A stretch of DNA of 64,000 nt from Siphonodentalium dalli (lineage: Eukaryota; Mollusca; Scaphopoda; Gadilida; Siphonodentaliidae): contig CP136065.1 in NCBI GenBank assembly GCA_032622095.1, forward strand, positions 241,097,530 through 241,161,529, read 5' to 3'. The notes below the pieces were generated by a model. That model saw nothing but the letters and a program-made list of their open reading frames with translations. It was not told the DNA's origin and made no database searches. Position numbers and translations under genes: made by a program. Positions 1-64,000 of this stretch are shown in pieces; the first letter of the stretch is position 1, and the number at the start of each line of letters is the position of its first letter.

Positions 1-110
1 ATTGACCTTGTAAGCCGGTGCATTCTCGTATATAGGTGGGTCTCCCTATGGCCTATGGGGACTTGCATGTGTGAGGGAGTGCACTGGCACAGGGTTTTTA
101 ATGGGCTGCT
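1..110. repeat. degenerate copy of palindromic-core MITE (right part)
   Basis: The segment reads like the copy at 42349-42450: a 'ttgtaagcc' lead, a decayed palindrome (cattctc..tatag / ctatggg..gcatgtgtgag), then 'tgcactggcacagg' and 'tttaatg..ctgct'. It is the right half of the palindromic-core repeat that recurs in the MAD1L1 introns, cut by the window edge. No gene is seen between here and 212. Confidence 0.55.
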
Positions 111-212
111 GTGACTCCTCTCAATTGTTGTAAAAATATTTTATATACACTTTATGAATATATTTGAACAAATTGTAACAAAAAAGATGAATAAATTATA
201 AAAAATTAAAAA

Positions 213-584
213 TCTCTTATATATTTTGAAGACCTCTGTCTGTCTGTCTGTATGTCATTTATACAAATCTACGATTCTCGACCGATCGGGACGAAACTTG
301 GTACGTGTGTGTAGTTTGACCAGGCGGTCGTCCTTGTCGTATTGGCGAGCCTGTGCGACGCCCGTGCAGCGCATGCGCAGACGAGATCTCGGAAACGGGT
401 GGAGCTATCGACTTGAAATTTGGTATGTGAATGTATCTTGCCCCGGATACGAATTTTATCAGGTCGCCAAGCCCGTGCGACGCCAGCTTCGCGCATGCAC
501 AGACCAGATCTCGTAAACGGGTGGAGCTATCGACTTGAAATTTGGTTTTTTAATAGCCCGGACAACGTCGGGCTCATCGGCTAG
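213..584 (+). mobile_element. non-autonomous Helitron
   Basis: The element starts with TC after an A (212) and ends with CTAG (581-584) followed by T, so it sits between A and T as Helitrons do. A short hairpin (AGCCCG..CGGGCT, about 556-575) lies just before the CTAG. The 5' part has a TGTC microsatellite, and the interior holds two copies of the 122-bp unit that is expanded in the sister element at 4282-5196. It has no Rep-helicase coding sequence, so it would need a helper in trans. The open frames inside it are repeat artefacts. Confidence 0.8.
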
Positions 585-852
585 TCTATTATATATTTTG
601 GAAGATCTGTGTGTGTCTGTCTGTCTGTTCGTGATGGACTCGAAAACGACTGAACCGATTTCGATGAAACTTGGTATGTGGGGGTACTTTCGGCCGTGGA
701 GTGGCATGGGCCTGTTAATTTGCCTGTGCGACGTGATCTTGACATCGGGTCATTTCAAGGTCGAATTTGTCAGTCAGCAAAAAAGCGTGTATCATCTGCG
801 TGCTATTTTGAACAAAGCATTCCCCGACAAACCCTTGCTCGTGCAGGCCTAG
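585..852 (+). mobile_element. second Helitron-like copy, head-to-tail; 3' end uncertain
   Basis: Directly after the CTAG of the first element the sequence restarts with a near-identical 5' end (TC..TATATATTTTGGAAGATCTG, then TGTC repeats and 'gaccgatttcgatgaaactt'-like text). A CTAG followed by T occurs at 849-852, but I see no hairpin before it, so the 3' limit is a guess. The copy is diverged from its neighbour and lacks the 122-bp unit. Confidence 0.5.
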
Positions 853-1160
853 TAAATAAACATGGAATTGGCAAACAAAATGCCATTCGATATGGAATCG
901 CAGGCTGTATATGCACTTAGATTTGCTACTATTATTCCACAACCCCTATGTTTATTAATCCCTACCTACCCTATTTTTTTATGTCAAGTGACCCCAAACA
1001 CATGTATTATTTTTTTTGCTTTACTGTGATCAATAATATAAGTGAACAGAATCCTATATTTTTACTCTATCAAATTTTGGGGGAAATGGGTTGACAAAGC
1101 TCTTAATATAATCGTAAGTTGGGTTTTTCTCAAACAAAATGTCATTGTGTGATGGAGCTA

Positions 1161-1682
1161 AAACTGCTTTCACATACTTGCGTTTTACGCATGCGTTTTA
1201 CGGATGCGTTTGGCAGACGTGCGCTTAGAGCTTTCACATACCTCAGTTTACCTCTGCGCGTATGCGTCCGTTAACGGATGCGTGAAGAATTATTTGTGTT
1301 TACATATTGTCCTTTCGTCATGGATTCTATGTCATTTGATGTATATTTTGACATATAACTGCCATCACAATTATTTCATTCTTTAATTTGACCCAATATT
1401 AGATAGCATGGTGCCAGCAGCTGGCATACGCCCCCACATATATACCATTCTCATTCGTAAACACCACAAAATATCTACGGTATATCCCATGATTAATGAC
1501 ATCGCACCGAATACCCCTGTCCACTTATGCGTAAAACGGACAGCTTTTCGGTCTCGAAGCGAAAAGTTATGCGCGCACGCACGCGCGTTTAGCGGATGGT
1601 ATGTGAGAGCCCAAGCGATAACATTGGAGATAGAAACGATGCGCGTACGGATGCGTAAAACACATGTATGTGAAAGCAGCTT
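1161..1682. mobile_element. MITE, TIR AA(A/G)CTGCTTTCACATAC
   Basis: Inverted ends (AAACTGCTTTCACATAC at left, AAGCTGCTTTCACATAC on the reverse strand at right) continue for about 40 bp as imperfect arms rich in GCGTTTTACGCATGCG-like text. TA flanks both ends (1159-1160 and 1683-1684), but the exact target duplication is not certain. The uninterrupted repeat at 44190-44225 lacks this block. No transposase coding is seen. Confidence 0.65.
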
Positions 1683-1705
1683 TAGTCTAGTTACACTTTA
1701 ACATG

Positions 1706-4040
1706 GGGTCCTACTAAACAACGAACACAAACGAACACAAACGAACACAGGTCCAAAAAGCGGAGTAGAAGGGTGAAATTTGGTTTGTGGGTGCGGGTGG
1801 GTCCATTCTATGTGTATGTGGTGTTATTTCCAACTTTGATGATTTATTTTTTGAGTTATTAGCATTATTTGAATACAAAACTACTAAACAACGAACACAA
1901 ACGAACATAAGATTAGCGGCAGTGTAGAGGTTACCATGCAGGTGTTAATTAACTACGGCTTACTCTGTCTCCTTGTTTTAACTGCAAGATGATTGTCAAT
2001 TTTATCACTGATGGCAATAAAAACACGGGGAAACATCACTCTGGTAAATGCTATATCTGCTTGCTTTCCTGATACACGCATACGCTATGTACCAGGCATC
2101 TTAAGGAAAATCTCAATCGTAATTTAAGTAAAACAGACAGTGATCAAACTTTCAATAAGATGGAAAAGTATTCAATAGCGAGAGCGGCTTGGTAACAATA
2201 GAAAACAAAATCATTTATGACGAAATACAGACAGACATAATTGACAAATATATGTGACAACATTTATGGAAAGACAAAAGACGAAAGTTTTCAATGCTAG
2301 AAAAAAAAATTCAACAATTCCGAAATGTTGGACAAATAACAATTATGAAAGCATTAAAGGTGCGGGAGTCCTTGGCAGTGGGTATATGCTGTGAAAATTT
2401 TCCAACGGTCAAAAACCGACACAAAAAGAAAAAATGTAGACAGACTTTGTCCGTATACAAATAAGAAATATCGCATAAACAGTATGTTATTGTCATATGT
2501 TTTACCATTATGTAAACAAAAGCATAAAAAGTTACTTTCCTGGTGTTTGTTTATATTCTGATAGTAAACATAAAGAGCGTTCGTTGTTGCTGAATTCCTG
2601 ATATGGAACTAATAAAGATTGTTTATATCATGTGTGTGTGATTAGCCAGTAACACGGTGCTGTCTTCTGTAACACAATAAGGCTCTTGCTTAGGTAATAT
2701 ATAGCATGCTGTTTACACGATGAACGAAACTGTATGCGTTTTAGTGTTTTTCTGTTTACGGTGATTGGAACAAATATGAATATTTTCGACAACTAAGGCC
2801 TCCCGTGCCTTTAATAATATAATTAACAAAAAAATTGACTGAGTTTACAGACAATTTAAATGAAACAGTGACTGACCAACTGCGTGACATTCGAGTGGAG
2901 GGGATTTTACATTATCAGGCATTGCATCATCTTTGGAAGTGAGACACGAAATTTGAACAAATATGACGGCCGAACAACGAGACAGACTAATGCGAAGACT
3001 TCTTAATTTTGTGATTGACAATTCCAAATTCCAAACTTCAGCTGATGACAATTAACTATACCCAAAACTACCGCTCTCGCAACACAAAAATGGACAATAA
3101 AAAGGAAAGAGTGAAGACATCAAAAACCAAGACGATCACCAATAAACGACAGAATAGTATGGAAATATACATATAGGATCTCACATGAGTTTCTATTTTA
3201 TACGGAATTTATCAACCGAGTTCACTAAATTCGATTTGAGTCGAGGTTTACCGAGGCTCAAATAGAATTTAGTGGACGAGGTTGATAAATTACGTATAAA
3301 ATAGAACGAGTTTGAGATACTTTTTATCACATGGTCATATAATCGCTTAATTTTTTATCGAAAACAACAATAATTAACAGACAGAGAACTTTGTCCCAAA
3401 GAGCAGCGTGACGTCATTGCTCCGTCGCCACGATATTACACGTGTCTATTACGCTCGAATATTACATAGGAAAATAGTGCTAATCATGTGATAAAATATC
3501 AAATAAGTGCATTACTTGATTTTAATGATTTAAATAATGCAACATTTTGCTGGAGCCATTTTCATCCATGCACTGACTTCAAGGAGAACAAACTCTGCCC
3601 ATCGTTCCGCCGGGGCTGAGTCGGTGTAAAATAATATATAAATATTCGATTGTATATAAAACAAACTTTGATTCTAGTACCTGAAGCTCTACTGAAAGAG
3701 CAGTGTGATGCCATGGAAGTTAAACGAAGTAATAATAAGTCAAAACAACTCAGTGACAAAGAGACAGAGTATAAGCCATAGAGAAGGCGGTAGTTAATTA
3801 ACACCTTTATTAACACCTTTGCAATACGGCTAATCTCATGTTCGTTTGTGTTCGTTGTTTAGTAGCTTTGCATTCAAATAATGCTTATAACTCGAAAAAT
3901 AAGTCATCAAAGTTGGAAATAACACCACATACACATATAATGGACCCACACGCACCCACAAACCAAATTTCACCCTTCTATTCCGCTGTTTAGACCTGTG
4001 TTCGTTTGTGTTCGTTTGTGTTCGTTGTTTAGTAGGACCG
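1706..4040. mobile_element. foldback-type element with about 260-bp TIRs and 8-bp TSD
   Basis: Long inverted arms (about 1706-1970 and 3783-4040) start GGGTCCTACTAAACAACG and carry repeated 'acgaacacaa' blocks at both arm ends. A perfect 8-bp direct repeat TTAACATG flanks the element (1698-1705 and 4041-4048). The related site at 44227-44234 (TTCACATG) lacks the insertion. An 8-bp duplication fits a hAT-like transposase, but the ends are not typical enough to assign. The core of about 1.8 kb encodes nothing recognised and contains a separate palindrome at 3191-3304. Confidence 0.75.
3191..3304. repeat. inverted repeat inside the foldback element
   Basis: Arms of about 42 bp (3191-3232 and 3262-3304) pair as ttctattttatacg..tttatcaa..cactaaattc with gaatttagtg..ttgataaa..cgtataaaatagaa. 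The loop is about 30 bp. It looks like a small nested palindromic MITE. Confidence 0.6.
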
Positions 4041-4281
4041 TTAACATGCACATAAATTAACTGAGATGGAAAGGTTCTAAATATGCTTACGCCCAGAGAT
4101 CATATTCCACCAGCACAAAACTTGGGAACTTTTTGGTGTTCTGACCCACTATAAATATGAGCACTTCCGACTCAGAGCATGGTGCGATAATATGCAATAT
4201 TGCAGTAAATGCACCTTTTATAGTAGAAGAAGACCCGTTCTGACAGGGAACTTTATAACATTAAACAAACAAGCCAGGGAA

Positions 4282-5196
4282 TCTCATATATATTTTTGAA
4301 GACCTCTATCTGTCTGTCTGTCATTAATACAAATATACGATTCTCGACCGATCGGGACGAAACTTGGTACGTGTGTGTAGTTTGACCAGGCGGTGGTCGT
4401 TGTCGTATTGGCGAGCCTGTGCGACGCCCGTGCAGCGCATGCGCATACGAGATCTCGGAAACGGGTGGAGCTATCGACTTGAAATTTGGTATGTGAATGT
4501 ATCATGCCCCGAATACGAATTTTATCCGGTCGCCGAGCCCGTGCGACGCCAGCTTCGCGCATGCGCAGACGAGATCTCGGAAACGGGTGGAGCTATCGAC
4601 TTGAAATTTGCTATGTGAATGTATCATGCCCCGGATACGAATTTTATCGGGTAGCCGAGCCCGTGCGACGCAAGCTTCGCGCATGCGCAGACGAGATCTC
4701 GGAAACGGGTGAAGCTATCGACTTGAAATTTGGTATGTGTATGTATCTTGCCCCAGATACAAATTTTATCGGGTCGCCGAGCCCGTGCGACGCCAGCTTC
4801 GCGCATGCGCAGACGAGATCTCGGAAACGGGTGGAGCTATCGACTCGAAATTTGCTATGTGAATGTATCTTGCCCCTGATACAAATTTTATCGGGTCGCC
4901 TAGCCCGTGCGACGCCAGCTTATATCATGTGCGCAGACCAGATCTCGGAAATGGGTGGAGCTATCGACTTGAAATTTGGTATGTGAATGTATCTTGCCCC
5001 AGATACGAATTTTATCGGGTCGTCGAGCCCGTGCGACGCCAGCTTCGCGCATGCGCAGACCAGATCTCGGAAACGGGTGGAGCTATCGACTTGAAATTTG
5101 GTTTTTGAATAGCCCGGACAACGTCGGGCTGGGTAGAGCTATCGACTTGAAATTTGGGTTTTGAATAGCCCGGACAACGTCGGGGTCATCGGCTAG
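4282..5196 (+). mobile_element. non-autonomous Helitron with internal minisatellite
   Basis: It begins TC after A4281 and ends CTAG (5193-5196) before T5197, with the hairpin AGCCCG..CGGG-type stem upstream. Inside, a 122-bp unit (marker 'ctatcgactt' at 4471, 4593, 4715, 4837, 4961, 5083) is repeated six times. The tail segment is duplicated: the hairpin also occurs at 5110-5130 before the final copy. No Rep/helicase is encoded. The long open frames in both directions come from the repeat period and are not genes. Confidence 0.85.
4471..5096 (+). repeat. 122-bp tandem repeat within the Helitron
   Basis: Six units with spacings of 122, 122, 122, 124 and 122 bp each contain 'gagatctcggaaacgggtgg', then 'cttgaaattt' and 'ccgtgcgacgcc'. 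The sister element at 213-584 has only two units, so the copy number changed after the element family formed. Confidence 0.9.
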
Positions 5197-5640
5197 TATT
5201 ATATATTTCTTTCATAATACTTGTTACTCAATAATCTACTTCACAATTGGGGGTGGTCCCAGCTCAAGATTACATGCTTTTCTGTGACTTTTGTGACCTG
5301 ATATCGCAATATTAAACATTGAACTAATTACCCAGGACAAATTACATAATTGTAAGCGACGCAAAGCAAAATCGCTCACAAAGTCACTTAAAACATGTAA
5401 TTTCGAGTTGGGACCTTCACCTACAATGAAGTACATTCTTAAGGAACAGGTAATAACTCTACAGTAGTTCACCATAGTAGAGACTAATTGCATGATCTAA
5501 CAGTGACCATGTACATTTTGACAAGAGAGAGACGAGGGTGAATTTTAACACCCATGAATTAAAAAATTGTGTGTGCATACGGGTGCGAGAACAATTGCAC
5601 CCATCTCCTGGGAAGGACTGATATATATGATAATATGACA

Positions 5641-5953
5641 AGAACTCTGACATTTTGCAGCTACCATCTTCATTCAAGTGATTTTCTTCTTCAGACTATG
5701 GCTTGCAGTCAATGTGTGACTATAATAAGCCGCCTGGAGCCCGGCTGGAGGACATGATTTCGATCTAAACAGATGACTCTTTTGGTGTTAATCAGATGTT
5801 AGGAATGTTAGTGAGTCACATTGATTTAAATTTGGTGCGCCAACAGGATTTGTGTATTATTTTTGTTGGTTTTTTTTTTTTGCTATAGGATAAAGTCTAA
5901 AACTATTTACAATCGTTGGTGGTTTAGAGAAGTTTGCGTCGCTTGCGCCTCGC
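5641..5953. other. no gene seen
   Basis: AT-rich sequence after the interrupted repeat. Nothing is recognised apart from a short T run near 5870-5882. Confidence 0.4.
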
Positions 5954-5963
5954 CATCAGTGAC

Positions 5964-6414
5964 ACTAATGGGGTCGTTGTAAAGTTTTATACATAAATGC
6001 ACAGTGTGCATTTATGTATACCGGTACATAAATGCACACCAGTCTCAGTCGGCGCGAGATTGAAATGTTGCCGTAAATAATTGCCGTCTGCTTCAATTCA
6101 AACTATGTTCTTCTGTCGTTCTGAAAAATACAAATTCTGCAATAGAACTGCAATAAAATTGATCATCGGTCGCATATTGATCTTAAGACTTAGTACCGGT
6201 ATTAAACAGGGACCGAAAGAACTGCATGGTTGTTTGATCGATGAACGGAAGAAAATGGAACTTACAAAAAATATGTGTGCATTTATGTAGAAAACACTAC
6301 GACAATGACCCTGTCACGTGACACTACGCGAGGCTGGTGTGCATTTATGTATACATAAATGCACACGGTGTGCATCTATGTATGTATAAAACATTACGAC
6401 AACGACCCCATTAG
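5964..6414. mobile_element. MITE with 10-bp target duplication
   Basis: Ends CTAATGGGGTCGTTG (left) and its complement (right) extend into arms of about 80 bp rich in 'tacataaatgcacac'. The direct repeat CATCAGTGAC flanks it (5954-5963 and 6415-6424). A 9-10 bp duplication is seen with Mutator-like elements, but the family is not proven. It has no coding capacity. Confidence 0.7.
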
Positions 6415-6424
6415 CATCAGTGAC

Positions 6425-7499
6425 TGGATCATGTGGATGATGTCTGCAGTCAGTTTAGATGTGATGTGGAGAACTGAGTGCAAAGTGTACATAAAAGTAA
6501 TTATGTATTAGACTAATTTAGTTTTGTGTTATTCAAGAATAATTGACATTTTGCCATTCCTAAAATATGATGACAGCCGTACATCACGAGGTACTATCAC
6601 ACACGTGCAAAATCACATAGTCGAAAATAGGGAACTTTTTGAAAAAGAATTGGCTGCGTTTCCGCTTATCTGTCGGACTATCATACATCGTGTCGGTGGA
6701 ATTTTGACAAATAATTGTTTTTGTCGTTGTTCTTAAGTATGTATCTTATCAAATATCGTCAGTTTTAATCATGTTTGGAATTTGAGACGGGCGTGGAAGA
6801 CCTCCAATAATAGAGGTGTTTGTTTTTACTCAACGCTCTTTCAGCCATTTTGCAGAGAGCTAAATCTTGTGCATTCTCATTGATAAATGAGTGCGGAAAG
6901 TATGAATAAAATAAATAATTTACTCATTCTGGTTGTCAACACTTACGAAAAATATTCATAAACATTTTTGCTGGCCATTTTCACACAAAAGTCGCCCAAT
7001 TGCAACAAAATTAGGAAGAAAGTGTTAGCATAATTTCTGGTCACGTGATGTTTTGAACATGAAAAACGTGATCGTTCAAAAATGGAGCGGGCACCGACAT
7101 CAACAGTGGCGTTTATGGATTAATTTGGTGGAGGGGGTTACGGCGTAGGTGTTAAAATAACAATATTGACAGGTTCAAATTTCTGTTATTAGATTTAAAG
7201 ATCGTTTTATGGAGTCTATTATACAAGTAATGGTATTTGAATGTGTTAGCATCCAATGACATAAATGGCCGGGATCATCAACTTGGATTCATTAACTCTC
7301 GATTTAAGGGGGGGGGGGGGTATATATACAAAAATATTCCAGAGGATCGAATGGGGTGTTGAGAAAATATGTGTGATGCAATTTTTTGTTTACTTTCAAC
7401 ATAATTAATTGGGAAACATTAAGATATTGGAATTATATCAATTAGTTTAAATTTGTACTGTGCTTACTTCTTACTTATGTATGCATCCCCCAATTTAAT
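6425..7499. other. no gene seen
   Basis: Unique-looking AT-rich sequence with short open frames and no recognisable protein. A G run lies at about 7309-7320. Confidence 0.4.
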
Positions 7500-7880
7500 A
7501 GGCGGCCATGCCATTTCTCGAACCTTTGACCGAGTTAGGTCAAACAAAGTTTGTTGTACTTAAGGTGACGCCCAAAATATCCAACCCACCCTATCGCGTG
7601 ATGAAAATGGCCGCCGTCTAGAGGAATTCAAATACACATGTAGGGGATCCATGCCAATTCTCGCCCTTGACAGATCGATTTAGGTCAAATAAAGGGTGTT
7701 GTATGATGGACGGTCACCAAAAAAACCACCATAGGCCTATATATTCATCCGACATACCCCAGCCGGATTCAAAATGGCCGCCGTTCATTGCAAGTGTTTG
7801 AAACAGGGGACCCATGTGCTATTTCTCGGCCGGGCGCTTGGTATATTTAGGCCAAACGAAGGTCGTACGGTAAATGATAA
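7500..7880 (+). repeat. imperfect about 150-bp tandem repeat, three units
   Basis: Three diverged units each contain 'ccatg..atttctcg', 'ttaggtcaaa' and 'aaaatggccgccgt'-like blocks, starting near 7504, 7646 and 7808. It lies just outside the hAT element. Confidence 0.6.
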
Positions 7881-8536
7881 TTAAGGCTGAAATTGTCATT
7901 GTCGCGGCAATGTCGCCCCTTTCGTTCAGTTGGATATCGGTACCCAGATTGTTTTTAACAGGGGCGTAGGAATGAAGTTTGTATTGGAGGGGCCATATTC
8001 GATGGCCATAGGCCATCGCCGACAGCCGCAGGCTGGAGGTGGGGAGAGCACGAGAGGGGTGTCCCCTCTCGGTGGTGTCCCCCAGGAAATTTTTCTTAAC
8101 TTCAAACCCTAAGATCGCATTTCGTTGCATCTGTGACAGCATTTACGTTAAATAACCAATTGAGGAAAACTATGGTATTTTAGTTTTTCACCTGTTGTAG
8201 AAAATAGTATGGAGATAATTTTGGACTCTCATATTCGTGCCTGTGTACAAATGGAGCAGTCTTCAATGAAAACATGATATGTAGGTTTATACTTACATAA
8301 TTATATATTCACATTCTCAGCTTTCCCAGCCTAATCCATAGTAGTGCATGTGACTGGAAACATTTCAACAACTGGGAATCGTATAGAATCAGGAAAACAC
8401 AATTTAATGTCACAACACTATGGAATAGAATATGGATACACTGGGTTACTAAAACTATAAACACAATAAATCCATCACTGCGAATTAACTAGAACATTCT
8501 TGAAAGACAGAAAGATGACAGCCAGGTATAGTGAGT

Positions 8537-10723
8537 TTAGTAGTGTCCGAAATAACCCTGTCTCCGATCCGAGGAACGCACAAACTCCGAGGCTATCTTC
8601 TCGGTAAGCATCGTGTCACATTCACCCTTATGAATGTTCACTAACATGGCGTTGTTGAGTCTTTCTTGTCCCATTGTTGTTCTCAGGTATGATTTTAATC
8701 TACGGAGAACAGAAAATGTTCGCTCTGCAGTTGCCGTAGTCACTGGCATGGTGAGAAATATTCGGATCAGTTTGTCAACTTCTGTGAATAGACGCTGGTT
8801 AAACTTGTTTTCAGACATGATAGTACAGATAGTAGAAATTTTGCTGATCCTCTTGATGGGTATCTGTGCGTTCATTTGTGATGATGTTATCATGTCCGGT
8901 AACATTTTCAATTGGTTTTGAAGACGTTCCATGTCAAGATCATCAGCGTATAATTTAGACACAGTTGCTGGCAGAATTACATCCCTGCCATTTGCGGCAT
9001 CTAATAGCATTCGTTCAATCTCTCGCAAAACTAGGAATCCTTTCTGTGAGAAGCGGTTTTGAATTTCTCCTTTGACCAGATCAAGAGTTTCATAGTACTG
9101 TTGTCGGTGCAAATCTTCAGGTGTGTCGAATTCATGATGAGTCTCAGCACTGTCGTCCAACCTTTTCGGGACCTTGCGTCGTCTTTTCAGGACGGGCGGT
9201 TCTGTTTTGTCTTTTGAAGAGTCGACAACTTTGTTGTAAAATGCTGCAAATTCCTCGTCTGTTCGAATTCGATCATAGTATTTTACCGTTAGTGTCGCTG
9301 TTTCACTGGCTTCCTGCAAGTTCAGGTCGCTGGTCTGGAGGATCTTTGAAAGTTGTTCACCTGCAGCAAAAATCAAATGGGCAAATTTCAGGCCAAAGTA
9401 AGAACTGAATTTACCAAGGTGTGTGAGCAGACCCCCAGCTTTGATACCAGCTTCTCCTCCTTGGCTCTTTATTATATCCAAAGTTCCTTTGAGCTCCTTA
9501 TAGTTGTCGAGAACTGCTTTGATTGAATCAGTGCGAACAGTCCAACGTGTTGGACAAAGGGGCTTGAGGTTACGAGATACCTCAGGTCGCCCAGATTGTT
9601 CCTCTTTCAACGCAGTAAAGAGAGCAGCTCGCTTCGGCGATGCTCGTATCAATTTTACACTCTCTCTCACAAGATCCAAGGCATCACGCATTGGAATTAG
9701 GTTCTGACACGCATCCTGCAAACAGAGGTTCAGACAATGAGCAAGACAGTGAACAGGTAAGGCTCGTTTTTCCAGATCTTGAATTTGTGTAGCCACACCA
9801 GTTAACCTCCCGCTCATGGCAGAAGCTCCATCATAGCCTTGTCCCCGGCAGTTTTCAATGGGGAGTATACATCTGGTCATGACGTCCCGTATATGAAGCA
9901 CGATATTGTCAGCTGTCGTTGACGAGATTTCGACCAGCCCCAGCGGATCCTCATTTATTGAATAGTCCTCGTCCACCCACCGAACGCATACTACCATTTG
10001 CTCCTTATTGCTCATATCCCGTGTCTCATCAGCCATGATGCTGAAATAAACGGCATTTCTGATGTTTGATAACAACCGTCTGAGAATGTCGTGTCCCATG
10101 ATAGTGATGAGCTCGTTTGTTATCTGTGGGGAGGCATACTTTTTTTCTTTCATCCATGCTAACATTCCTGGATTATCGTTGCATCGTAATTTCATCAATT
10201 GGTGGAAGTTTCCATTCTCCTCATTGTGCCCCCGAATGGCTAATCCTTGTCGCAAGAGGAAACGAAGTGATGATATCTCAGCCAACAGCATAGATCGTCG
10301 CATCTTTTGATTTTCTGCCAGTTGTGTATCCAACTGTGTAGCCACTGATAGCTTGCCAATGTTACTGTATTTCAGACTACACTCACGGTGACCCTGACTA
10401 GCTTCGTGTTCAGCAAACTTTTCTTTTGCTTTTTTCCAATTCTGGAAACCATCCTGTGTAAAAGCATTTTCCTGTTTTGTAGTGAGTGTGCGCATACCTT
10501 TCTTTGTAATATAGGAACACAAGAAGCAGAAAACTGATTTCCGAGATGCACAGAGCTCGAGCCACTGATGATCATGATACCATTTTTCAAGAAAGGTTCT
10601 GGATCTCCTTTGCTTTGCTGTTCCGGTGGTACGTGTCGTTGAGATGAGGGTCTCTTTGTCTTTTGGTTGAAATGGTTCAGTTCTCTCCCCGTGGCATTGC
10701 AGACACAAACAAGTGACTTCCAC
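8537..10723 (-). CDS. hAT transposase exon 3 (main exon)
   Basis: The acceptor cattcttacag lies before 10723. The frame starts GTGGAAGTC (Val, not an initiator) and runs 728 codons to a stop at 8537. It holds the zinc finger, both Asp motifs and the dimerisation domain described for the whole gene. Confidence 0.92.
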   Translation of the reverse strand: MEVTCLCLQCHGERTEPFQPKDKETLISTTRTTGTAKQRRSRTFLEKWYHDHQWLELCASRKSVFCFLCSYITKKGMRTLTTKQENAFTQDGFQNWKKAKEKFAEHEASQGHRECSLKYSNIGKLSVATQLDTQLAENQKMRRSMLLAEISSLRFLLRQGLAIRGHNEENGNFHQLMKLRCNDNPGMLAWMKEKKYASPQITNELITIMGHDILRRLLSNIRNAVYFSIMADETRDMSNKEQMVVCVRWVDEDYSINEDPLGLVEISSTTADNIVLHIRDVMTRCILPIENCRGQGYDGASAMSGRLTGVATQIQDLEKRALPVHCLAHCLNLCLQDACQNLIPMRDALDLVRESVKLIRASPKRAALFTALKEEQSGRPEVSRNLKPLCPTRWTVRTDSIKAVLDNYKELKGTLDIIKSQGGEAGIKAGGLLTHLGKFSSYFGLKFAHLIFAAGEQLSKILQTSDLNLQEASETATLTVKYYDRIRTDEEFAAFYNKVVDSSKDKTEPPVLKRRRKVPKRLDDSAETHHEFDTPEDLHRQQYYETLDLVKGEIQNRFSQKGFLVLREIERMLLDAANGRDVILPATVSKLYADDLDMERLQNQLKMLPDMITSSQMNAQIPIKRISKISTICTIMSENKFNQRLFTEVDKLIRIFLTMPVTTATAERTFSVLRRLKSYLRTTMGQERLNNAMLVNIHKGECDTMLTEKIASEFVRSSDRRQGYFGHY

Positions 10724-12601
10724 CTGTAAGAATGATTTGATATTTAAACAAGCTACTCTCAGCCGCTCTATATCAAATAATAAATGTCACGCACTGGTAT
10801 ATTGTGGATTCAGATAACATTTGTAATAAAAAATTATAGATTCCCATGAGTACTAGGACTTAAAATTTAGATTGATTGAACATTTGGAATGAAACAGTAA
10901 ATTCAAAAGATTCTCTAAACTCATGTGAGGTGGACATTTAACAGATAAATTATGCGATGGACACCTCGAAATTTTTATAAATTAACTCAATGTCATCTCT
11001 TGCATCGTTAAATAACATTTTTTTATCAATCACAGTCACTTAAATGGGTGCCGTACACTAAATCCGACCATTTATGGGACCATCTCCTTTTATACTCAAC
11101 AAAATATATGCAACAAATAAATGAATTTGAGCCATGAATTAGTGCACAATACATGTAGGAGCTCTATGAACGAGGCAAACAACATGGTAATTATAATAAA
11201 AATGAATAAATGACTGGAGTCATAAATACATTTTCATTGTAATTACCATGTTGTTTGCATCGTTCGTAGAGCATACGAGTATATTTTGCACTAATCCATG
11301 GCTCAAATGCATTAATTTTCTGCATATATTCTATTGATTATAAAAGGAGATGGTCCCATAAATGGCTGGATTTAGTGTACAGTACGTACCCCTTTAAACG
11401 AACACATAATGTTCAGGCATCAGGGCATGTCAAACTTCAGACACAATCGGACAGAGCAATGGCCTATCAAAATATTCAGAAAACATACTCTTTGGCAAAC
11501 AATGTTCGGCAATAGTCTATAGTCAAGCTTTCGCGAAGGTTTGATGTTCAAAGTACTGTGACAATGCGCCAGCAATATTCTATGCTACTAAACGATAAAG
11601 AGCGTTTATTGACCATAACATTAGCCCGTATGGATTGGAGTTATAAATTCAAAACCAAGGTATCTGTCCGTCAAGAATCTATAAAAAATATTATTAAATC
11701 TTTAGTCCATGAAATACTTGAGCGTCTTTAAAAACGGATTTCGTCACACCCTGAATATTTATTTCACATCAGCTCGTGTTTATACAGCCGAATTATAAAC
11801 CAAGAAATCTCAAGAAAAGAGAACTATTTACACATGAACATAATGTTCAGCTTTAATATGAAGCCGACCGCTGAGTGTTTAATTTATTACATTTTATGCT
11901 TCAAGTTCTTCATGCATACCAATCGTTCTTCGATAAATGATAAGACAAATGAAATATACCTGATCACAGTCCGTGGTTTCTTCATTAATATTACATGGAC
12001 CTTCTGACGGAGTGGAAGATTGTATGATTTGTATCTCATCTCTGTGTGCATTGGCAGACAACTCCCCGTGATTTATTTTTGTCTGTGTGTTATCTGGAAA
12101 GATATGTAATATATCACCATTAGTAACAGTACTTAATATCTATAGTAGAAGCAAAATACATACACAGAAGTTTGTTATAAGTGAAATAATTGGGTAGAGA
12201 GAGTGACTTGCATTGTGGTCTTAAGTGAATAAGTGAATCCGATTTGGAGACAATAAGTTAGTTTATAGTTAGTTAATGATAGTAGCTAGCTGCACGTGTT
12301 TTACCATGTCAGTCCCACTATTAAAAATCACAACGGTGAACTATAGTACACATATATCTAAGCCTGAATTTGTGAGTTTTTCGTTCACTATACATGATTT
12401 ACCTTTCGTGATAATGCAAATTATTCGGATCACTTCCTGTAAGAAAATTGGGCGAAAGATGGCATCGATAAAGCAGGTAGATTCGCCATCACCAGGATGG
12501 CATTTAAGCAGTGCCAAAGTACTAGCTGTGATGAAGCATAGCTTACCTTCGATGGTCTGGTTTCCGTCTTTACTCTTGAAATAATTTCGTATTGAATTCA
12601 T
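8537..12601 (-). CDS. hAT transposase (TTF zinc finger, DUF4371, C-terminal dimerisation), 3 exons
   Basis: Exons are 12547-12601, 11960-12093 and 8537-10723 (minus strand). They join in phase (18 codons+1, 2+44 codons, 729 codons) to give 791 aa. The protein would cut and paste the surrounding element. The N-terminus (MNSIRNYFK) resembles the short basic start of related transposases. A TTF-type zinc finger follows (Cys121, Cys129, Cys132, His175 area). Then comes a DUF4371/RNase-H-like core with ADETRD (catalytic Asp about 295) and GYDGAS (second Asp about 361). The hAT C-terminal dimerisation block holds TATAERTFS (Glu about 730). All acidic residues expected for catalysis appear present. 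It is similar to ZMYM1/52-kDa-repressor-like transposases. Because TIRs and TSD enclose it, I call it a transposon gene and not a domesticated one. Confidence 0.9.
11044..11393. mobile_element. inverted-repeat MITE in transposase intron 2, TTAA-flanked
   Basis: Arms of about 150 bp (11044-11200 and 11240-11393) pair almost throughout ('actaaatcc..ccatttatggga..ggagatgg..ttttata'). TTAA flanks both ends (11040-11043 and 11394-11397). The end sequence (right end GTAC..ACCCCT) is related to the element at 13681-14304. Confidence 0.7.
11960..12093 (-). CDS. hAT transposase exon 2
   Basis: An acceptor (tctttccag) precedes position 12093 and a donor (CAG|gtatat) follows 11960. The 134-nt frame is open, polar and acidic (ends ETTDCDQ) and continues in phase into exon 3. 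It is a linker before the zinc finger. Confidence 0.8.
12547..12601 (-). CDS. hAT transposase exon 1
   Basis: The ATG is at 12599-12601. Eighteen codons run to GAA G and then the donor GTAAGC. The split G joins AT of exon 2 to make Asp. This exon was chosen because donor, phase and the typical short N-terminus all agree. Confidence 0.8.
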
Positions 12602-13304
12602 CTTGGAAATCTTGGTGTTGATTTAGTTTTGAAGCTTTGGACAAATTAGATACCGGTTGTGAGCTAACACAATGATTTCTGAGAGAGCACTGTAACAGGA
12701 AGGCTTATAAGGAGCAAAGGCCAGTGGGTAGCACCATATGGGAAGTTTTAATTTGTTACCCCATAAAAACCTAAATGTTTGTACTTGTATGATAACACAA
12801 ACCAGTGAAACAATAAAACATGGCAGTCAAGACACATAATCATTATAATGACTCTATAATGGTACCCCCAACCGCTAATTGCTCATACAGTTAACTTTCA
12901 AATAATTCAAAGACAGATTCATGTGGTGAGTTATCAGGCACACCGGATACGTTTAATAGTTTGCATGACATTGTGAGAAGTGATAAGTGTGTTATTAAGT
13001 GTGTCTTGTCATTAGGCAGTAAAATCTTGTTACTGGACCCATATGCTACTGGCATAGACATTTTTGTGGTTAAACCATACCCCTGTGCATGGGAACCGGA
13101 ACCCTGTCAGAACACAGGTTGTTGATGATAAATGTGAGAAGCTGGTGGCACAGACACAGACTACCTGTTTCAGCATAGAAGTATCAATGATATAGCCTAC
13201 TTGTTTTATATTTTGTTGGGGGGGGGGCAAGGCCCACCCACACTTTGTGTTGGAGGGGCCAAGGCCCCTCCGGTCCCCCCGTTTCCTACGCCCCTGGTTT
13301 TTAA

Positions 13305-13676
13305 TAGAGTTGTTGGGCGCGAAGCGCCTGGGGTTATCGAAACGATCGAGTCGGTTCCCCTTCACACCATGCATTAACATTTGAGACAACAGATTGGTGG
13401 CTATATGAATCACACATTCATGATTGTTCTTACATAAGGTTTTAAAAACTTTTTGATTAGGCTGACCTTATTTTAACAATATTCTTACCCCTTCCTGTTA
13501 ACTTTTAAGTATGGCACCGGGTAAATTGCTTTCCACTGACTAACTAACCAAATATTTTTTTTCTCACAAAAAAGAGACAGAAAACACCTCAGTTACGTAT
13601 AATGTGCTATTGTGAAATAGAGTTATCACTCATCCCCTTGTAAAATTATGGTTTACCAGGCTCTATTAATTCTGGT
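13305..13676. other. no gene seen
   Basis: Sequence continuing from the hAT target site. It holds short open frames only and a run of T at 13553-13562. Confidence 0.35.
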
Positions 13677-13680
13677 TTAA

Positions 13681-14304
13681 AGGGGTACTGTACGCCAATT
13701 TCAATAAATTCCCGGTAACAATTGCGATCTAATATCAATATTATATTTTTAAATAACGTATTTGAGTCGACGATGTCTACTGAAAACGTTCCGGTTAACA
13801 GGCTATCATAAAAGTCAAATTGAATTATTTAATATAAATGAATTTATCGCTGGAGTCATAAAATGGCGAATTATGCCATTACGGGTTACCGTTCTTGAAA
13901 TCTCACATGTTGGGTGTCTTTTATCGACGGCCGTTTACGACGAACAGTATTGAGTTGCGAACAAAACATGTTACATGCAAAGGGAAGTCCCGCTATAACT
14001 AATTTGGAAAAAAGAGAAGAAACAAGATTCATAAAGCGTCAAGTATTTTTATAGGGGGTGATATTGTTCGATGGAAGAGATTGCAGGCATCAATTGATCT
14101 TCCGGTTCATCCTGCAACCTGCGTCTTCTCCGGTGAAGGTCTTGGCGCGTAGTTTGAAATCGTAATATTTTTATTTCCAAGATCAATATTTTCGTCGCTA
14201 AATTAGGTTTATACGAAACTCATATAACACGAACACAATCTAACTTGAAAGTTATGTCAATTGGATTAAATAAAAAATTGCCTATCTCTGTGTACAGTAC
14301 CCCT
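13681..14304. mobile_element. MITE with AGGGGTACTGTAC ends, TTAA-flanked
   Basis: The left end AGGGGTACTGTACGCC and right end GTGTACAGTACCCCT are inverted repeats. TTAA lies on both sides (13677-13680 and 14305-14308). No coding capacity. It shares end sequence with 11044-11393. Confidence 0.65.
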
Positions 14305-14583
14305 TTAATGGGATAAAGTCAGGTAAACAACGATATACGCTGAGTGGGAAAAGCCACGTAAAAAATGATACACATTTGTAAGTTCCAAGTACCGGTACCG
14401 GTACCAACAGTAATTATATTAAAGGCATGGTGTGTTCCACTTATATTATATTCTGGTCAATCCTGGCTTATTATCATTACATACAAACATTAACAACATG
14501 GGAGCATATGTACCCGCAATTTTGAGATTGATTGGACTCCACGTTGCAGAGTTGGTAACATTTTGGACTTAAATATACAAATA

Positions 14584-15222
14584 GGGTAATGTGGGGCATA
14601 ATGAGACACATAAGCACATTAGACCCCACCATGCCATGCACTAAAATCAATGGAAAGGCACAGATTATAAAACTTAAAGTTAGATAAATATTTCTAGTAT
14701 ACATATTATTACCCACACTTGCCTGTGAAGCACCCATTTCTGAAAACCATTACTCCCCGTCGACCTACACAATTTGTCGCATTATGCCCCATACACGGGG
14801 TACAATGAGACGCCTTTGACATTACAACATCAGCATATACCGGACTTAATAAATACAATAAGGTCTGCAGTTTCTTTTCTTTTGTGGATTGAAAGAAGGT
14901 ATAAGCTTTACTTAAGGTCATAGCAGCAGACCAATGCGACATTTCATTGAATTCTTATGGCGGGTAAAAAATAGCACAATAAAGTTTGATTATAAACCAT
15001 TCAAAAATCGGGTCACCAAATGTGGGTACCTCTACTCCGGCATTTCGCATGTGAGATTAAAGTCATAATGATGTCGGTCCAATTTGGATGTCCACTTCTA
15101 TGATTGGTCTTACTAAAAATAATAATTTTGCGATTCAACTTCAGTCATAGAAAAACATATGTCCTGTTAGCGACCGTCTGTCGCATTATGCCCCGCGTCG
15201 CATCGTGCCCCACATTACCCCA
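14584..15222. mobile_element. MITE-like inverted-repeat element
   Basis: The left end GGGTAATGTGGGGCATAATG pairs with the right end ..CGTGCCCCACATTACCCC. 'cgcattatgcccc' recurs internally on both sides. The target duplication is not resolved. The minus-strand open frames across it match no family I know. Confidence 0.6.
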
Positions 15223-15769
15223 ACCCACCAGAACCCACCTAAATTATTGTCCCTGGTTGAAATACGTTGTATATGATCGGTAATATGTCTGAACAGCTCC
15301 AAAGACAACACACCATATTTTAGTATAGAAATAGGACTTAGATTCATACTATCATTCCCCATGTTCTATACTTGGGTGGTTCTCACTTAAACGAGCAAAT
15401 TGATGTCTCGTCTACAATTGTTCCATAAAAATATGATTGTGCCACAAACAAGACCTATTGTGGCGTTCCATTTTACTGAGGAGCATGTGGCACAACGTTA
15501 TGATATAACAGTATTGTAATATATCAACACATGCCTTTAGTTACATGATCAAAACAACGAGAAAACACGAAAATCGCACTGTCTCATCGCCTAACTGCGA
15601 AATTTCATTTTATTCCTATTAAGTTATCTTACCTCTAATTGACAGAGAACGTGCACTGTTATGTTATTTCTTGGACTGTTTATCTGTGAATATCATTTAT
15701 GATGCACGTTTTTCGTGGTTTTATGTAAATATTGACTCTGAAACATCGAAAACCGCCTGTCTCGAGAAA

Positions 15770-16149
15770 TGTCCACACCGCGACATTATTTACAATATAG
15801 GCCATCCCGGTTCCATTTTAACTAAGGGCAACAACCTACCATATGCATAAGAAAGTTTTGCCTTTTGACATTTTGTTTTGAAGATTTTGGACAATATAAA
15901 GAATCGAAACACATGAAAAATGAGACGAAAATAAGTGTACCCTCCAGCGCACCTTAATTAATGTCCACACCGCGACGCTATCAAAGGAACTATAAAATAT
16001 GTCGGGAGACTACCAAAATTGCTCAAATAGTACACATGGGGTGAAGAATCGTGAATAAAAACGAATGGACGCCTGACATAAACAGAAAATGAAAAAAAAA
16101 TGAAGAAAATATAAAAATTGTCCACACCGCGACATGTCCACACCGCGAC
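15770..16149 (+). repeat. four dispersed copies of TGTCCACACCGCGAC
   Basis: Exact 15-mers are at 15770-15784, 15962-15976, 16119-16133 and 16135-16149; the last two are almost adjacent. They are GC-rich and CpG-rich islands in an AT-rich stretch. Their function is unknown. Confidence 0.75.
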
Positions 16150-16261
16150 GCAGAGTAACGTTACAGCCAGCCACAGACACATTTCACGATTAGAACATTT
16201 GGGTGGTTCTGTTGTAAAAGGGTCAACACGATGTACATACACATATAGTTCCTATTGGATC

Positions 16262-16324
16262 GGGGGGGGTGCGTGAGTGAGTGAGTGGGTGGGGGGGGGG
16301 GGGGGGGTGGGGGGGGGGGGGGGT
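16262..16324 (+). repeat. G-run tract (potential G-quadruplex)
   Basis: Several long runs of G are separated by single T or short GTGA/GTGG spacers. A poly-Gly open frame here is an artefact. The tract could form a quadruplex on the plus strand, and its length is likely to vary. Confidence 0.85.
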
Positions 16325-16325
16325 G

Positions 16326-18262
16326 TGCTCAGATAGAAGCAGATGACAATTTGAAAATCAACTGTTTCGGTACTTTTCAACAATCATTCTGCCTGTGGGA
16401 CGATTTCCGGCTCGTGTGGTATAGCAAAGGCGTCAATGACACATTTTGGGCCATCGGAATATCTCACTGACAATTCTATCTGATTGAGCTCATCGAAAAA
16501 TCCATAAATACCAAATTTCAGTTCGATATCTTGAAACATGTAAGAGAAATCATTCGACATTGTTTTCTATTGTAAATTCTCTTTGCAATTTGGCGAACCC
16601 CTTGAGGAACAGAGTTTGATTGACGTATGTTCACGTTGTCTACACCAGAGTTCCTCGATCGTTTGGCGTCAAACCAATTGTACGATGGACCAGGGCATGC
16701 CCGACCTGATAGGAATCGCCCTTTATGCGATCAAAATCTGTTTCCAATTATCAGATCTCTACCCTGTATTCGTTGACCTCTTAGAGAGTTTGAACTCTAA
16801 GTCACGCCCACAAAACACACAAATTTCCACCACCTATATTCAAATGGCCGTATCTCATAGACGTCTCAACGTGCGGAGCTGGGCGATACGTCGTTTGGAC
16901 AGATACATCATCGGCTACTCCGTGATGTACGTGTTGATAATTCAACTATTAAAGGGCAAATGGCAAACAAGTGGCAAAAGTTTGGTTGGTTTCCATTAAT
17001 CATGATATTCGAATTAAACACACGTTTTGGAGAAAGAGCGAATTTGACAACGACGTCACCCTGATTCGACCAAAAAACGTAATTAGCACATGCTGTAATG
17101 AACGACCTTGATTGACCTTGACCTTGCCCTATAATTTTGCCAAATGTCATTTTCGTGGTCACCAATATCTGTGCTACATACTCACATAACATTCATCGGC
17201 ATGTGACATATTTCATTTTTTCAGAATTTTCTGGACAAATTTGTTCATTTAAGGGAGAATCACCCACTTGTATATGTGTATGGGATTGTTTTACCTCGTT
17301 CGAAATCAAATGACTTGTTATTTGTTGCCGCATAACATTAATACTAGGAAATATACGGTATATTCAGAAATGAAAAACATAATACTAACATTTAAAGACC
17401 GTTTTTCCAGAAAGATCGATTTACTACAGTATGTTCTGATGTACATACCGGTAGGTTTTCCCATGCTTGTTCTGTTTTAACCGGACTTGACCATGATTTA
17501 CTTATAATTTACAACTTGAAGGGTACCGTTTTACATGGAGTTTACGTGGCTTTTACCAGAGTATATCATTGTTAACCCGACTTTACCACATTTTACCAGA
17601 ATAGAGCCTGGTAAACCATTTGTTCACCGGGCTTTGAGCAGAGTGTGTGTTTTTTTTTAATAAGGGACAAGCCAGAGGGCACCGCCATATCACAATATTA
17701 GTTCCATATATTGTATAAATCTTTAGATTTTTTCCCCTTCAGATTAACCGCTAAACTATCAAACAATAAATATTATACATTGCCCATATTTGAGGTATTT
17801 AAATTTTTTTAATTTTTTTATACCAATTTCTCGATTGACAGATGTACAGATGTTGGTCGGCGACTGGAAGTTCATTTGCCAATCGAACACGTAAACCGGA
17901 TGTTGAGTTCGGCAATCGAATGCACCACAGAAAACAGTTTGTTTTGCCAGTTGTGGTATTATAAATAAGCCTTATTTTGTGGTATTTGTTCAGTTTAGTG
18001 CAGGCAGGTAAATTTATATAGATTTAGATGTAGTACATTTGCTAGTTATTAGAGTTTGCTATTGGGTTACTAATCCAAAATTTCATATGAAAATTCTTCC
18101 AACATCCACGATAATGACGATTGGCACGAAGTTCCATATCAGATCTGAATCCATATTTTTTTGGCATTAGCCGCCAGAATTCAAAATCAAGTCCGAGATT
18201 AAAGATTTCGAACCCAACTTAAATTTTTAAATTAGAGTGCCATCTTATGACAACCTGGTAAC
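16326..18262. other. no supported gene
   Basis: It contains a 138-codon open frame (16583-16999, plus) whose protein I do not recognise. No splice or paralog evidence supports it. 17520-17640 repeats text seen near 13650-13680 ('tttaccag..ctctatt'). Confidence 0.35.
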
Positions 18263-18267
18263 TTAAT

Positions 18268-19266
18268 CAGGTCGGGCACACATCCAAAACCGTCTACGTA
18301 GCTCGTTTGTCTACTGTAGCCCGATTGAATCATTCATTCATTGAGCTACGTTTTTAATGTGATTTACACGCCTCCTGCGATTATCGCCATACCACGAAAA
18401 AAGCGCATTTCGAATTTTCGTTGATTAGTTGTGTACCACTATCACGTCTACAAAGAAGCAAAAAACTCAACAACTCACCACGGCTTTAATACCTTTTGAG
18501 CGATTCAAAATCAAGTTTGTTTTGGTCAATTTACCATGAAAAACGGTATGAAATGATCATCAAAATATCTTGATCGAAATGTAAATCTTCATCAAATCTG
18601 AGGTAGATCCGGTCGCAATTGTGTTCGCAAACATCCGTGTGCAGGCGATAATCTGATTGGTTGCATTTAGCCGGGGATTAATGGTACGTTCTTAATGGGA
18701 TTTCAGTGTAACATCTATCTGTTGGAATGTACGGAACGACAAAAGGACAACCATATTTGTATAACTGTAATGTTACGCGAGGTGCTTCCAAATTTCAAAG
18801 GAGAGTTGTGAATCGTGTTTCTGTAGTTGCCTTCTCTGAATGGCAGTCGCCAAAATTAACAAATAGTCGTCTCCGAGTGAAGCTGTTCGCTTTATCCAAT
18901 CAGGTAAGCCACATAAACTGGACGTTCTTGACCTTCAAAAATCAATATCCTGCAAAAACAAATGGATCGTTCCCTGCTTTTTATGGCAAAATCTGATATT
19001 TTCGGGAAAGTCACTACCAAACGCTAACAGGTCTTAATTCAAACATCGTTAATTGTGCCTAAGCCGTGGTGAGTCGTTGAGTTTTTTGCTTCTTTGTAGA
19101 CACAATAGTGGTACACAACTAATGAAAGAAAATTCGAAATGCGCTTTTCTCGTGGTATGGCAGTAATCGATGGATGTGTGTAAATCACATTAAAAACGTA
19201 GCTCAATCGGGCTACAGTAGACAAAACGAGCTACGTATAGACCGTTTTGGATGTGTGCCCGACCTG
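18268..19266. mobile_element. element with about 220-bp TIRs (CAGGTCGGGCACACATCC)
   Basis: Left arm 18268-18490 and right arm 19050-19266 pair over about 220 bp with few mismatches. TTAAT flanks both sides (18263-18267 and 19267-19271). The end resembles hAT termini, but only 5 bp of the flank match. The centre has no recognised coding sequence. Confidence 0.7.
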
Positions 19267-19353
19267 TTAATGCACAGTCCTAGGAATCACTGTTCATGTA
19301 ATATTCAACTTGATTAAAATATAATAAATATACGATAATAGCATAGATAGTGT

Positions 19354-20250
19354 CAAGCCTGGATATAATTTTTTTTTGAGTGTCTGACACAATGACAGGC
19401 ACCAAAGATTCGGCGTCTGACATTTGAATAGTGTGTCTGTCATTTACCTGGTATCAATAAATAGCAGCAATTAGTTGTTTTTTAGCCCATTCCAATGCAC
19501 AAATTAGATTCATTGATGTACCATGTTATGAATTATGGTGTTTTACATCACTTTTAGCTGAAGCTCATATTATCATGTGACTCATGTCATAATGTGACAG
19601 GGGTGCAAAGTCAGACAAGGCTGTCATTTACAGTATGTCTCTGCTGAATTCTTTTCCAGTTTCAAAAATACTATTACATTATTAGTCCGCAGAAAAAATC
19701 CTACGCCGTACTTCCCCCAAGTAAACACGAGCACATGTTTCAAAACGCGGCGATTTAAAAACTACCCGGTATGAATTTTTTCGGAATTTCTTCCGCTAAA
19801 TCTCCAACTAACACCCTTAACTTGTGGAATATATTACACTTGTACTGATTTAACTTGTGACAAATCCGTGTATCTTACGTCAAACGAGAAAAACACGACA
19901 AAGTGTATTTCTTGGTTGGAGTTTCTCCCCAGTGGCAGCCATTTTTTCTGGGTTTTTCACGTTCTAAAAATAGAAAGTCGTAAATAGTGCGGACGTGAAG
20001 ACGGATCATTAAAATGTTTTCGGTAAAACTCGTTGTATTGGTGGGGGGATTTGATATTTAGTGCACAGTCGTGGTAATTGAATGTCTTTGCCACGGATAA
20101 TACATCTACTTGTTGTTTTCCCCTTAATTATATATTTTTTGTGAAGATAATGGGCGCCGGACAAACTGACGGACGATAATAAGGCGGCGCCGGTCATCGG
20201 TGTATTTGGTTCGGTCAATGACCGTGTCCGACCTCTTATATCCAGGCTTG
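19354..20250. mobile_element. non-autonomous hAT element, 8-bp TSD GATAGTGT
   Basis: The ends CAAGCCTGGATATAA and TTATATCCAGGCTTG are perfect inverted repeats. They are flanked by the perfect direct repeat GATAGTGT (19346-19353 and 20251-20258). Length is 897 bp with no transposase. Its ends belong to the same CAAGCCT.. group as the MITEs at 29829, 41882 and 62009. Confidence 0.88.
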
Positions 20251-20350
20251 GATAGTGTGTTTTGAGATGATGTGTGTTATCTCAACGAGTTAGAAGTGTG
20301 ATCATACTTCTAACTCGTTGAGATAACACACATCTCAAAACACACTATGC
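20251..20350. repeat. palindrome split by the hAT element
   Basis: Arms of about 44 bp ('tgtgttttgagatg..gtgttatctcaacgagttag' and its complement) surround a loop 'gtgatcat'. The outer arm continues left of the hAT insertion (19320-19353, 'cgataatagcatag') and right at 20344-20365, so the hAT element jumped into one arm. Confidence 0.75.
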
Positions 20351-20370
20351 TATTGTTGTATTTATCTTAT

Positions 20371-22299
20371 GCCAACTGACACTATAATTTTTTGTCAAAT
20401 TAAGCCTAATTTATTACAGTTTTCAGACAAAAACAACCTACATTTTGGTCATTTCGAAGAGCAATTCCCGTTACACATGAATATGCAGTTACAGTACATG
20501 TGATGAGGTCGCGAATTTATGGAACATTGGGGTGATTTGTCAGCAACAAACAAGATATAAGTCCTGATTTAATATGAATCCATGTACAGAAATCGGAACA
20601 GTGAAATTCTTTCAATAACATATCAATGTTCTCAGACAAAAAGCAAAGATATTCAAACTGTTACTGTTCAGAATTCGTTAGATTGAAAATAACCATGCAA
20701 GTTCTTATAAAAGTGTACATCGTACATTTTGCAAATTCTGTGCGGTGCAAGCTGTCGGGAACAGAATAGTGAAAGCTTAAAATTTAGTCCTATTAGGGAC
20801 ATGTGATCATGTTTCATTGAATGTGTAGCCACATTACTATTTTAATCCACTTGTATGCATTAATTTATTCGTTTAAACCATTCGTAATGCTGAAGTAAAT
20901 GTGACCCAATTTCGAGGCGAGAGTTTTTGTTGATACGTCGCCAAGACAGCAACATCGTGAGGTGAAAGGTCACATTGTGCATAGTCCTTTCTTGGAATTT
21001 AATACACATATGTAAGATATCACTAAAATTTAATACACAGTATAACATCAAACCGGTATAAGATAAATAAATATATTACCTCTACTATATAGATATAACT
21101 ACCAGTTAGGCAACATCAGATTTTTTTATTACCGTATTTAAACCATCATCTGATTTGCTGAGACCACCCACTGTGATCTATCACTAAAACGAACAATTCG
21201 ATTTTTCGTTCGAAAAAAAATGCATTTATCTCCCCACATTTGACATGTGACAATTAAGTTAATTGTTCTTAATGCACTCGTTGGGTCATATCAACTCTAC
21301 CTTGTCTGAGTTGTACATAAATCGTAATTTTCCATCCAAATATCAGCATATATTCACATTTATTGAATTGTTGAAAAACATTTATGACGTAACAGGAAGT
21401 GTATCTCTTCAGTTCCCTATTACACATTCCTTATTTAAAATTCGCAGCCAAACTCCAGTGTGAGTTATCTCCCATTGCTCCTCTTGAGGTGCGGAGAATG
21501 GAATATAAATTTTGCTTTCACATCTCAAGGTATCAACACCACCCCTAGGGCCCTACTTGAAAATATATAGATATATTAGTTTGAGATGGTCATTTCTACA
21601 TTTCTCTAGTAATGAGTTAAAATTTGTAGTTAGTAGCGTAATAGCAGAGCCAGTTTTAACACATCCGATGTCTGTTTAGTCGCATCCGTAATCCCTATTA
21701 TTCGGATAATTACCGGTTGGCGAATAAGTAAACATGTATTTATAAAATGGATGTGTTTCTCCAAAATCATAAAGAATTCCACACAGTTTTCACCTGAAAG
21801 AATATTCGAGTAACTAACAGCTATTTTCTCGTAAGTGGGGAAAGATACTAAAAATCTGAATACACCAGCGTTTCAAGAAAAAAATATGGAATATGATGAT
21901 ATAAACTCAGAATTCGCGAATGTTTGTGTGGCATAAAAATTTGTACTCTGTAATTTCGCTCAAATCATCTGCCAATGAAAATGCAGATCACAAAATTTTT
22001 ACTTGCCAAACTGGTCTTTATATTAATATAATAACATAATATAATATATTGATTTAATATTATTAAATAATATTTTATTCAACTAACAGTGATTCCTAGG
22101 GACTGTGCTTAATACTACAATACGTCTTCGGTGATACCACAGGAGTTTGTCAAATGATAATAAACACTGATAAATAATACTTAAGTTAATAGTAATAATA
22201 AATATTTACAAATAGAAACATAATAAAAGACAAGGATTGCAACTAGAGTAGAGGATGAGTGATTTGACCTATACATTTTTATTTATAATTATTTGACTT
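20371..22299. other. no gene seen
   Basis: AT-rich sequence with short open frames only. Nothing is recognised. Confidence 0.35.
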
Positions 22300-22531
22300 G
22301 AAAGTTGGAAACGGTAAACACGTTATTGATCGTTGCGATCTCCAGATACATTGTTATTATGACTATTATTATATTTATACATAAATTTGAATGACTGTGA
22401 CCTTATGTTCTCTTTATATCACTGCTACACCAGGTTTCATTTGCTGTCGTCTCTGCACGAGAGACGCATCCAAAAAACGGCAGTCAGTAGGATACTGCCA
22501 TATTACTGTGCCAACGACCTTGGCCTTGGTG

Positions 22532-25500
22532 TAGGGGCCTGCGAATATTCAAGATTCGATTAGATGTCGATATCGGTCCGCTGATTCTGATATTTCCGAA
22601 TTGGCATGATTTTGGAGTTGTCTAGTTTTTTGCCTCTATAACACGTGACACAGCGCTTGGAATCACAAACTATGAAGCACAAAATGAACAAGTTAGCAAA
22701 CGTGGGTATTTTCAATGTGCACGTAATCATGTATCCCATTCAGATTGACATGCATTATAGTGTTGAAATGATTATTCGACGTCGACACGATTATTAAATT
22801 AGTCAACCCTGAAATCTGCCAGTCGATTAGTCGGAACAAACCCTAAACATTCACAACCTATCATCATACTTGCCACAAATGCAGCAAATACATCGCAATA
22901 ACGAACACTCATTGCTTGAACAGTTCAAAGAATCTAAGTATTAACTTGTAACACCAGTGTTTGACAAGGCCGCAATGTTTTGGAACATGCGAGGGACATG
23001 CAGAGAACTAACATTTTGTCCTTGAATGCCGTGTCTGTTATATCTTTGATAGTAGATCTTGTAAATTTCCGTATTTGATTGATTTTCCCTTTGTATTCTG
23101 TTCATAGGAAACATGTGATCTTCGTGATATGTTTCCATCTGACTTGAACCATTCTGACCCAGGGTCTACTGTAACTCCCTTGTCCATCCCTCCACAATAG
23201 CAATTTTCTATCCTTTTGCCATGGGTTAACACGTGTTGAAAAACTAAAACGATGTACTACGTCACGAGGCAAGTAATTATACCAACCAATTGGGAAGTCG
23301 TGATCTAAATAAAGTAACAATCTGTCATTGTTCAAAATAAAATCTTGTAATCTACACGATAAGAGTTAGTCACTAGCGGTAATTTTATAGCCAACCGCAG
23401 CAATGACCTGAGAGGGTCAACTTTACATGTATAACTGAATCTGAATCTTCCGACTCGACTGATTCATTGGTATTCTGTATTTGTCGATCACGGGATATTT
23501 ATCGAAAAAATTGGCATCGATATACAAGTACTAGCGGAATCCCAAATTGTCTCGCGACAAAAAGAACAACATATCCATAGCTAGTCCAACAAATTAGACT
23601 TTCGGATTAATAGGAATTTTAATATTTGGACGTTTATGGACCTTTTAATCCTTCAGTCTAATGGAACACGTGAAAACTTTGAACGCTACGAAGCCACACG
23701 AATTATGTGGCAAGGTCATGCCCCTTTAACTTACACTGTTCACGTCTAATGACACAAATAAAATTACAAATAAAAAACACATACCTTTTGTTGGAATGTT
23801 AAATATCATGACTGAACTAACTAGCATAAATTTGTGTCACTATTAATCCATATAATTTTATAACTCAACCGACAGAAATATTCAAACCCGTCTATGCTAG
23901 CGAACACATACGAAAACGAAAGCACGAGCATGCGTAATAGATCAGAAATCTGGGAAAACACGCGAAATTAACATAATTTATTTGTATTTGAAAATGGTGA
24001 TATGTTTTCCAATCCGGGATTAAACTAACAAATCTGTAATTCTGACAACTTTTATATCACAATCTATGTGTGAACACAAAGAATACTATCTCTGCTACAG
24101 GTAAGACTAATGTATTTGTAGATAATTTAAGAGAATATGGTATTTTGATGGGTCATATCGGTGGTCACTGATGTTGACCTGCTTCAAAATGTGTGCTAAC
24201 TTTGCTTTCAGCTCTTTTATTAGACTAGAAGGATTAATACAATCGTAAATGTCCAAATATTAAAATATGTATTAATCCGAATAGTCTAATTTGTTGGACT
24301 AATCCATAGCTTATCTGAAGTAATCACAGTAAAAAAAATCCTTCATTTACGCACATGAGTTCCCAAAACAACTCATAAAAATCATATGCCAATGTTACTT
24401 ACTCTTTTGCACTGGAAATTGGGGGAGGGGTTCGACTAATCAATTTGTAGTTGATTACACCTGGCGACTAATCAACTCCTAAAAATCACTAATCGTTTCA
24501 ACACTAGTGCATTATGCAAATTATGTGTTTCGATCGTAACATGTGACAGTGATCAATCGCTGCATACATTTGTAATTGGTGTCGACAATTTATGGTTTGT
24601 CTACAAGGTGGTTGGTCGCTAGATTCTGAACTCAATTGATTATGTTTATAAATTTAGATATCCCATTCAGTAATTCAGTTTATATGAATACAATTCAATG
24701 TATTGTAGATTTCGCATGTAGCCGCCGTTATGCACGTTACAATATAGTGGACACAACTTAAACCTTGAAACAACCGGTCTATTACGTTCTTGAATGAACG
24801 TCATTCTGTACGACCAGTTATCTGCAACAGAATTAAAGGAATGTCCTACATTTAGTTTCTTTTTCTCTACCAGAAAATCGACCACGATGGCTCAAGTTTA
24901 GATACGATAAATTATCACATTTAACACTTGTAATTTATGTGTTTTCTGTACCCCCTCTGGGAAGACAACTACTATCATGTAGGTGTTTGATCTATCGTTG
25001 GGTGAAAGTTATCCAGAAAACTATCATTGGACTGCAACAGTTATATAGCTAAACAGTAAACCAGTGTCTGCTTGTGTCAAATATTTTAAAAATAATATAG
25101 TCAAGTGGCTTCCGTGGTATTTGTTAAACGTTGATTGAATTATCTTTTTGTAATGTTACAGTCATGTTCGACATGTCACAAATTTAACTAGATAGAAATT
25201 CAATGCAACATAGCGCAAACCCTCCATGAGAGTGATTTGCATACTTTCGTTTTGGTCGAAATGCGGGCATTTGATTGGTCGAGAGAATTATACAGTATGT
25301 TATTCGTCTACTGATCGGTCTATATGCTCATAGATCAACCGAAAAACGACGTTGATGGCATATATGTCACGATCTTCCTCAATAAACACAAGTTCCAAAG
25401 GATGCTTATGGATAGTAATATTGTTATATAGTATCTAGTGACTTATGTAGTTGTTTGTCATGATAGCACCAACATTAACAATGGTAAACATTGACACCCG

Positions 25501-25594
25501 ATTCGATTCGAGATTCGATTCGATGTCGATATCAGGAAGGGGATTCGACATCGATATTCGATTTGATGCGACACCCCCGATTCGCAGATCCCTA
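22532..25594. mobile_element. hAT-like element nested in the foldback
   Basis: The ends TAGGGGCCTGCGAATATTC and ..CGATTCGCAGATCCCTA are inverted repeats. Subterminal 'gattcgattcgatgtcgat' blocks also recur inverted. An 8-bp near-match flanks it (CCTTGGTG 22524-22531, CCTTAGTG 25595-25602). The 3-kb body has no recognised transposase and carries another MITE. Confidence 0.7.
23583..24302. mobile_element. MITE nested in the hAT-like element
   Basis: TIRs of about 60 bp (AGTCCAACAAATTAGAC..ATTAAT..TTAATATTTGGAC) with the direct repeat TCCATAGCT on both sides (23574-23582 and 24303-24311). 720 bp, non-coding. This is the third level of nesting here. Confidence 0.72.
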
Positions 25595-26005
25595 CCTTAG
25601 TGGCATGTGATAATCCTATAAGATAGAGTTTTTCCCCATGTTATTGTGGTCGAAGTCTTGTCTGTAGAGTAGAAGGTGAGGGTTAGCACCATCTATTGTA
25701 TTATAATTTATGGCAGTATCCTGCCTGCTGCCTATTATTTTTGGACCCGGCTCTCGTGCAGAGACGACAGAAAATGCTTCGTAAATTAAACCTGTTGTCG
25801 TGGTGATATCAAAAGAACATAAGGTAATATAGTCAATGCTATGCTAAATGTACGTCAGATTGATGTATAATAGTCATAAAAGCAATGAATATAGACATCG
25901 CCACGATCGATAACGTGTTTACAATTTCTGATTTTCATGTTACCAAAAATAACAAAATATGACCCAAATCGCTAATCTTGTAGTTGCTACCCTATTCTTT
26001 ATATT

Positions 26006-26014
<9 letters not shown>

Positions 26015-26041
<27 letters not shown>
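26015..26041. repeat. TA dinucleotide microsatellite
   Basis: Uninterrupted TA repeats in an AT-rich setting. Confidence 0.85.
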
Positions 26042-26042
<1 letters not shown>

Positions 26043-26469
26043 ATCTATATATTATATATTTTATTTACTATCATCTTGTCAAACCCCTGTGGTGATACAA
26101 CCTCATTTCGCTCAATGTCATCAACACCAGCAATGAATTCTGCTATGCCTATGGGTAGGGACGTTACAGAAATTTTCTTATTCCACAAAATTTGAAGATA
26201 CATGGATATGTGATATAACATGAAATTTCCTTCAAAATGACATAGAAATTGAGTCACCCATTGCATAGTTATGATAATTTTTACCTCCGAAAAACCCACA
26301 TTTTTTCTGCCACTGCAGCCATTGAGTTATCACTGACACAGTGTCCAACGTCGTGGAAGAAAATTTAATGGTCTTAATAATGGTTCTTTATACCCCGCTG
26401 AACAAAACAAGTGTCCACTGTCACCGCGGTGTTGTCGGCCATGTTGTCAGACTTTGTAACTGCAGTTGA

Positions 26470-26565
26470 GCACCGCGGCTGAACGGCATATACACCGCAG
26501 CCGAATGGCAAGTACACCATGGCCGAACCGCAACTACACCGCAGCCGAACGGCATGTACACCAGG
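26470..26565 (+). repeat. short tandem repeat, unit about 22 bp
   Basis: Diverged units of the form 'caccgcagccgaacggcatg/aagta' occur four times. Confidence 0.7.
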
Positions 26566-28073
26566 TTTGATTTCTGACTGGTATCGTCTTTTAAAAAAAT
26601 TTAAAACAGGTATTTTATAAACGCAGGTACATATTTTTAATTCAAGGAATTTTAATAATATAAAATTGTCTGTATATTATCTTCATTTTGCAGCTATTAT
26701 GCCTAACCACATAAATTATCTTTGACCCAAATATTTCAATAATAACACAGATAGGATTCTCGATACATGTATCTGACATGATTCTCGGAATCATACTTTC
26801 ATTTTCATTAGGATTATCGGAACTGAAATATCTGATATACTTCCCGGAATCTTAATTTCACTTTCAATTTAAAACGGAACTTTTATGAAGCAGACACAAT
26901 TCAACAAACAAATAAATATTCAAATTTTAATAAATGCAATTCACAAAGAAATAAGGAAATACTAGTATACAAGAAATGTGTATGAACAGAAGCATGTTAG
27001 AAGATATAGAAATGCAGGTGTGTAATGAAAGTGAAAATTGCAGTTCAAATGTCTTCGCTTCGTGATGGTTTACGACAACAACTTCATATTAAGTTATCCC
27101 ATAAAATATGTATTTCAAACTTAATTTTATTGATAAACCATGCATCATATTATTTTGTTATACATGTATATCCATACAGTACTGAAAAAGTAAATAAAAC
27201 CCATTATTGTTAACTTGGGATCCCCATTTCCGAATTCAAGACAGCGCCGGACACATGCATGAATCTGTGTTGCGTTGTAATTTGATATGTACAATGTCAA
27301 AGTGAAAAAAACAGGTGCTAGTAACTTTTGTCGCCTTTAATACATTGTCAATTTTCTTAGAATAATGGTACAATTTATTTGAATTGTTGTGAATTAAACG
27401 TGAAAATTAAGCAAGACGAAACATTTTTGTTCTGTGCAGAAATGAACAAAATAATATTAAGTTGGTACTTTGCACTGAAGTTGCTGTATAACTTCTCTCT
27501 CCTGACTAATGGGCTGATAAAATTAAACTCTTATTTATAACTTTCAACAATTTTGAGCCGGTCAGTCGCGTGTACATGCAATTATCTTGTTAATATCGAT
27601 CGCAGTTATTTTACGCGCATCTGTATCTCTCAACCCACATCTGTACAAGAATTACGTCAACATTATTCAGTAAATGGGCGCGTGGACTGTGCAAGACTGT
27701 GTAGCAATCAACATTTTTTGCTACATCGTAACTGTTTGATTACTTATTGTCACTTGCTCCGGGATATTCCATTTCAAGTTTCATGCTCGATCAAACTGCC
27801 ACTGCTTTTTGGCTTTATCTATTCAAAACCCATATTCGTGTGCAATAATTATGCTTTAAAATAGGTTCATAAATTTTTTAAGTGACACTAATAGCATAGA
27901 ATTGACACTAGGACCCAGAAATTCCAGAAATTTCTGAGAATTTTGTGTTATTATGTACATTTGTCTATACTACATGTACTTAAGTGCATAACAATATACT
28001 CTATAAATCAACATCAAAACTTTAGATTGTGATTCCGATAATAGCTATTTACTATCACTGAGAGATGGGTTAA

Positions 28074-28454
28074 CCCTTTACCCAACAAACCGGCCAAAAC
28101 CGGCCAAATAAAGCTTCAACAGCCTAAAATATCTTCGGTTTGTCTCAATAGAACCATACAAATATGGATATCATTGGAACCGGCTCCTTGACCACATTGT
28201 GATAGTTACAGTTATGCCCTGTGCCAATGCATTCTCTTATATATGCGAGTCGACCATAGGTCGCCTCGCATATATAAGAGAATGCATTGGCCTAAAAAAA
28301 ATCACTTTTTACCATTTTTCTTACATTCTTTAACAATTTTATAATTTTTAATGTGTTAAGCCAATGCATTCTCTTATATATGCGAGGCGACCTATGGTCG
28401 ACTCGCATATATAAGAGAATGCATTGGCACAGGGCCGTTCTGTTGGGTAAAGGG
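28074..28454. mobile_element. piggyBac-type MITE with two 68-bp palindromes
   Basis: The ends CCCTTTACCCAACA and TGTTGGGTAAAGGG are flanked by TTAA (28070-28073 and 28455-28458), the piggyBac hallmark. Inside are two near-perfect palindromes ('ccaatgcattctcttatata'..complement) in opposite order, joined by an A/T-rich spacer. It is non-coding and lies just upstream of coding exon 1 of MAD1L1. Confidence 0.87.
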
Positions 28455-28767
28455 TTAAACATCGCGATCAGCCTCTCATTATTAGTTTATTATCATTGTA
28501 TTTTATTCGTAGTATTTTATTTTAATTTTCCAAGGTTGTCCCCACAAATATCAATGCACATTATGACATATACATGTATATCTATTGTTTAAGTCATATA
28601 TAGATTTGAGTTTTCTCTAGAATTACAACACTTGATCTACTTTTGAAAATCAATATAAAATTCAAAAATAATTACACCAGCGTTCAAATTAAATTAGTTC
28701 CAATTTTCCCCAGTTTTATGAACTAATTGTTTCTATTCATTTATATATTTCTTTGTGTGTTTTCTAG

Positions 28768-28952
28768 GAACATCATTAAAGTCATAATGGCCTCACCAGA
28801 AAATACGGTGGTAATTCGTATGAAGAGGGATTTTGACAGCATGATGTCTAATTGTTCAAACAGAAGCAGTAGATTCACTGGTAGTGCGTTCCTCCCATCA
28901 CTCGATTTGGATCAGACGAACATCTTTGATTCACCAAAGGAAAAGACAAATG
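28768..28952 (+). CDS. MAD1L1: MAD1L1 coding exon 1 (19-nt 5' UTR + residues 1-55)
   Basis: The acceptor ttttctag ends at 28767, so an untranslated exon must lie upstream. The ATG is at 28787. The exon ends ACAAATG|GTATGT with one nucleotide carried over. The N-terminal segment is polar, Ser-rich and not coiled coil, with ENTVV near the start as in human MAD1. Confidence 0.92.
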
Positions 28953-31900
28953 GTATGTAGAATATTAGTTCATAGTATGTAGAATATTAGTTCATACCAT
29001 GAATCTCCACTCTGGCTTACGCCCTAGAGATCATACTCCATCGTTCAAAACCTGGTAACTTTTTGAAGTTTAGACCCGTTCCCATTTAAAGGGAAAATTC
29101 TGGGACATGTATGCATATATTATAACATTTTATTTGATATATTTGCATGAAAATTGTACGAGAAAATCTCGAGGGCGATCGTTCTATTTATTGTATTCTG
29201 GTTTTGCTGCCATCTGTAAATATATTTATTCCCGTTGATATTTGACAAAGTTTGGTCACCTATGATGTCCATTTCCATTGGTACTCACACTTGGCATGTT
29301 GATAAATTTCTTATTAGTTCAGGCTTAACAAATCCCTGAAATAATGGATATTTGAGTGCCGTCTCCATTTAATAATGTATTTTACAATTTGTATTTATCT
29401 AAGTTCATGACTATGATTTCATCTAAATATGTGAGCCGATTTCGCTCTGCGTCGCTAACAATCTTGACATTTCCCCAGGTAATAAATTGAATATATATAG
29501 CAAAATCGGCTCACAAAAGTTGCTTAAAATAATGCACAGGCTGGGACCTTCGCATACAGTGAAATACATTAAGGAACATGTATTGGCTGAGAAATATATT
29601 ACCTACTTACTCTTTCAATGTTATACAAATTTTCCCCATCAGATCTTCAAAAAATTTTGAGGTTTTTCATCAGACCTCATGATCTCTACAGGGATGATGA
29701 GGTATGATCAAGTAGAATATAAACTTATATGTTAAATGTTTATATACTATTATGCTATGCATGCAGAAATGACTAGGCAGTTTGCAATTCTGTATCGTGG
29801 AGGATAACATGTCGTATCGTGTGAGTTGCAAGCCTGACTAGTGAGTCTGTCATTTAGTGCTGGGCGGTATTTTGGTATACCGATTATAATCAGTAATATT
29901 TTCAATACTGTTACTGTCATTTTATTTCCATAATCGGTAAACCGTGAAGACTGTATTATCGTGGTTACAGGTCATACCGGCCATAACCAGGTACATTGTG
30001 GTTTACCTTTATTGGAATACAAAGAAACTACTTGGTTTGTTTACACCACAGTTATCTTTTAGTTGAAAGAAACTGTTCATTCTTCACTTCTGTCACTTCT
30101 TTCCTGGTGACATTTGCCAAAAATGCATTCCATTGCTACCTTGGCCAAAATCCAGCCCAATATTATATTGCAAGTTATGATTGCATCATTCTGTGCTATT
30201 TTTAAACTACTGAATGCGTGGGATAGCTCATTATTTCCCGGGGTGTTATCGAGTGGGAATAATTTATCATGTTCATAAACGTGGATTTATATAATGTATG
30301 ATTTATAATAATTCAACTGAAAAGTGAATTATAGTTCTATAAGTTAAATACTTTGAAAGTAATACACCTTATTTTCCGCCATTTAATAAAAGCATCATAC
30401 TTATTCACTTCCGGCGAAACATTCCAATATCAAACTTAACAGCACGTGCTCTGTGCGACAGTGCAAGTCAGTGGGAGTTATCTCAAAGCTCTTGGATGTA
30501 TCCGCTGAATGATGCTTCCATATCTCGCAATTATTACTTGTGTTTGAGATCAGCATACCTTGTCATGAATCCATGCATGATGCATGCAAACAAATGATAC
30601 ATTGCCACAGTTTGTTAATCCATAATTTTATAAAACGGAGCGTTGGTGTGTGTGTGTTTCCTTATTTATTGTAAGCTGTGTAGCTACTTGATTTTCTCCA
30701 AAAAACAGTTGACTTGTGTACCAAACGATCACTACTTAATGGGGGTTTTAAGGGATTAGTTGAAATAATCAGTAATACCGTATGCCGCGGTATGGTTTTA
30801 GGATTACCGCGGTATTTTTATGCTTAAATACCGCCCAGCACTACTGCCATTGCAGAAAAAAGGTCCCCAGAGGGTGAATTTAGTGATTCTATCCTGCATA
30901 GCAGATATCATCACCAAATTCACCCTCTGGGGAACCCATTCTGCATGGCCTCATCTGCTATTGGAGACATAGACTCAGATTGAAGTTACCAAATGGTGAA
31001 TATTTGTGATGTACACTGGTTGGGAACCTTGATTATGCAATGTGTCGTCTGTCAATTTGGGGATATAGAGAAAATAAACTAAAAAATAAATAGAATCTAT
31101 GTGAAGAAGTTTCATAAGAAATTTTATAATAAAGAAACTTTCCAGAGAAGATGAGGCCTAAGCTGAATGAGGTCCCCATAGGGTGAATTTAGTTATGCTA
31201 GCCTGCTATGCGGGATAGCGTTCAATAAATTCCCCCTCTGGGGACCTCATTCTGCAAATGACAGGCACACTAAACTCAGGCTTGGTGAGTTGTGGAGAAA
31301 CTTGCTTCGTTTTGAAAACATTGGTTTACATGTATATCGGCAATTGGCATAAATTATTTCTACTCTATACAGCATCCAAATTTCATATTTCCTTTCATAT
31401 TTACGGCAAAAAACACTATAAAAATCAGTTGCATTCTTTATCCTACGAAAACCGCAATGAATTGATTCAACGCATATGTACAAACGGACCTATTTTCACA
31501 CAATGAAGCACTGATGATGTAATAATTTGCAGTGACGCACAACAATGTCAACTGTATGGCCGAGCTATTTAATTTTTGAAACAACATATTCAATATTCTT
31601 TTGTATGATAATTTCGTTATACAGGTTTCCGAGATTGGTATTCAAGTCTTGCTACATTCTCTGGGTTGTTTATTGACCATCTTGCAGACTGGTCGATAGA
31701 CTTCCAAGAGAAAGTAGCTCCACGTGAATATATATCTCGTATACCAGCAGCCACTGACAGCCTTCTTGGATTTTGCTCTTTTCATGTTTAAATCCTTTGG
31801 ACAACATCCCTTGTCTGATCGTCACTAAACTTCACATGGATCTTCGGGATGACCAGAAGATGGGAGTCATCTTATTTGTCCAAATTTCATTAAAAAACAT

Positions 31901-34900
31901 GGCCACTGGCAGCAATATTAGATTTTACTCTTTGCATGACTAAATCCTTTAGTTACACATAATGATACAGACCATCCCTCATTCAATCATCACCAAACTT
32001 CAATTTTATTGGAAAACATGGCCGCCAGTGGCCATCTTGGATTTTACTTTATATATAGCTCTTCATGTTGACATCTATAGTAGTATTACTTAGACATTTC
32101 AACTTTCCGCATTCCTAATCGCTCCATTGACTGTAACACAAGAAAGTATCCCTTCTCCATATTGAGCTACAGTGTCATTGACACTTTCATTATAATTTGC
32201 TGCATATTTCAGATGTATATACTTCCTACAATCCAATACAACTGAAGCATTGTTTTAACCCTTTACCCAACATAACGGCCCTGTGCCAATTCATTCTCTT
32301 ATATATGCGAGTCGACCATAGGTCGCCTCGCATATATAAGAGAATGCATTGGCTTAACACATTAAAAATTATAAAATTGTTAAAGAATGTAAGAATTTTT
32401 TTTTTTAGGCCAATGCATTCTCTTATATATGCGAGGCGACCTATGGTCGACTCGCGAGGCGACCTATGGTCGACTCGCATATATAAGAGAATGCATTGGC
32501 ACAGGGCATAACTGTAACTATCACAATGTGGTCAAGGAGCCGGTTCCAATGATATCCATATTTGTATGGTTTTATTGAGACAGACCCAAGATATTTTAGG
32601 CTGTTGAAGCTTTATTTGGCCGGTTTTGGTCGGTTTGTTGGGTAAAGGGTTAAACTAAACGCTGTTCAAGTGTTTATGAAAAAAGTCTTTATCAACCCCA
32701 CTGGAAAAGAGTTATATCAAGTTCTTGATTTATATCTGCAGCATTAGAAAAGGAACTGAAAAAGAAACAAGCAGATTTGATAAAGTCAAAGACAGAAATT
32801 ATCCAGCTTAAATCTGTCATATCCAATTTTGCGACCGATAACAAGAGAGCCAGAATAGAATCCGAGTTGGAGAACAAGTCTATTTATATGAGTAATGAGG
32901 TGAGAACAAGTCTATATACATGAGTAAATGAGGTGAGAACAAGTCTATAAACATGAGTAATGAGGTATGTGCTCACTTTCTTAGTGCATTCTCACTAAAA
33001 TTACCTCTGTAATCCGGAAACTCTCTATTCCGAACATCGGACGGCTTTTCTAGTCTAAAAGTGAACGAATACATTAATTTTTACCTCCGAAGTCCGAACG
33101 TGGAAAGCGATAACAAATTGACGCACATGCGTTAGATTTGACATGCTTGATGCTGAACTCGTGTTGCCTTTAGTGTATAGACTGGGGATCCTTTATAAGT
33201 TTAAATTTCTAGTCTATAAATTCAACTCTGAGTGGCCGTTTTCGCTCTGGCTCATTCGTTCTGACATGTTGATTAAAACTGTAATGGTGACAATACACCA
33301 CCACTGTGTACGTTTAGCTAATTAGTGTTTAGTTTTGACAGTGGTCGTAATAATAAGTCCAATTATTGATGTGAAAACAAAATGTCAGTGCTGTAATCTC
33401 CATGAAGTCACCATTGTTCACTCAATGTGTTAAATAAACATTCAGTTATCTAATCAGACACCTGTGGTTATAATCCGATTCGCCAAACAAAACACTGCTA
33501 ATTAATCGGTATGATTATTCAAGAGTACGAATCTACTATACTAACGATGCAACATTTTTAAACGACATTTTCAATCACTGTAACATCTATCATTTCCATG
33601 TTTCCTGTCTTATCTATACATGTATTACATCTTAATATACCATGGTTTTAATTCTTATTATAACATGATTTATCTATTGTTATTTAAATTTGATTCAGTA
33701 CTTTGTAGAATAAATTTTAATTAATCAATAATGAATTGGTTGTGCTTCAATTTAGCAAAGCGAGCTAAGATACCTTTGCAGGTTGGGAGAATTTACTCAA
33801 GAAAGCTAATCATCGGACACAAATTCAACAGTTTTGGCATTTAAGAAACTCCTAAAATTTAACTTGTGCTGTGGATTCTGTCACACTAATGGTAGATAAA
33901 TGTGTTATATACACAATGTGTTTGTAACGATTCATGTATCGCGACTCGACGACTTCGTGGCCATTCGGCGACCATGGTCACCTTGTCGCTATATGGCCAT
34001 GAAAACTAGCCTCGTCGCGAAACATGAATCTATACAAACACATTGTGTATATAACACATATATATCAAGCCTAGATATAGTGTGTCTGACATATGCAGAA
34101 TAAGGTTCCCAGAAGAGGAATTTCTCCCATAACAGTTGAGGCATAAGCAGAATGAGGTTCCCAGATAATTAATTTGGTGTGGCTAGCTCACCATGCAGGA
34201 CGACAGCCTTACTAAATTCACCCATCGGGGACCTCATTCTGCAAATATCAGACAATATATCCAGACTTGAACAATTTCTCCACTTTTGGAAGAAAAATGA
34301 GGGTCTGCATGTACTGAATTGACTCTCTCACATATGTCTGTCTGTCTGTCCAACCTGGTATATACATGTATCTCAGTCATGGGTTATCTGATCTAAATGA
34401 AAGTTGTTTGATGCTCCTCCAGCAGCAATCTTGGATCTCACATTTGAATTGATCAGCACACCATGCAGCACACATCTATTGGAGAAACTTTTGAAATGAA
34501 AATAATTTTTCATCTACACAATACAAATACTTTTATACTGGAACTTTTTTACTTTCCTTTTTCTTTATCATTCTATTAGCAGCATAAAATTAATGCCTCC
34601 CCATGTTGAGCTACAGATTCATTTATTATGGCCTTACATGTTCACTTTTTTTTTTGCAGAAAGAGAGAGAGAAACTGAATGATATCATGGTCCAGTTGAA
34701 CTTTTTGTCGAAGAAAGAAGAGGTCGCCCAAGCTGAAGTGGAGCAGAGCCGGAAGGAACTACTCCAGATGAAACATCGGCACGATGCAAAACTAAAGCAG
34801 ACGAGAAGAGATCATCTAGAAAAAGAGGAGGAGCATCAAAATGTAAGTTTTAACCCTTTGAGTGCCAGGGGCCGATGACCCTGGCCGATCTCATCGGCCC

Positions 34901-37900
34901 TAAATCGACAAAATAAGTCTGTTAAAGAATATAAGAATAAATTATTAAAATTGTAAAAAATTGTAAAAAAAAATAAATAAATGTTAGGCCAATGCATTCT
35001 CTTATATATGCGAGGCGACCTATGGTCGACTCGCATATATAAGAGAATGCATTGGTACAGGGATCGACCTGGCACTCAAAGGGTTAACCCTTTCATGACG
35101 GGAGCTGTATTGGTGCAGCATTAAAGATCCTGTGCTAATGCATTCTCTTATACATGCGAGTCTCCCATAGGAGATTGCGCTGGCTTATACGGTAAATATT
35201 GTTAGGCCCATGTATTCTTTTATATCTGCGAGGTTCTCTACATGAGACTCGCATATATAAGATATTGCATTGGTGCAGCATTAAAGATCCTGTGCCAGTG
35301 CATTCTCTTATATATGCGAGTCTCCCATAGGAGATTGCGCTGGCTTAGTGCCACCGCAGACGCTACGATTAAAATCGTAAGTGGGGAAAATCGTAGGTGG
35401 AGAAATCGTAGCTTGCCCGCAGATGCTACGGTGCTGCGATGTTTGCAGCTACGAATTTATCAACGTGATCGATCACATGATAGCAAAATGTTATACCCCA
35501 TTCTCCGCATTATGCAACTAAATACATATGGCATGTATCTCAATGTTCTAAACTAACAAGTTGATGTTGAAAGTTCAAGTGAAATTGAATATTTTTTTAA
35601 TTTTGACATTTTTGTACCTGTCAACTCAACAGGCTCAGCTGCCCCAATTGAATTTCAACAATTGTGGCAGCCCTCTACTCCTTGCCTGATATGTGGTATA
35701 GGCCTGCACTCCCTGCCGTGCCACATCTCCACCAATGTGGCCTCGTTTTTGTAAGTGCAAGAAGTTTGTAAACTTTGCGCCATTTTTGAATGTTTTCTTT
35801 TCGTGGTATTTACAACATGACCAGTGTGACAGTAGTCATGTGACAGTTGTCAAGGTCACGCCACGATTTTCCTGGTAAAATCAAACAGTGCTTGATTGCT
35901 ACGATTTGGCTACGATATTGTCGTGGGCATGTGCATTGGATGCTTCCTCCTGTGATTTTCCCCAATTACGATTTTAATCGCAGCATGTGCGGTGGCACTT
36001 AAACGGTCAAGGTAAATATTGTTTGGCCCATGTATTCTTTTATATCTGCAAGGTTCCCTACTGGAGACTCGGATATATAAGAGATTGCATTGGGCCATTG
36101 GTACATGGTTTTCGCAAAATTTCAGGACCATCAAAATGTAAGTTTGAACCCTTTGATTGAATTTACCAACTATTAAGCTCTGGAATTTTAATGAGCCACA
36201 TGAAATATGTGAAGCAAAATACACTTTATAGCTTTTACACCAAAACATAAAATCGTAAATAATCAGTATGTCAAGTGTTAGGTCAAGCAATCAGGTAATT
36301 AATATAGAGATATCCGTATATGTCAAATTATCGCAGACCACTTAAATGAGATAGCCGAGCTGAGATCATTATTGTTATATTTGTAGACAATCACCGACCA
36401 TTTAAATGAGATCGCCGACCTGAGATCATTAATATATATGTAGACAATCACCAACCATTTAAATGAGATAACCGAGCTGAGATCATTATTGTTATATTTG
36501 TAGACAATCACCAACCATTTAAATAAGATAGCCAACCTGAGATCATTATTGTTATATTTGTAGACAATCACCAACCATTTAAATGAGATCGCCTAGCTGA
36601 GATCATTGTTATATTTGTAGACAATCACCAAACATTTAAATGAGATCGCCGAGATCATTATTGTTATATTTGTAGACAATCACAGACCATTTAAAGGAGA
36701 TCGCCGACCTGAGATAATTATTGTTATATTTGTAGACAATCACCGAGCATTTAAATGAGATCGCCGACCTGAGATCATTGTTATATTTGTAGACAATCAC
36801 CAACCATTTAAATGAGATCGCCGACCTGAGATCATTGTTATATTTGTAGACAATCACCAACCATTTAAATGAGATCGCCGACCTGAGATCATTATTGTTA
36901 TATTTGTAGACAATCACAGACCATTTAAAGGAGATCGCCGACCTGAGATATTTATTGTTATATTTGTAGACAATCACCGAGCATTTAAAAGAGATCGCCG
37001 ACCTGAGATCACGTTTACTCACAGATCAGTCGGGAATGAATTTCTATGGAAACAAAATCGAGGAGCTATCAGCCCAGTTATTACTGAAAGAGAGGTAAGT
37101 TATTGAGGAGCTATCAGCCCAGTTATTACTGAAAGAGAGGTAAGTTAAATGTCTCAATCTTTGAATTCATTATAATTTCCGTAGTAATAATTGAAAGAGA
37201 GGTATGTTAAATGTCTCAATCTTTGAATTCATTATAATTTCCATAGTAATATTGAAAGAGAGGTAAGTTAAATGTCTCAATCTTTGAACTCATTATAATT
37301 TTAATAGTTATATAATGAAAAGGGCATATCAAATTTAATAAAATTGGGGACTTATCTAGGGGCAAACTTATGGCTCTGGCAAATTTAAATGCCAAGTGGA
37401 GAATTTTACCCCTACTCTCAAAGAGAATGGTGGTATCTTGGATTGTTTGCATCCAGTCTTCTATCCGTGTTCTCTGCACTATTTGGATTGTCATATTCTC
37501 AATAGGCATATCCCGATGGCCACAGGCCAGAGATGGGGGTGTGTTTCGGATGGGGTGTCACCCGTCCCACTGTAGGTGGGTCTGGGCAATTTTTGACAAT
37601 CCAATGCTCTTAGAGTGAATTTAGGGCATTAGTCTTATATTGTGCTATTGAGGTTTGTAAATTTAGTCATGTTTTAGATGGCTAATACTTAATTGCTTGT
37701 GATTTTCTGTATGCATGCTCATTGATCTGATAACTAAAGTCATGACCAAATTTAATTTGTTTTTACTCTCACAGCTTACTCATTGTACAGCACTGAAATA
37801 TTCTTTTGTTTTGAAAAGATTTGTTTCACTTTTAATGTTTCACATTTTTCATAGTCAAACCAATAATTTCATAGCATGTAATGCCATTTGAAAAGTCCTT

Positions 37901-40900
37901 TTGTGCAGTTTCTGTAAAAACATTTTTGTGGATTGAATTACAATGGAGATAAATATAACGGATTGTTGGTAATTCGGGGATTCAAGCATGAAAACAGTTT
38001 GTGAGCTGAGTAACATTAACTGAGTAACTGATGACTGATCCATCATATTTGTTCTGAATCCCTCAGGCACGCAGAAGAGATGAGGTCGGACATTGCTGAA
38101 TTGGAGCAATACCAAGACAAATACACAGAAAGTCAACAAGAAATCAAGGTCATTATTATATTATTTGTCTGTTAATTTATTATAAGACGTATTCAGGGTT
38201 CCAACTATTAGGGTATCAACAACCACAAATTTATGTAATTCAGTTTAGCAACACAAATAGCTTATTTTTCTGGAAAAATACATTATAAGGCACGCATAGT
38301 CAATTTCCAATTTCTCAGGCCCTTACATATGGTCCTGAAACCCTGTGTGTGCAACCTTTTTATTTGCGTTTGATACGTTGAAAAATTATAAATGGTATGA
38401 AATAACCTGCAGTACGTTTTTATACAAACTGCGAGTAACTGACAGATTCATTTCCTGATATAAATTTCTGATTCATTACTTTAATTTGTAACCATGTGAT
38501 AAAATGCGATGTTTTGCGTCTGCAAACTCCAAAAAATGTGTCAATGATAATTTATTGGGTGATTCTTAACAAAATAAATCACATGGAATCTATCAATAAA
38601 CTATTATGGACATATATTAGGCAGGGAAAAGTCCAGGGCTGTTTTTATACCTGTTACAGGTATGGGTGTCCAAACTTGAAGCTCAAATGTCCCCAAATTT
38701 CTAGTGGACCGTATTGAGTCAACCTCAGAGATGAAAGTTTTCCGGAATTTGACGGAATTCCGGGATTTTCAAAAAAAAATCACAAGTCTTCCGGAATGAA
38801 AATTAATTCCGGAATTATTTCATCAATATTCATTTCTAAGCAGCTTTGGGTTATTGTTTCTTAAGATAACTACAAATCCGAACGAAAATTATAGGGGGTG
38901 AGGTTTGCGAAGCGAAAATCAGACATCAATTAAGTTTGCCGGCGATTTGTTGTTCTTGTAAAAAAAAAAAGCCGGCCGTTATTATGAGCACCGGCTAACT
39001 TTTCGATTCACCGGTCACAGACAAAGTTATTTACGATGCCTCTGTTGATTGGCGCTGCTATTGCAAGAGACTCTGCGATGCTTCAATATCAGCCAATCGC
39101 GATGGATTATACATTGAAATTACGGTGCCGATCTGGCGCCAATATATTTCCAAGAATTCGAAGTGTTTATTGCTCGATCGGCGATAATTATTTTGTGTTA
39201 TCGGCATTAAATGATGGAATTGAAAAGTCAGGAAGATCTTTCGAAAAAGGAGGAGAATATTAAAAATAAATTTAAATGGAGCTGGCTTCAGGAAAAGGAT
39301 GCTAATGGTGACTATTTGTCTGACTTTTTGCGAAAAATTGACCGGAAACTGCTTTGCTTGAACTGCCAAAAATTTCCAAAAAAACAAAAACCACACATCA
39401 GAAGGCAAAACTGATAAAGAACTCAATCATATCTGTGAGGAAATATGGACAAATCAAGGAAAACAGTTCTGCTACTAAACCACAATCAGTTCATACAGTG
39501 ACAGGTTCCAAAAGGAAATCTCAATGCAGTTCACTAAAAAACAACACAATCCCAAAAAGAAAGAAAATGGAAAAGTAAACATCTTATGTTTACCATACCT
39601 GTATGTACAGTGTATAGATGAGTTAACTTTATTTAATTTGCAACTTCAACTGACTCTAAAGGAACTTTCCAATGTGTGTTCTATCTATGTGAAATTACTG
39701 TATGGACAACAGCACCTCTGTATAAATGCAAATGGTCTCAATCAATACTTTTTGAGGTATGGTTATCATTCTATCAAATAATTGTGTATGTTCTTAATCT
39801 AATAATATAATGAATTGGAGGATCTCCTAAATTATTGTGATATAGACCAAAATTTTGAACTTTCCAGCCAAAAAATGCCACTATAATAAAGCCAGAAAAG
39901 CTGCCAGGAGAGGCTGAGAATCAATCTCAGAGCTTCAAAAACCCTAGAGCTTCCAGGGGCCTATGCGGCCCCTGGACCCCGGCCAAATTTTTTGCGCTGC
40001 GCTCTTGTTTCAGGGATTTTAAGAGATACCCTCTTTCATCTCTGGTCAACCTGCATTTTCCACTTTTTCAAGGCAATTCAACAATATGCTATGTAAATAA
40101 AAAGTCTGCAGTTGCAAAAGAGCCGTTTGCATGTTCAGTTTGGAAATGAGAAATATTTTGTCATATTTATAATACATGTATCTGTGTTGGTTCGTGTAGA
40201 AGCCTTATTAAGTTATATGGTGATACATGTATCCTCTACTGGAAAACAGGTGACCCCAAATTATTTCTGGATTCTTCCCTGATATTAGGGAAGTAGTGGC
40301 TGTGGGCAAATGAAATTAAACCCAGAGCCTGTGGAATGCTTCATTGGCGTGTGCCCCAGAAATAAAAAATTTAATTAAAAACTGCACGATTGCATGCTTT
40401 TAAAATTGTTTTGACCTGCAAAATTGACATTGTGTGGTATTCCTTATTATTACCCTTTCTATACTGAATAGATTCTCCCACTCAGTTATAACAGTATACA
40501 TTGGAACAGTCTATTATTCAATTAGAGGGGTGTTCAGGGAATAAAGCACATGACAGACGGTGTTTTTGTTGAGTTTCCAACTTGTTTTTGTCATCTAGAT
40601 TGTTGTAAAACATGTATTATTTTCAATGAAGGGGGAATAACTCTATATTCTTAAAGATAGAGTTATTCCGCTTCCATTGAATATGGGCACCTTCTGAGAC
40701 ACAGATGTTTCAAATGGTGATTAATTATAGTATTTTAATCATATTTTAATTATGGCATAGACTGTTATTAAAACCGTAATGAAATTTAAGTGGACCTTTA
40801 ACTCTACATTTAATTTTGTTTTCATCACAGGAGCTGGAACTTAAGCTATCCAGGATTGAGGAGGAGTCTGTCATTGAACGAACGATGAAGAGCCAAGTAG

Positions 40901-43900
40901 AGAAATTTGTAGAAGCTGAGAAAGACGCTCGGAAACTGAGAGATGAAAATGATTACTTAAGGTAGGAGCTAATAATCTCCTCAAAAAAGTATGTATACAT
41001 CAGGAGGAACTTGTTACTCAAGTTTTTGTTATCAAAACTCGACTTACGGTTTGGCGAAGGGCGGTTGGCAGACAGGGGGCCCAAACCTATATAACATGGT
41101 TGTTTATTGGTGGATTCTGCATTTTTGGAATGTAAGTTCGATAACTTGGAACAAATGTCAACCAATTTCATTCATATTTGGTATATCAATATTTCACTAC
41201 AATATCTTGATCGAGTTTGAAAACCAGATTTGTTCAATTTTTTTTATACCTGAAATACAGACCTTAGTTTGTCTATTTTTAGCTATTTTAGGTAAATTTA
41301 TGTCTGAGCGCGATAACTTGATCACACATCAACCAATTTCATTCATATGTGGTATATGGATCTTTCACAACAATATCTCTTAACGAGTTCAAAAACCAGA
41401 TTTGTCAGATTCTTTCTACCTGAGTTATGGCCCATAGTTTGTCTATTTTTAGCAGTTTTATGACAGTTAGCACTATAACTTGAACAAACGTCAACCGATT
41501 CCCTTAGTGCTGAGTTATCAACCTTCCTATCAACAAATGGAAAACAAATAAAAAATATATATCGTCAACCTTCCGGGTCTCAATAGCCTTGGTTTAAACA
41601 TTTCTGCAACTATAGACGGATATATTCTTTGGGGTGGGAATGTTCAGATAAAATTACCCATTCACTGATCATGTCCTTTTGTAATATGGTGAACTCAGTC
41701 ACCTATATTTTGGGTGCACACTTTTAACTTCTACCCTATATTTAAAAAAATATAATGGACTAGTACATAATATAACTCTTGAAATTATATAAAAAGACAT
41801 TTCATGGTTATAATCGGTATTGCCATTAGTATAGATGCTGATTGTACCGATTACCCAAATATCGACCAATGCTGTTCCAGTTAAGCCTTGAAATAGTGTC
41901 TGTCATTTGCAGAATGAGGTCCCCAGAAGGTGAATTTAGTGATGCTACTCCGCATAGCGGTGCTAGCATCACCAAATTCACCCTCTGGGGGCCTCATTCT
42001 GCTTACACCTCAGCAGAATGAGGTTCCTATAGCCTGCTATGCGGGGTAGCATCACTAAATTCACCCTCTGTGGACCTCATTCTGCAAATGACGGGACACA
42101 CTATTTCAAGGCTTGGTTCCAGTTAATCTGTTCATCACTAGTCCATTGTCGAACAGCTGGATGATTTAGAATTTTTTCTTCTGTGGGCCAAAAATTACCC
42201 TGGAGGCCATATTTTTATGAGTGTCTGAGAAACAGTACTTCAATTTTTCGATAACCCTGTGCCAATGCATTCTTTTATATATGTGAGTCTTTCAAAGAGA
42301 GCCTCGTATATATAAGAGAATACATTGGCCTAACAATATTTACCTTGATCTTGTAAGCCAGTTCATTCTCTTATATATGTGAGGTTCCCTATGGGAGACT
42401 TGCATATGTTGGAGAATGCACTGGCACAGGATCTTTAATGCTGCTCCAGTTCAGATCCCGTCATGACAGGGTTAATATACAGCAATGCCCTAAATAATTG
42501 ACTCCTTAACCACAGCAGAATTATGGGTAATTTTTCAGGATTTAGTCGGAAATATGGCTTGTTGCTATTCATCGGGAAGCTCTCAGTGAGAGCTTTCCAA
42601 TGAATGGTAACAAGCCCTATTTCCTTTTTTCATTTTCAGAGCAATTCAAGAAAACAATTTGCTTCTGAAAGAACAAGCCAAGAGTTTATCTGATAAACTT
42701 GCACGTTGTGAAAAGAGATGTGCAGATTATGTCAAGCTGCAAGTCGACAATGAGGTATTTATTTTTCTTCTCACAATATATTCATTACGCTATTGATGAC
42801 GACACTATTGTAATCACCACTGTCAGAATAGTTTTCCCTAGCTAAAATATCCCCTCAGATGTGTTCCCCTAAATCAATGAGGAGAATGAGGTCCCCAGAG
42901 GGTGAATTTAGTGACGCTATCCCGCAAAGCTGGCTAGCTTCATCAAATTCACCCTCTGGGGACCTCATTCTGCATGGCCTCATCTGCTATGGGAGACATA
43001 GACTCAGATTGAATTTCCCAAATGGTGAATATTGTGATGTACACCCATTGGGTACCTCGATTATGCAATGTGTCGTCTGCCAATTGGGGATATAGAGAAA
43101 CTAAACTAAAAAAGAAATATAATCTAAGTTTCTAAGCAAAATGAGGTCCCCAGAGGGTGAATTTGGTGATGCTAGCCCACTGTGCAGGATAGCATCACTA
43201 AATTCACCCTCTGGGTACCTCATTCTGCAAATGACAGGCACACTAAATTCAGACTTGTACTCAATCCACATCAATGACCACATCACATGTGTATCTTCAA
43301 CTAAATAAAACCAATATGGATTGATAAATGAGGATGATTTTATTTGCCGGCTAACTGCAAGAGTGAACTATTTGCAAAAAAAATAGTTCTCTTCAGGGCT
43401 ACGCACCTCAAGAATTATTGCCTTTATGTAAAAGATATTAAATTGGACATAGCTGAAAACCATGTCGTTTTTATACGCCCGTTTGAAAAAACGGGCGTAT
43501 TATGTAAATGGGTTGTCCGTCCATCCGTCCTCTTTTGGTTTCCGGATGATAACTTTAGATTGAATCGAGTGAACTGAACCAAATTTGGTATATTAGTTTA
43601 CCACCCCAAAATACAGATCAAGTTCGAATATGGGTTTTGTCCGCATGATTTTGACTGAGTTATGCTCTTTTTTCGACTTAGATTTTACCTGATATGCGGT
43701 TTCCAGATGATAACTTTAGATTGAGTCGAGTGAACTGAACCAAATTGGTATACAGATCAAGTTCAAATATGGGTTCTTTCTACTTGCCCCACTCTACTCC
43801 AGAAACGGGCGTATTATGCCACGCCCCGATGGCGTGCTCTTGTTTCTGACTGGTTACGTCCTGATTACGTTGTCAATAACACATGGTTCTGCTTTATGAC

Positions 43901-46900
43901 TATGTAGACCAGGTCTCTGATGTTAACTGCTGAAGGTTGTTCAGGAATATTTCTTGGCACAAAATATTTTCATGAAGTCAAACATAGAAATAAATTGCGA
44001 ATTTGAACAGTTTCTTCTCCTGTTGAAAGTTTTCATCGCCAAGTTTTACTAAACCTGCAATATAAATTTTATGCAACAGTCTTCCCATGAGAAAAATACA
44101 GCGCGAGTACTTATTTACTCTCACAATTCTGAAGACGGGTGTAATTGCACCCGTAATATAATCATAAGTTGGGTTTTTCTCAAATAAAATGTTATTGTGG
44201 GATAGACCTGTTCCTAGTTATACACTTTCACATGCCTATAATTTAATTGAGATTGGAAAGGATTCTAAATATACCTTCAAATAGTTCAATATCAATGATC
44301 ACCATGACCACAACATTTGACAAGTGGGATGAGTGCAAATTTTAGCACCCATGTATTACAAACTGCGAGTGCATACGGGTTCAAGAGCAATCGTTCCCAC
44401 CTCCTGGGAAGGACTGATGCAGTGCCATATGACCACACCTTTACATTACTGAACCCTTCAGATTGTTAAAAATTAATGCCATTCCGTTTCTTTGACTTTA
44501 TGTACTTATATTGGATTTAGACGTTCAGAAGTTGGGCTTCGATTATCAACTGATTTAATTATTGCTAGATATTCACAGTTGGTTGAGGGACTGAGATCTA
44601 CTGCCCGCAGTTATAGCGGGGACCAGTCTAGAGGTTTAAAATGGGAGAAGTCACTTCTCTCTGGACCTGTACGCAGGGACCAGCCTGAGGTTTTAATATG
44701 GTAGAAGTCACTTCTCTGTAGACGGTACGCAGGGACCAGTATAGATGTTTTAATATGGTAGAAGTCACTTCTCTGTAGACGGTACGCAGGGACCAGTATA
44801 GAGGTTTTAATATGGTAGAAGTCACTTCTCTGTAGACGGTACGCAGGGACCAGTATAGAGGTTTTAATATGGTAGAAGTCACTTCTCTCTAGACCAATAC
44901 ACAGGGACCAACCCAGATATTTGAGATTGGGAGAAGTCACTTCTCTTTAGACCGGTACACAGGGACCAGCCTGGAGGTTTCAAATTGGGAGAAGTGACAA
45001 TTGGGAGAAGTCACTGCTCCCTATTTGATTATTAGGGAGAAGTGGACTGTTATCAATGAGAACTCATAACGGCTCAAGTTCAATTTACACCCCAACATCA
45101 CCCTTCTATGATCCAATAAATATTATGTAATACAATATCCCATTTATAAAACCAAGATAATGAGAAATTACACCATTATAATAAAAAAATATAATAGCCC
45201 ATTTATAAAACCAAGATAATGAGAAATTACACCATTATAATAAAAAAATATAATTTAAATATGCTGTAGTGACATATGCATACTGGTATGTGACGGAGAA
45301 GTCACTTCTCCCTTGGACAAAATTAGGGAGAAGTGGCACAATTTAGGGAGAAGATATCTCCCAAGTTATAGGGGTCCCCATTCACCCTAAGCATGATAAG
45401 TGAGACAAAATATCAAGAGGCACTGACCTGAGTTCCTTTGTTAAACTATTGTTCAAACCAAACATTGAACTTTACAGGCCATGAAACAGAAAATCGAACG
45501 ATGGGAGACCAAAGATATTAAACAGAAATTCGGGTAAGTCTACGTTTTCTTTAAAGAAATGATTACATGTAGTTACATTTATTGTAATATTGATAAAGAA
45601 ATGATTACATGTAGTTACATTTATTGTAATATTGATAAAGAAATGATTACATGTAGTTAAATTTGTGGTAATATTGATAAAGAAGTAGTGGATAATTTTA
45701 AGACTCACACAGATTAATACTATTCTAATGATAATTTCTTTGTCTTTTTCCTAGGTCACCTAATGAGCTGTTAAAAAGATTCGGTGAACTACAGAGTTCA
45801 GAGGTGATAATGATCGAGAAAAACGGACAGCTTCAGACCGTGTGAGTTTATCATGTGATCACTTTTTTAAAGCAAACTTCCTGCCCATTTTATGTATAAA
45901 TAGATGGGTCGTTTGAACATTCAAACTATGCATACATAATTTTGATGGAGAAATATAAAAATTTATGTACATGGAAGATTTCTTTCCAAATTTGTTGATA
46001 TATTTAAACAAGCCTTGAAATAGTGTGTCATTTGCAGAATGAGGTCTCCAGATGGTTAATTCAGTGATGCTAGTCTGCTGGGGACCTCATTCAGCTTGGG
46101 CCTCATCTTCTGGGAAGCATCTATAGTCTCAAATGAACTTTCTTTTTAGTTACTTTTTGTTTTCTGTTCAGTTTCTATATCCCCTAATTTGCAGAAGATA
46201 AAATGCCACTATCAAGGTGACCAATGGATGAACATTAACTTCAACTGGGAAACTTCAATCTGATCCTATGTCTCTCATAGAGAGAGGTTCCCAGAAGGTG
46301 AAATTTGTGATGCTAGCAGGAACATATCCAGGCCGTTTTTCATACCGTTTACCGGTTTGGGCGCCCAAACTCCAGGCACCCAAAAACAAAAATTGGACCC
46401 AAAAAAAAAAAAAATTCATATCATAACAAGATGCAAAACATTTATATATATTGACATAAGACATTTAAGTCTGCAAATTAAAATTAGTAATATGGCTCAT
46501 GTGAATTACGTCCCCACTGGCAGTGAAAATTTGGCCGATTGTCAACTCTTGCCACAATTGACTTCTCTGATCGAGAGGTCTTGATCTCTTGGTCAGGGTC
46601 GTTAGACGCTTTGTGTGATCAACGAAGTTAAGCAATTTCGAGCTCGGTTAGTCCTTGGATGGGTGACCGGCTTGGGATTCCGGGTGCTGCCAACTTTCGG
46701 TGCGACTTCCGCACTTCTCTCTCTCGTGCTGTTACAGAAGCATAACAAACGAGAGCATTAAATGTATAATGCTAGATGTAATTTCAGACTGAGTGCCTTG
46801 TGGTGTTAACTAATTGTGTAGGATATCAAATTTCATATCTGCATATAAATTGCAACTTGAGGCTTTCTAAGTTAATATTGTAGTTAGTACCATTATGAGT

Positions 46901-49900
46901 ATATATATTTGACATTTATTTTCCAGGGTGAACACATGTGAGCGGCAAATAAAGGAGTTAGAGTTTAAGCTGGAAGGAAAAACATCAGATTATACAAAAC
47001 TAAAGACAGATACATTGCAACACATAGAACTAATAAAAAGACTGCGCAAAAAATGTCTGCTTGTATCGAAGGTGTGTGCTGTGATTATTGAAATTTTCTA
47101 TCTTAACCCTTTCAGTGCCAGGGGCCGATCTCATTGGCCCTAATTTACGGTCTGTAAAATCGGCCCTAAAAAAATTTAAAAATAAGATTTTTTTGGGTTG
47201 AATTTTTTTTGGGTATGCTTAAGCATGCTTAGGGGCATGTTATAACTCAAAACTATCACCAAGTATTCATATTAATAATTTTGATGCCCATGAAAAACGT
47301 AAGATTCCCTGGCACTAAACCTACAAAATAAGTCTGTTAAAGAATATAAGAAAAAGTTATTAAAATTGTAAAAAATTGTAAAAAATAATAACAAATGATG
47401 AAAAATTGTTAGGCCAATGCATTCTCTTATATATGCGAGGCGACCTATGGTAGACTCGCATATATAAGAGAATGCATTGGCACAGGGTATATGGGTTGAT
47501 ACAAAAATCGGACCTGGCACCGAAAGGGTTAAACAAACATGGCTCATTTAACCTCCAAATTATGTCTATGTAAAGGCTATTCAAAATAATTATCGTCTTT
47601 TCAGGCAATTATATAGAGAAATTGGATGAGGGAGGTGACTTTTTATTTTTATTTTTTAATGCATATATGGATTGTAAAGGAATAAATTCCTTCTGTATTC
47701 CAAGCAATCTATTCTCCTTGAATTTTAGCCATTATATCATCAACAGAAACACATCTATAAATTGTTGACTGAGTTTATAACTTTAGAAAATTATTTATAA
47801 ATATAGAGGGTGAGTTTAGTGATGCTACTAGCCAATACTATAAGATGGATAACTCTAATTTTTCCGCCAAGGAGAAGCCCTCAACTGAACTATATGGATC
47901 ACGTCTCCGGCCCTGTGTCAATCAGGAGGGTTAAAATTTTATTGCTGTGCCGACCCCACTCACATCCGTGTCCAGATTAGTCTCGCATGAATACACCCGC
48001 ATTCTATCTATTGTCTAGTCAGTTTTTATTCCTCCTCGCCAGGACAGGATCGTTTCTATTTTCTCAAGGTTGTATCTTTCTGTGTTGCGAGTTTATCGAC
48101 TCAATATTTATTGTTGATATTACAAACTTGCAATTTATTGTACCCGATAGTTAATTAATATTTCTCACATCCGAAACGGGAACTTTTTTCGTTTCACTGT
48201 ATCCGTAATTTGTTTCCGTGTTTTCTGTTTTCCTCAAGACGGCTTTATCTTCCAACAATTGGAATTAAGATGGCCATCTTGACAATGACTAAAGAAGCAC
48301 ATAGCTTACTTGTGGCAAAACCACATAGTGCATATTGTGCCACACATACGGCGTGATGACTATCATGACTTACAATTGAGGACGCAATGTAGTACGGTAT
48401 GCGATGTCTCCTAATTTCGTGCTACACGTGTTTCACTTTACATAAGTTTCCGTCGACTCGCTTCGGTTATTTCGTAAGTTCCGTTGCTTTGTATCCTAAT
48501 GTATACTGCCAAATCATACATGGCACTGCTCTGTTAATTCGCAGAAAGTTGCACAGGACAGCCATATCCTCCTTTGTAATAATTTACATGAATAAATACG
48601 AAAGATAGTACTTGTTATCACTATCAGATGACAATTCACATTTCTTTCGACTGAGCGATCTGTAATATTGTTTTAACGATCAATACCTGCGAATCTACGC
48701 CCGCCAGTATGTATGAGCGCGTGGTCTTGTTAGACACATGACAAATGTAATAACACATTACATCGACTTCAAGGTATTTCGAAAATTCTACCTTGTCTAT
48801 CACGATTAAATATCATATAACTCATTGTATCATCAGTACAATAGTTACTAACACTCCGTAACAGGGGGATGGTATTCGTTATCACATATATAACCACACT
48901 TCGAATTGATGTGTTGTCTGACGTTCTAAATATTGTGTTGCATTCTTTACATCCATGTATGTACAGTTTGGGTTCCTACGAACTATTGTTCACCAACTGC
49001 AATGAAGTGAAAACTTTGTGGCCTGACACTAAGCCATCTTACCGTAGGCTCTAATATGCCTCGGCGTGGGCGAGCTTGCAATGATGTATTGCACGCCGTA
49101 ATAGTTCCATACATTGTACATGACAATCATATCGTATCAGGGCCTCATGTATGCTGTCAGAACTGACTACTAGTATGCTTACATATGGTGAACAGTTTTC
49201 ATCCCAATACTGACATACTTTGCAGTTTCATCAGTGAATGATAACGGCAAACAGCGAAATAGAAAGAATACATATTGTCACGTGCTCCAGATTCACTGCC
49301 AATAGTCTTTCCAGTAGAGACCATCACTTGGCTCACTAACTTCTATTTCCACATATATCAAAACGATATTCTGCCACATAGCTTTCACTCGTGTATGATG
49401 CGCAGTTACATGCAACACATTTATATTGCGCAGAAAGGACTGCATTTGTATTGTTACATGTCTAAAGCGAGCTTACATGCGCAGCGTTTATATTGCGCAC
49501 ATCTACTGCCAATATATTTCCGAAACCGGCCATGACATGGCTCTTCGTCTATGGCGGCTGTTCTGGGTGGGGAAGCCTCGTTGTCACGTGACGCTCTTGC
49601 TCTCATAGACATAGCGCACCAGCCAAATGGCCTTCTGACTCTTCCCCATGGTGCAGTGGCCCACATCATTACAAGATGGGGTCCAGTCGATCCCCTGGAA
49701 TAGTAATACCTTCGGGATACATCCGGGCCTGCTCCTCCGCAGTCATGTGATCATAGTGGTATATCATCGACATATCCACTGATTATGTGACAAAACGATT
49801 CGATACAATCATGACGAAAATACAGGCATTCGTATCTTCACGTCCGCTGTAAGCGCACTTTCCTAACGGAAACCGCCTAGTTCTTGCCTATGTGCATTCG

Positions 49901-52900
49901 GAACTCATCGTCCTCATATACGAGAAAAGACAGTATCTTACCTGTCATAGCAGGTAAGATCACGTGGCCAGGGGTATAACGTGATTTTATATTAACCTTA
50001 CTTTATATTCAATAACCTAGGTTGTATTGTGTTATGTATATTAACCTTGCTTTGTTATAACTAACAGCATGTCTTGCAGTCGAACATGATTCGAATTTGA
50101 TGGCCACACACCGTGCAGGTTGCTCATTCACGGGTGTATTACTTGTTATCGTTGGGTAAGGGCATATTAGTCAATGATTACCTACTTTGAGCAACCGTAC
50201 CAGTCTTTACCTCGGGCAGGACCAGTTCTGGCCCCCCAGGTCCTGCTACGGCAGTTGAACCAATGGTAGGCGGGTGCTGCATGCGGTTGATTCGGGAAAC
50301 CAATCTTCACGGGCGATTGCTCCGGCACCTTTCTCTCAGGTGCCTAATGGTAGTGGCAATACGATTATTAAATTTCGAAAAAATTCACATCGATATACTA
50401 TTATTCCACATAGAGTGAAATTTCCATCAGTATTTTGATTTCGGCCTGGATTCCTGCCACGAAGATCTGTTTATTGGGCACCTGGGAGTAGCCTTTGGCG
50501 GCTGTTCTGGGTGGGGAAGACTCGTTGTCACGTGACGCATATGCTCTCATAGACATAGCGCACCAGCCAAATGGCCTTCTGACTCTTCCCCATGGTGCAG
50601 TGGCCCACATCATACAAGATGGGGTCCAGTCGATCCCCTGGAATCGTAATACCTTCGGGATACATCCGGGCCTGCTCCTCCGCCGTCATGCGATCATAGT
50701 GGTATGTCATCGACATTTATTCCAGTTTGGTCAGGACCACCTGCATTTGGGGGATTCCATGGAAGGGGCTTCCTCTGATCAAATGGCTCATCAGAACTTA
50801 TTCCCTCTGGCCTTGGGGGCGCAGCTTGATGATGCCCCAGAATTTGAGGGGGTGACCTTGGACAGGCCATAGCTACTTATCCCAAATGCAAGAGCATTTG
50901 TCTTGCGTCGAACCATTTCAGAGTAGGCCTCTTCCACAGTCTGGTATCCCAACCTGATGCAGCCAATTCTGTTGGCGTCGATCTTGACATGCTTCTCTGC
51001 ATCGCATGGCGTCGGCAGGTTTGACGACGATGAGCAAGAATCGCGGGTCGACAGTGGGTCGTCAGGCACACTGTCGGACGAGGATTCTTTTATAAAAAGA
51101 AGAAAAGAAAAAGAAAGAAGAAATAAAAAGAAGAAAGAGAAAAAATAGCCTTTGGAGGATGTTCTGGGTGGGGTAGACTCGTTGTCACGTGACGCTCTTG
51201 CTCTCATAGTCTAGACATAGCGCACCAGCCAAATGGCCTTCTGACTCTTCCCCATGGTGCAGTGGCCCACATCATTACAAGATGGGGTCCAGTCGATCCC
51301 CTGGAATCGTAATACCTTCGGGATACATCCAGGCCACTCCTTCACCGGTAGGAAAGAAAGGCTGAATGATCTGGGTGGGGAAGACTTGTTGTTGCGTGCC
51401 TCCAAGTGCTGCACCAACCAACCTTCTAACTCTTCCCCATGGTGCAGGGGCCCACATCTCCACAAGATGGGGTCCAATCCCCTGGAATCGTAATACCTTA
51501 GGGATACCTCCAGGCCACTCCTTCACCGGTAGGAAAGAAAGGCTGAATGATCTGGGTGGGGAAGTCTTGTTGCGTGCCTCCAAGAGCTGCACCAACCAGC
51601 CTTCTATCTCTTCCCCACGGTGCAGTGGCCCACATCTCCACACGATGGGGTCCAATCTCCTGGAATCGTAATACCTTCGGGATACCTCCAGGCCACTCCT
51701 TCACCGGTCATTTTGCAATTTTGATCATTCTGCTACATTTGATCATTTCGAAATGTACCCGACACTCGTTATGTGCGCCATCATAGATCACTGATGCTTC
51801 TATGCTTGTTCATCAAGTCCGCTGTGGTGTTCTCTAATCCCATATATACTGGTATGCAATGATACCTTGGATCATGATGGCGTTCCCTGCTCTCTACGTT
51901 ATACGAGGCTGGAGTACAGATGTGTGGCATGATATAATGAAACCTCATACCTCGCTATGATATCTGCAGCATATCATTTTTATATCTGGTTTGTGTATCA
52001 CAGGGAGCAATTTACTTTCGATATCTGATTAGCAAATAATCTCACATTGACATGATTAGATAGCATTTTTATAACATCATACATGTATAAAGAAATTCCT
52101 CGCTATTACCGGTATCCACATTTCAGTGGCAAATCGCGATGCGATTCCAGTTAATTTGCTCCCTGGTGTATCATAAGCATTCTGATATCTTATGGCCTAC
52201 ACAATGGCTGCATGTGACATCAGTTCATAATGTGAACTGTCGAGAGAGCGAAGAAGATGACAAAGAGAATAGGATGCAGCAAAGTTGTACTTGCTCGGTT
52301 GTCTCGCTAGCATGAATTATATGGCACTACCTGGGATGTTTATTCCAAAAACAAGGGGGGCGGGCGGTACACATTTGAGCAATGTCGTAATCTGAATTGG
52401 GAGCTCTTTCACGTAACATAATCATATCTGATTCATGACTAAATCACATTTACATGAATCATGTTTCGGAAGAGTACATTCCCATCGAATTTGGATATTA
52501 ATTAACTTTATTGCTCGTGCCTCCTCCTGGGCTTGCATTCTAATCCATATAGTTCAGTTGAGGGCTTCTCCTTGGCGGAAAAATATAATATTTATAAATA
52601 ATATTACTTTTTCCTTAAGGGAAGCCCGAAACTGAACTATCATAGATCCCTCCCATGGTGGTGCCATTCCCAACCCCGCGACTCGCAAATCTCATGATTA
52701 AGTCGGAAATAAAAAACTGACTAGACAATAGATAGAATGCGGGTGTATTCATGCGAGACTAATCTGGACACGGATGTGAGTGGGGTCGGCACAGCAATAA
52801 AATTTTAACCCTCCTGATTGACACAGGGCCGGAGACGTGATCCATATAGTTCAGTTTCGGGCTTCCCTTAAGGAAAAAGTAATATTATTTATAAATATTA

Positions 52901-55900
52901 TATATCAAGTGGTTATTATTGTTAATAGTAACCACTTGATTTTCGAGTTATCCATCTTACACCCGCAATTTGTCTGTTTGAGCACGAGGTTCTGGCCCAC
53001 ATCTCCAAAAATTAACAAATTTCAAAAATCAATATCTGATCACTCTGAGCTTTGATGGGTGGGTTCCTCGACTCGAATCAAATATGTTTTACCCCCAAAG
53101 CCAAAGAAATAGTAATTTATGAGCGTTTAATTGGATTGAGTACCAAATATATTGTGCCCATTGTTAGCTCAATATATACTTTTCTTTGATAACCATTTAA
53201 CCCTTTACCCAACAAACCGGCCAAAACCGGCCAAATAAAGCTTCAACAGCCTAAAATATCTTTGGTCTGTCTCAATAAAACCATACAAATATGGATATCA
53301 TTGGAACCGGCTCATTGACCACATTGTGATGGTTACAGTTATGCCCTGTGCCAATGCATTCTCTTATATATGCGAGTCGACCATAGGTCGCCTCGCATAC
53401 ATAAGAGAATGCATTGGCCTAAAAAAAATCTTTTTTTAACACTTTTTACCATTTTTTCTTACATTCTTAACAATTTTATCATTTTTAATGTGTTAAGCCA
53501 ATGCATTCTCTTATATATGCGAGGCGACCTATGGTCGACTCGCATATATAAGAGAATGCATTGGCACAGGGCCGTTCTGTTGGGTAAAGGGTTAAGAACT
53601 AAATACACTGTGCATCAGCCGTGTATTGTAAAATACTACAGATCTGTTGCTGTGGTCAAATTAAACTATACACGCCGATGTGCAGTGTATAGTAAAATAC
53701 TACAGATCTGTTGCTGTGGTCAAATTAAACTATACACGCCGATGTGCCGTGTGTGTATTTCTTTTGTAATTTGACTATGTTTTCGTAAAAATAGTTGTTG
53801 CAGAAATTGGTTCCAGAAACCCACTATGATATTCCAGTATTGATATGAGTGGTATGATTTTCCACTGAACAGTACTTCTCTTTTAACTTGATGTCACTAT
53901 TGAACGTCGACTCCTTTTCGTTGCCTCTCTGGCAAAGTTTTGCAGATAAGACTTATTTTTGTTCTATCTTAAATAAAATCAGTATTAGCAGGTAGCCATT
54001 AGATGTCTCTTTCTACAGTCTAGCACGATATTAACTAATTCACCTGTGGATTGAATTATGAGTATTGTGAAACAATTGCATTGATTGTACAAACATTTTT
54101 GTGGTATAATTCAGAACATTTAGAATTGTACCACAAAACTACATTAATATATCCATGAGAAAACATGCTACTGACAAATGAGCCTTTTATGCAAATACTA
54201 ATATTCCTTGATTTAAGGAAAGGGATAGTTATAGAAAGGTCATAGACAGTTATGAGAGTGAAGTGACAGTCAACATTGATCCAACAACCATCAACCGCAT
54301 CCAACAGCTGGAGGAGATCGTACAATCTTATCACACACATATAGAACAGCTTGAACATGACTTAGAACTACGTACTGGTACCACAGCACAGCAGACAGTC
54401 AGAGTGCAAAAGGTAAAATACTTATTGGCAACTTAGAGTCAAAAAGATGTAAGTAATGATGATGATGATGTGATGATGATGATGACGATGGACTGTTGAT
54501 GATAATGGATGGTGGACTGATGATGATGACGACGATGATTATGATAGTGATGACGATGTGATGATGATGACGACAATGATGATTATCGATGAAGATGATG
54601 ATGATGATGAGCATCCTGTGCCAGTCATTTACTGATATACAATGAAAAAATAGCAAGATGTGTTCTTTTGATACTAAAACGTCTTATCTTTACAACAAAT
54701 TCAACGAAATACAGTAATTCCCTAAACAATCGACTCCTTAACCACAGCAGAATTATGGGTAATTTTTCAGGATTTAGTTGGAAATATGGCTTGTTGCCAT
54801 TCATCGGAAAGCTCTCCGACTAAATTATGAAAAATTACCCATAATTCTGCTGTGGTTAAGGAGTCGATTATTTAGGGCATTACTGTAGCTCCTGTAAAAA
54901 GTCATAACAAATGAATTCTACAAAACAGCTCTGGCCAAAACTTATAAATTTGTTTGGTGTTACCACAGCAGCTTATTAGGTTGCCTAGGGACCAAGTTAT
55001 GTATGCTCAAAGGCGTGGTCTTACCTTAAATATGACCAAAATCAATGTTCTTTTGACTGTATTGAAGTGTATTTCTGAAACATACTTTATGTAGACATGT
55101 ATCAAATTATTCCCGAAAACAAATATTATAATCAGTTCTCTCACAAATCTCTTTGTTAGTATAAAAAAGTGAAGCCCCTGTTAATTTATTTTTAAAGTCT
55201 GTTTTTATTATCAGCCGCCTTTCCTGTCAATTGAAGAAGGCCTTATTAAATTTGTTTTAAGTTGTACATTAACTGAATTTAGATGAGATTCTGTTGAAAG
55301 ATATGTATGATAATAACAATCGATGCATATATCTAGTCAAGCCTCAAAATATTGTGCTGGACATTGCAGAAAGAGGTCCCAATAGGGTGAACAGCATGCT
55401 GAAGTCACCAAATTTATCCTCTGGGGACCTCATTCTGCTTCCGCCTCATCTGGTATGGGAACCTAGACTCAGATTTAAGTTCTCAGATGATGAAGAGATG
55501 GTAATGTGACCTATGAATTGCATTAAAATTATAGACATTTATGTCATACTAGTAATATTTTTTATTCGCAGCTTTTGTTTTCAGTCGTAAAACAATAAAA
55601 AACTTCCCTGCCTCAACATATTTTCCTGTCATAATACGTGAGAATACAGACATTTTTTCTTGTTTATTTTATTTCTAGTTAGAATACCAGTTACAACGAG
55701 CTGCACAGCCACAGTCCGTCGAGCCACAATCAAGCTCTGATCAGAGAATTATACTACAACTCAGGTGAGCCTATACCAGGTCCAGCACTTCCTCGATTCT
55801 ATTATAGTTATATTTATGTACTACTAGCTGGGTACTACTAGCTGGGGTACTACTAGCTGGGTACTACTAGCTGGGTACTACTAGCTGGGTATTACTAGCT

Positions 55901-58900
55901 GGGGTAACCGTCATTGCTCAGGTGAAGAATGCATAATTTATTTGTGGTCCTTCAAGTCAGTTAATACAATAATTAGTTATCTGGGGCAAACATCACCTAT
56001 TGCATGACTCTCCGAATAAAGTTACATCTATCTTTTAAGTTGATAATAAATGCTCTTCATTGCTAATTATTAGTGCCTCTTTAAATAATTTTGAGGTCAA
56101 CAGCACCTATCCCATGACATTCCCTTCATGATTCCCACATATCGTCTGAACTGATAGTAAACGCTCTTTATTGATCATATAATTTATTAGTCCCCTTTAA
56201 ATGAGGTCAAAGATGCCTATCCCACGACATTCCACTGGTCAGTTGACCCATATGTACCAATTATTAATGGCCCTTCAAAGTAATTTTAAACAATTATTAG
56301 TCATATGGGGTAAACAGAACCTATTGCATGACTCTCCGATAAAGTTACATCTATATTTTAAGTTGATAATAAATGCTTTTTATTGCTAATTATTAGTGCC
56401 TCTTTAAATCAACAGAACTTATCCCGTGACATTTCCTGCAACATTTTACTTTTGTGCACCAATGTTCCTACATATTTGTTGCTCATATTTGCCCCTTTAA
56501 GTCATCTTAGGTCAATGGCATCTATTTCATGACACTCTACTATAATTAATTATTTAGTTAAATTAATTAGTAGTGCCTTTTTAAGACATGTGAGGTCAAT
56601 GGGACCTATCTATTAAGATTCACAGGGTCAAATTACCCATATGTACCCATATGTTTCAGCTCCGAGGGTCCAACCGTTTGGTCGCCTCTAACCAAAATAT
56701 ATATAAAATAATGATTAGTGCCCTTTTATGACATCTCAGCAAATATCCTCAACATGCAGAGGGTTTCACATCACTTTGGGTAACCCTGCAAGTTCTCTTA
56801 TATTTGTGAGTCTCCCATATATAAGAGAATGCCCTGGCTAATAAGGTCATAGTTAATATTGTTATGCCAATGTTTTCTCTTATATATCTGAGGCTCCCTA
56901 TGAGAGACTCGCATATATAAGAGAATGCATTGGCACAGGATTTTTTGCAAAATTTCAGGAAGCTCCAGTCATGGAAGGATTAAGCACTTAGTCTTGGGGA
57001 TAAGCGCTATATAAGAAATATTTATTATTATTATTATTTTAACCCTTTACCCAACAGAACGGCCCTGTGCCAATGCATTCTCTTATATATGCGAGTCGAC
57101 CATAGGTCGCCTCGCATATATAAGAGAATGCATTGGCTTAACCCTTTACCCAACATAACGGCCCTGTGCCAATGCATTCTCTTATATATGCGAGTCGACC
57201 ATAGGTCGCCTCGCATATATAAGAGAATGCATTGGCACAGATTATAAAATTATAAAATTGTTAAAGAATGTAAGAAAAAATGGTAAAAAGTGTTAAAAAA
57301 AAGATTTTTTTTAGGCCAATGCATTCTCTTATATATGCGAGGCGACCTATGGTCGACTCGCATATATAAGAGAATGCATTGGCACAGGGCATAACTGTAG
57401 CTATCCCAATGTGGTCAAGGAGCCGGTTCCAATGATATCCATATTTGTATGGTTCTATTGAGACAGACCGAAGATATTTTAGGCTGTTGAAGCTTTATTT
57501 GGCCGGTTTTGGCCGGTTTGTTGGGTAAAGGGTTAACACATTAAAAATTAAAAAATTGTTAAAGAATGTAAGAAAAAATGGTAAAAAGTGTTAAAAAAAG
57601 ATTTTTTTTAGGCCAATGCATTCTCTTATATATGCGAGGCGACCTATGGTCGACTCGCATATATAAGAGAATGCATTGGCACAGGGCATAACTGTAACTA
57701 TCACAATGTGGTCAAGGAGCCGGTTCCAATGATATCCATATTTGTATGGTTCTATTGAGACAGACCAAAGATAATTTAGGCTGTTGAAGCTTTATTTGGC
57801 CGGTTTTGGCCGGTTTGTTGGGTAAAGGGTTAAATAACTATAATCAACATTATTGTCTATGCGGGTCTGTATAACTTTTTTGTCTTTTCTGAATCTTGAC
57901 TTCTAGATATGGAAATATCTACAATTAAGAAATAGGAATCACATTGTTAACATAAGATTGTCAATGATATAATTCTTACTTGCAGGGAAAAAGTAGCAGA
58001 GCTTGAAAAGAAATTGGAAAGTACTTTGGAAGCGAAAGAAATCCTAGAAGCCAGGATAGAACAACGGCATTTACAGGTATAACCAAAATCTCCCCACTGG
58101 GCAAACAACCAAATGTCAGCATTTAGGTGTTTATTATCAAGCAGTGAACCTCTTTGTATGACATTTTAATTGAAAAAAAAATGCACCAAAAATGCTCGAA
58201 CTAGGGTCCTGCGGATATTCGATGTTTGATTCGTTACTCAATTCGGTCTCTATATTCGATTCGTATTCGTTCGAAAATATTGGTTTCGAAAATTGTTGAA
58301 TATCCGGACGTACATGATATAGGCGTTCATAATGGTCCATTCTAAGACTCTTTGTTAATATCTCAACCAACAGTCGCCCAACATGGTTGTTGATACCAAT
58401 AACAAATGGAAACCGATTGTATGATATGTGAATTTTCAACTAATTTGCTTGAAGACCACCTAATATCTTAATTATAAAGTATGTAATGTCTAAATAATCG
58501 ACACCTTAACCACAGCAGAATTATGGGTAATTTTTCAGGATTTAGTCAGAATATGGCTTGTTGCCATTCATCAGAAAGGTCTCACTGAGAGCTTTCCGAT
58601 GAATGGCAACAAGCCATATTTCCGACTAAATCCTGAAAAATTACCCATAATTATGCTGTGGTCAATGAGTCGATTATTTAGGGCATTACAGTACTTGAAT
58701 TTCTGAAGTGAACAGTTATATTCATCGAAATCCAGGCATCAACCCGCAGCCCTGTCCCATTTCGTAATTTACAAATCTAAAAATAGTCGCTTGGAGATCT
58801 GATACATAGGAGTTTTCCGATGTCAATAATACATTGCAGCTTGTTTTACAAAATTTACAGCATTTTGTTTAACTTAGAGATACAATACAATATATTTCAT

Positions 58901-61738
58901 ACAGAATCATTGTCAATCACACCACAACCTGCTTAATAGTAACTTCCCCACAACCCCACGGTGCTCACCCTCCCCGTTTTCCATGGCATAAAAGCACATT
59001 ATTTCCATTCACATGTCACAATTCTAGGCATAAATGCTGGCCACAACAATTTGTGTATATCGGATATCAGGCTACTGTTTTTTTTAAATCACAGTTTTCA
59101 AGCAGTCACTATTTCCTGTTGATGCATACGATCATTTGCCTGTGCGATAAAATTGAGTTTACCCACTGTAAACAGCTGTATATGAATTTATGTGCATACT
59201 ATTTGTCATGGAAGTTAACATTGACATGTAAATAGGAACGAGTCATTTTGGGGTCATTCGGCCAAAATAACATGGCTGCCAGCGGCCATCTTGGATTTCA
59301 AAATACAATCCATTAGCATGGGCTACAGGCTAAACTGTTTGTCTGATCATCATGAAATTTTTCATTTATGTTAATATTGACATTCTAAGGTGTTTTAAGC
59401 CGAACTCATTGCAAAAACAGTCAAAAAGACTTGCAGGAAAAAATTGTTCGTTGGTCCCATCGACCCGCCCCGGCATACGTGCCCGAAAAAAAAATCCCCC
59501 CCCCCCCCCCCCCCCCCCCCCCGCCTGAACACTGAATTTTTATTTATTTTGCCTAATATACACAATTATATGTTCCTCATCCAGGGAGATTTCGATCCAA
59601 CAAAGACTAAAGTTCTCCATCTTAGAATGAATCCGGCAGCAGTCGCTGAGCAGAAGAGGAACGAGGAGATACGGAGGCTACTAGAAGAGAACGAGAGACT
59701 GAAACAACGGGTAAAGATACTGGAGGAAGCCAAGGGTAAAGCAGAGGACATCACGCTACAAGTGGAGGAGAGACTACAGGAGCCAGGGTGCAGCAAAGAT
59801 GTCGAAGGTAAATTAATTATCTATGGAATACTATTAGGACCACTTCCTAAAGGCAGCCGCCGAAAGCAACAATTTGTTGGAGGAATTTTTTGAAAATTTA
59901 CAGACATGTTTAGGATCACTTCGAGATGGGAGCTATTGAATAACATTAACATTTCGAATTAAGGCAGAAAAATAATAAACCTCAGCGGAAAGCCATTTTG
60001 GTGGGTGATACTCTGGGTGGTGGACTTGTTTCTTTTAAAAAGATATTTCGTGGGGAAGTGAATTTGTGGATCAGATATCCACATAAACACTTCCTACAAT
60101 AGTAAGTTTATAACATCTTTTAGTAGACATTATCGAGAAATCAGACTCCTGGTAATCAGGTACCGAAAGGGATTTATAACGCAATCAGCACACTTAGTAA
60201 CAGCTACTATCTTCATTTCACACTCTGGTGAGGTATCGTTTTATGTAACCTGCACATGATGAAACAATTAACCCTTTATTAATTGACTAACTCATTGAAC
60301 ATTGTTTATACAAACTAGTATAGCAGGGATCAGACGATGTTGTAAATAAACAATGGTATCAATTATGGATAAGCCACTGACAAATTAAGAATGTTTCATC
60401 TCGTCTTCCATGTTTTTTGTCAACTCATTGCCGAAAACAGACTTTATTCCCAATCTTCATTTCCATCTCATAAATTGAGTTTTACTTTATCAACTCTGAG
60501 TCAATTATTTCGTTGGATGTTGATTTTGTTGTTGGTCAAACGGATGAAATCAACATATAATAGACCCCCACGAATAAAAAGGATTTTACAGTACCTAGTG
60601 ATATTTATACTATGTCTGGTCTTTTCTCCACCTGTAAAGCTGACATTGTGAAAGCAGCTGAAATGACGATTAACACCAATAAACCAAGCTGATAAATTTA
60701 ATGGACTTTCTTCTGCCCTAGCAATAAATATTTCAATTAACCATGTGGATGCCGTGTATATATGTTGATTTTTATTAAACATATTTCATTGTAACACATT
60801 TATTAGAAAGGGATTACAGCATAAGGTTTTACGTATAAGTAAGTTAATAACAAACTTATCTCGCTATACTTTCCAGATATGAAGTCACAGATTGCCAGTG
60901 CTGAGTTGAAGAATAAGAGACTTCTTGAAGCATTCCAGAAGACTAGTCGCGAGTATCGGGAGATAGTGTACCAGCTTACTGGCTATAGGATAGATAGATG
61001 TAGCAGTAATCAGTACAAACTCCTGAGTATGTACTCCGAATCTCCCGACGATTTCCTCATGTTCAAGGTGAGTTGAATTTCAATACAAACTCCTGAGTAT
61101 GTATTCCGAATCTCCCGACGATTTCCTCATGTTCAAGGTGAGTTGAATATCAGTACAAACTTCTCAGCATGTACTCCGAATCTCCCGACGATTTCCTCAT
61201 GTTCAAGGTGAGTTGAATATCAGTACAAAGTTCTCAGCATGTACTCCGAATCTCCCGACGATTTCCTCATGTTCAAGCTGAGTTGAATATCAGTACAAAC
61301 TCCTCAACATGTACTACGAATCTCCCAACGGTTTCCTCATGTTCAAGGTGAGTTGAATATCAGTATAAACTCCTCAACATGTACTACGAATCTCCCGACG
61401 ATTTCCTCATGTTCAAGGTGAGTTCAGTACAAACTCCTGTCGTGCAGGATATCCTCACTAAATTCACCCTCTGGGACCTCATTCTGCAAATGTCAGGCAC
61501 ACATTTGCAGGCTTGGTTCATACAGATGAACATGGTTAATCTACGATTGTCAATCATTTGTCATTCATTTCTTTTGCAGCAAAGCAGCTCTGGTGAAATA
61601 CAGATGTTAGCCACAGACTTCTCAGCACGTGTTCCCGACATGATTGAGGAATATTTACAGAATCAGGATTGTATTCCAGCGTTTATTAGTGCATTGACAA
61701 TGAGGCTGATCGCAAATAGCACTGTACAAGTCGAGTAG
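28787..61738 (+). CDS. MAD1L1: MAD1, spindle assembly checkpoint protein (16 coding exons)
   Basis: MAD1 holds MAD2 at unattached kinetochores and nuclear pores and templates the MAD2 conversion that delays anaphase. Exons: 28787-28952, 32742-32899, 34660-34842, 36970-37094, 38067-38148, 40831-40961, 42640-42754, 45478-45533, 45755-45841, 46927-47071, 54218-54412, 55679-55764, 57986-58076, 59585-59807, 60877-61067, 61580-61738. They total 2193 nt, 730 aa plus stop (human 718). All phases join. Residues about 50-540 and 560-630 are coiled coil with heptads and many Glu/Lys. The Mad2-interacting motif is at 547-557 (KTKVLH..MNP). The C-terminal RWD-type domain is about 620-730 (QLTGYRID, QDCIPAF). 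The start is set by ENTVV matching the human N-terminus and by a good Kozak context (A at -3, G at +4). Oddities: RLL at 629-631 in place of RLK, and repeated splice junctions. Identification is very secure; small border shifts are possible. Confidence 0.95.
28980..29600 (+). repeat. diverged copy of the 1080-5640 / 44150 repeat family
   Basis: 'cttacgccc.agagatcatactcca', 'aac.tttttg' and the region around 'aaaatcggctcacaaaagt' to 'gggacctt.' follow the order seen at 4085-4140 and 5370-5430. It lies in intron 1 of MAD1L1 and is non-coding. Confidence 0.55.
29829..31284. mobile_element. hAT-type MITE (CAAGCCTGA ends) split by another hAT-type element
   Basis: The ends CAAGCCTGACTAGTG and CACTAAACTCAGGCTTG are flanked by a perfect 8-bp duplication GTGAGTTG (29821-29828 and 31285-31292). 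The interior has the palindromic block 'aggtccccagagggtgaatt'..complement twice. A 989-bp element sits inside it (29855-30843). Confidence 0.85.
29855..30843. mobile_element. nested hAT-type element, TIR TAGTGCTGGGCGG
   Basis: TIR TAGTGCTGGGCGGTATTT at left and its complement at right. The 8-bp duplication has one mismatch (CTGTCATT 29847-29854, CTGCCATT 30844-30851). Subterminal 'aataccg' inverted blocks are present. No transposase is recognised. Removing it restores 'ctgtcatttgcag' of the host MITE. Confidence 0.82.
31293..32254. other. MAD1L1 intron 1 sequence, low-copy-looking
   Basis: No coding exon is supported. 31860-32060 carries 'atggccactggcagcaatat..gattt' and 'catggccgccagtggccatc' blocks, related to 59265-59300, so at least part is repetitive. 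Confidence 0.4.
32259..32649. mobile_element. piggyBac-type MITE, reverse orientation to 28074
   Basis: CCCTTTACCCAACATAACGG .. TTGGGTAAAGGG between TTAA 32255-32258 and 32650-32653. It carries two palindromes, the second with an extra copy of 'tatggtcgactcgcgaggcg' in its centre. It lies 92 nt before MAD1L1 exon 2. Confidence 0.87.
32742..32899 (+). CDS. MAD1L1: MAD1L1 coding exon 2 (residues 56-108)
   Basis: The acceptor atatctgcag and donor GAG|gtgaga bound a Lys/Glu-rich coiled-coil frame with KRARIESELE, like KRARVELE in human MAD1. The exon end and its donor are copied twice more downstream (to 32970). The first donor is chosen because the others read into a stop. Confidence 0.9.
32871..32970 (+). 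repeat. triplicated exon-2 end plus splice donor
   Basis: 'gaacaagtctat.ta.atgag' followed by 'gtgaga', 'gtgaga' and 'gtatgt' occurs three times in tandem. The first copy is the real exon end; the others lie in the intron. Use of later donors would add a TGA soon after the first junction. Confidence 0.85.
33899..34062. repeat. palindromic MITE, arms about 45 bp
   Basis: 'tgtgttatatacacaatgtg' and its complement form the outer stem, with 'attcatgt.tcgcgac' continuing it. The loop holds GC-rich 'ccattcggcgaccatgg'-like text. Confidence 0.7.
34067..34275. mobile_element. hAT-type MITE of the CAAGCCT group
   Basis: Left end CAAGCCTAGATATAGTGTG, right end CAATATATCCAGACTTG, with the internal 'cagaat.aggttcccag'..'gggacctcattctgca' palindrome. 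No clear target duplication is visible. Confidence 0.65.
34660..34842 (+). CDS. MAD1L1: MAD1L1 coding exon 3 (residues 109-169)
   Basis: Poly-T acceptor (ttttttgcag), phase 0 at both ends, donor AAT|gtaagt. The frame is pure coiled coil (KEREKLN .. KEEEHQN). A piggyBac-type MITE starts only 8 nt after the donor GT. Confidence 0.92.
34854..35083. mobile_element. piggyBac-type MITE, TIR CCCTTTGAGTGCCAGG
   Basis: TIR CCCTTTGAGTGCCAGG, with a complementary right end CCTGGCACTCAAAGGG. TTAA at 34850-34853 and 35084-35087. One 68-bp-type palindrome is inside. It is inserted 8 nt after the exon 3 donor. Confidence 0.85.
35088..36125. mobile_element. second piggyBac-type palindromic element, adjacent and split
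   Basis: It starts at the shared TTAA (35084-35087) with CCCTTTCATGACGGG. It holds several decayed palindromes ('gcattaaagatcctgtgc', 'ggcccatgtattcttttata') and is interrupted by a Harbinger-like MITE. The right end is unclear and near 36125. At 36130-36155 it abuts 'atcaaaatgtaagttt', a copy of the exon 3 end and donor. Confidence 0.55.
35348..35998. mobile_element. PIF/Harbinger-like MITE, TTA target duplication
   Basis: The ends GTGCCACCGCA and TGCGGTGGCAC continue inward with 'gctacgattaaaatcgtaa'-like inverted blocks. The 3-bp duplication TTA (35345-35347 and 35999-36001) fits PIF/Harbinger. 651 bp, non-coding. Confidence 0.75.
36331..37014 (+). repeat. 12-unit tandem array of exon-4 acceptor plus exon start
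   Basis: Units of about 57-60 bp each hold 'tatatttgtag|acaatcacc', 'catttaaatgagatcgccga' and 'cctgagatca'. Exon-like starts are at 36387, 36444, 36504, 36564, 36621, 36676, 36736, 36793, 36850, 36910 and 36970, after a degenerate unit near 36331. The last unit is the true exon 4. A two-unit block with 'cacagacc' then 'caccgagc' occurs twice, so duplication went through larger steps too. Minus-strand open frames here are repeat artefacts. Confidence 0.93.
36970..37094 (+). CDS. MAD1L1: MAD1L1 coding exon 4 (residues 170-211)
   Basis: Acceptor tatatttgtag, donor GAGAG|gtaagt, ending in phase 2. The acceptor with the first 45 nt of the exon forms the last unit of a 12-unit tandem array upstream, and its 3' end is also duplicated downstream. 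Only this unit has the full exon (ITEHLKEIADL .. LLLKER). Confidence 0.88.
37055..37310 (+). repeat. repeated exon-4 end and donor
   Basis: 'gagctatcagcccagttatt' with 'actgaaagagag|gtaagt' occurs twice (donors at 37095 and 37140). A second, about 62-bp unit 'gaaagagag|gta.gttaaatg' plus 'tctcaatctttgaa' then gives further donors at 37202 and 37263. Confidence 0.88.
38067..38148 (+). CDS. MAD1L1: MAD1L1 coding exon 5 (residues 211-238)
   Basis: Acceptor atccctcag; the first G completes Arg211. The donor AAG|gtcatt is weak at +3 to +5 but is the only one that keeps phase with exon 6. Coiled coil (AEEMRSDIAELEQYQ). Confidence 0.88.
38726..40044 (+). mobile_element. deletion derivative of a hAT transposon
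   Basis: Ends CAGAGATGAAAG and CTTTCATCTCTG with a perfect 8-bp duplication GTCAACCT (38718-38725 and 40045-40052). The element keeps only an N-terminal transposase remnant and lies in intron 5 of MAD1L1. Subterminal 'ttccggaatt' and 'gccggc' inverted blocks are visible. Confidence 0.85.
39211..39578 (+). pseudogene. hAT transposase N-terminal remnant
   Basis: The frame FKWSWLQEKD..GDYLSDFL..LCLNCQK looks like the BED/TTF-like start of hAT transposases (FKWSWL, then a C..C pair). It then shifts frame near 39380 (A-rich 'ccaaaaaaac') into a Lys-rich tail. The catalytic core is absent. Confidence 0.6.
40831..40961 (+). CDS. MAD1L1: MAD1L1 coding exon 6 (residues 239-282)
   Basis: Acceptor ttcatcacag, donor TTAAG|gtagga. 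The frame ELELKLSRIEEE .. KLRDENDYLR aligns with the human segment around KDLEQKLSLQEQ..LKQLREESAHL. Confidence 0.92.
41100..41510 (+). repeat. imperfect tandem repeat, unit about 170 bp
   Basis: 'ataacttg..caa', 'caaccaatttcattcatat', 'ggtatat' and 'aaaaccagatttgt' recur in order from about 41140, 41310 and 41475. It is intronic (MAD1L1 intron 6). Confidence 0.7.
41882..42115. mobile_element. hAT-type MITE, 8-bp TSD GTTCCAGT
   Basis: Ends (T)AAGCCTTGAAATAGTGT and its complement; perfect duplication GTTCCAGT (41874-41881 and 42116-42123). The interior holds two 'gaatgaggt..ccc'/'gggacctcattc' palindromes. 234 bp. Confidence 0.85.
42241..42475. mobile_element. decayed piggyBac-type palindromic element
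   Basis: Two decayed palindromes and the right end 'cccgtcatgacagggTTAA' (42472-42475) relate it to the element at 35088. The left TTAA is degraded. Confidence 0.65.
42480..42620. mobile_element. mariner-like palindromic MITE, right end lost at exon 7
   Basis: After TA (42478-42479) it reads CAGCAATGCCCTAAAT and continues as in the full copies at 54712 and 58482. The right arm stops after 'aacaagcc' and runs into the polypyrimidine tract of the exon 7 acceptor. Confidence 0.7.
42640..42754 (+). CDS. MAD1L1: MAD1L1 coding exon 7 (residues 282-320)
   Basis: Acceptor tttttcattttcag, donor GAG|gtattt. Coiled coil (AIQENNLLLKEQ .. KLQVDNE). A truncated MITE ends about 20 nt before the acceptor, so branch-point sequence may come from it. 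Confidence 0.92.
42882..43255. mobile_element. hAT-type MITE, partial (two palindromic blocks)
   Basis: Blocks at 42887-42975 and 43139-43232 pair 'aggtccccagagggtgaatt' with its complement. The right end 'gcacactaaattcagacttg' is present; no CAAGCC left end is visible. The middle part matches 30950-31080. Confidence 0.65.
43466..43852 (+). repeat. invertebrate repeat with CGCCCGT..ACGGGCG start
   Basis: 'tacgcccgtttgaaaaaacg' and 'ggcgtattatg' form a hairpin, followed by 'gtccgtccatccgtcc' and two similar about 150-bp halves ('gataactttagattga.tcga'). It ends near 'gccacgccccgatggcgtg', a second hairpin. The terminal hairpin suggests a rolling-circle-like element, but this is not proven. 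Confidence 0.5.
44150..44440 (+). repeat. uninterrupted copy of the 1080-5640 repeat
   Basis: It aligns in order with 1110-1157, 1686-1705, 4049-4080 and 5505-5620, and lacks the three insertions found there. It therefore serves as an empty-site reference. Confidence 0.7.
44584..45010 (+). repeat. 57-bp minisatellite, seven units
   Basis: Marker 'gggaccag' (one copy 'gggacca') recurs every 56-58 bp (44621 to 44964), with 'gaagtcacttctct' in each unit. The period is close to a multiple of 3, which explains open frames in several phases. Confidence 0.9.
45128..45256 (+). repeat. tandem duplication of about 65 bp
   Basis: 'cccatttataaaaccaagat' to 'accattataataaaaaaata' occurs twice in a row with near identity. 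Confidence 0.85.
45478..45533 (+). CDS. MAD1L1: MAD1L1 coding exon 8 (residues 321-339)
   Basis: A 56-nt microexon between acceptor aactttacag and donor TTCGG|gtaagt. It encodes AMKQKIERWETKDIKQKFG, matching human LLAKLQSWERLDQTMG in position and in the conserved Trp. Confidence 0.9.
45550..45690 (+). repeat. intronic minisatellite of about 50 bp, about three units
   Basis: 'aagaaatgattacatgtagt' plus 'tgtaatattgat' repeats directly after the exon 8 donor. Unlike the arrays at exons 2, 4 and 15 it does not include exon sequence. Confidence 0.85.
45755..45841 (+). CDS. MAD1L1: MAD1L1 coding exon 9 (residues 339-368)
   Basis: Acceptor tttttcctag, donor ACCGT|gtgagt. SPNELLKRFGELQSSE corresponds to human TPEDLSRFVVELQQRE, the non-heptad break in the MAD1 coiled coil. 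Confidence 0.92.
46011..46320. mobile_element. hAT-type MITE, left part
   Basis: Starts CAAGCCTTGAAATAGTGTG, then 'catttgcagaatgaggt'. The body matches 62100-62340. No right CAAGCC end is seen. Confidence 0.65.
46589..46700 (+). ncRNA. 5S rRNA-like segment (pseudogene or 5S-derived SINE head)
   Basis: 'gaagttaagcaa', 'cggttagtccttggatgg', 'gtgaccg' and 'ccgggtgctg' follow the order and spacing of the internal promoter and 3' half of metazoan 5S rRNA. The first third of 5S is poorly preserved ('ggtcagggtcgttagacgc'), and there are indels such as an extra base in 'ggcttgggattcc'. It is unlikely to make functional 5S. The box A and C elements could still drive RNA polymerase III, as in 5S-derived SINEs. 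It is intronic in MAD1L1, same strand. Confidence 0.75.
46927..47071 (+). CDS. MAD1L1: MAD1L1 coding exon 10 (residues 368-416)
   Basis: Acceptor tattttccag, donor AAG|gtgtgt. Ends IKRLRKKCLLVSK, equivalent to human ARRLQKRVLLLTK, which reads on into ERDSYRK of exon 11. Confidence 0.93.
47107..47528. mobile_element. piggyBac-type MITE, TIR CCCTTTCAGTGCCAGG
   Basis: TTAA at 47103-47106 and 47529-47532; left CCCTTTCAGTGCCAGG, right CCTGGCACCGAAAGGG. One palindrome is present. The left part ('gccgatctcattggccctaa') is longer than in the 34854 copy. Confidence 0.85.
48040..49540. other. no gene seen inside the inverted-repeat structure
   Basis: Unique-looking sequence with short open frames only. 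No splice-supported frame found. Confidence 0.35.
49550..51715 (-). repeat. five dispersed copies of a 150-190 bp unit, coding-like on minus strand
   Basis: Units near 49559-49745, 50506-50720, 51165-51345, 51376-51535 and 51556-51713 share 'cttccccatggtgcag.ggcc', 'gatggggtcca' and 'ggaatcgtaataccttcggg'. On the minus strand each reads like YPEGITIPGD..DPIL..GHCTMGK, but copies differ by 4-nt indels, so the frame is not conserved. Between copies, 50791-51090 (minus) reads CDAEKHVKIDANRIGCIRLG and similar, which I do not recognise. It may be a decayed mobile-element gene. Confidence 0.6.
51090..51147 (+). repeat. purine (A/G) tract
   Basis: Almost only A and G (aaaaagaagaaaagaaaaag and similar). 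It interrupts the minus-strand coding-like frame as a poly-Phe/Ser run. Confidence 0.8.
51716..52530. other. no gene seen
   Basis: AT-rich intronic sequence. Near 52352-52366 there is a short G/C run. Nothing else is recognised. Confidence 0.35.
53201..53591. mobile_element. piggyBac-type MITE, same subfamily as 28074
   Basis: TTAA at 53197-53200 and 53592-53595; CCCTTTACCCAACAAACCGG at left, CGTTCTGTTGGGTAAAGGG at right. Two 68-bp palindromes. It is very similar to 28074-28454 and in the same orientation. Confidence 0.88.
53605..53752 (+). repeat. tandem duplication of about 70 bp
   Basis: 'aaaatactacagatctgttg' to 'ctatacacgccgatgtgc' occurs twice, immediately after the MITE. Confidence 0.85.
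54218..54412 (+). CDS. MAD1L1: MAD1L1 coding exon 11 (residues 417-481)
   Basis: Acceptor cttgatttaag, donor AAG|gtaaaa, phase 0 both sides. ERDSYRKVIDSYESEVT matches human ERDGMRAILGSYDSELT. It follows the longest intron (7.1 kb). Confidence 0.94.
54450..54615 (+). repeat. GAT trinucleotide-rich tract
   Basis: Many GAT units with GAC, TGAT and GGAT interruptions, 37 nt after the exon 11 donor. The poly-His minus frame is an artefact. Confidence 0.85.
54712..54885. mobile_element. mariner-like palindromic MITE (TA-flanked, CAGTAAT ends)
   Basis: TA at 54710-54711 and 54886-54887, ends CAGTAATTCCCTAAA and TTTAGGGCATTACTG. The arms pair over most of their length ('ttatgggtaatttttcagga'). 174 bp. 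Confidence 0.78.
55336..55500. mobile_element. hAT-type MITE, left part, diverged
   Basis: CAAGCCTCAAAATATTGTG, then 'gacattgcag.aagaggtccc' and 'ctctggggacctcattctgc'. No right end is seen. Confidence 0.55.
55679..55764 (+). CDS. MAD1L1: MAD1L1 coding exon 12 (residues 482-510)
   Basis: Acceptor attttatttctag, donor CTCAG|gtgagc. A short Gln/Ser/Pro-rich interruption (QPQSVEPQSSSDQ) of the coiled coil. Confidence 0.88.
55823..55905 (+). repeat. minisatellite, unit about 15 bp (tactactagctggg)
   Basis: About six units with small length changes, 60 nt after the exon 12 donor. Confidence 0.9.
55970..56640 (+). repeat. diverged tandem repeat, unit about 120-330 bp
   Basis: 'gttacatctat.ttttaagtt' with 'gataataaatgct' and 'attattagtgcctctttaaa' occur at 56021 and 56343. 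'ctatcccatgaca' and 'cccctttaa' variants recur between and after. Higher-order duplication with decay. Confidence 0.65.
56783..56985. mobile_element. decayed palindromic-core element
   Basis: Palindromes 'ctcttatatttgtgagtctc' and 'gccaatgttttctcttatat'..complement, with right end 'ccagtcatggaaggattaa'. Relative of 35088 and 42241. Confidence 0.6.
57043..57829. mobile_element. piggyBac-type MITE (outer copy)
   Basis: TTAA at 57039-57042 and 57830-57833. The element is split at its internal 'ggcTTAAcacatt' by a second copy. Without the insert it would match 32259-32649 in layout. Confidence 0.87.
57142..57532. mobile_element. piggyBac-type MITE nested in a copy of itself
   Basis: TTAA at 57138-57141 and 57533-57536; CCCTTTACCCAACATAACGG .. 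TTGGGTAAAGGG. It sits exactly in the TTAA of the outer copy's spacer. Its own spacer has a small deletion ('ggcacagattataaaatt'). Confidence 0.88.
57986..58076 (+). CDS. MAD1L1: MAD1L1 coding exon 13 (residues 510-540)
   Basis: Acceptor cttacttgcag, donor CAG|gtataa. Coiled coil EKVAELEKKLES .. EARIEQRHLQ, placed just before the Mad2-binding segment as in human. Confidence 0.92.
58482..58691. mobile_element. mariner-like palindromic MITE
   Basis: TA at 58480-58481 and 58692-58693. Ends TGTAATGTCTAAAT and ATTTAGGGCATTACA. Arms of about 100 bp pair nearly throughout. It is the most complete of the three copies. Confidence 0.75.
59489..59522 (+). repeat. C homopolymer tract
   Basis: A run of about 33 C, 62 nt before exon 14. 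It may stall polymerases or form quadruplex on the minus strand, and its length may be mis-assembled. Confidence 0.9.
59585..59807 (+). CDS. MAD1L1: MAD1L1 coding exon 14 (Mad2-interaction motif, residues 541-615)
   Basis: Acceptor ttcctcatccag, donor GAAG|gtaaat. GDFDPTKTKVLHLRMNPAAV is the Mad2-interacting motif and its flanks (human DYDQSRTKVLHMSLNPTSV). The KVLH core that threads through the MAD2 safety belt is intact. Confidence 0.96.
59808..60876. other. MAD1L1 intron 14, no feature recognised
   Basis: No MITE ends or exons found. Short open frames are not supported. Confidence 0.4.
60877..61067 (+). CDS. MAD1L1: MAD1L1 coding exon 15 (residues 615-678)
   Basis: Acceptor ctatactttccag, donor TTCAAG|gtgagt. 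SAELKNKRLLEAFQK and YQLTGYRID match human SAELKNQRLKEVFQT and YTLTGYQID, except that Lys of RLK is Leu. The exon's last about 60 nt plus donor are repeated five more times downstream. Confidence 0.95.
61008..61430 (+). repeat. six-unit 70-bp array of exon-15 end plus splice donor
   Basis: Exon 15's last about 60 nt ('gtactccgaatctcccgacg' .. 'ctcatgttcaag') with donor 'gtgagt' is repeated every 70 bp. Junctions are at 61068, 61138, 61208, 61278 (mutated to CT), 61348 and 61418. The first is the true exon end. Each later copy reads FK-V-S-stop at its donor. Confidence 0.94.
61440..61513. mobile_element. right-end fragment of a hAT-type MITE
   Basis: 'actaaattcaccctctggg'..'cattctgcaaatg.caggcac' and 'tttgcaggcttg' lie between the repeated donors and exon 16. 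Confidence 0.65.
61580..61738 (+). CDS. MAD1L1: MAD1L1 last coding exon 16 (residues 679-730)
   Basis: Acceptor ttcttttgcag, stop TAG at 61736-61738. EIQMLATDFSARVPDMIEEY and QDCIPAFISALTMRL correspond to the C-terminal end of human MAD1 (METEF-like strand and QDSIPAFLSSLTLEL), completing the RWD-type fold. Confidence 0.95.
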   Translation, partial: QSSSGEIQMLATDFSARVPDMIEEYLQNQDCIPAFISALTMRLIANSTVQVE

Positions 61739-62000
61739 CAACTCGATGTGTGATTGTTAGATTGGTATTTGGAAGGCATCCCAGTATTCCATTTCACCAA
61801 ATATCACTGCACAGGTCAAGTAACAACACCATGTGTGAATAATGGATCTGAATTAGTATCAAATCGGACATCCCACATTCATTCTTACCAAATATTTCTG
61901 TACAGTGCGGGTAACAACACAATGTGTGATACATGGATGTAATGAATTTCTGTTCTTCCCAACACGATTGTATTGACTGTTAATCATTGTCTGGTGACGG
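61739..62000 (+). other. MAD1L1: presumed MAD1L1 3' UTR
   Basis: Follows the TAG stop. It contains a diverged tandem repeat ('aaatat.actg.acag.tc..gtaacaacac.atgtgtga' near 61800 and 61885). I see no close AATAAA; one lies at 62798-62803, so the true end of the transcript is unknown. Confidence 0.4.
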
Positions 62001-62008
62001 GTTGGAAA

Positions 62009-62448
62009 CAAGCCTGCAATTAATTTGTCTGTCATTTGCAGAATGAGGTCGCCAGATGGTGAATTTAGTGATGTTATCCCCCAAAGTGGGCTAGCATCAT
62101 CAAAATCACCCTCTGGGACCTCATTCTGCTTAGGCCTCATCTTCTGGGATGTATCTATATTCTCAAATTAACATTGTTTTTGTTACTTTCTCCCTTCAGG
62201 TAAGTTTCTATATCACCTAATTTGCAGAAGATAAAATGGATAATCAGGGTGACTAATGGGTGAACATCATCAACTTCGACCGGGGAACTTCAATCTGATC
62301 CTAGGTCTCCCATAGCAGTTGGGCCTAAACAGAATGAGGTTCCCAGAGGGTGAATTTGGTGATGCTAGCCCACCGAGGGATAGCGTCACTAAATTCACCC
62401 TCTGGTGAACTCATTCTGCAAATGACAGACACACTACTTGCAGGCTTG
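62009..62448. mobile_element. hAT-type MITE (CAAGCCTGCAA ends)
   Basis: CAAGCCTGCAATTAATTTG at left, ACTTGCAGGCTTG at right; flanks GTTGGAAA (62001-62008) and GATGGAAA (62449-62456) match 7 of 8. Two palindromic blocks are inside. 440 bp. Confidence 0.78.
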
Positions 62449-62889
62449 GATGGAAAATTAACTATTTATTAATCATTTGAATTGATATAATTTGTCCTAT
62501 GAAAAATCATTTTTAACAGTAATCTGAGCAGACATTCAATTGTGTTGTGTCATTGGCATCCAAGACTCAAAATATTTTTTTTTACTGACTGTCAAAAGGG
62601 CAGGCATCAAATGGATGGTGTTGGTAATTTCAAAATGGTGTTTGTCAAATTTTCAGATGTACTGTATGAGAGAGTATTTAATTTCCAATCAACATTATTC
62701 GTCAATGATGCACTCATTTTAGTGAGCATCCAATCGCCACCCAAGAAAAAACCCATGTTATTTTTGTTTTCAAAAGTTCAAAAACTTTACATCGATTAAT
62801 AAATACACATGCAATTCACAAACGAGATAATTATATTCACTCTGAATTGATCTAAAATTGAAAGTGGGTATAAAATAATCAACATGAAC

Positions 62890-63938
62890 TGAAGACCCCT
62901 GTCCGGAAAGGCTTCTATTATAAAGTTATTATACAATGTTGTGTACAGTATGTGTTTTTCTTGTACGAGTCCAGGTTGTGGTGAAAAGTCATATTGGACG
63001 AGATACGCCAGTGTCGAGTCCAATATGACTTTTCACCACAACCTGGACGAGTACAAGAAAAACTCATACTGTACATAACATTGTATAATGACATTTTTAT
63101 TATCCATCTTTATGTTTATCCAAATTTTGGAAATAAAACTTTTGTGGTTATTTTTGGTATTTGTCAGCACTTAATTCTCTATAAAAGCCTGTACCGTATA
63201 TTGATCATCAGAAAGCATGATTTGGAAAAGTAAACACGGAAGTGAGAACAAAACTCAATGCGGAAGTGAAACGTCTGCTAAAATCCATCAATGTTGCGCG
63301 CGCATCACAATTTCACCGATTCATCTCGCAATAGAGTTAATTCGTGACGTCACAGAGTCCAATATGAGAAGTCATATTGTACAGTCGGGAGTCCAATATG
63401 ACTTTTTCCAGGACTATCACGTGGCGGCTTTTGCCCAATCGGAAATGGTGTTAGTTAAGGGATGGATAATAATAATTAATATTGATTTTATTTCGAATAT
63501 TTTATTGTGACCGTTTATTTGTCTATTTTTAGAACAGACCATTCGGGTGATACCATATAGCGATATAGAGCATTAGGCTGTTCCTATGGCTACGTACCAA
63601 ATGTCAAATGTCCCAGATTGATTGGTTGTATTGTTTCATTCCATAGTTATAAGCGATAATAAGTATAATTAACATTTATTTGTGACAAAAGTACACAATA
63701 AAATTTCTGTTAACAGATCTGAATCGAAGACTCTCGTGCCGCATCCTCACACATTTCGCCCAGATGTATTCAGACTGTTGACTAGTCAGTGGAGAGGTTT
63801 ACATTGGATATAATCCCACCCCACTGGGCACTATTGTTCGTTAGCTAAACAACCACACCTTTTTAGACCAGAAAATATTCTAAATAAAATTAATATTAAT
63901 TGATAGAAGCATTTCCGGACAGGAGTCTTCGATTCAGA
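62890..63938. mobile_element. inverted-repeat element with internal palindromes
   Basis: The outer ends pair 'gaagacccctgtccggaaag' with 'tttccggacaggagtcttc'. An inner palindrome has arms of about 75 bp (62925-63000 and 63013-63090: 'ttgtacgagtccaggttgtg' and complement). 'gtccaatatgacttttt' recurs at 63390. No coding sequence and no clear target duplication. Confidence 0.6.
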
Positions 63939-64000
63939 TCTAATATTTTATACCTCGGTAACTATATTATACATGTTTACAAAGAGATAATCCACCTTTA

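Follow-up and report, generated by a model that had tools for sequence, protein, structure and literature searches.

The analyzed window is a stretch of 64,000 nucleotides (G000:C5:241097530-241161529) from a 2.23 Gb genome in nine contigs. It holds a MAD1 gene (MAD1L1) with 16 coding exons on the forward strand at 28768..61738, identified by profile HMM matches to PF05557, the Pfam MAD family. All positions below are window positions on this strand unless a control locus is named. Exon borders are predicted, from the HMM matches and from splice sites read by hand from the DNA alone: exon 1 (acceptor 28768, ATG 28787), exons 2–4 (32742-32899, 34660-34842, 36970-37094), exons 5–8 (38067-38148, 40831-40961, 42640-42754, 45478-45533), exons 9–12 (45755-45841, 46927-47071, 54218-54412, 55679-55764) and exons 13–16 (57986-58076, 59585-59807, 60877-61067, 61580-61738). 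Where a border is present in several copies, splicing the model at the innermost one gives a single open frame of 730 residues, which matches PF05557 over positions 1-660 of 661 (E 1.5e-122). Exon 15 matches the solved MAD1 chains 7b1f and 4dzo. A search of 28000-62500 against Rfam found no family at the gathering threshold, including at a stretch of intron 9 (~46570-46720) that we take to resemble a 5S rRNA-derived short element.

Tandem arrays at MAD1 splice borders

Arrays touch 5 of the 31 MAD1 splice borders: the donors of exons 1, 2, 4 and 15 and the acceptor of exon 4. Their units of 22-70 bp fall in the minisatellite range. The original prediction had described arrays at the 3' ends of exons 2, 4 and 15 and at the 5' end of exon 4, and Tandem Repeats Finder places them there. 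The exon 2 donor array (32870..32966, 33 bp x 3.0) has 30 nt of exon and ~3 nt of intron per unit. At the exon 4 acceptor, a 60 bp unit is repeated 11.5 times (36337..37011), giving 11 acceptor copies, of which only the last (36970) opens the full frame. Two overlapping arrays share the exon 4 donor, one of 45 bp x 2.0 (37060..37147) and one of 61 bp x 3.0 (37130..37313) whose unit is 10 nt of exon and 51 nt of intron. The exon 15 donor array (61009..61424, 70 bp x 5.9) repeats 59 nt of exon with 11 nt of intron, and its decoy donor at 61278 is mutated from GT to CT. The exon 1 donor array (28953..28996, 22 bp x 2.0), again called by Tandem Repeats Finder, was overlooked by the first reading. 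Its start coincides with the first base of the intron, and the duplication therefore takes in the donor's intronic half, with a second GTATGT donor copy; its unit holds intron bases only.

The gene contains 14 arrays of period 20-130, a count that leaves out two arrays of periods 178 and 297. Five of the 14 lie on borders where random placement gives 0.64 (P 0.0004). A stricter rule, by which the unit must contain exon bases, drops exon 1 and leaves four against the same expectation (P 0.003).

The arrays differ in sequence from border to border. Units of the exon 15 and exon 4 acceptor arrays, the two covered by a search of the 2.2 Gb genome (very common words skipped), match their own locus only and so look like separate local events, in line with the earlier proposal that the arrays arose independently. 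Within arrays, exon 15 units are 86-97% identical to each other and exon 4 acceptor copies 81-100%. Mean identity among the exon 4 copies follows no clear trend with distance. Two exon 4 pairs lying four units apart are nearly identical (36676/36910, 100%; 36736/36970, 98%), which would fit an exchange of blocks.

The end of exon 3 is also duplicated, as the original prediction had noticed. Its last bases with the donor and the start of a fold-back element (34829..34864) have a stray second copy 1295 bp downstream (36124..36159), with 33 of 36 bases the same. Fold-back elements sit between the two copies. This palindromic element (CCAATGCATTCTCTTATATATGCGAG...) is repeated in MAD1 introns and upstream of the gene, at ~28200-28440, 32280-32500, 34980-35060, 47410-47490, 53490-53580 and 57060-57840; one element begins a few bases past the exon 3 donor. 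Outside MAD1, the window carries a 122 bp x 5.7 array (4412-5184) whose unit includes a GTATGT donor-like motif.

Border arrays in other genes

Control exons were cut with 400 bp on each side from HMM matches chosen by rank: 109 of 123 kinesin matches (80 in a first set, 29 as hold-out), 40 of 73 SNF2, 20 of 48 ABC and 11 of 85 myosin. Hand curation removed near-identical paralogues and long matches that cross many stops; three pairs of neighbouring stretches overlap (L023/L178, L052/L160, L051/L072). For the first 140 exons, a simple splice score applied near the HMM ends gave the borders, except for 16 that were read by hand; of these 16, 14 agree with the automatic call. In the hold-out, HMM ends served as borders for 38 of 40 exons. 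The ambiguous array L063 (95 bp x 1.9) was counted as non-border, L078 and L101 were left out of the count as they adjoin a border without duplicating it, and the copy of the L051 array in L072 was dropped.

Arrays were found at 11 of 180 donors (L012, L032, L035, L051, L053, L059, L067, L074, L079, L137 and L162) and at 5 of 180 acceptors (L051, L082, L105, L106 and L165), or 16 of the 360 sampled borders outside MAD1. At L053, a 34 bp unit repeated 12.6 times includes the end of the exon in the kinesin LVDLAG motif. At L105, the repeated unit joins an SNF2 acceptor to 78 bp of the exon and is present in 3.8 copies (L105 1-481; G000:C6:220293735-220294654). The further copies show up as separate HMM matches, which means that arrays of this kind can raise counts made exon by exon. 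Three close kinesin paralogues on contig C7, with 107 of 108 exon bases in common, share a 30 bp donor array in 11.5, 14.5 and ~14.7 copies, the last figure being computed from L051 plus L145; the three could also be unmerged haplotypes. As a reference for array density, arbitrary genome positions contain 11 merged arrays of period 20-130 in 50 kb. The intron upstream of the L051 kinesin exon carries a further array (L051 1-132, 37 bp x 3.6). By eye, its unit looks similar to the LGNVIS codons of that exon; it may be exon sequence that has been displaced, as with the stray end of MAD1 exon 3.

MAD1, with 5 of 31 borders, is richer in arrays than the sample (P 0.018), but the gene was chosen for its arrays. 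The original prediction had named a high rate of border arrays across the genome as the observation that would count against a pattern peculiar to MAD1. That is now partly the case: since other genes carry such arrays too, they look like a habit of this genome and not like a special control layer on MAD1.

Origin and growth of the arrays

Minisatellite-like duplications of exon-intron borders have been described in amphioxus, where they were termed ‘mirages’ (PMC3087553; PMC3902484). The accounts, in the portions available, report them in Adh3, PGBD5 and troponin C, with unit lengths of 10 to 160 bp (PMC3087553; PMC3902484), and in a globin gene with 6 versus 3 copies between haplotypes (PMC3087553). 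RT-PCR data for Adh3 and globin suggest regular splicing (PMC3087553), and the authors of the PGBD5 account infer undisturbed splicing for their own gene (PMC3902484). Among the matches listed for ‘mirage’, the splice-border sense occurred for amphioxus genes only. The present arrays are alike in that units straddle the border, hold a donor or acceptor and occur at either exon end, with units that differ from gene to gene. Copy number varies here between the close kinesin paralogues; at MAD1, read from one assembly, no instability was seen. Tandem units containing the border itself are found at the donors of MAD1 exons 2, 4 and 15 and at the acceptor of exon 4. The differences are that the host is not a lancelet and that the arrays here are known from DNA alone. 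A rate over 360 borders and a donor bias were measured here, and neither appears in the available portions of the amphioxus accounts (PMC3087553; PMC3902484). MAD1 is thus one case of a wider genome habit, of a known kind, outside lancelets.

We consider it probable that the border arrays are mirage-type minisatellites, that is, duplications that span a border by chance, are tolerated and drift in copy number. A short local tandem duplication (~20-130 bp) would happen to span an exon-intron border, and unequal exchange or slippage would later alter the number of copies. The exon-proximal copy, meaning the first donor or the last acceptor, would be the one spliced, leaving the remaining copies intronic. 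Since an intact border is kept in every case, the duplication would be tolerated, and the arrays would be neutral. Donors may tolerate duplication better than acceptors: duplicate acceptors lie upstream of the real acceptor and would compete with it, whereas duplicate donors, lying downstream of the real donor, would compete little, in keeping with the donor bias. The mirage reading is supported by the intact MAD1 frame, the arrays in other genes, the paralogue copy numbers and the two units private to their loci.

Chance placement alone leaves an excess of donor and multi-copy arrays unexplained. The 53 sampled arrays of period 20-130 were placed at random 3000 times, with wholly exonic positions barred. 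Donors were crossed 11 times against 2.89 expected (P 0.0003) and acceptors 5 times against 2.92 expected (P 0.17). Donor arrays of at least 2.9 copies number 9 against 1.16 expected, a count reached in 0 of 3000 placements, whereas those below 2.9 copies are near background (2 seen, ~1.7 expected by subtraction). Border arrays also have more copies than others (median 3.45 vs 2.0, P 0.004). The process favouring exon-intron borders that the original prediction had offered as one idea keeps some standing, and gains from these counts in that border arrays exceed random placement, at donors above all. The excess is uneven across sets: the first kinesin set has 9 array donors among 80, while SNF2 plus ABC (1 of 60) and the hold-out (1 of 40, again a kinesin exon) do not repeat it. 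Enrichment at borders is therefore likely, but not proven, across the whole genome.

From the kinesin multi-copy excess, a border-linked expansion step may act on top of chance. Under such a scheme duplications would arise at a uniform rate and arrays holding a working donor would grow to many copies, through a link to splicing or transcription; candidates are open chromatin, RNA-DNA hybrids, bound U1, or extra U1 sites that aid exon definition. We regard this as possible but doubtful. It would account for the multi-copy donor arrays, for low-copy arrays staying near background and for the higher copy number at borders, and it agrees with non-border arrays showing no enrichment in donor-like motifs. 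Against it, the first kinesin set supplies 8 of the 9 multi-copy donor arrays, the donors outside it giving 2 of 100, and donor strength shows no consistent sign, array donors being weaker in the controls and not in MAD1. The broader statement, that in a non-chordate duplications including a donor become multi-copy many times more often than intronic ones, is one we put forward still more tentatively. If it is true, donor-linked growth would imply expansion coupled to splicing or transcription across the genome, or selection for extra U1 sites.

Three further ideas were tried and rejected. The first is the donor motif as a duplication hotspot. Among non-border arrays, donor-like motifs (P<0.1) occur in 3 of the 21 multi-copy rows, one of the 3 being a second sighting, in L072, of the L051 donor array, and in 5 of the 43 others; with no excess there, the motif by itself is unlikely to be the cause. 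The second is rescue of weak donors. Array donors in the controls score lower than the rest (2.03 vs 3.86, P 0.017), in a comparison where control borders had been picked by score, but those of MAD1 do not (4.1, 5.5, 8.0 and 8.1). The third is a regional hotspot near exons, for which the profile of array cover is at most suggestive: on the donor side, the final 30 bases of the exon have 0.064, against 0.084-0.088 at up to 60 nt from the donor and 0.051 at 300-350 nt, and on the acceptor side it declines towards the exon.

Decoy sites and alternative readings

The original prediction had said that every duplicate splice site it read through in MAD1 leads soon to an in-frame stop, and such a stop follows 10 of 10 decoy acceptors and 11 of 11 decoy donors, the mutated copy at 61278 included. 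At exons 1, 2, 4 and 15 the frame stays open only through the first donor copy, and at the exon 4 acceptor only through the last copy. An intact full-length MAD1 protein thus needs the innermost copies, which, judged from the reading frame, are probably those spliced in the cell. A message spliced at a decoy would acquire a stop, as in poison exons and other unproductive splicing, and the prediction had gone on to raise the idea of a decoy or poison-splicing layer on this checkpoint gene.

We find it very improbable that the arrays form such a layer, tuning MAD1 through nonsense-mediated decay. The uniform stops speak for it, but ordinary donors meet stops about as often: among 127 array-free donors, 59% meet an in-frame stop within 30 nt, 75% within 60 nt and 84% within 90 nt. 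Stops after decoys do not go beyond chance, so the stop test says little about a poison function. In the control arrays, a decoy donor precedes any stop in 4 of 10 (L035, L051, L137 and L053, the last by a single base). Arrays of the same kind are present in unrelated genes, and one MAD1 decoy, in the exon 15 array, is already broken. Divergence from the functional copy is lower in the splice cores (15 of 760 cells) than in the rest of the unit (217 of 3263; P 5e-8), which would favour the layer. Compared from decoy to decoy only, conservation shows a trend short of significance (11 of 146 variable sites in cores vs 95 of 753 elsewhere, P 0.09; sliding-window control P 0.088). After this drop, selection on the decoys is no more than possible; we take the stronger signal to be exaggerated, both by changes in the functional copy and by the ancestry that the copies share. 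The MAD1 arrays accordingly resemble poison exons in the stop that decoy use would bring, and differ from them in showing no sign of gene specificity and no significant decoy conservation. At L035, which has a donor-spanning array of 90 bp x 3.8 (499-841), reading on from the exon meets no stop until 295 nt beyond the donor, so decoy donors there could add residues and not a stop.

Slightly less probable again is that the arrays are remains of new introns, born by tandem duplication of AGGT sites. The units do carry splice sites, and the model has been proposed for amphioxus globins (PMC3087553) and a potato gene (PMC4974935), as far as the available portions of those reports go. At none of the five MAD1 borders, however, does the array span the intron from donor to acceptor: 155 bp (exon 15), 753, 1494, 1693 and 3745 bp (exon 1) of intron are left beyond it. 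The likeness to AGGT-based intron gain, as described in the part of that source available (PMC4974935), is that extra splice sites arise by tandem duplication; the difference is that in MAD1 no new intron is evident and other sequence is kept beyond the array. Least likely of all is that the arrays are an assembly artefact, absent from the animal's DNA: tandem arrays are hard to assemble and copy numbers may be inexact, but the exon 15 and exon 4 copies have diverged, arrays occur at many unlinked loci, and paralogues share a unit while differing in its number.

Earthworm metallothionein genes offer a further comparison with the mirage-type arrays preferred here. They have minisatellites in the first intron with monomers of 25-216 bp, and duplicated exon copies missing from transcripts are also mentioned (PMC12783039). 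Both cases place tandem minisatellites inside an invertebrate gene, and the portion of that account available describes no units across a splice border (PMC12783039).

Mirages had previously been described in a handful of lancelet genes, going by the available portions of the reports (PMC3087553; PMC3902484). That an animal other than a lancelet has them at several per cent of the borders sampled suggests that animal genes have repeatedly gained redundant splice sites in this way. The arrays are natural tests of splice-site competition, with near-identical donors or acceptors in a row on one transcript. If the donor bias is genome-wide, the mutation or survival of tandem repeats would be linked to the position of working splice sites, and donor-linked array growth is the part most worth a genome-wide count.

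PF14830 (mollusc haemocyanin) gave no match, which decides nothing. Innexins are reported as one in lancelets, lampreys and most tunicates and three in jawed vertebrates, in the part of the source available (PMC8769644). With 17 single-frame innexin matches, this genome is not that of a lancelet and most likely not that of a chordate. The matches lie on contigs C1, C4 and C6 and fall into two groups, 12 scoring strongly and 5 less so.
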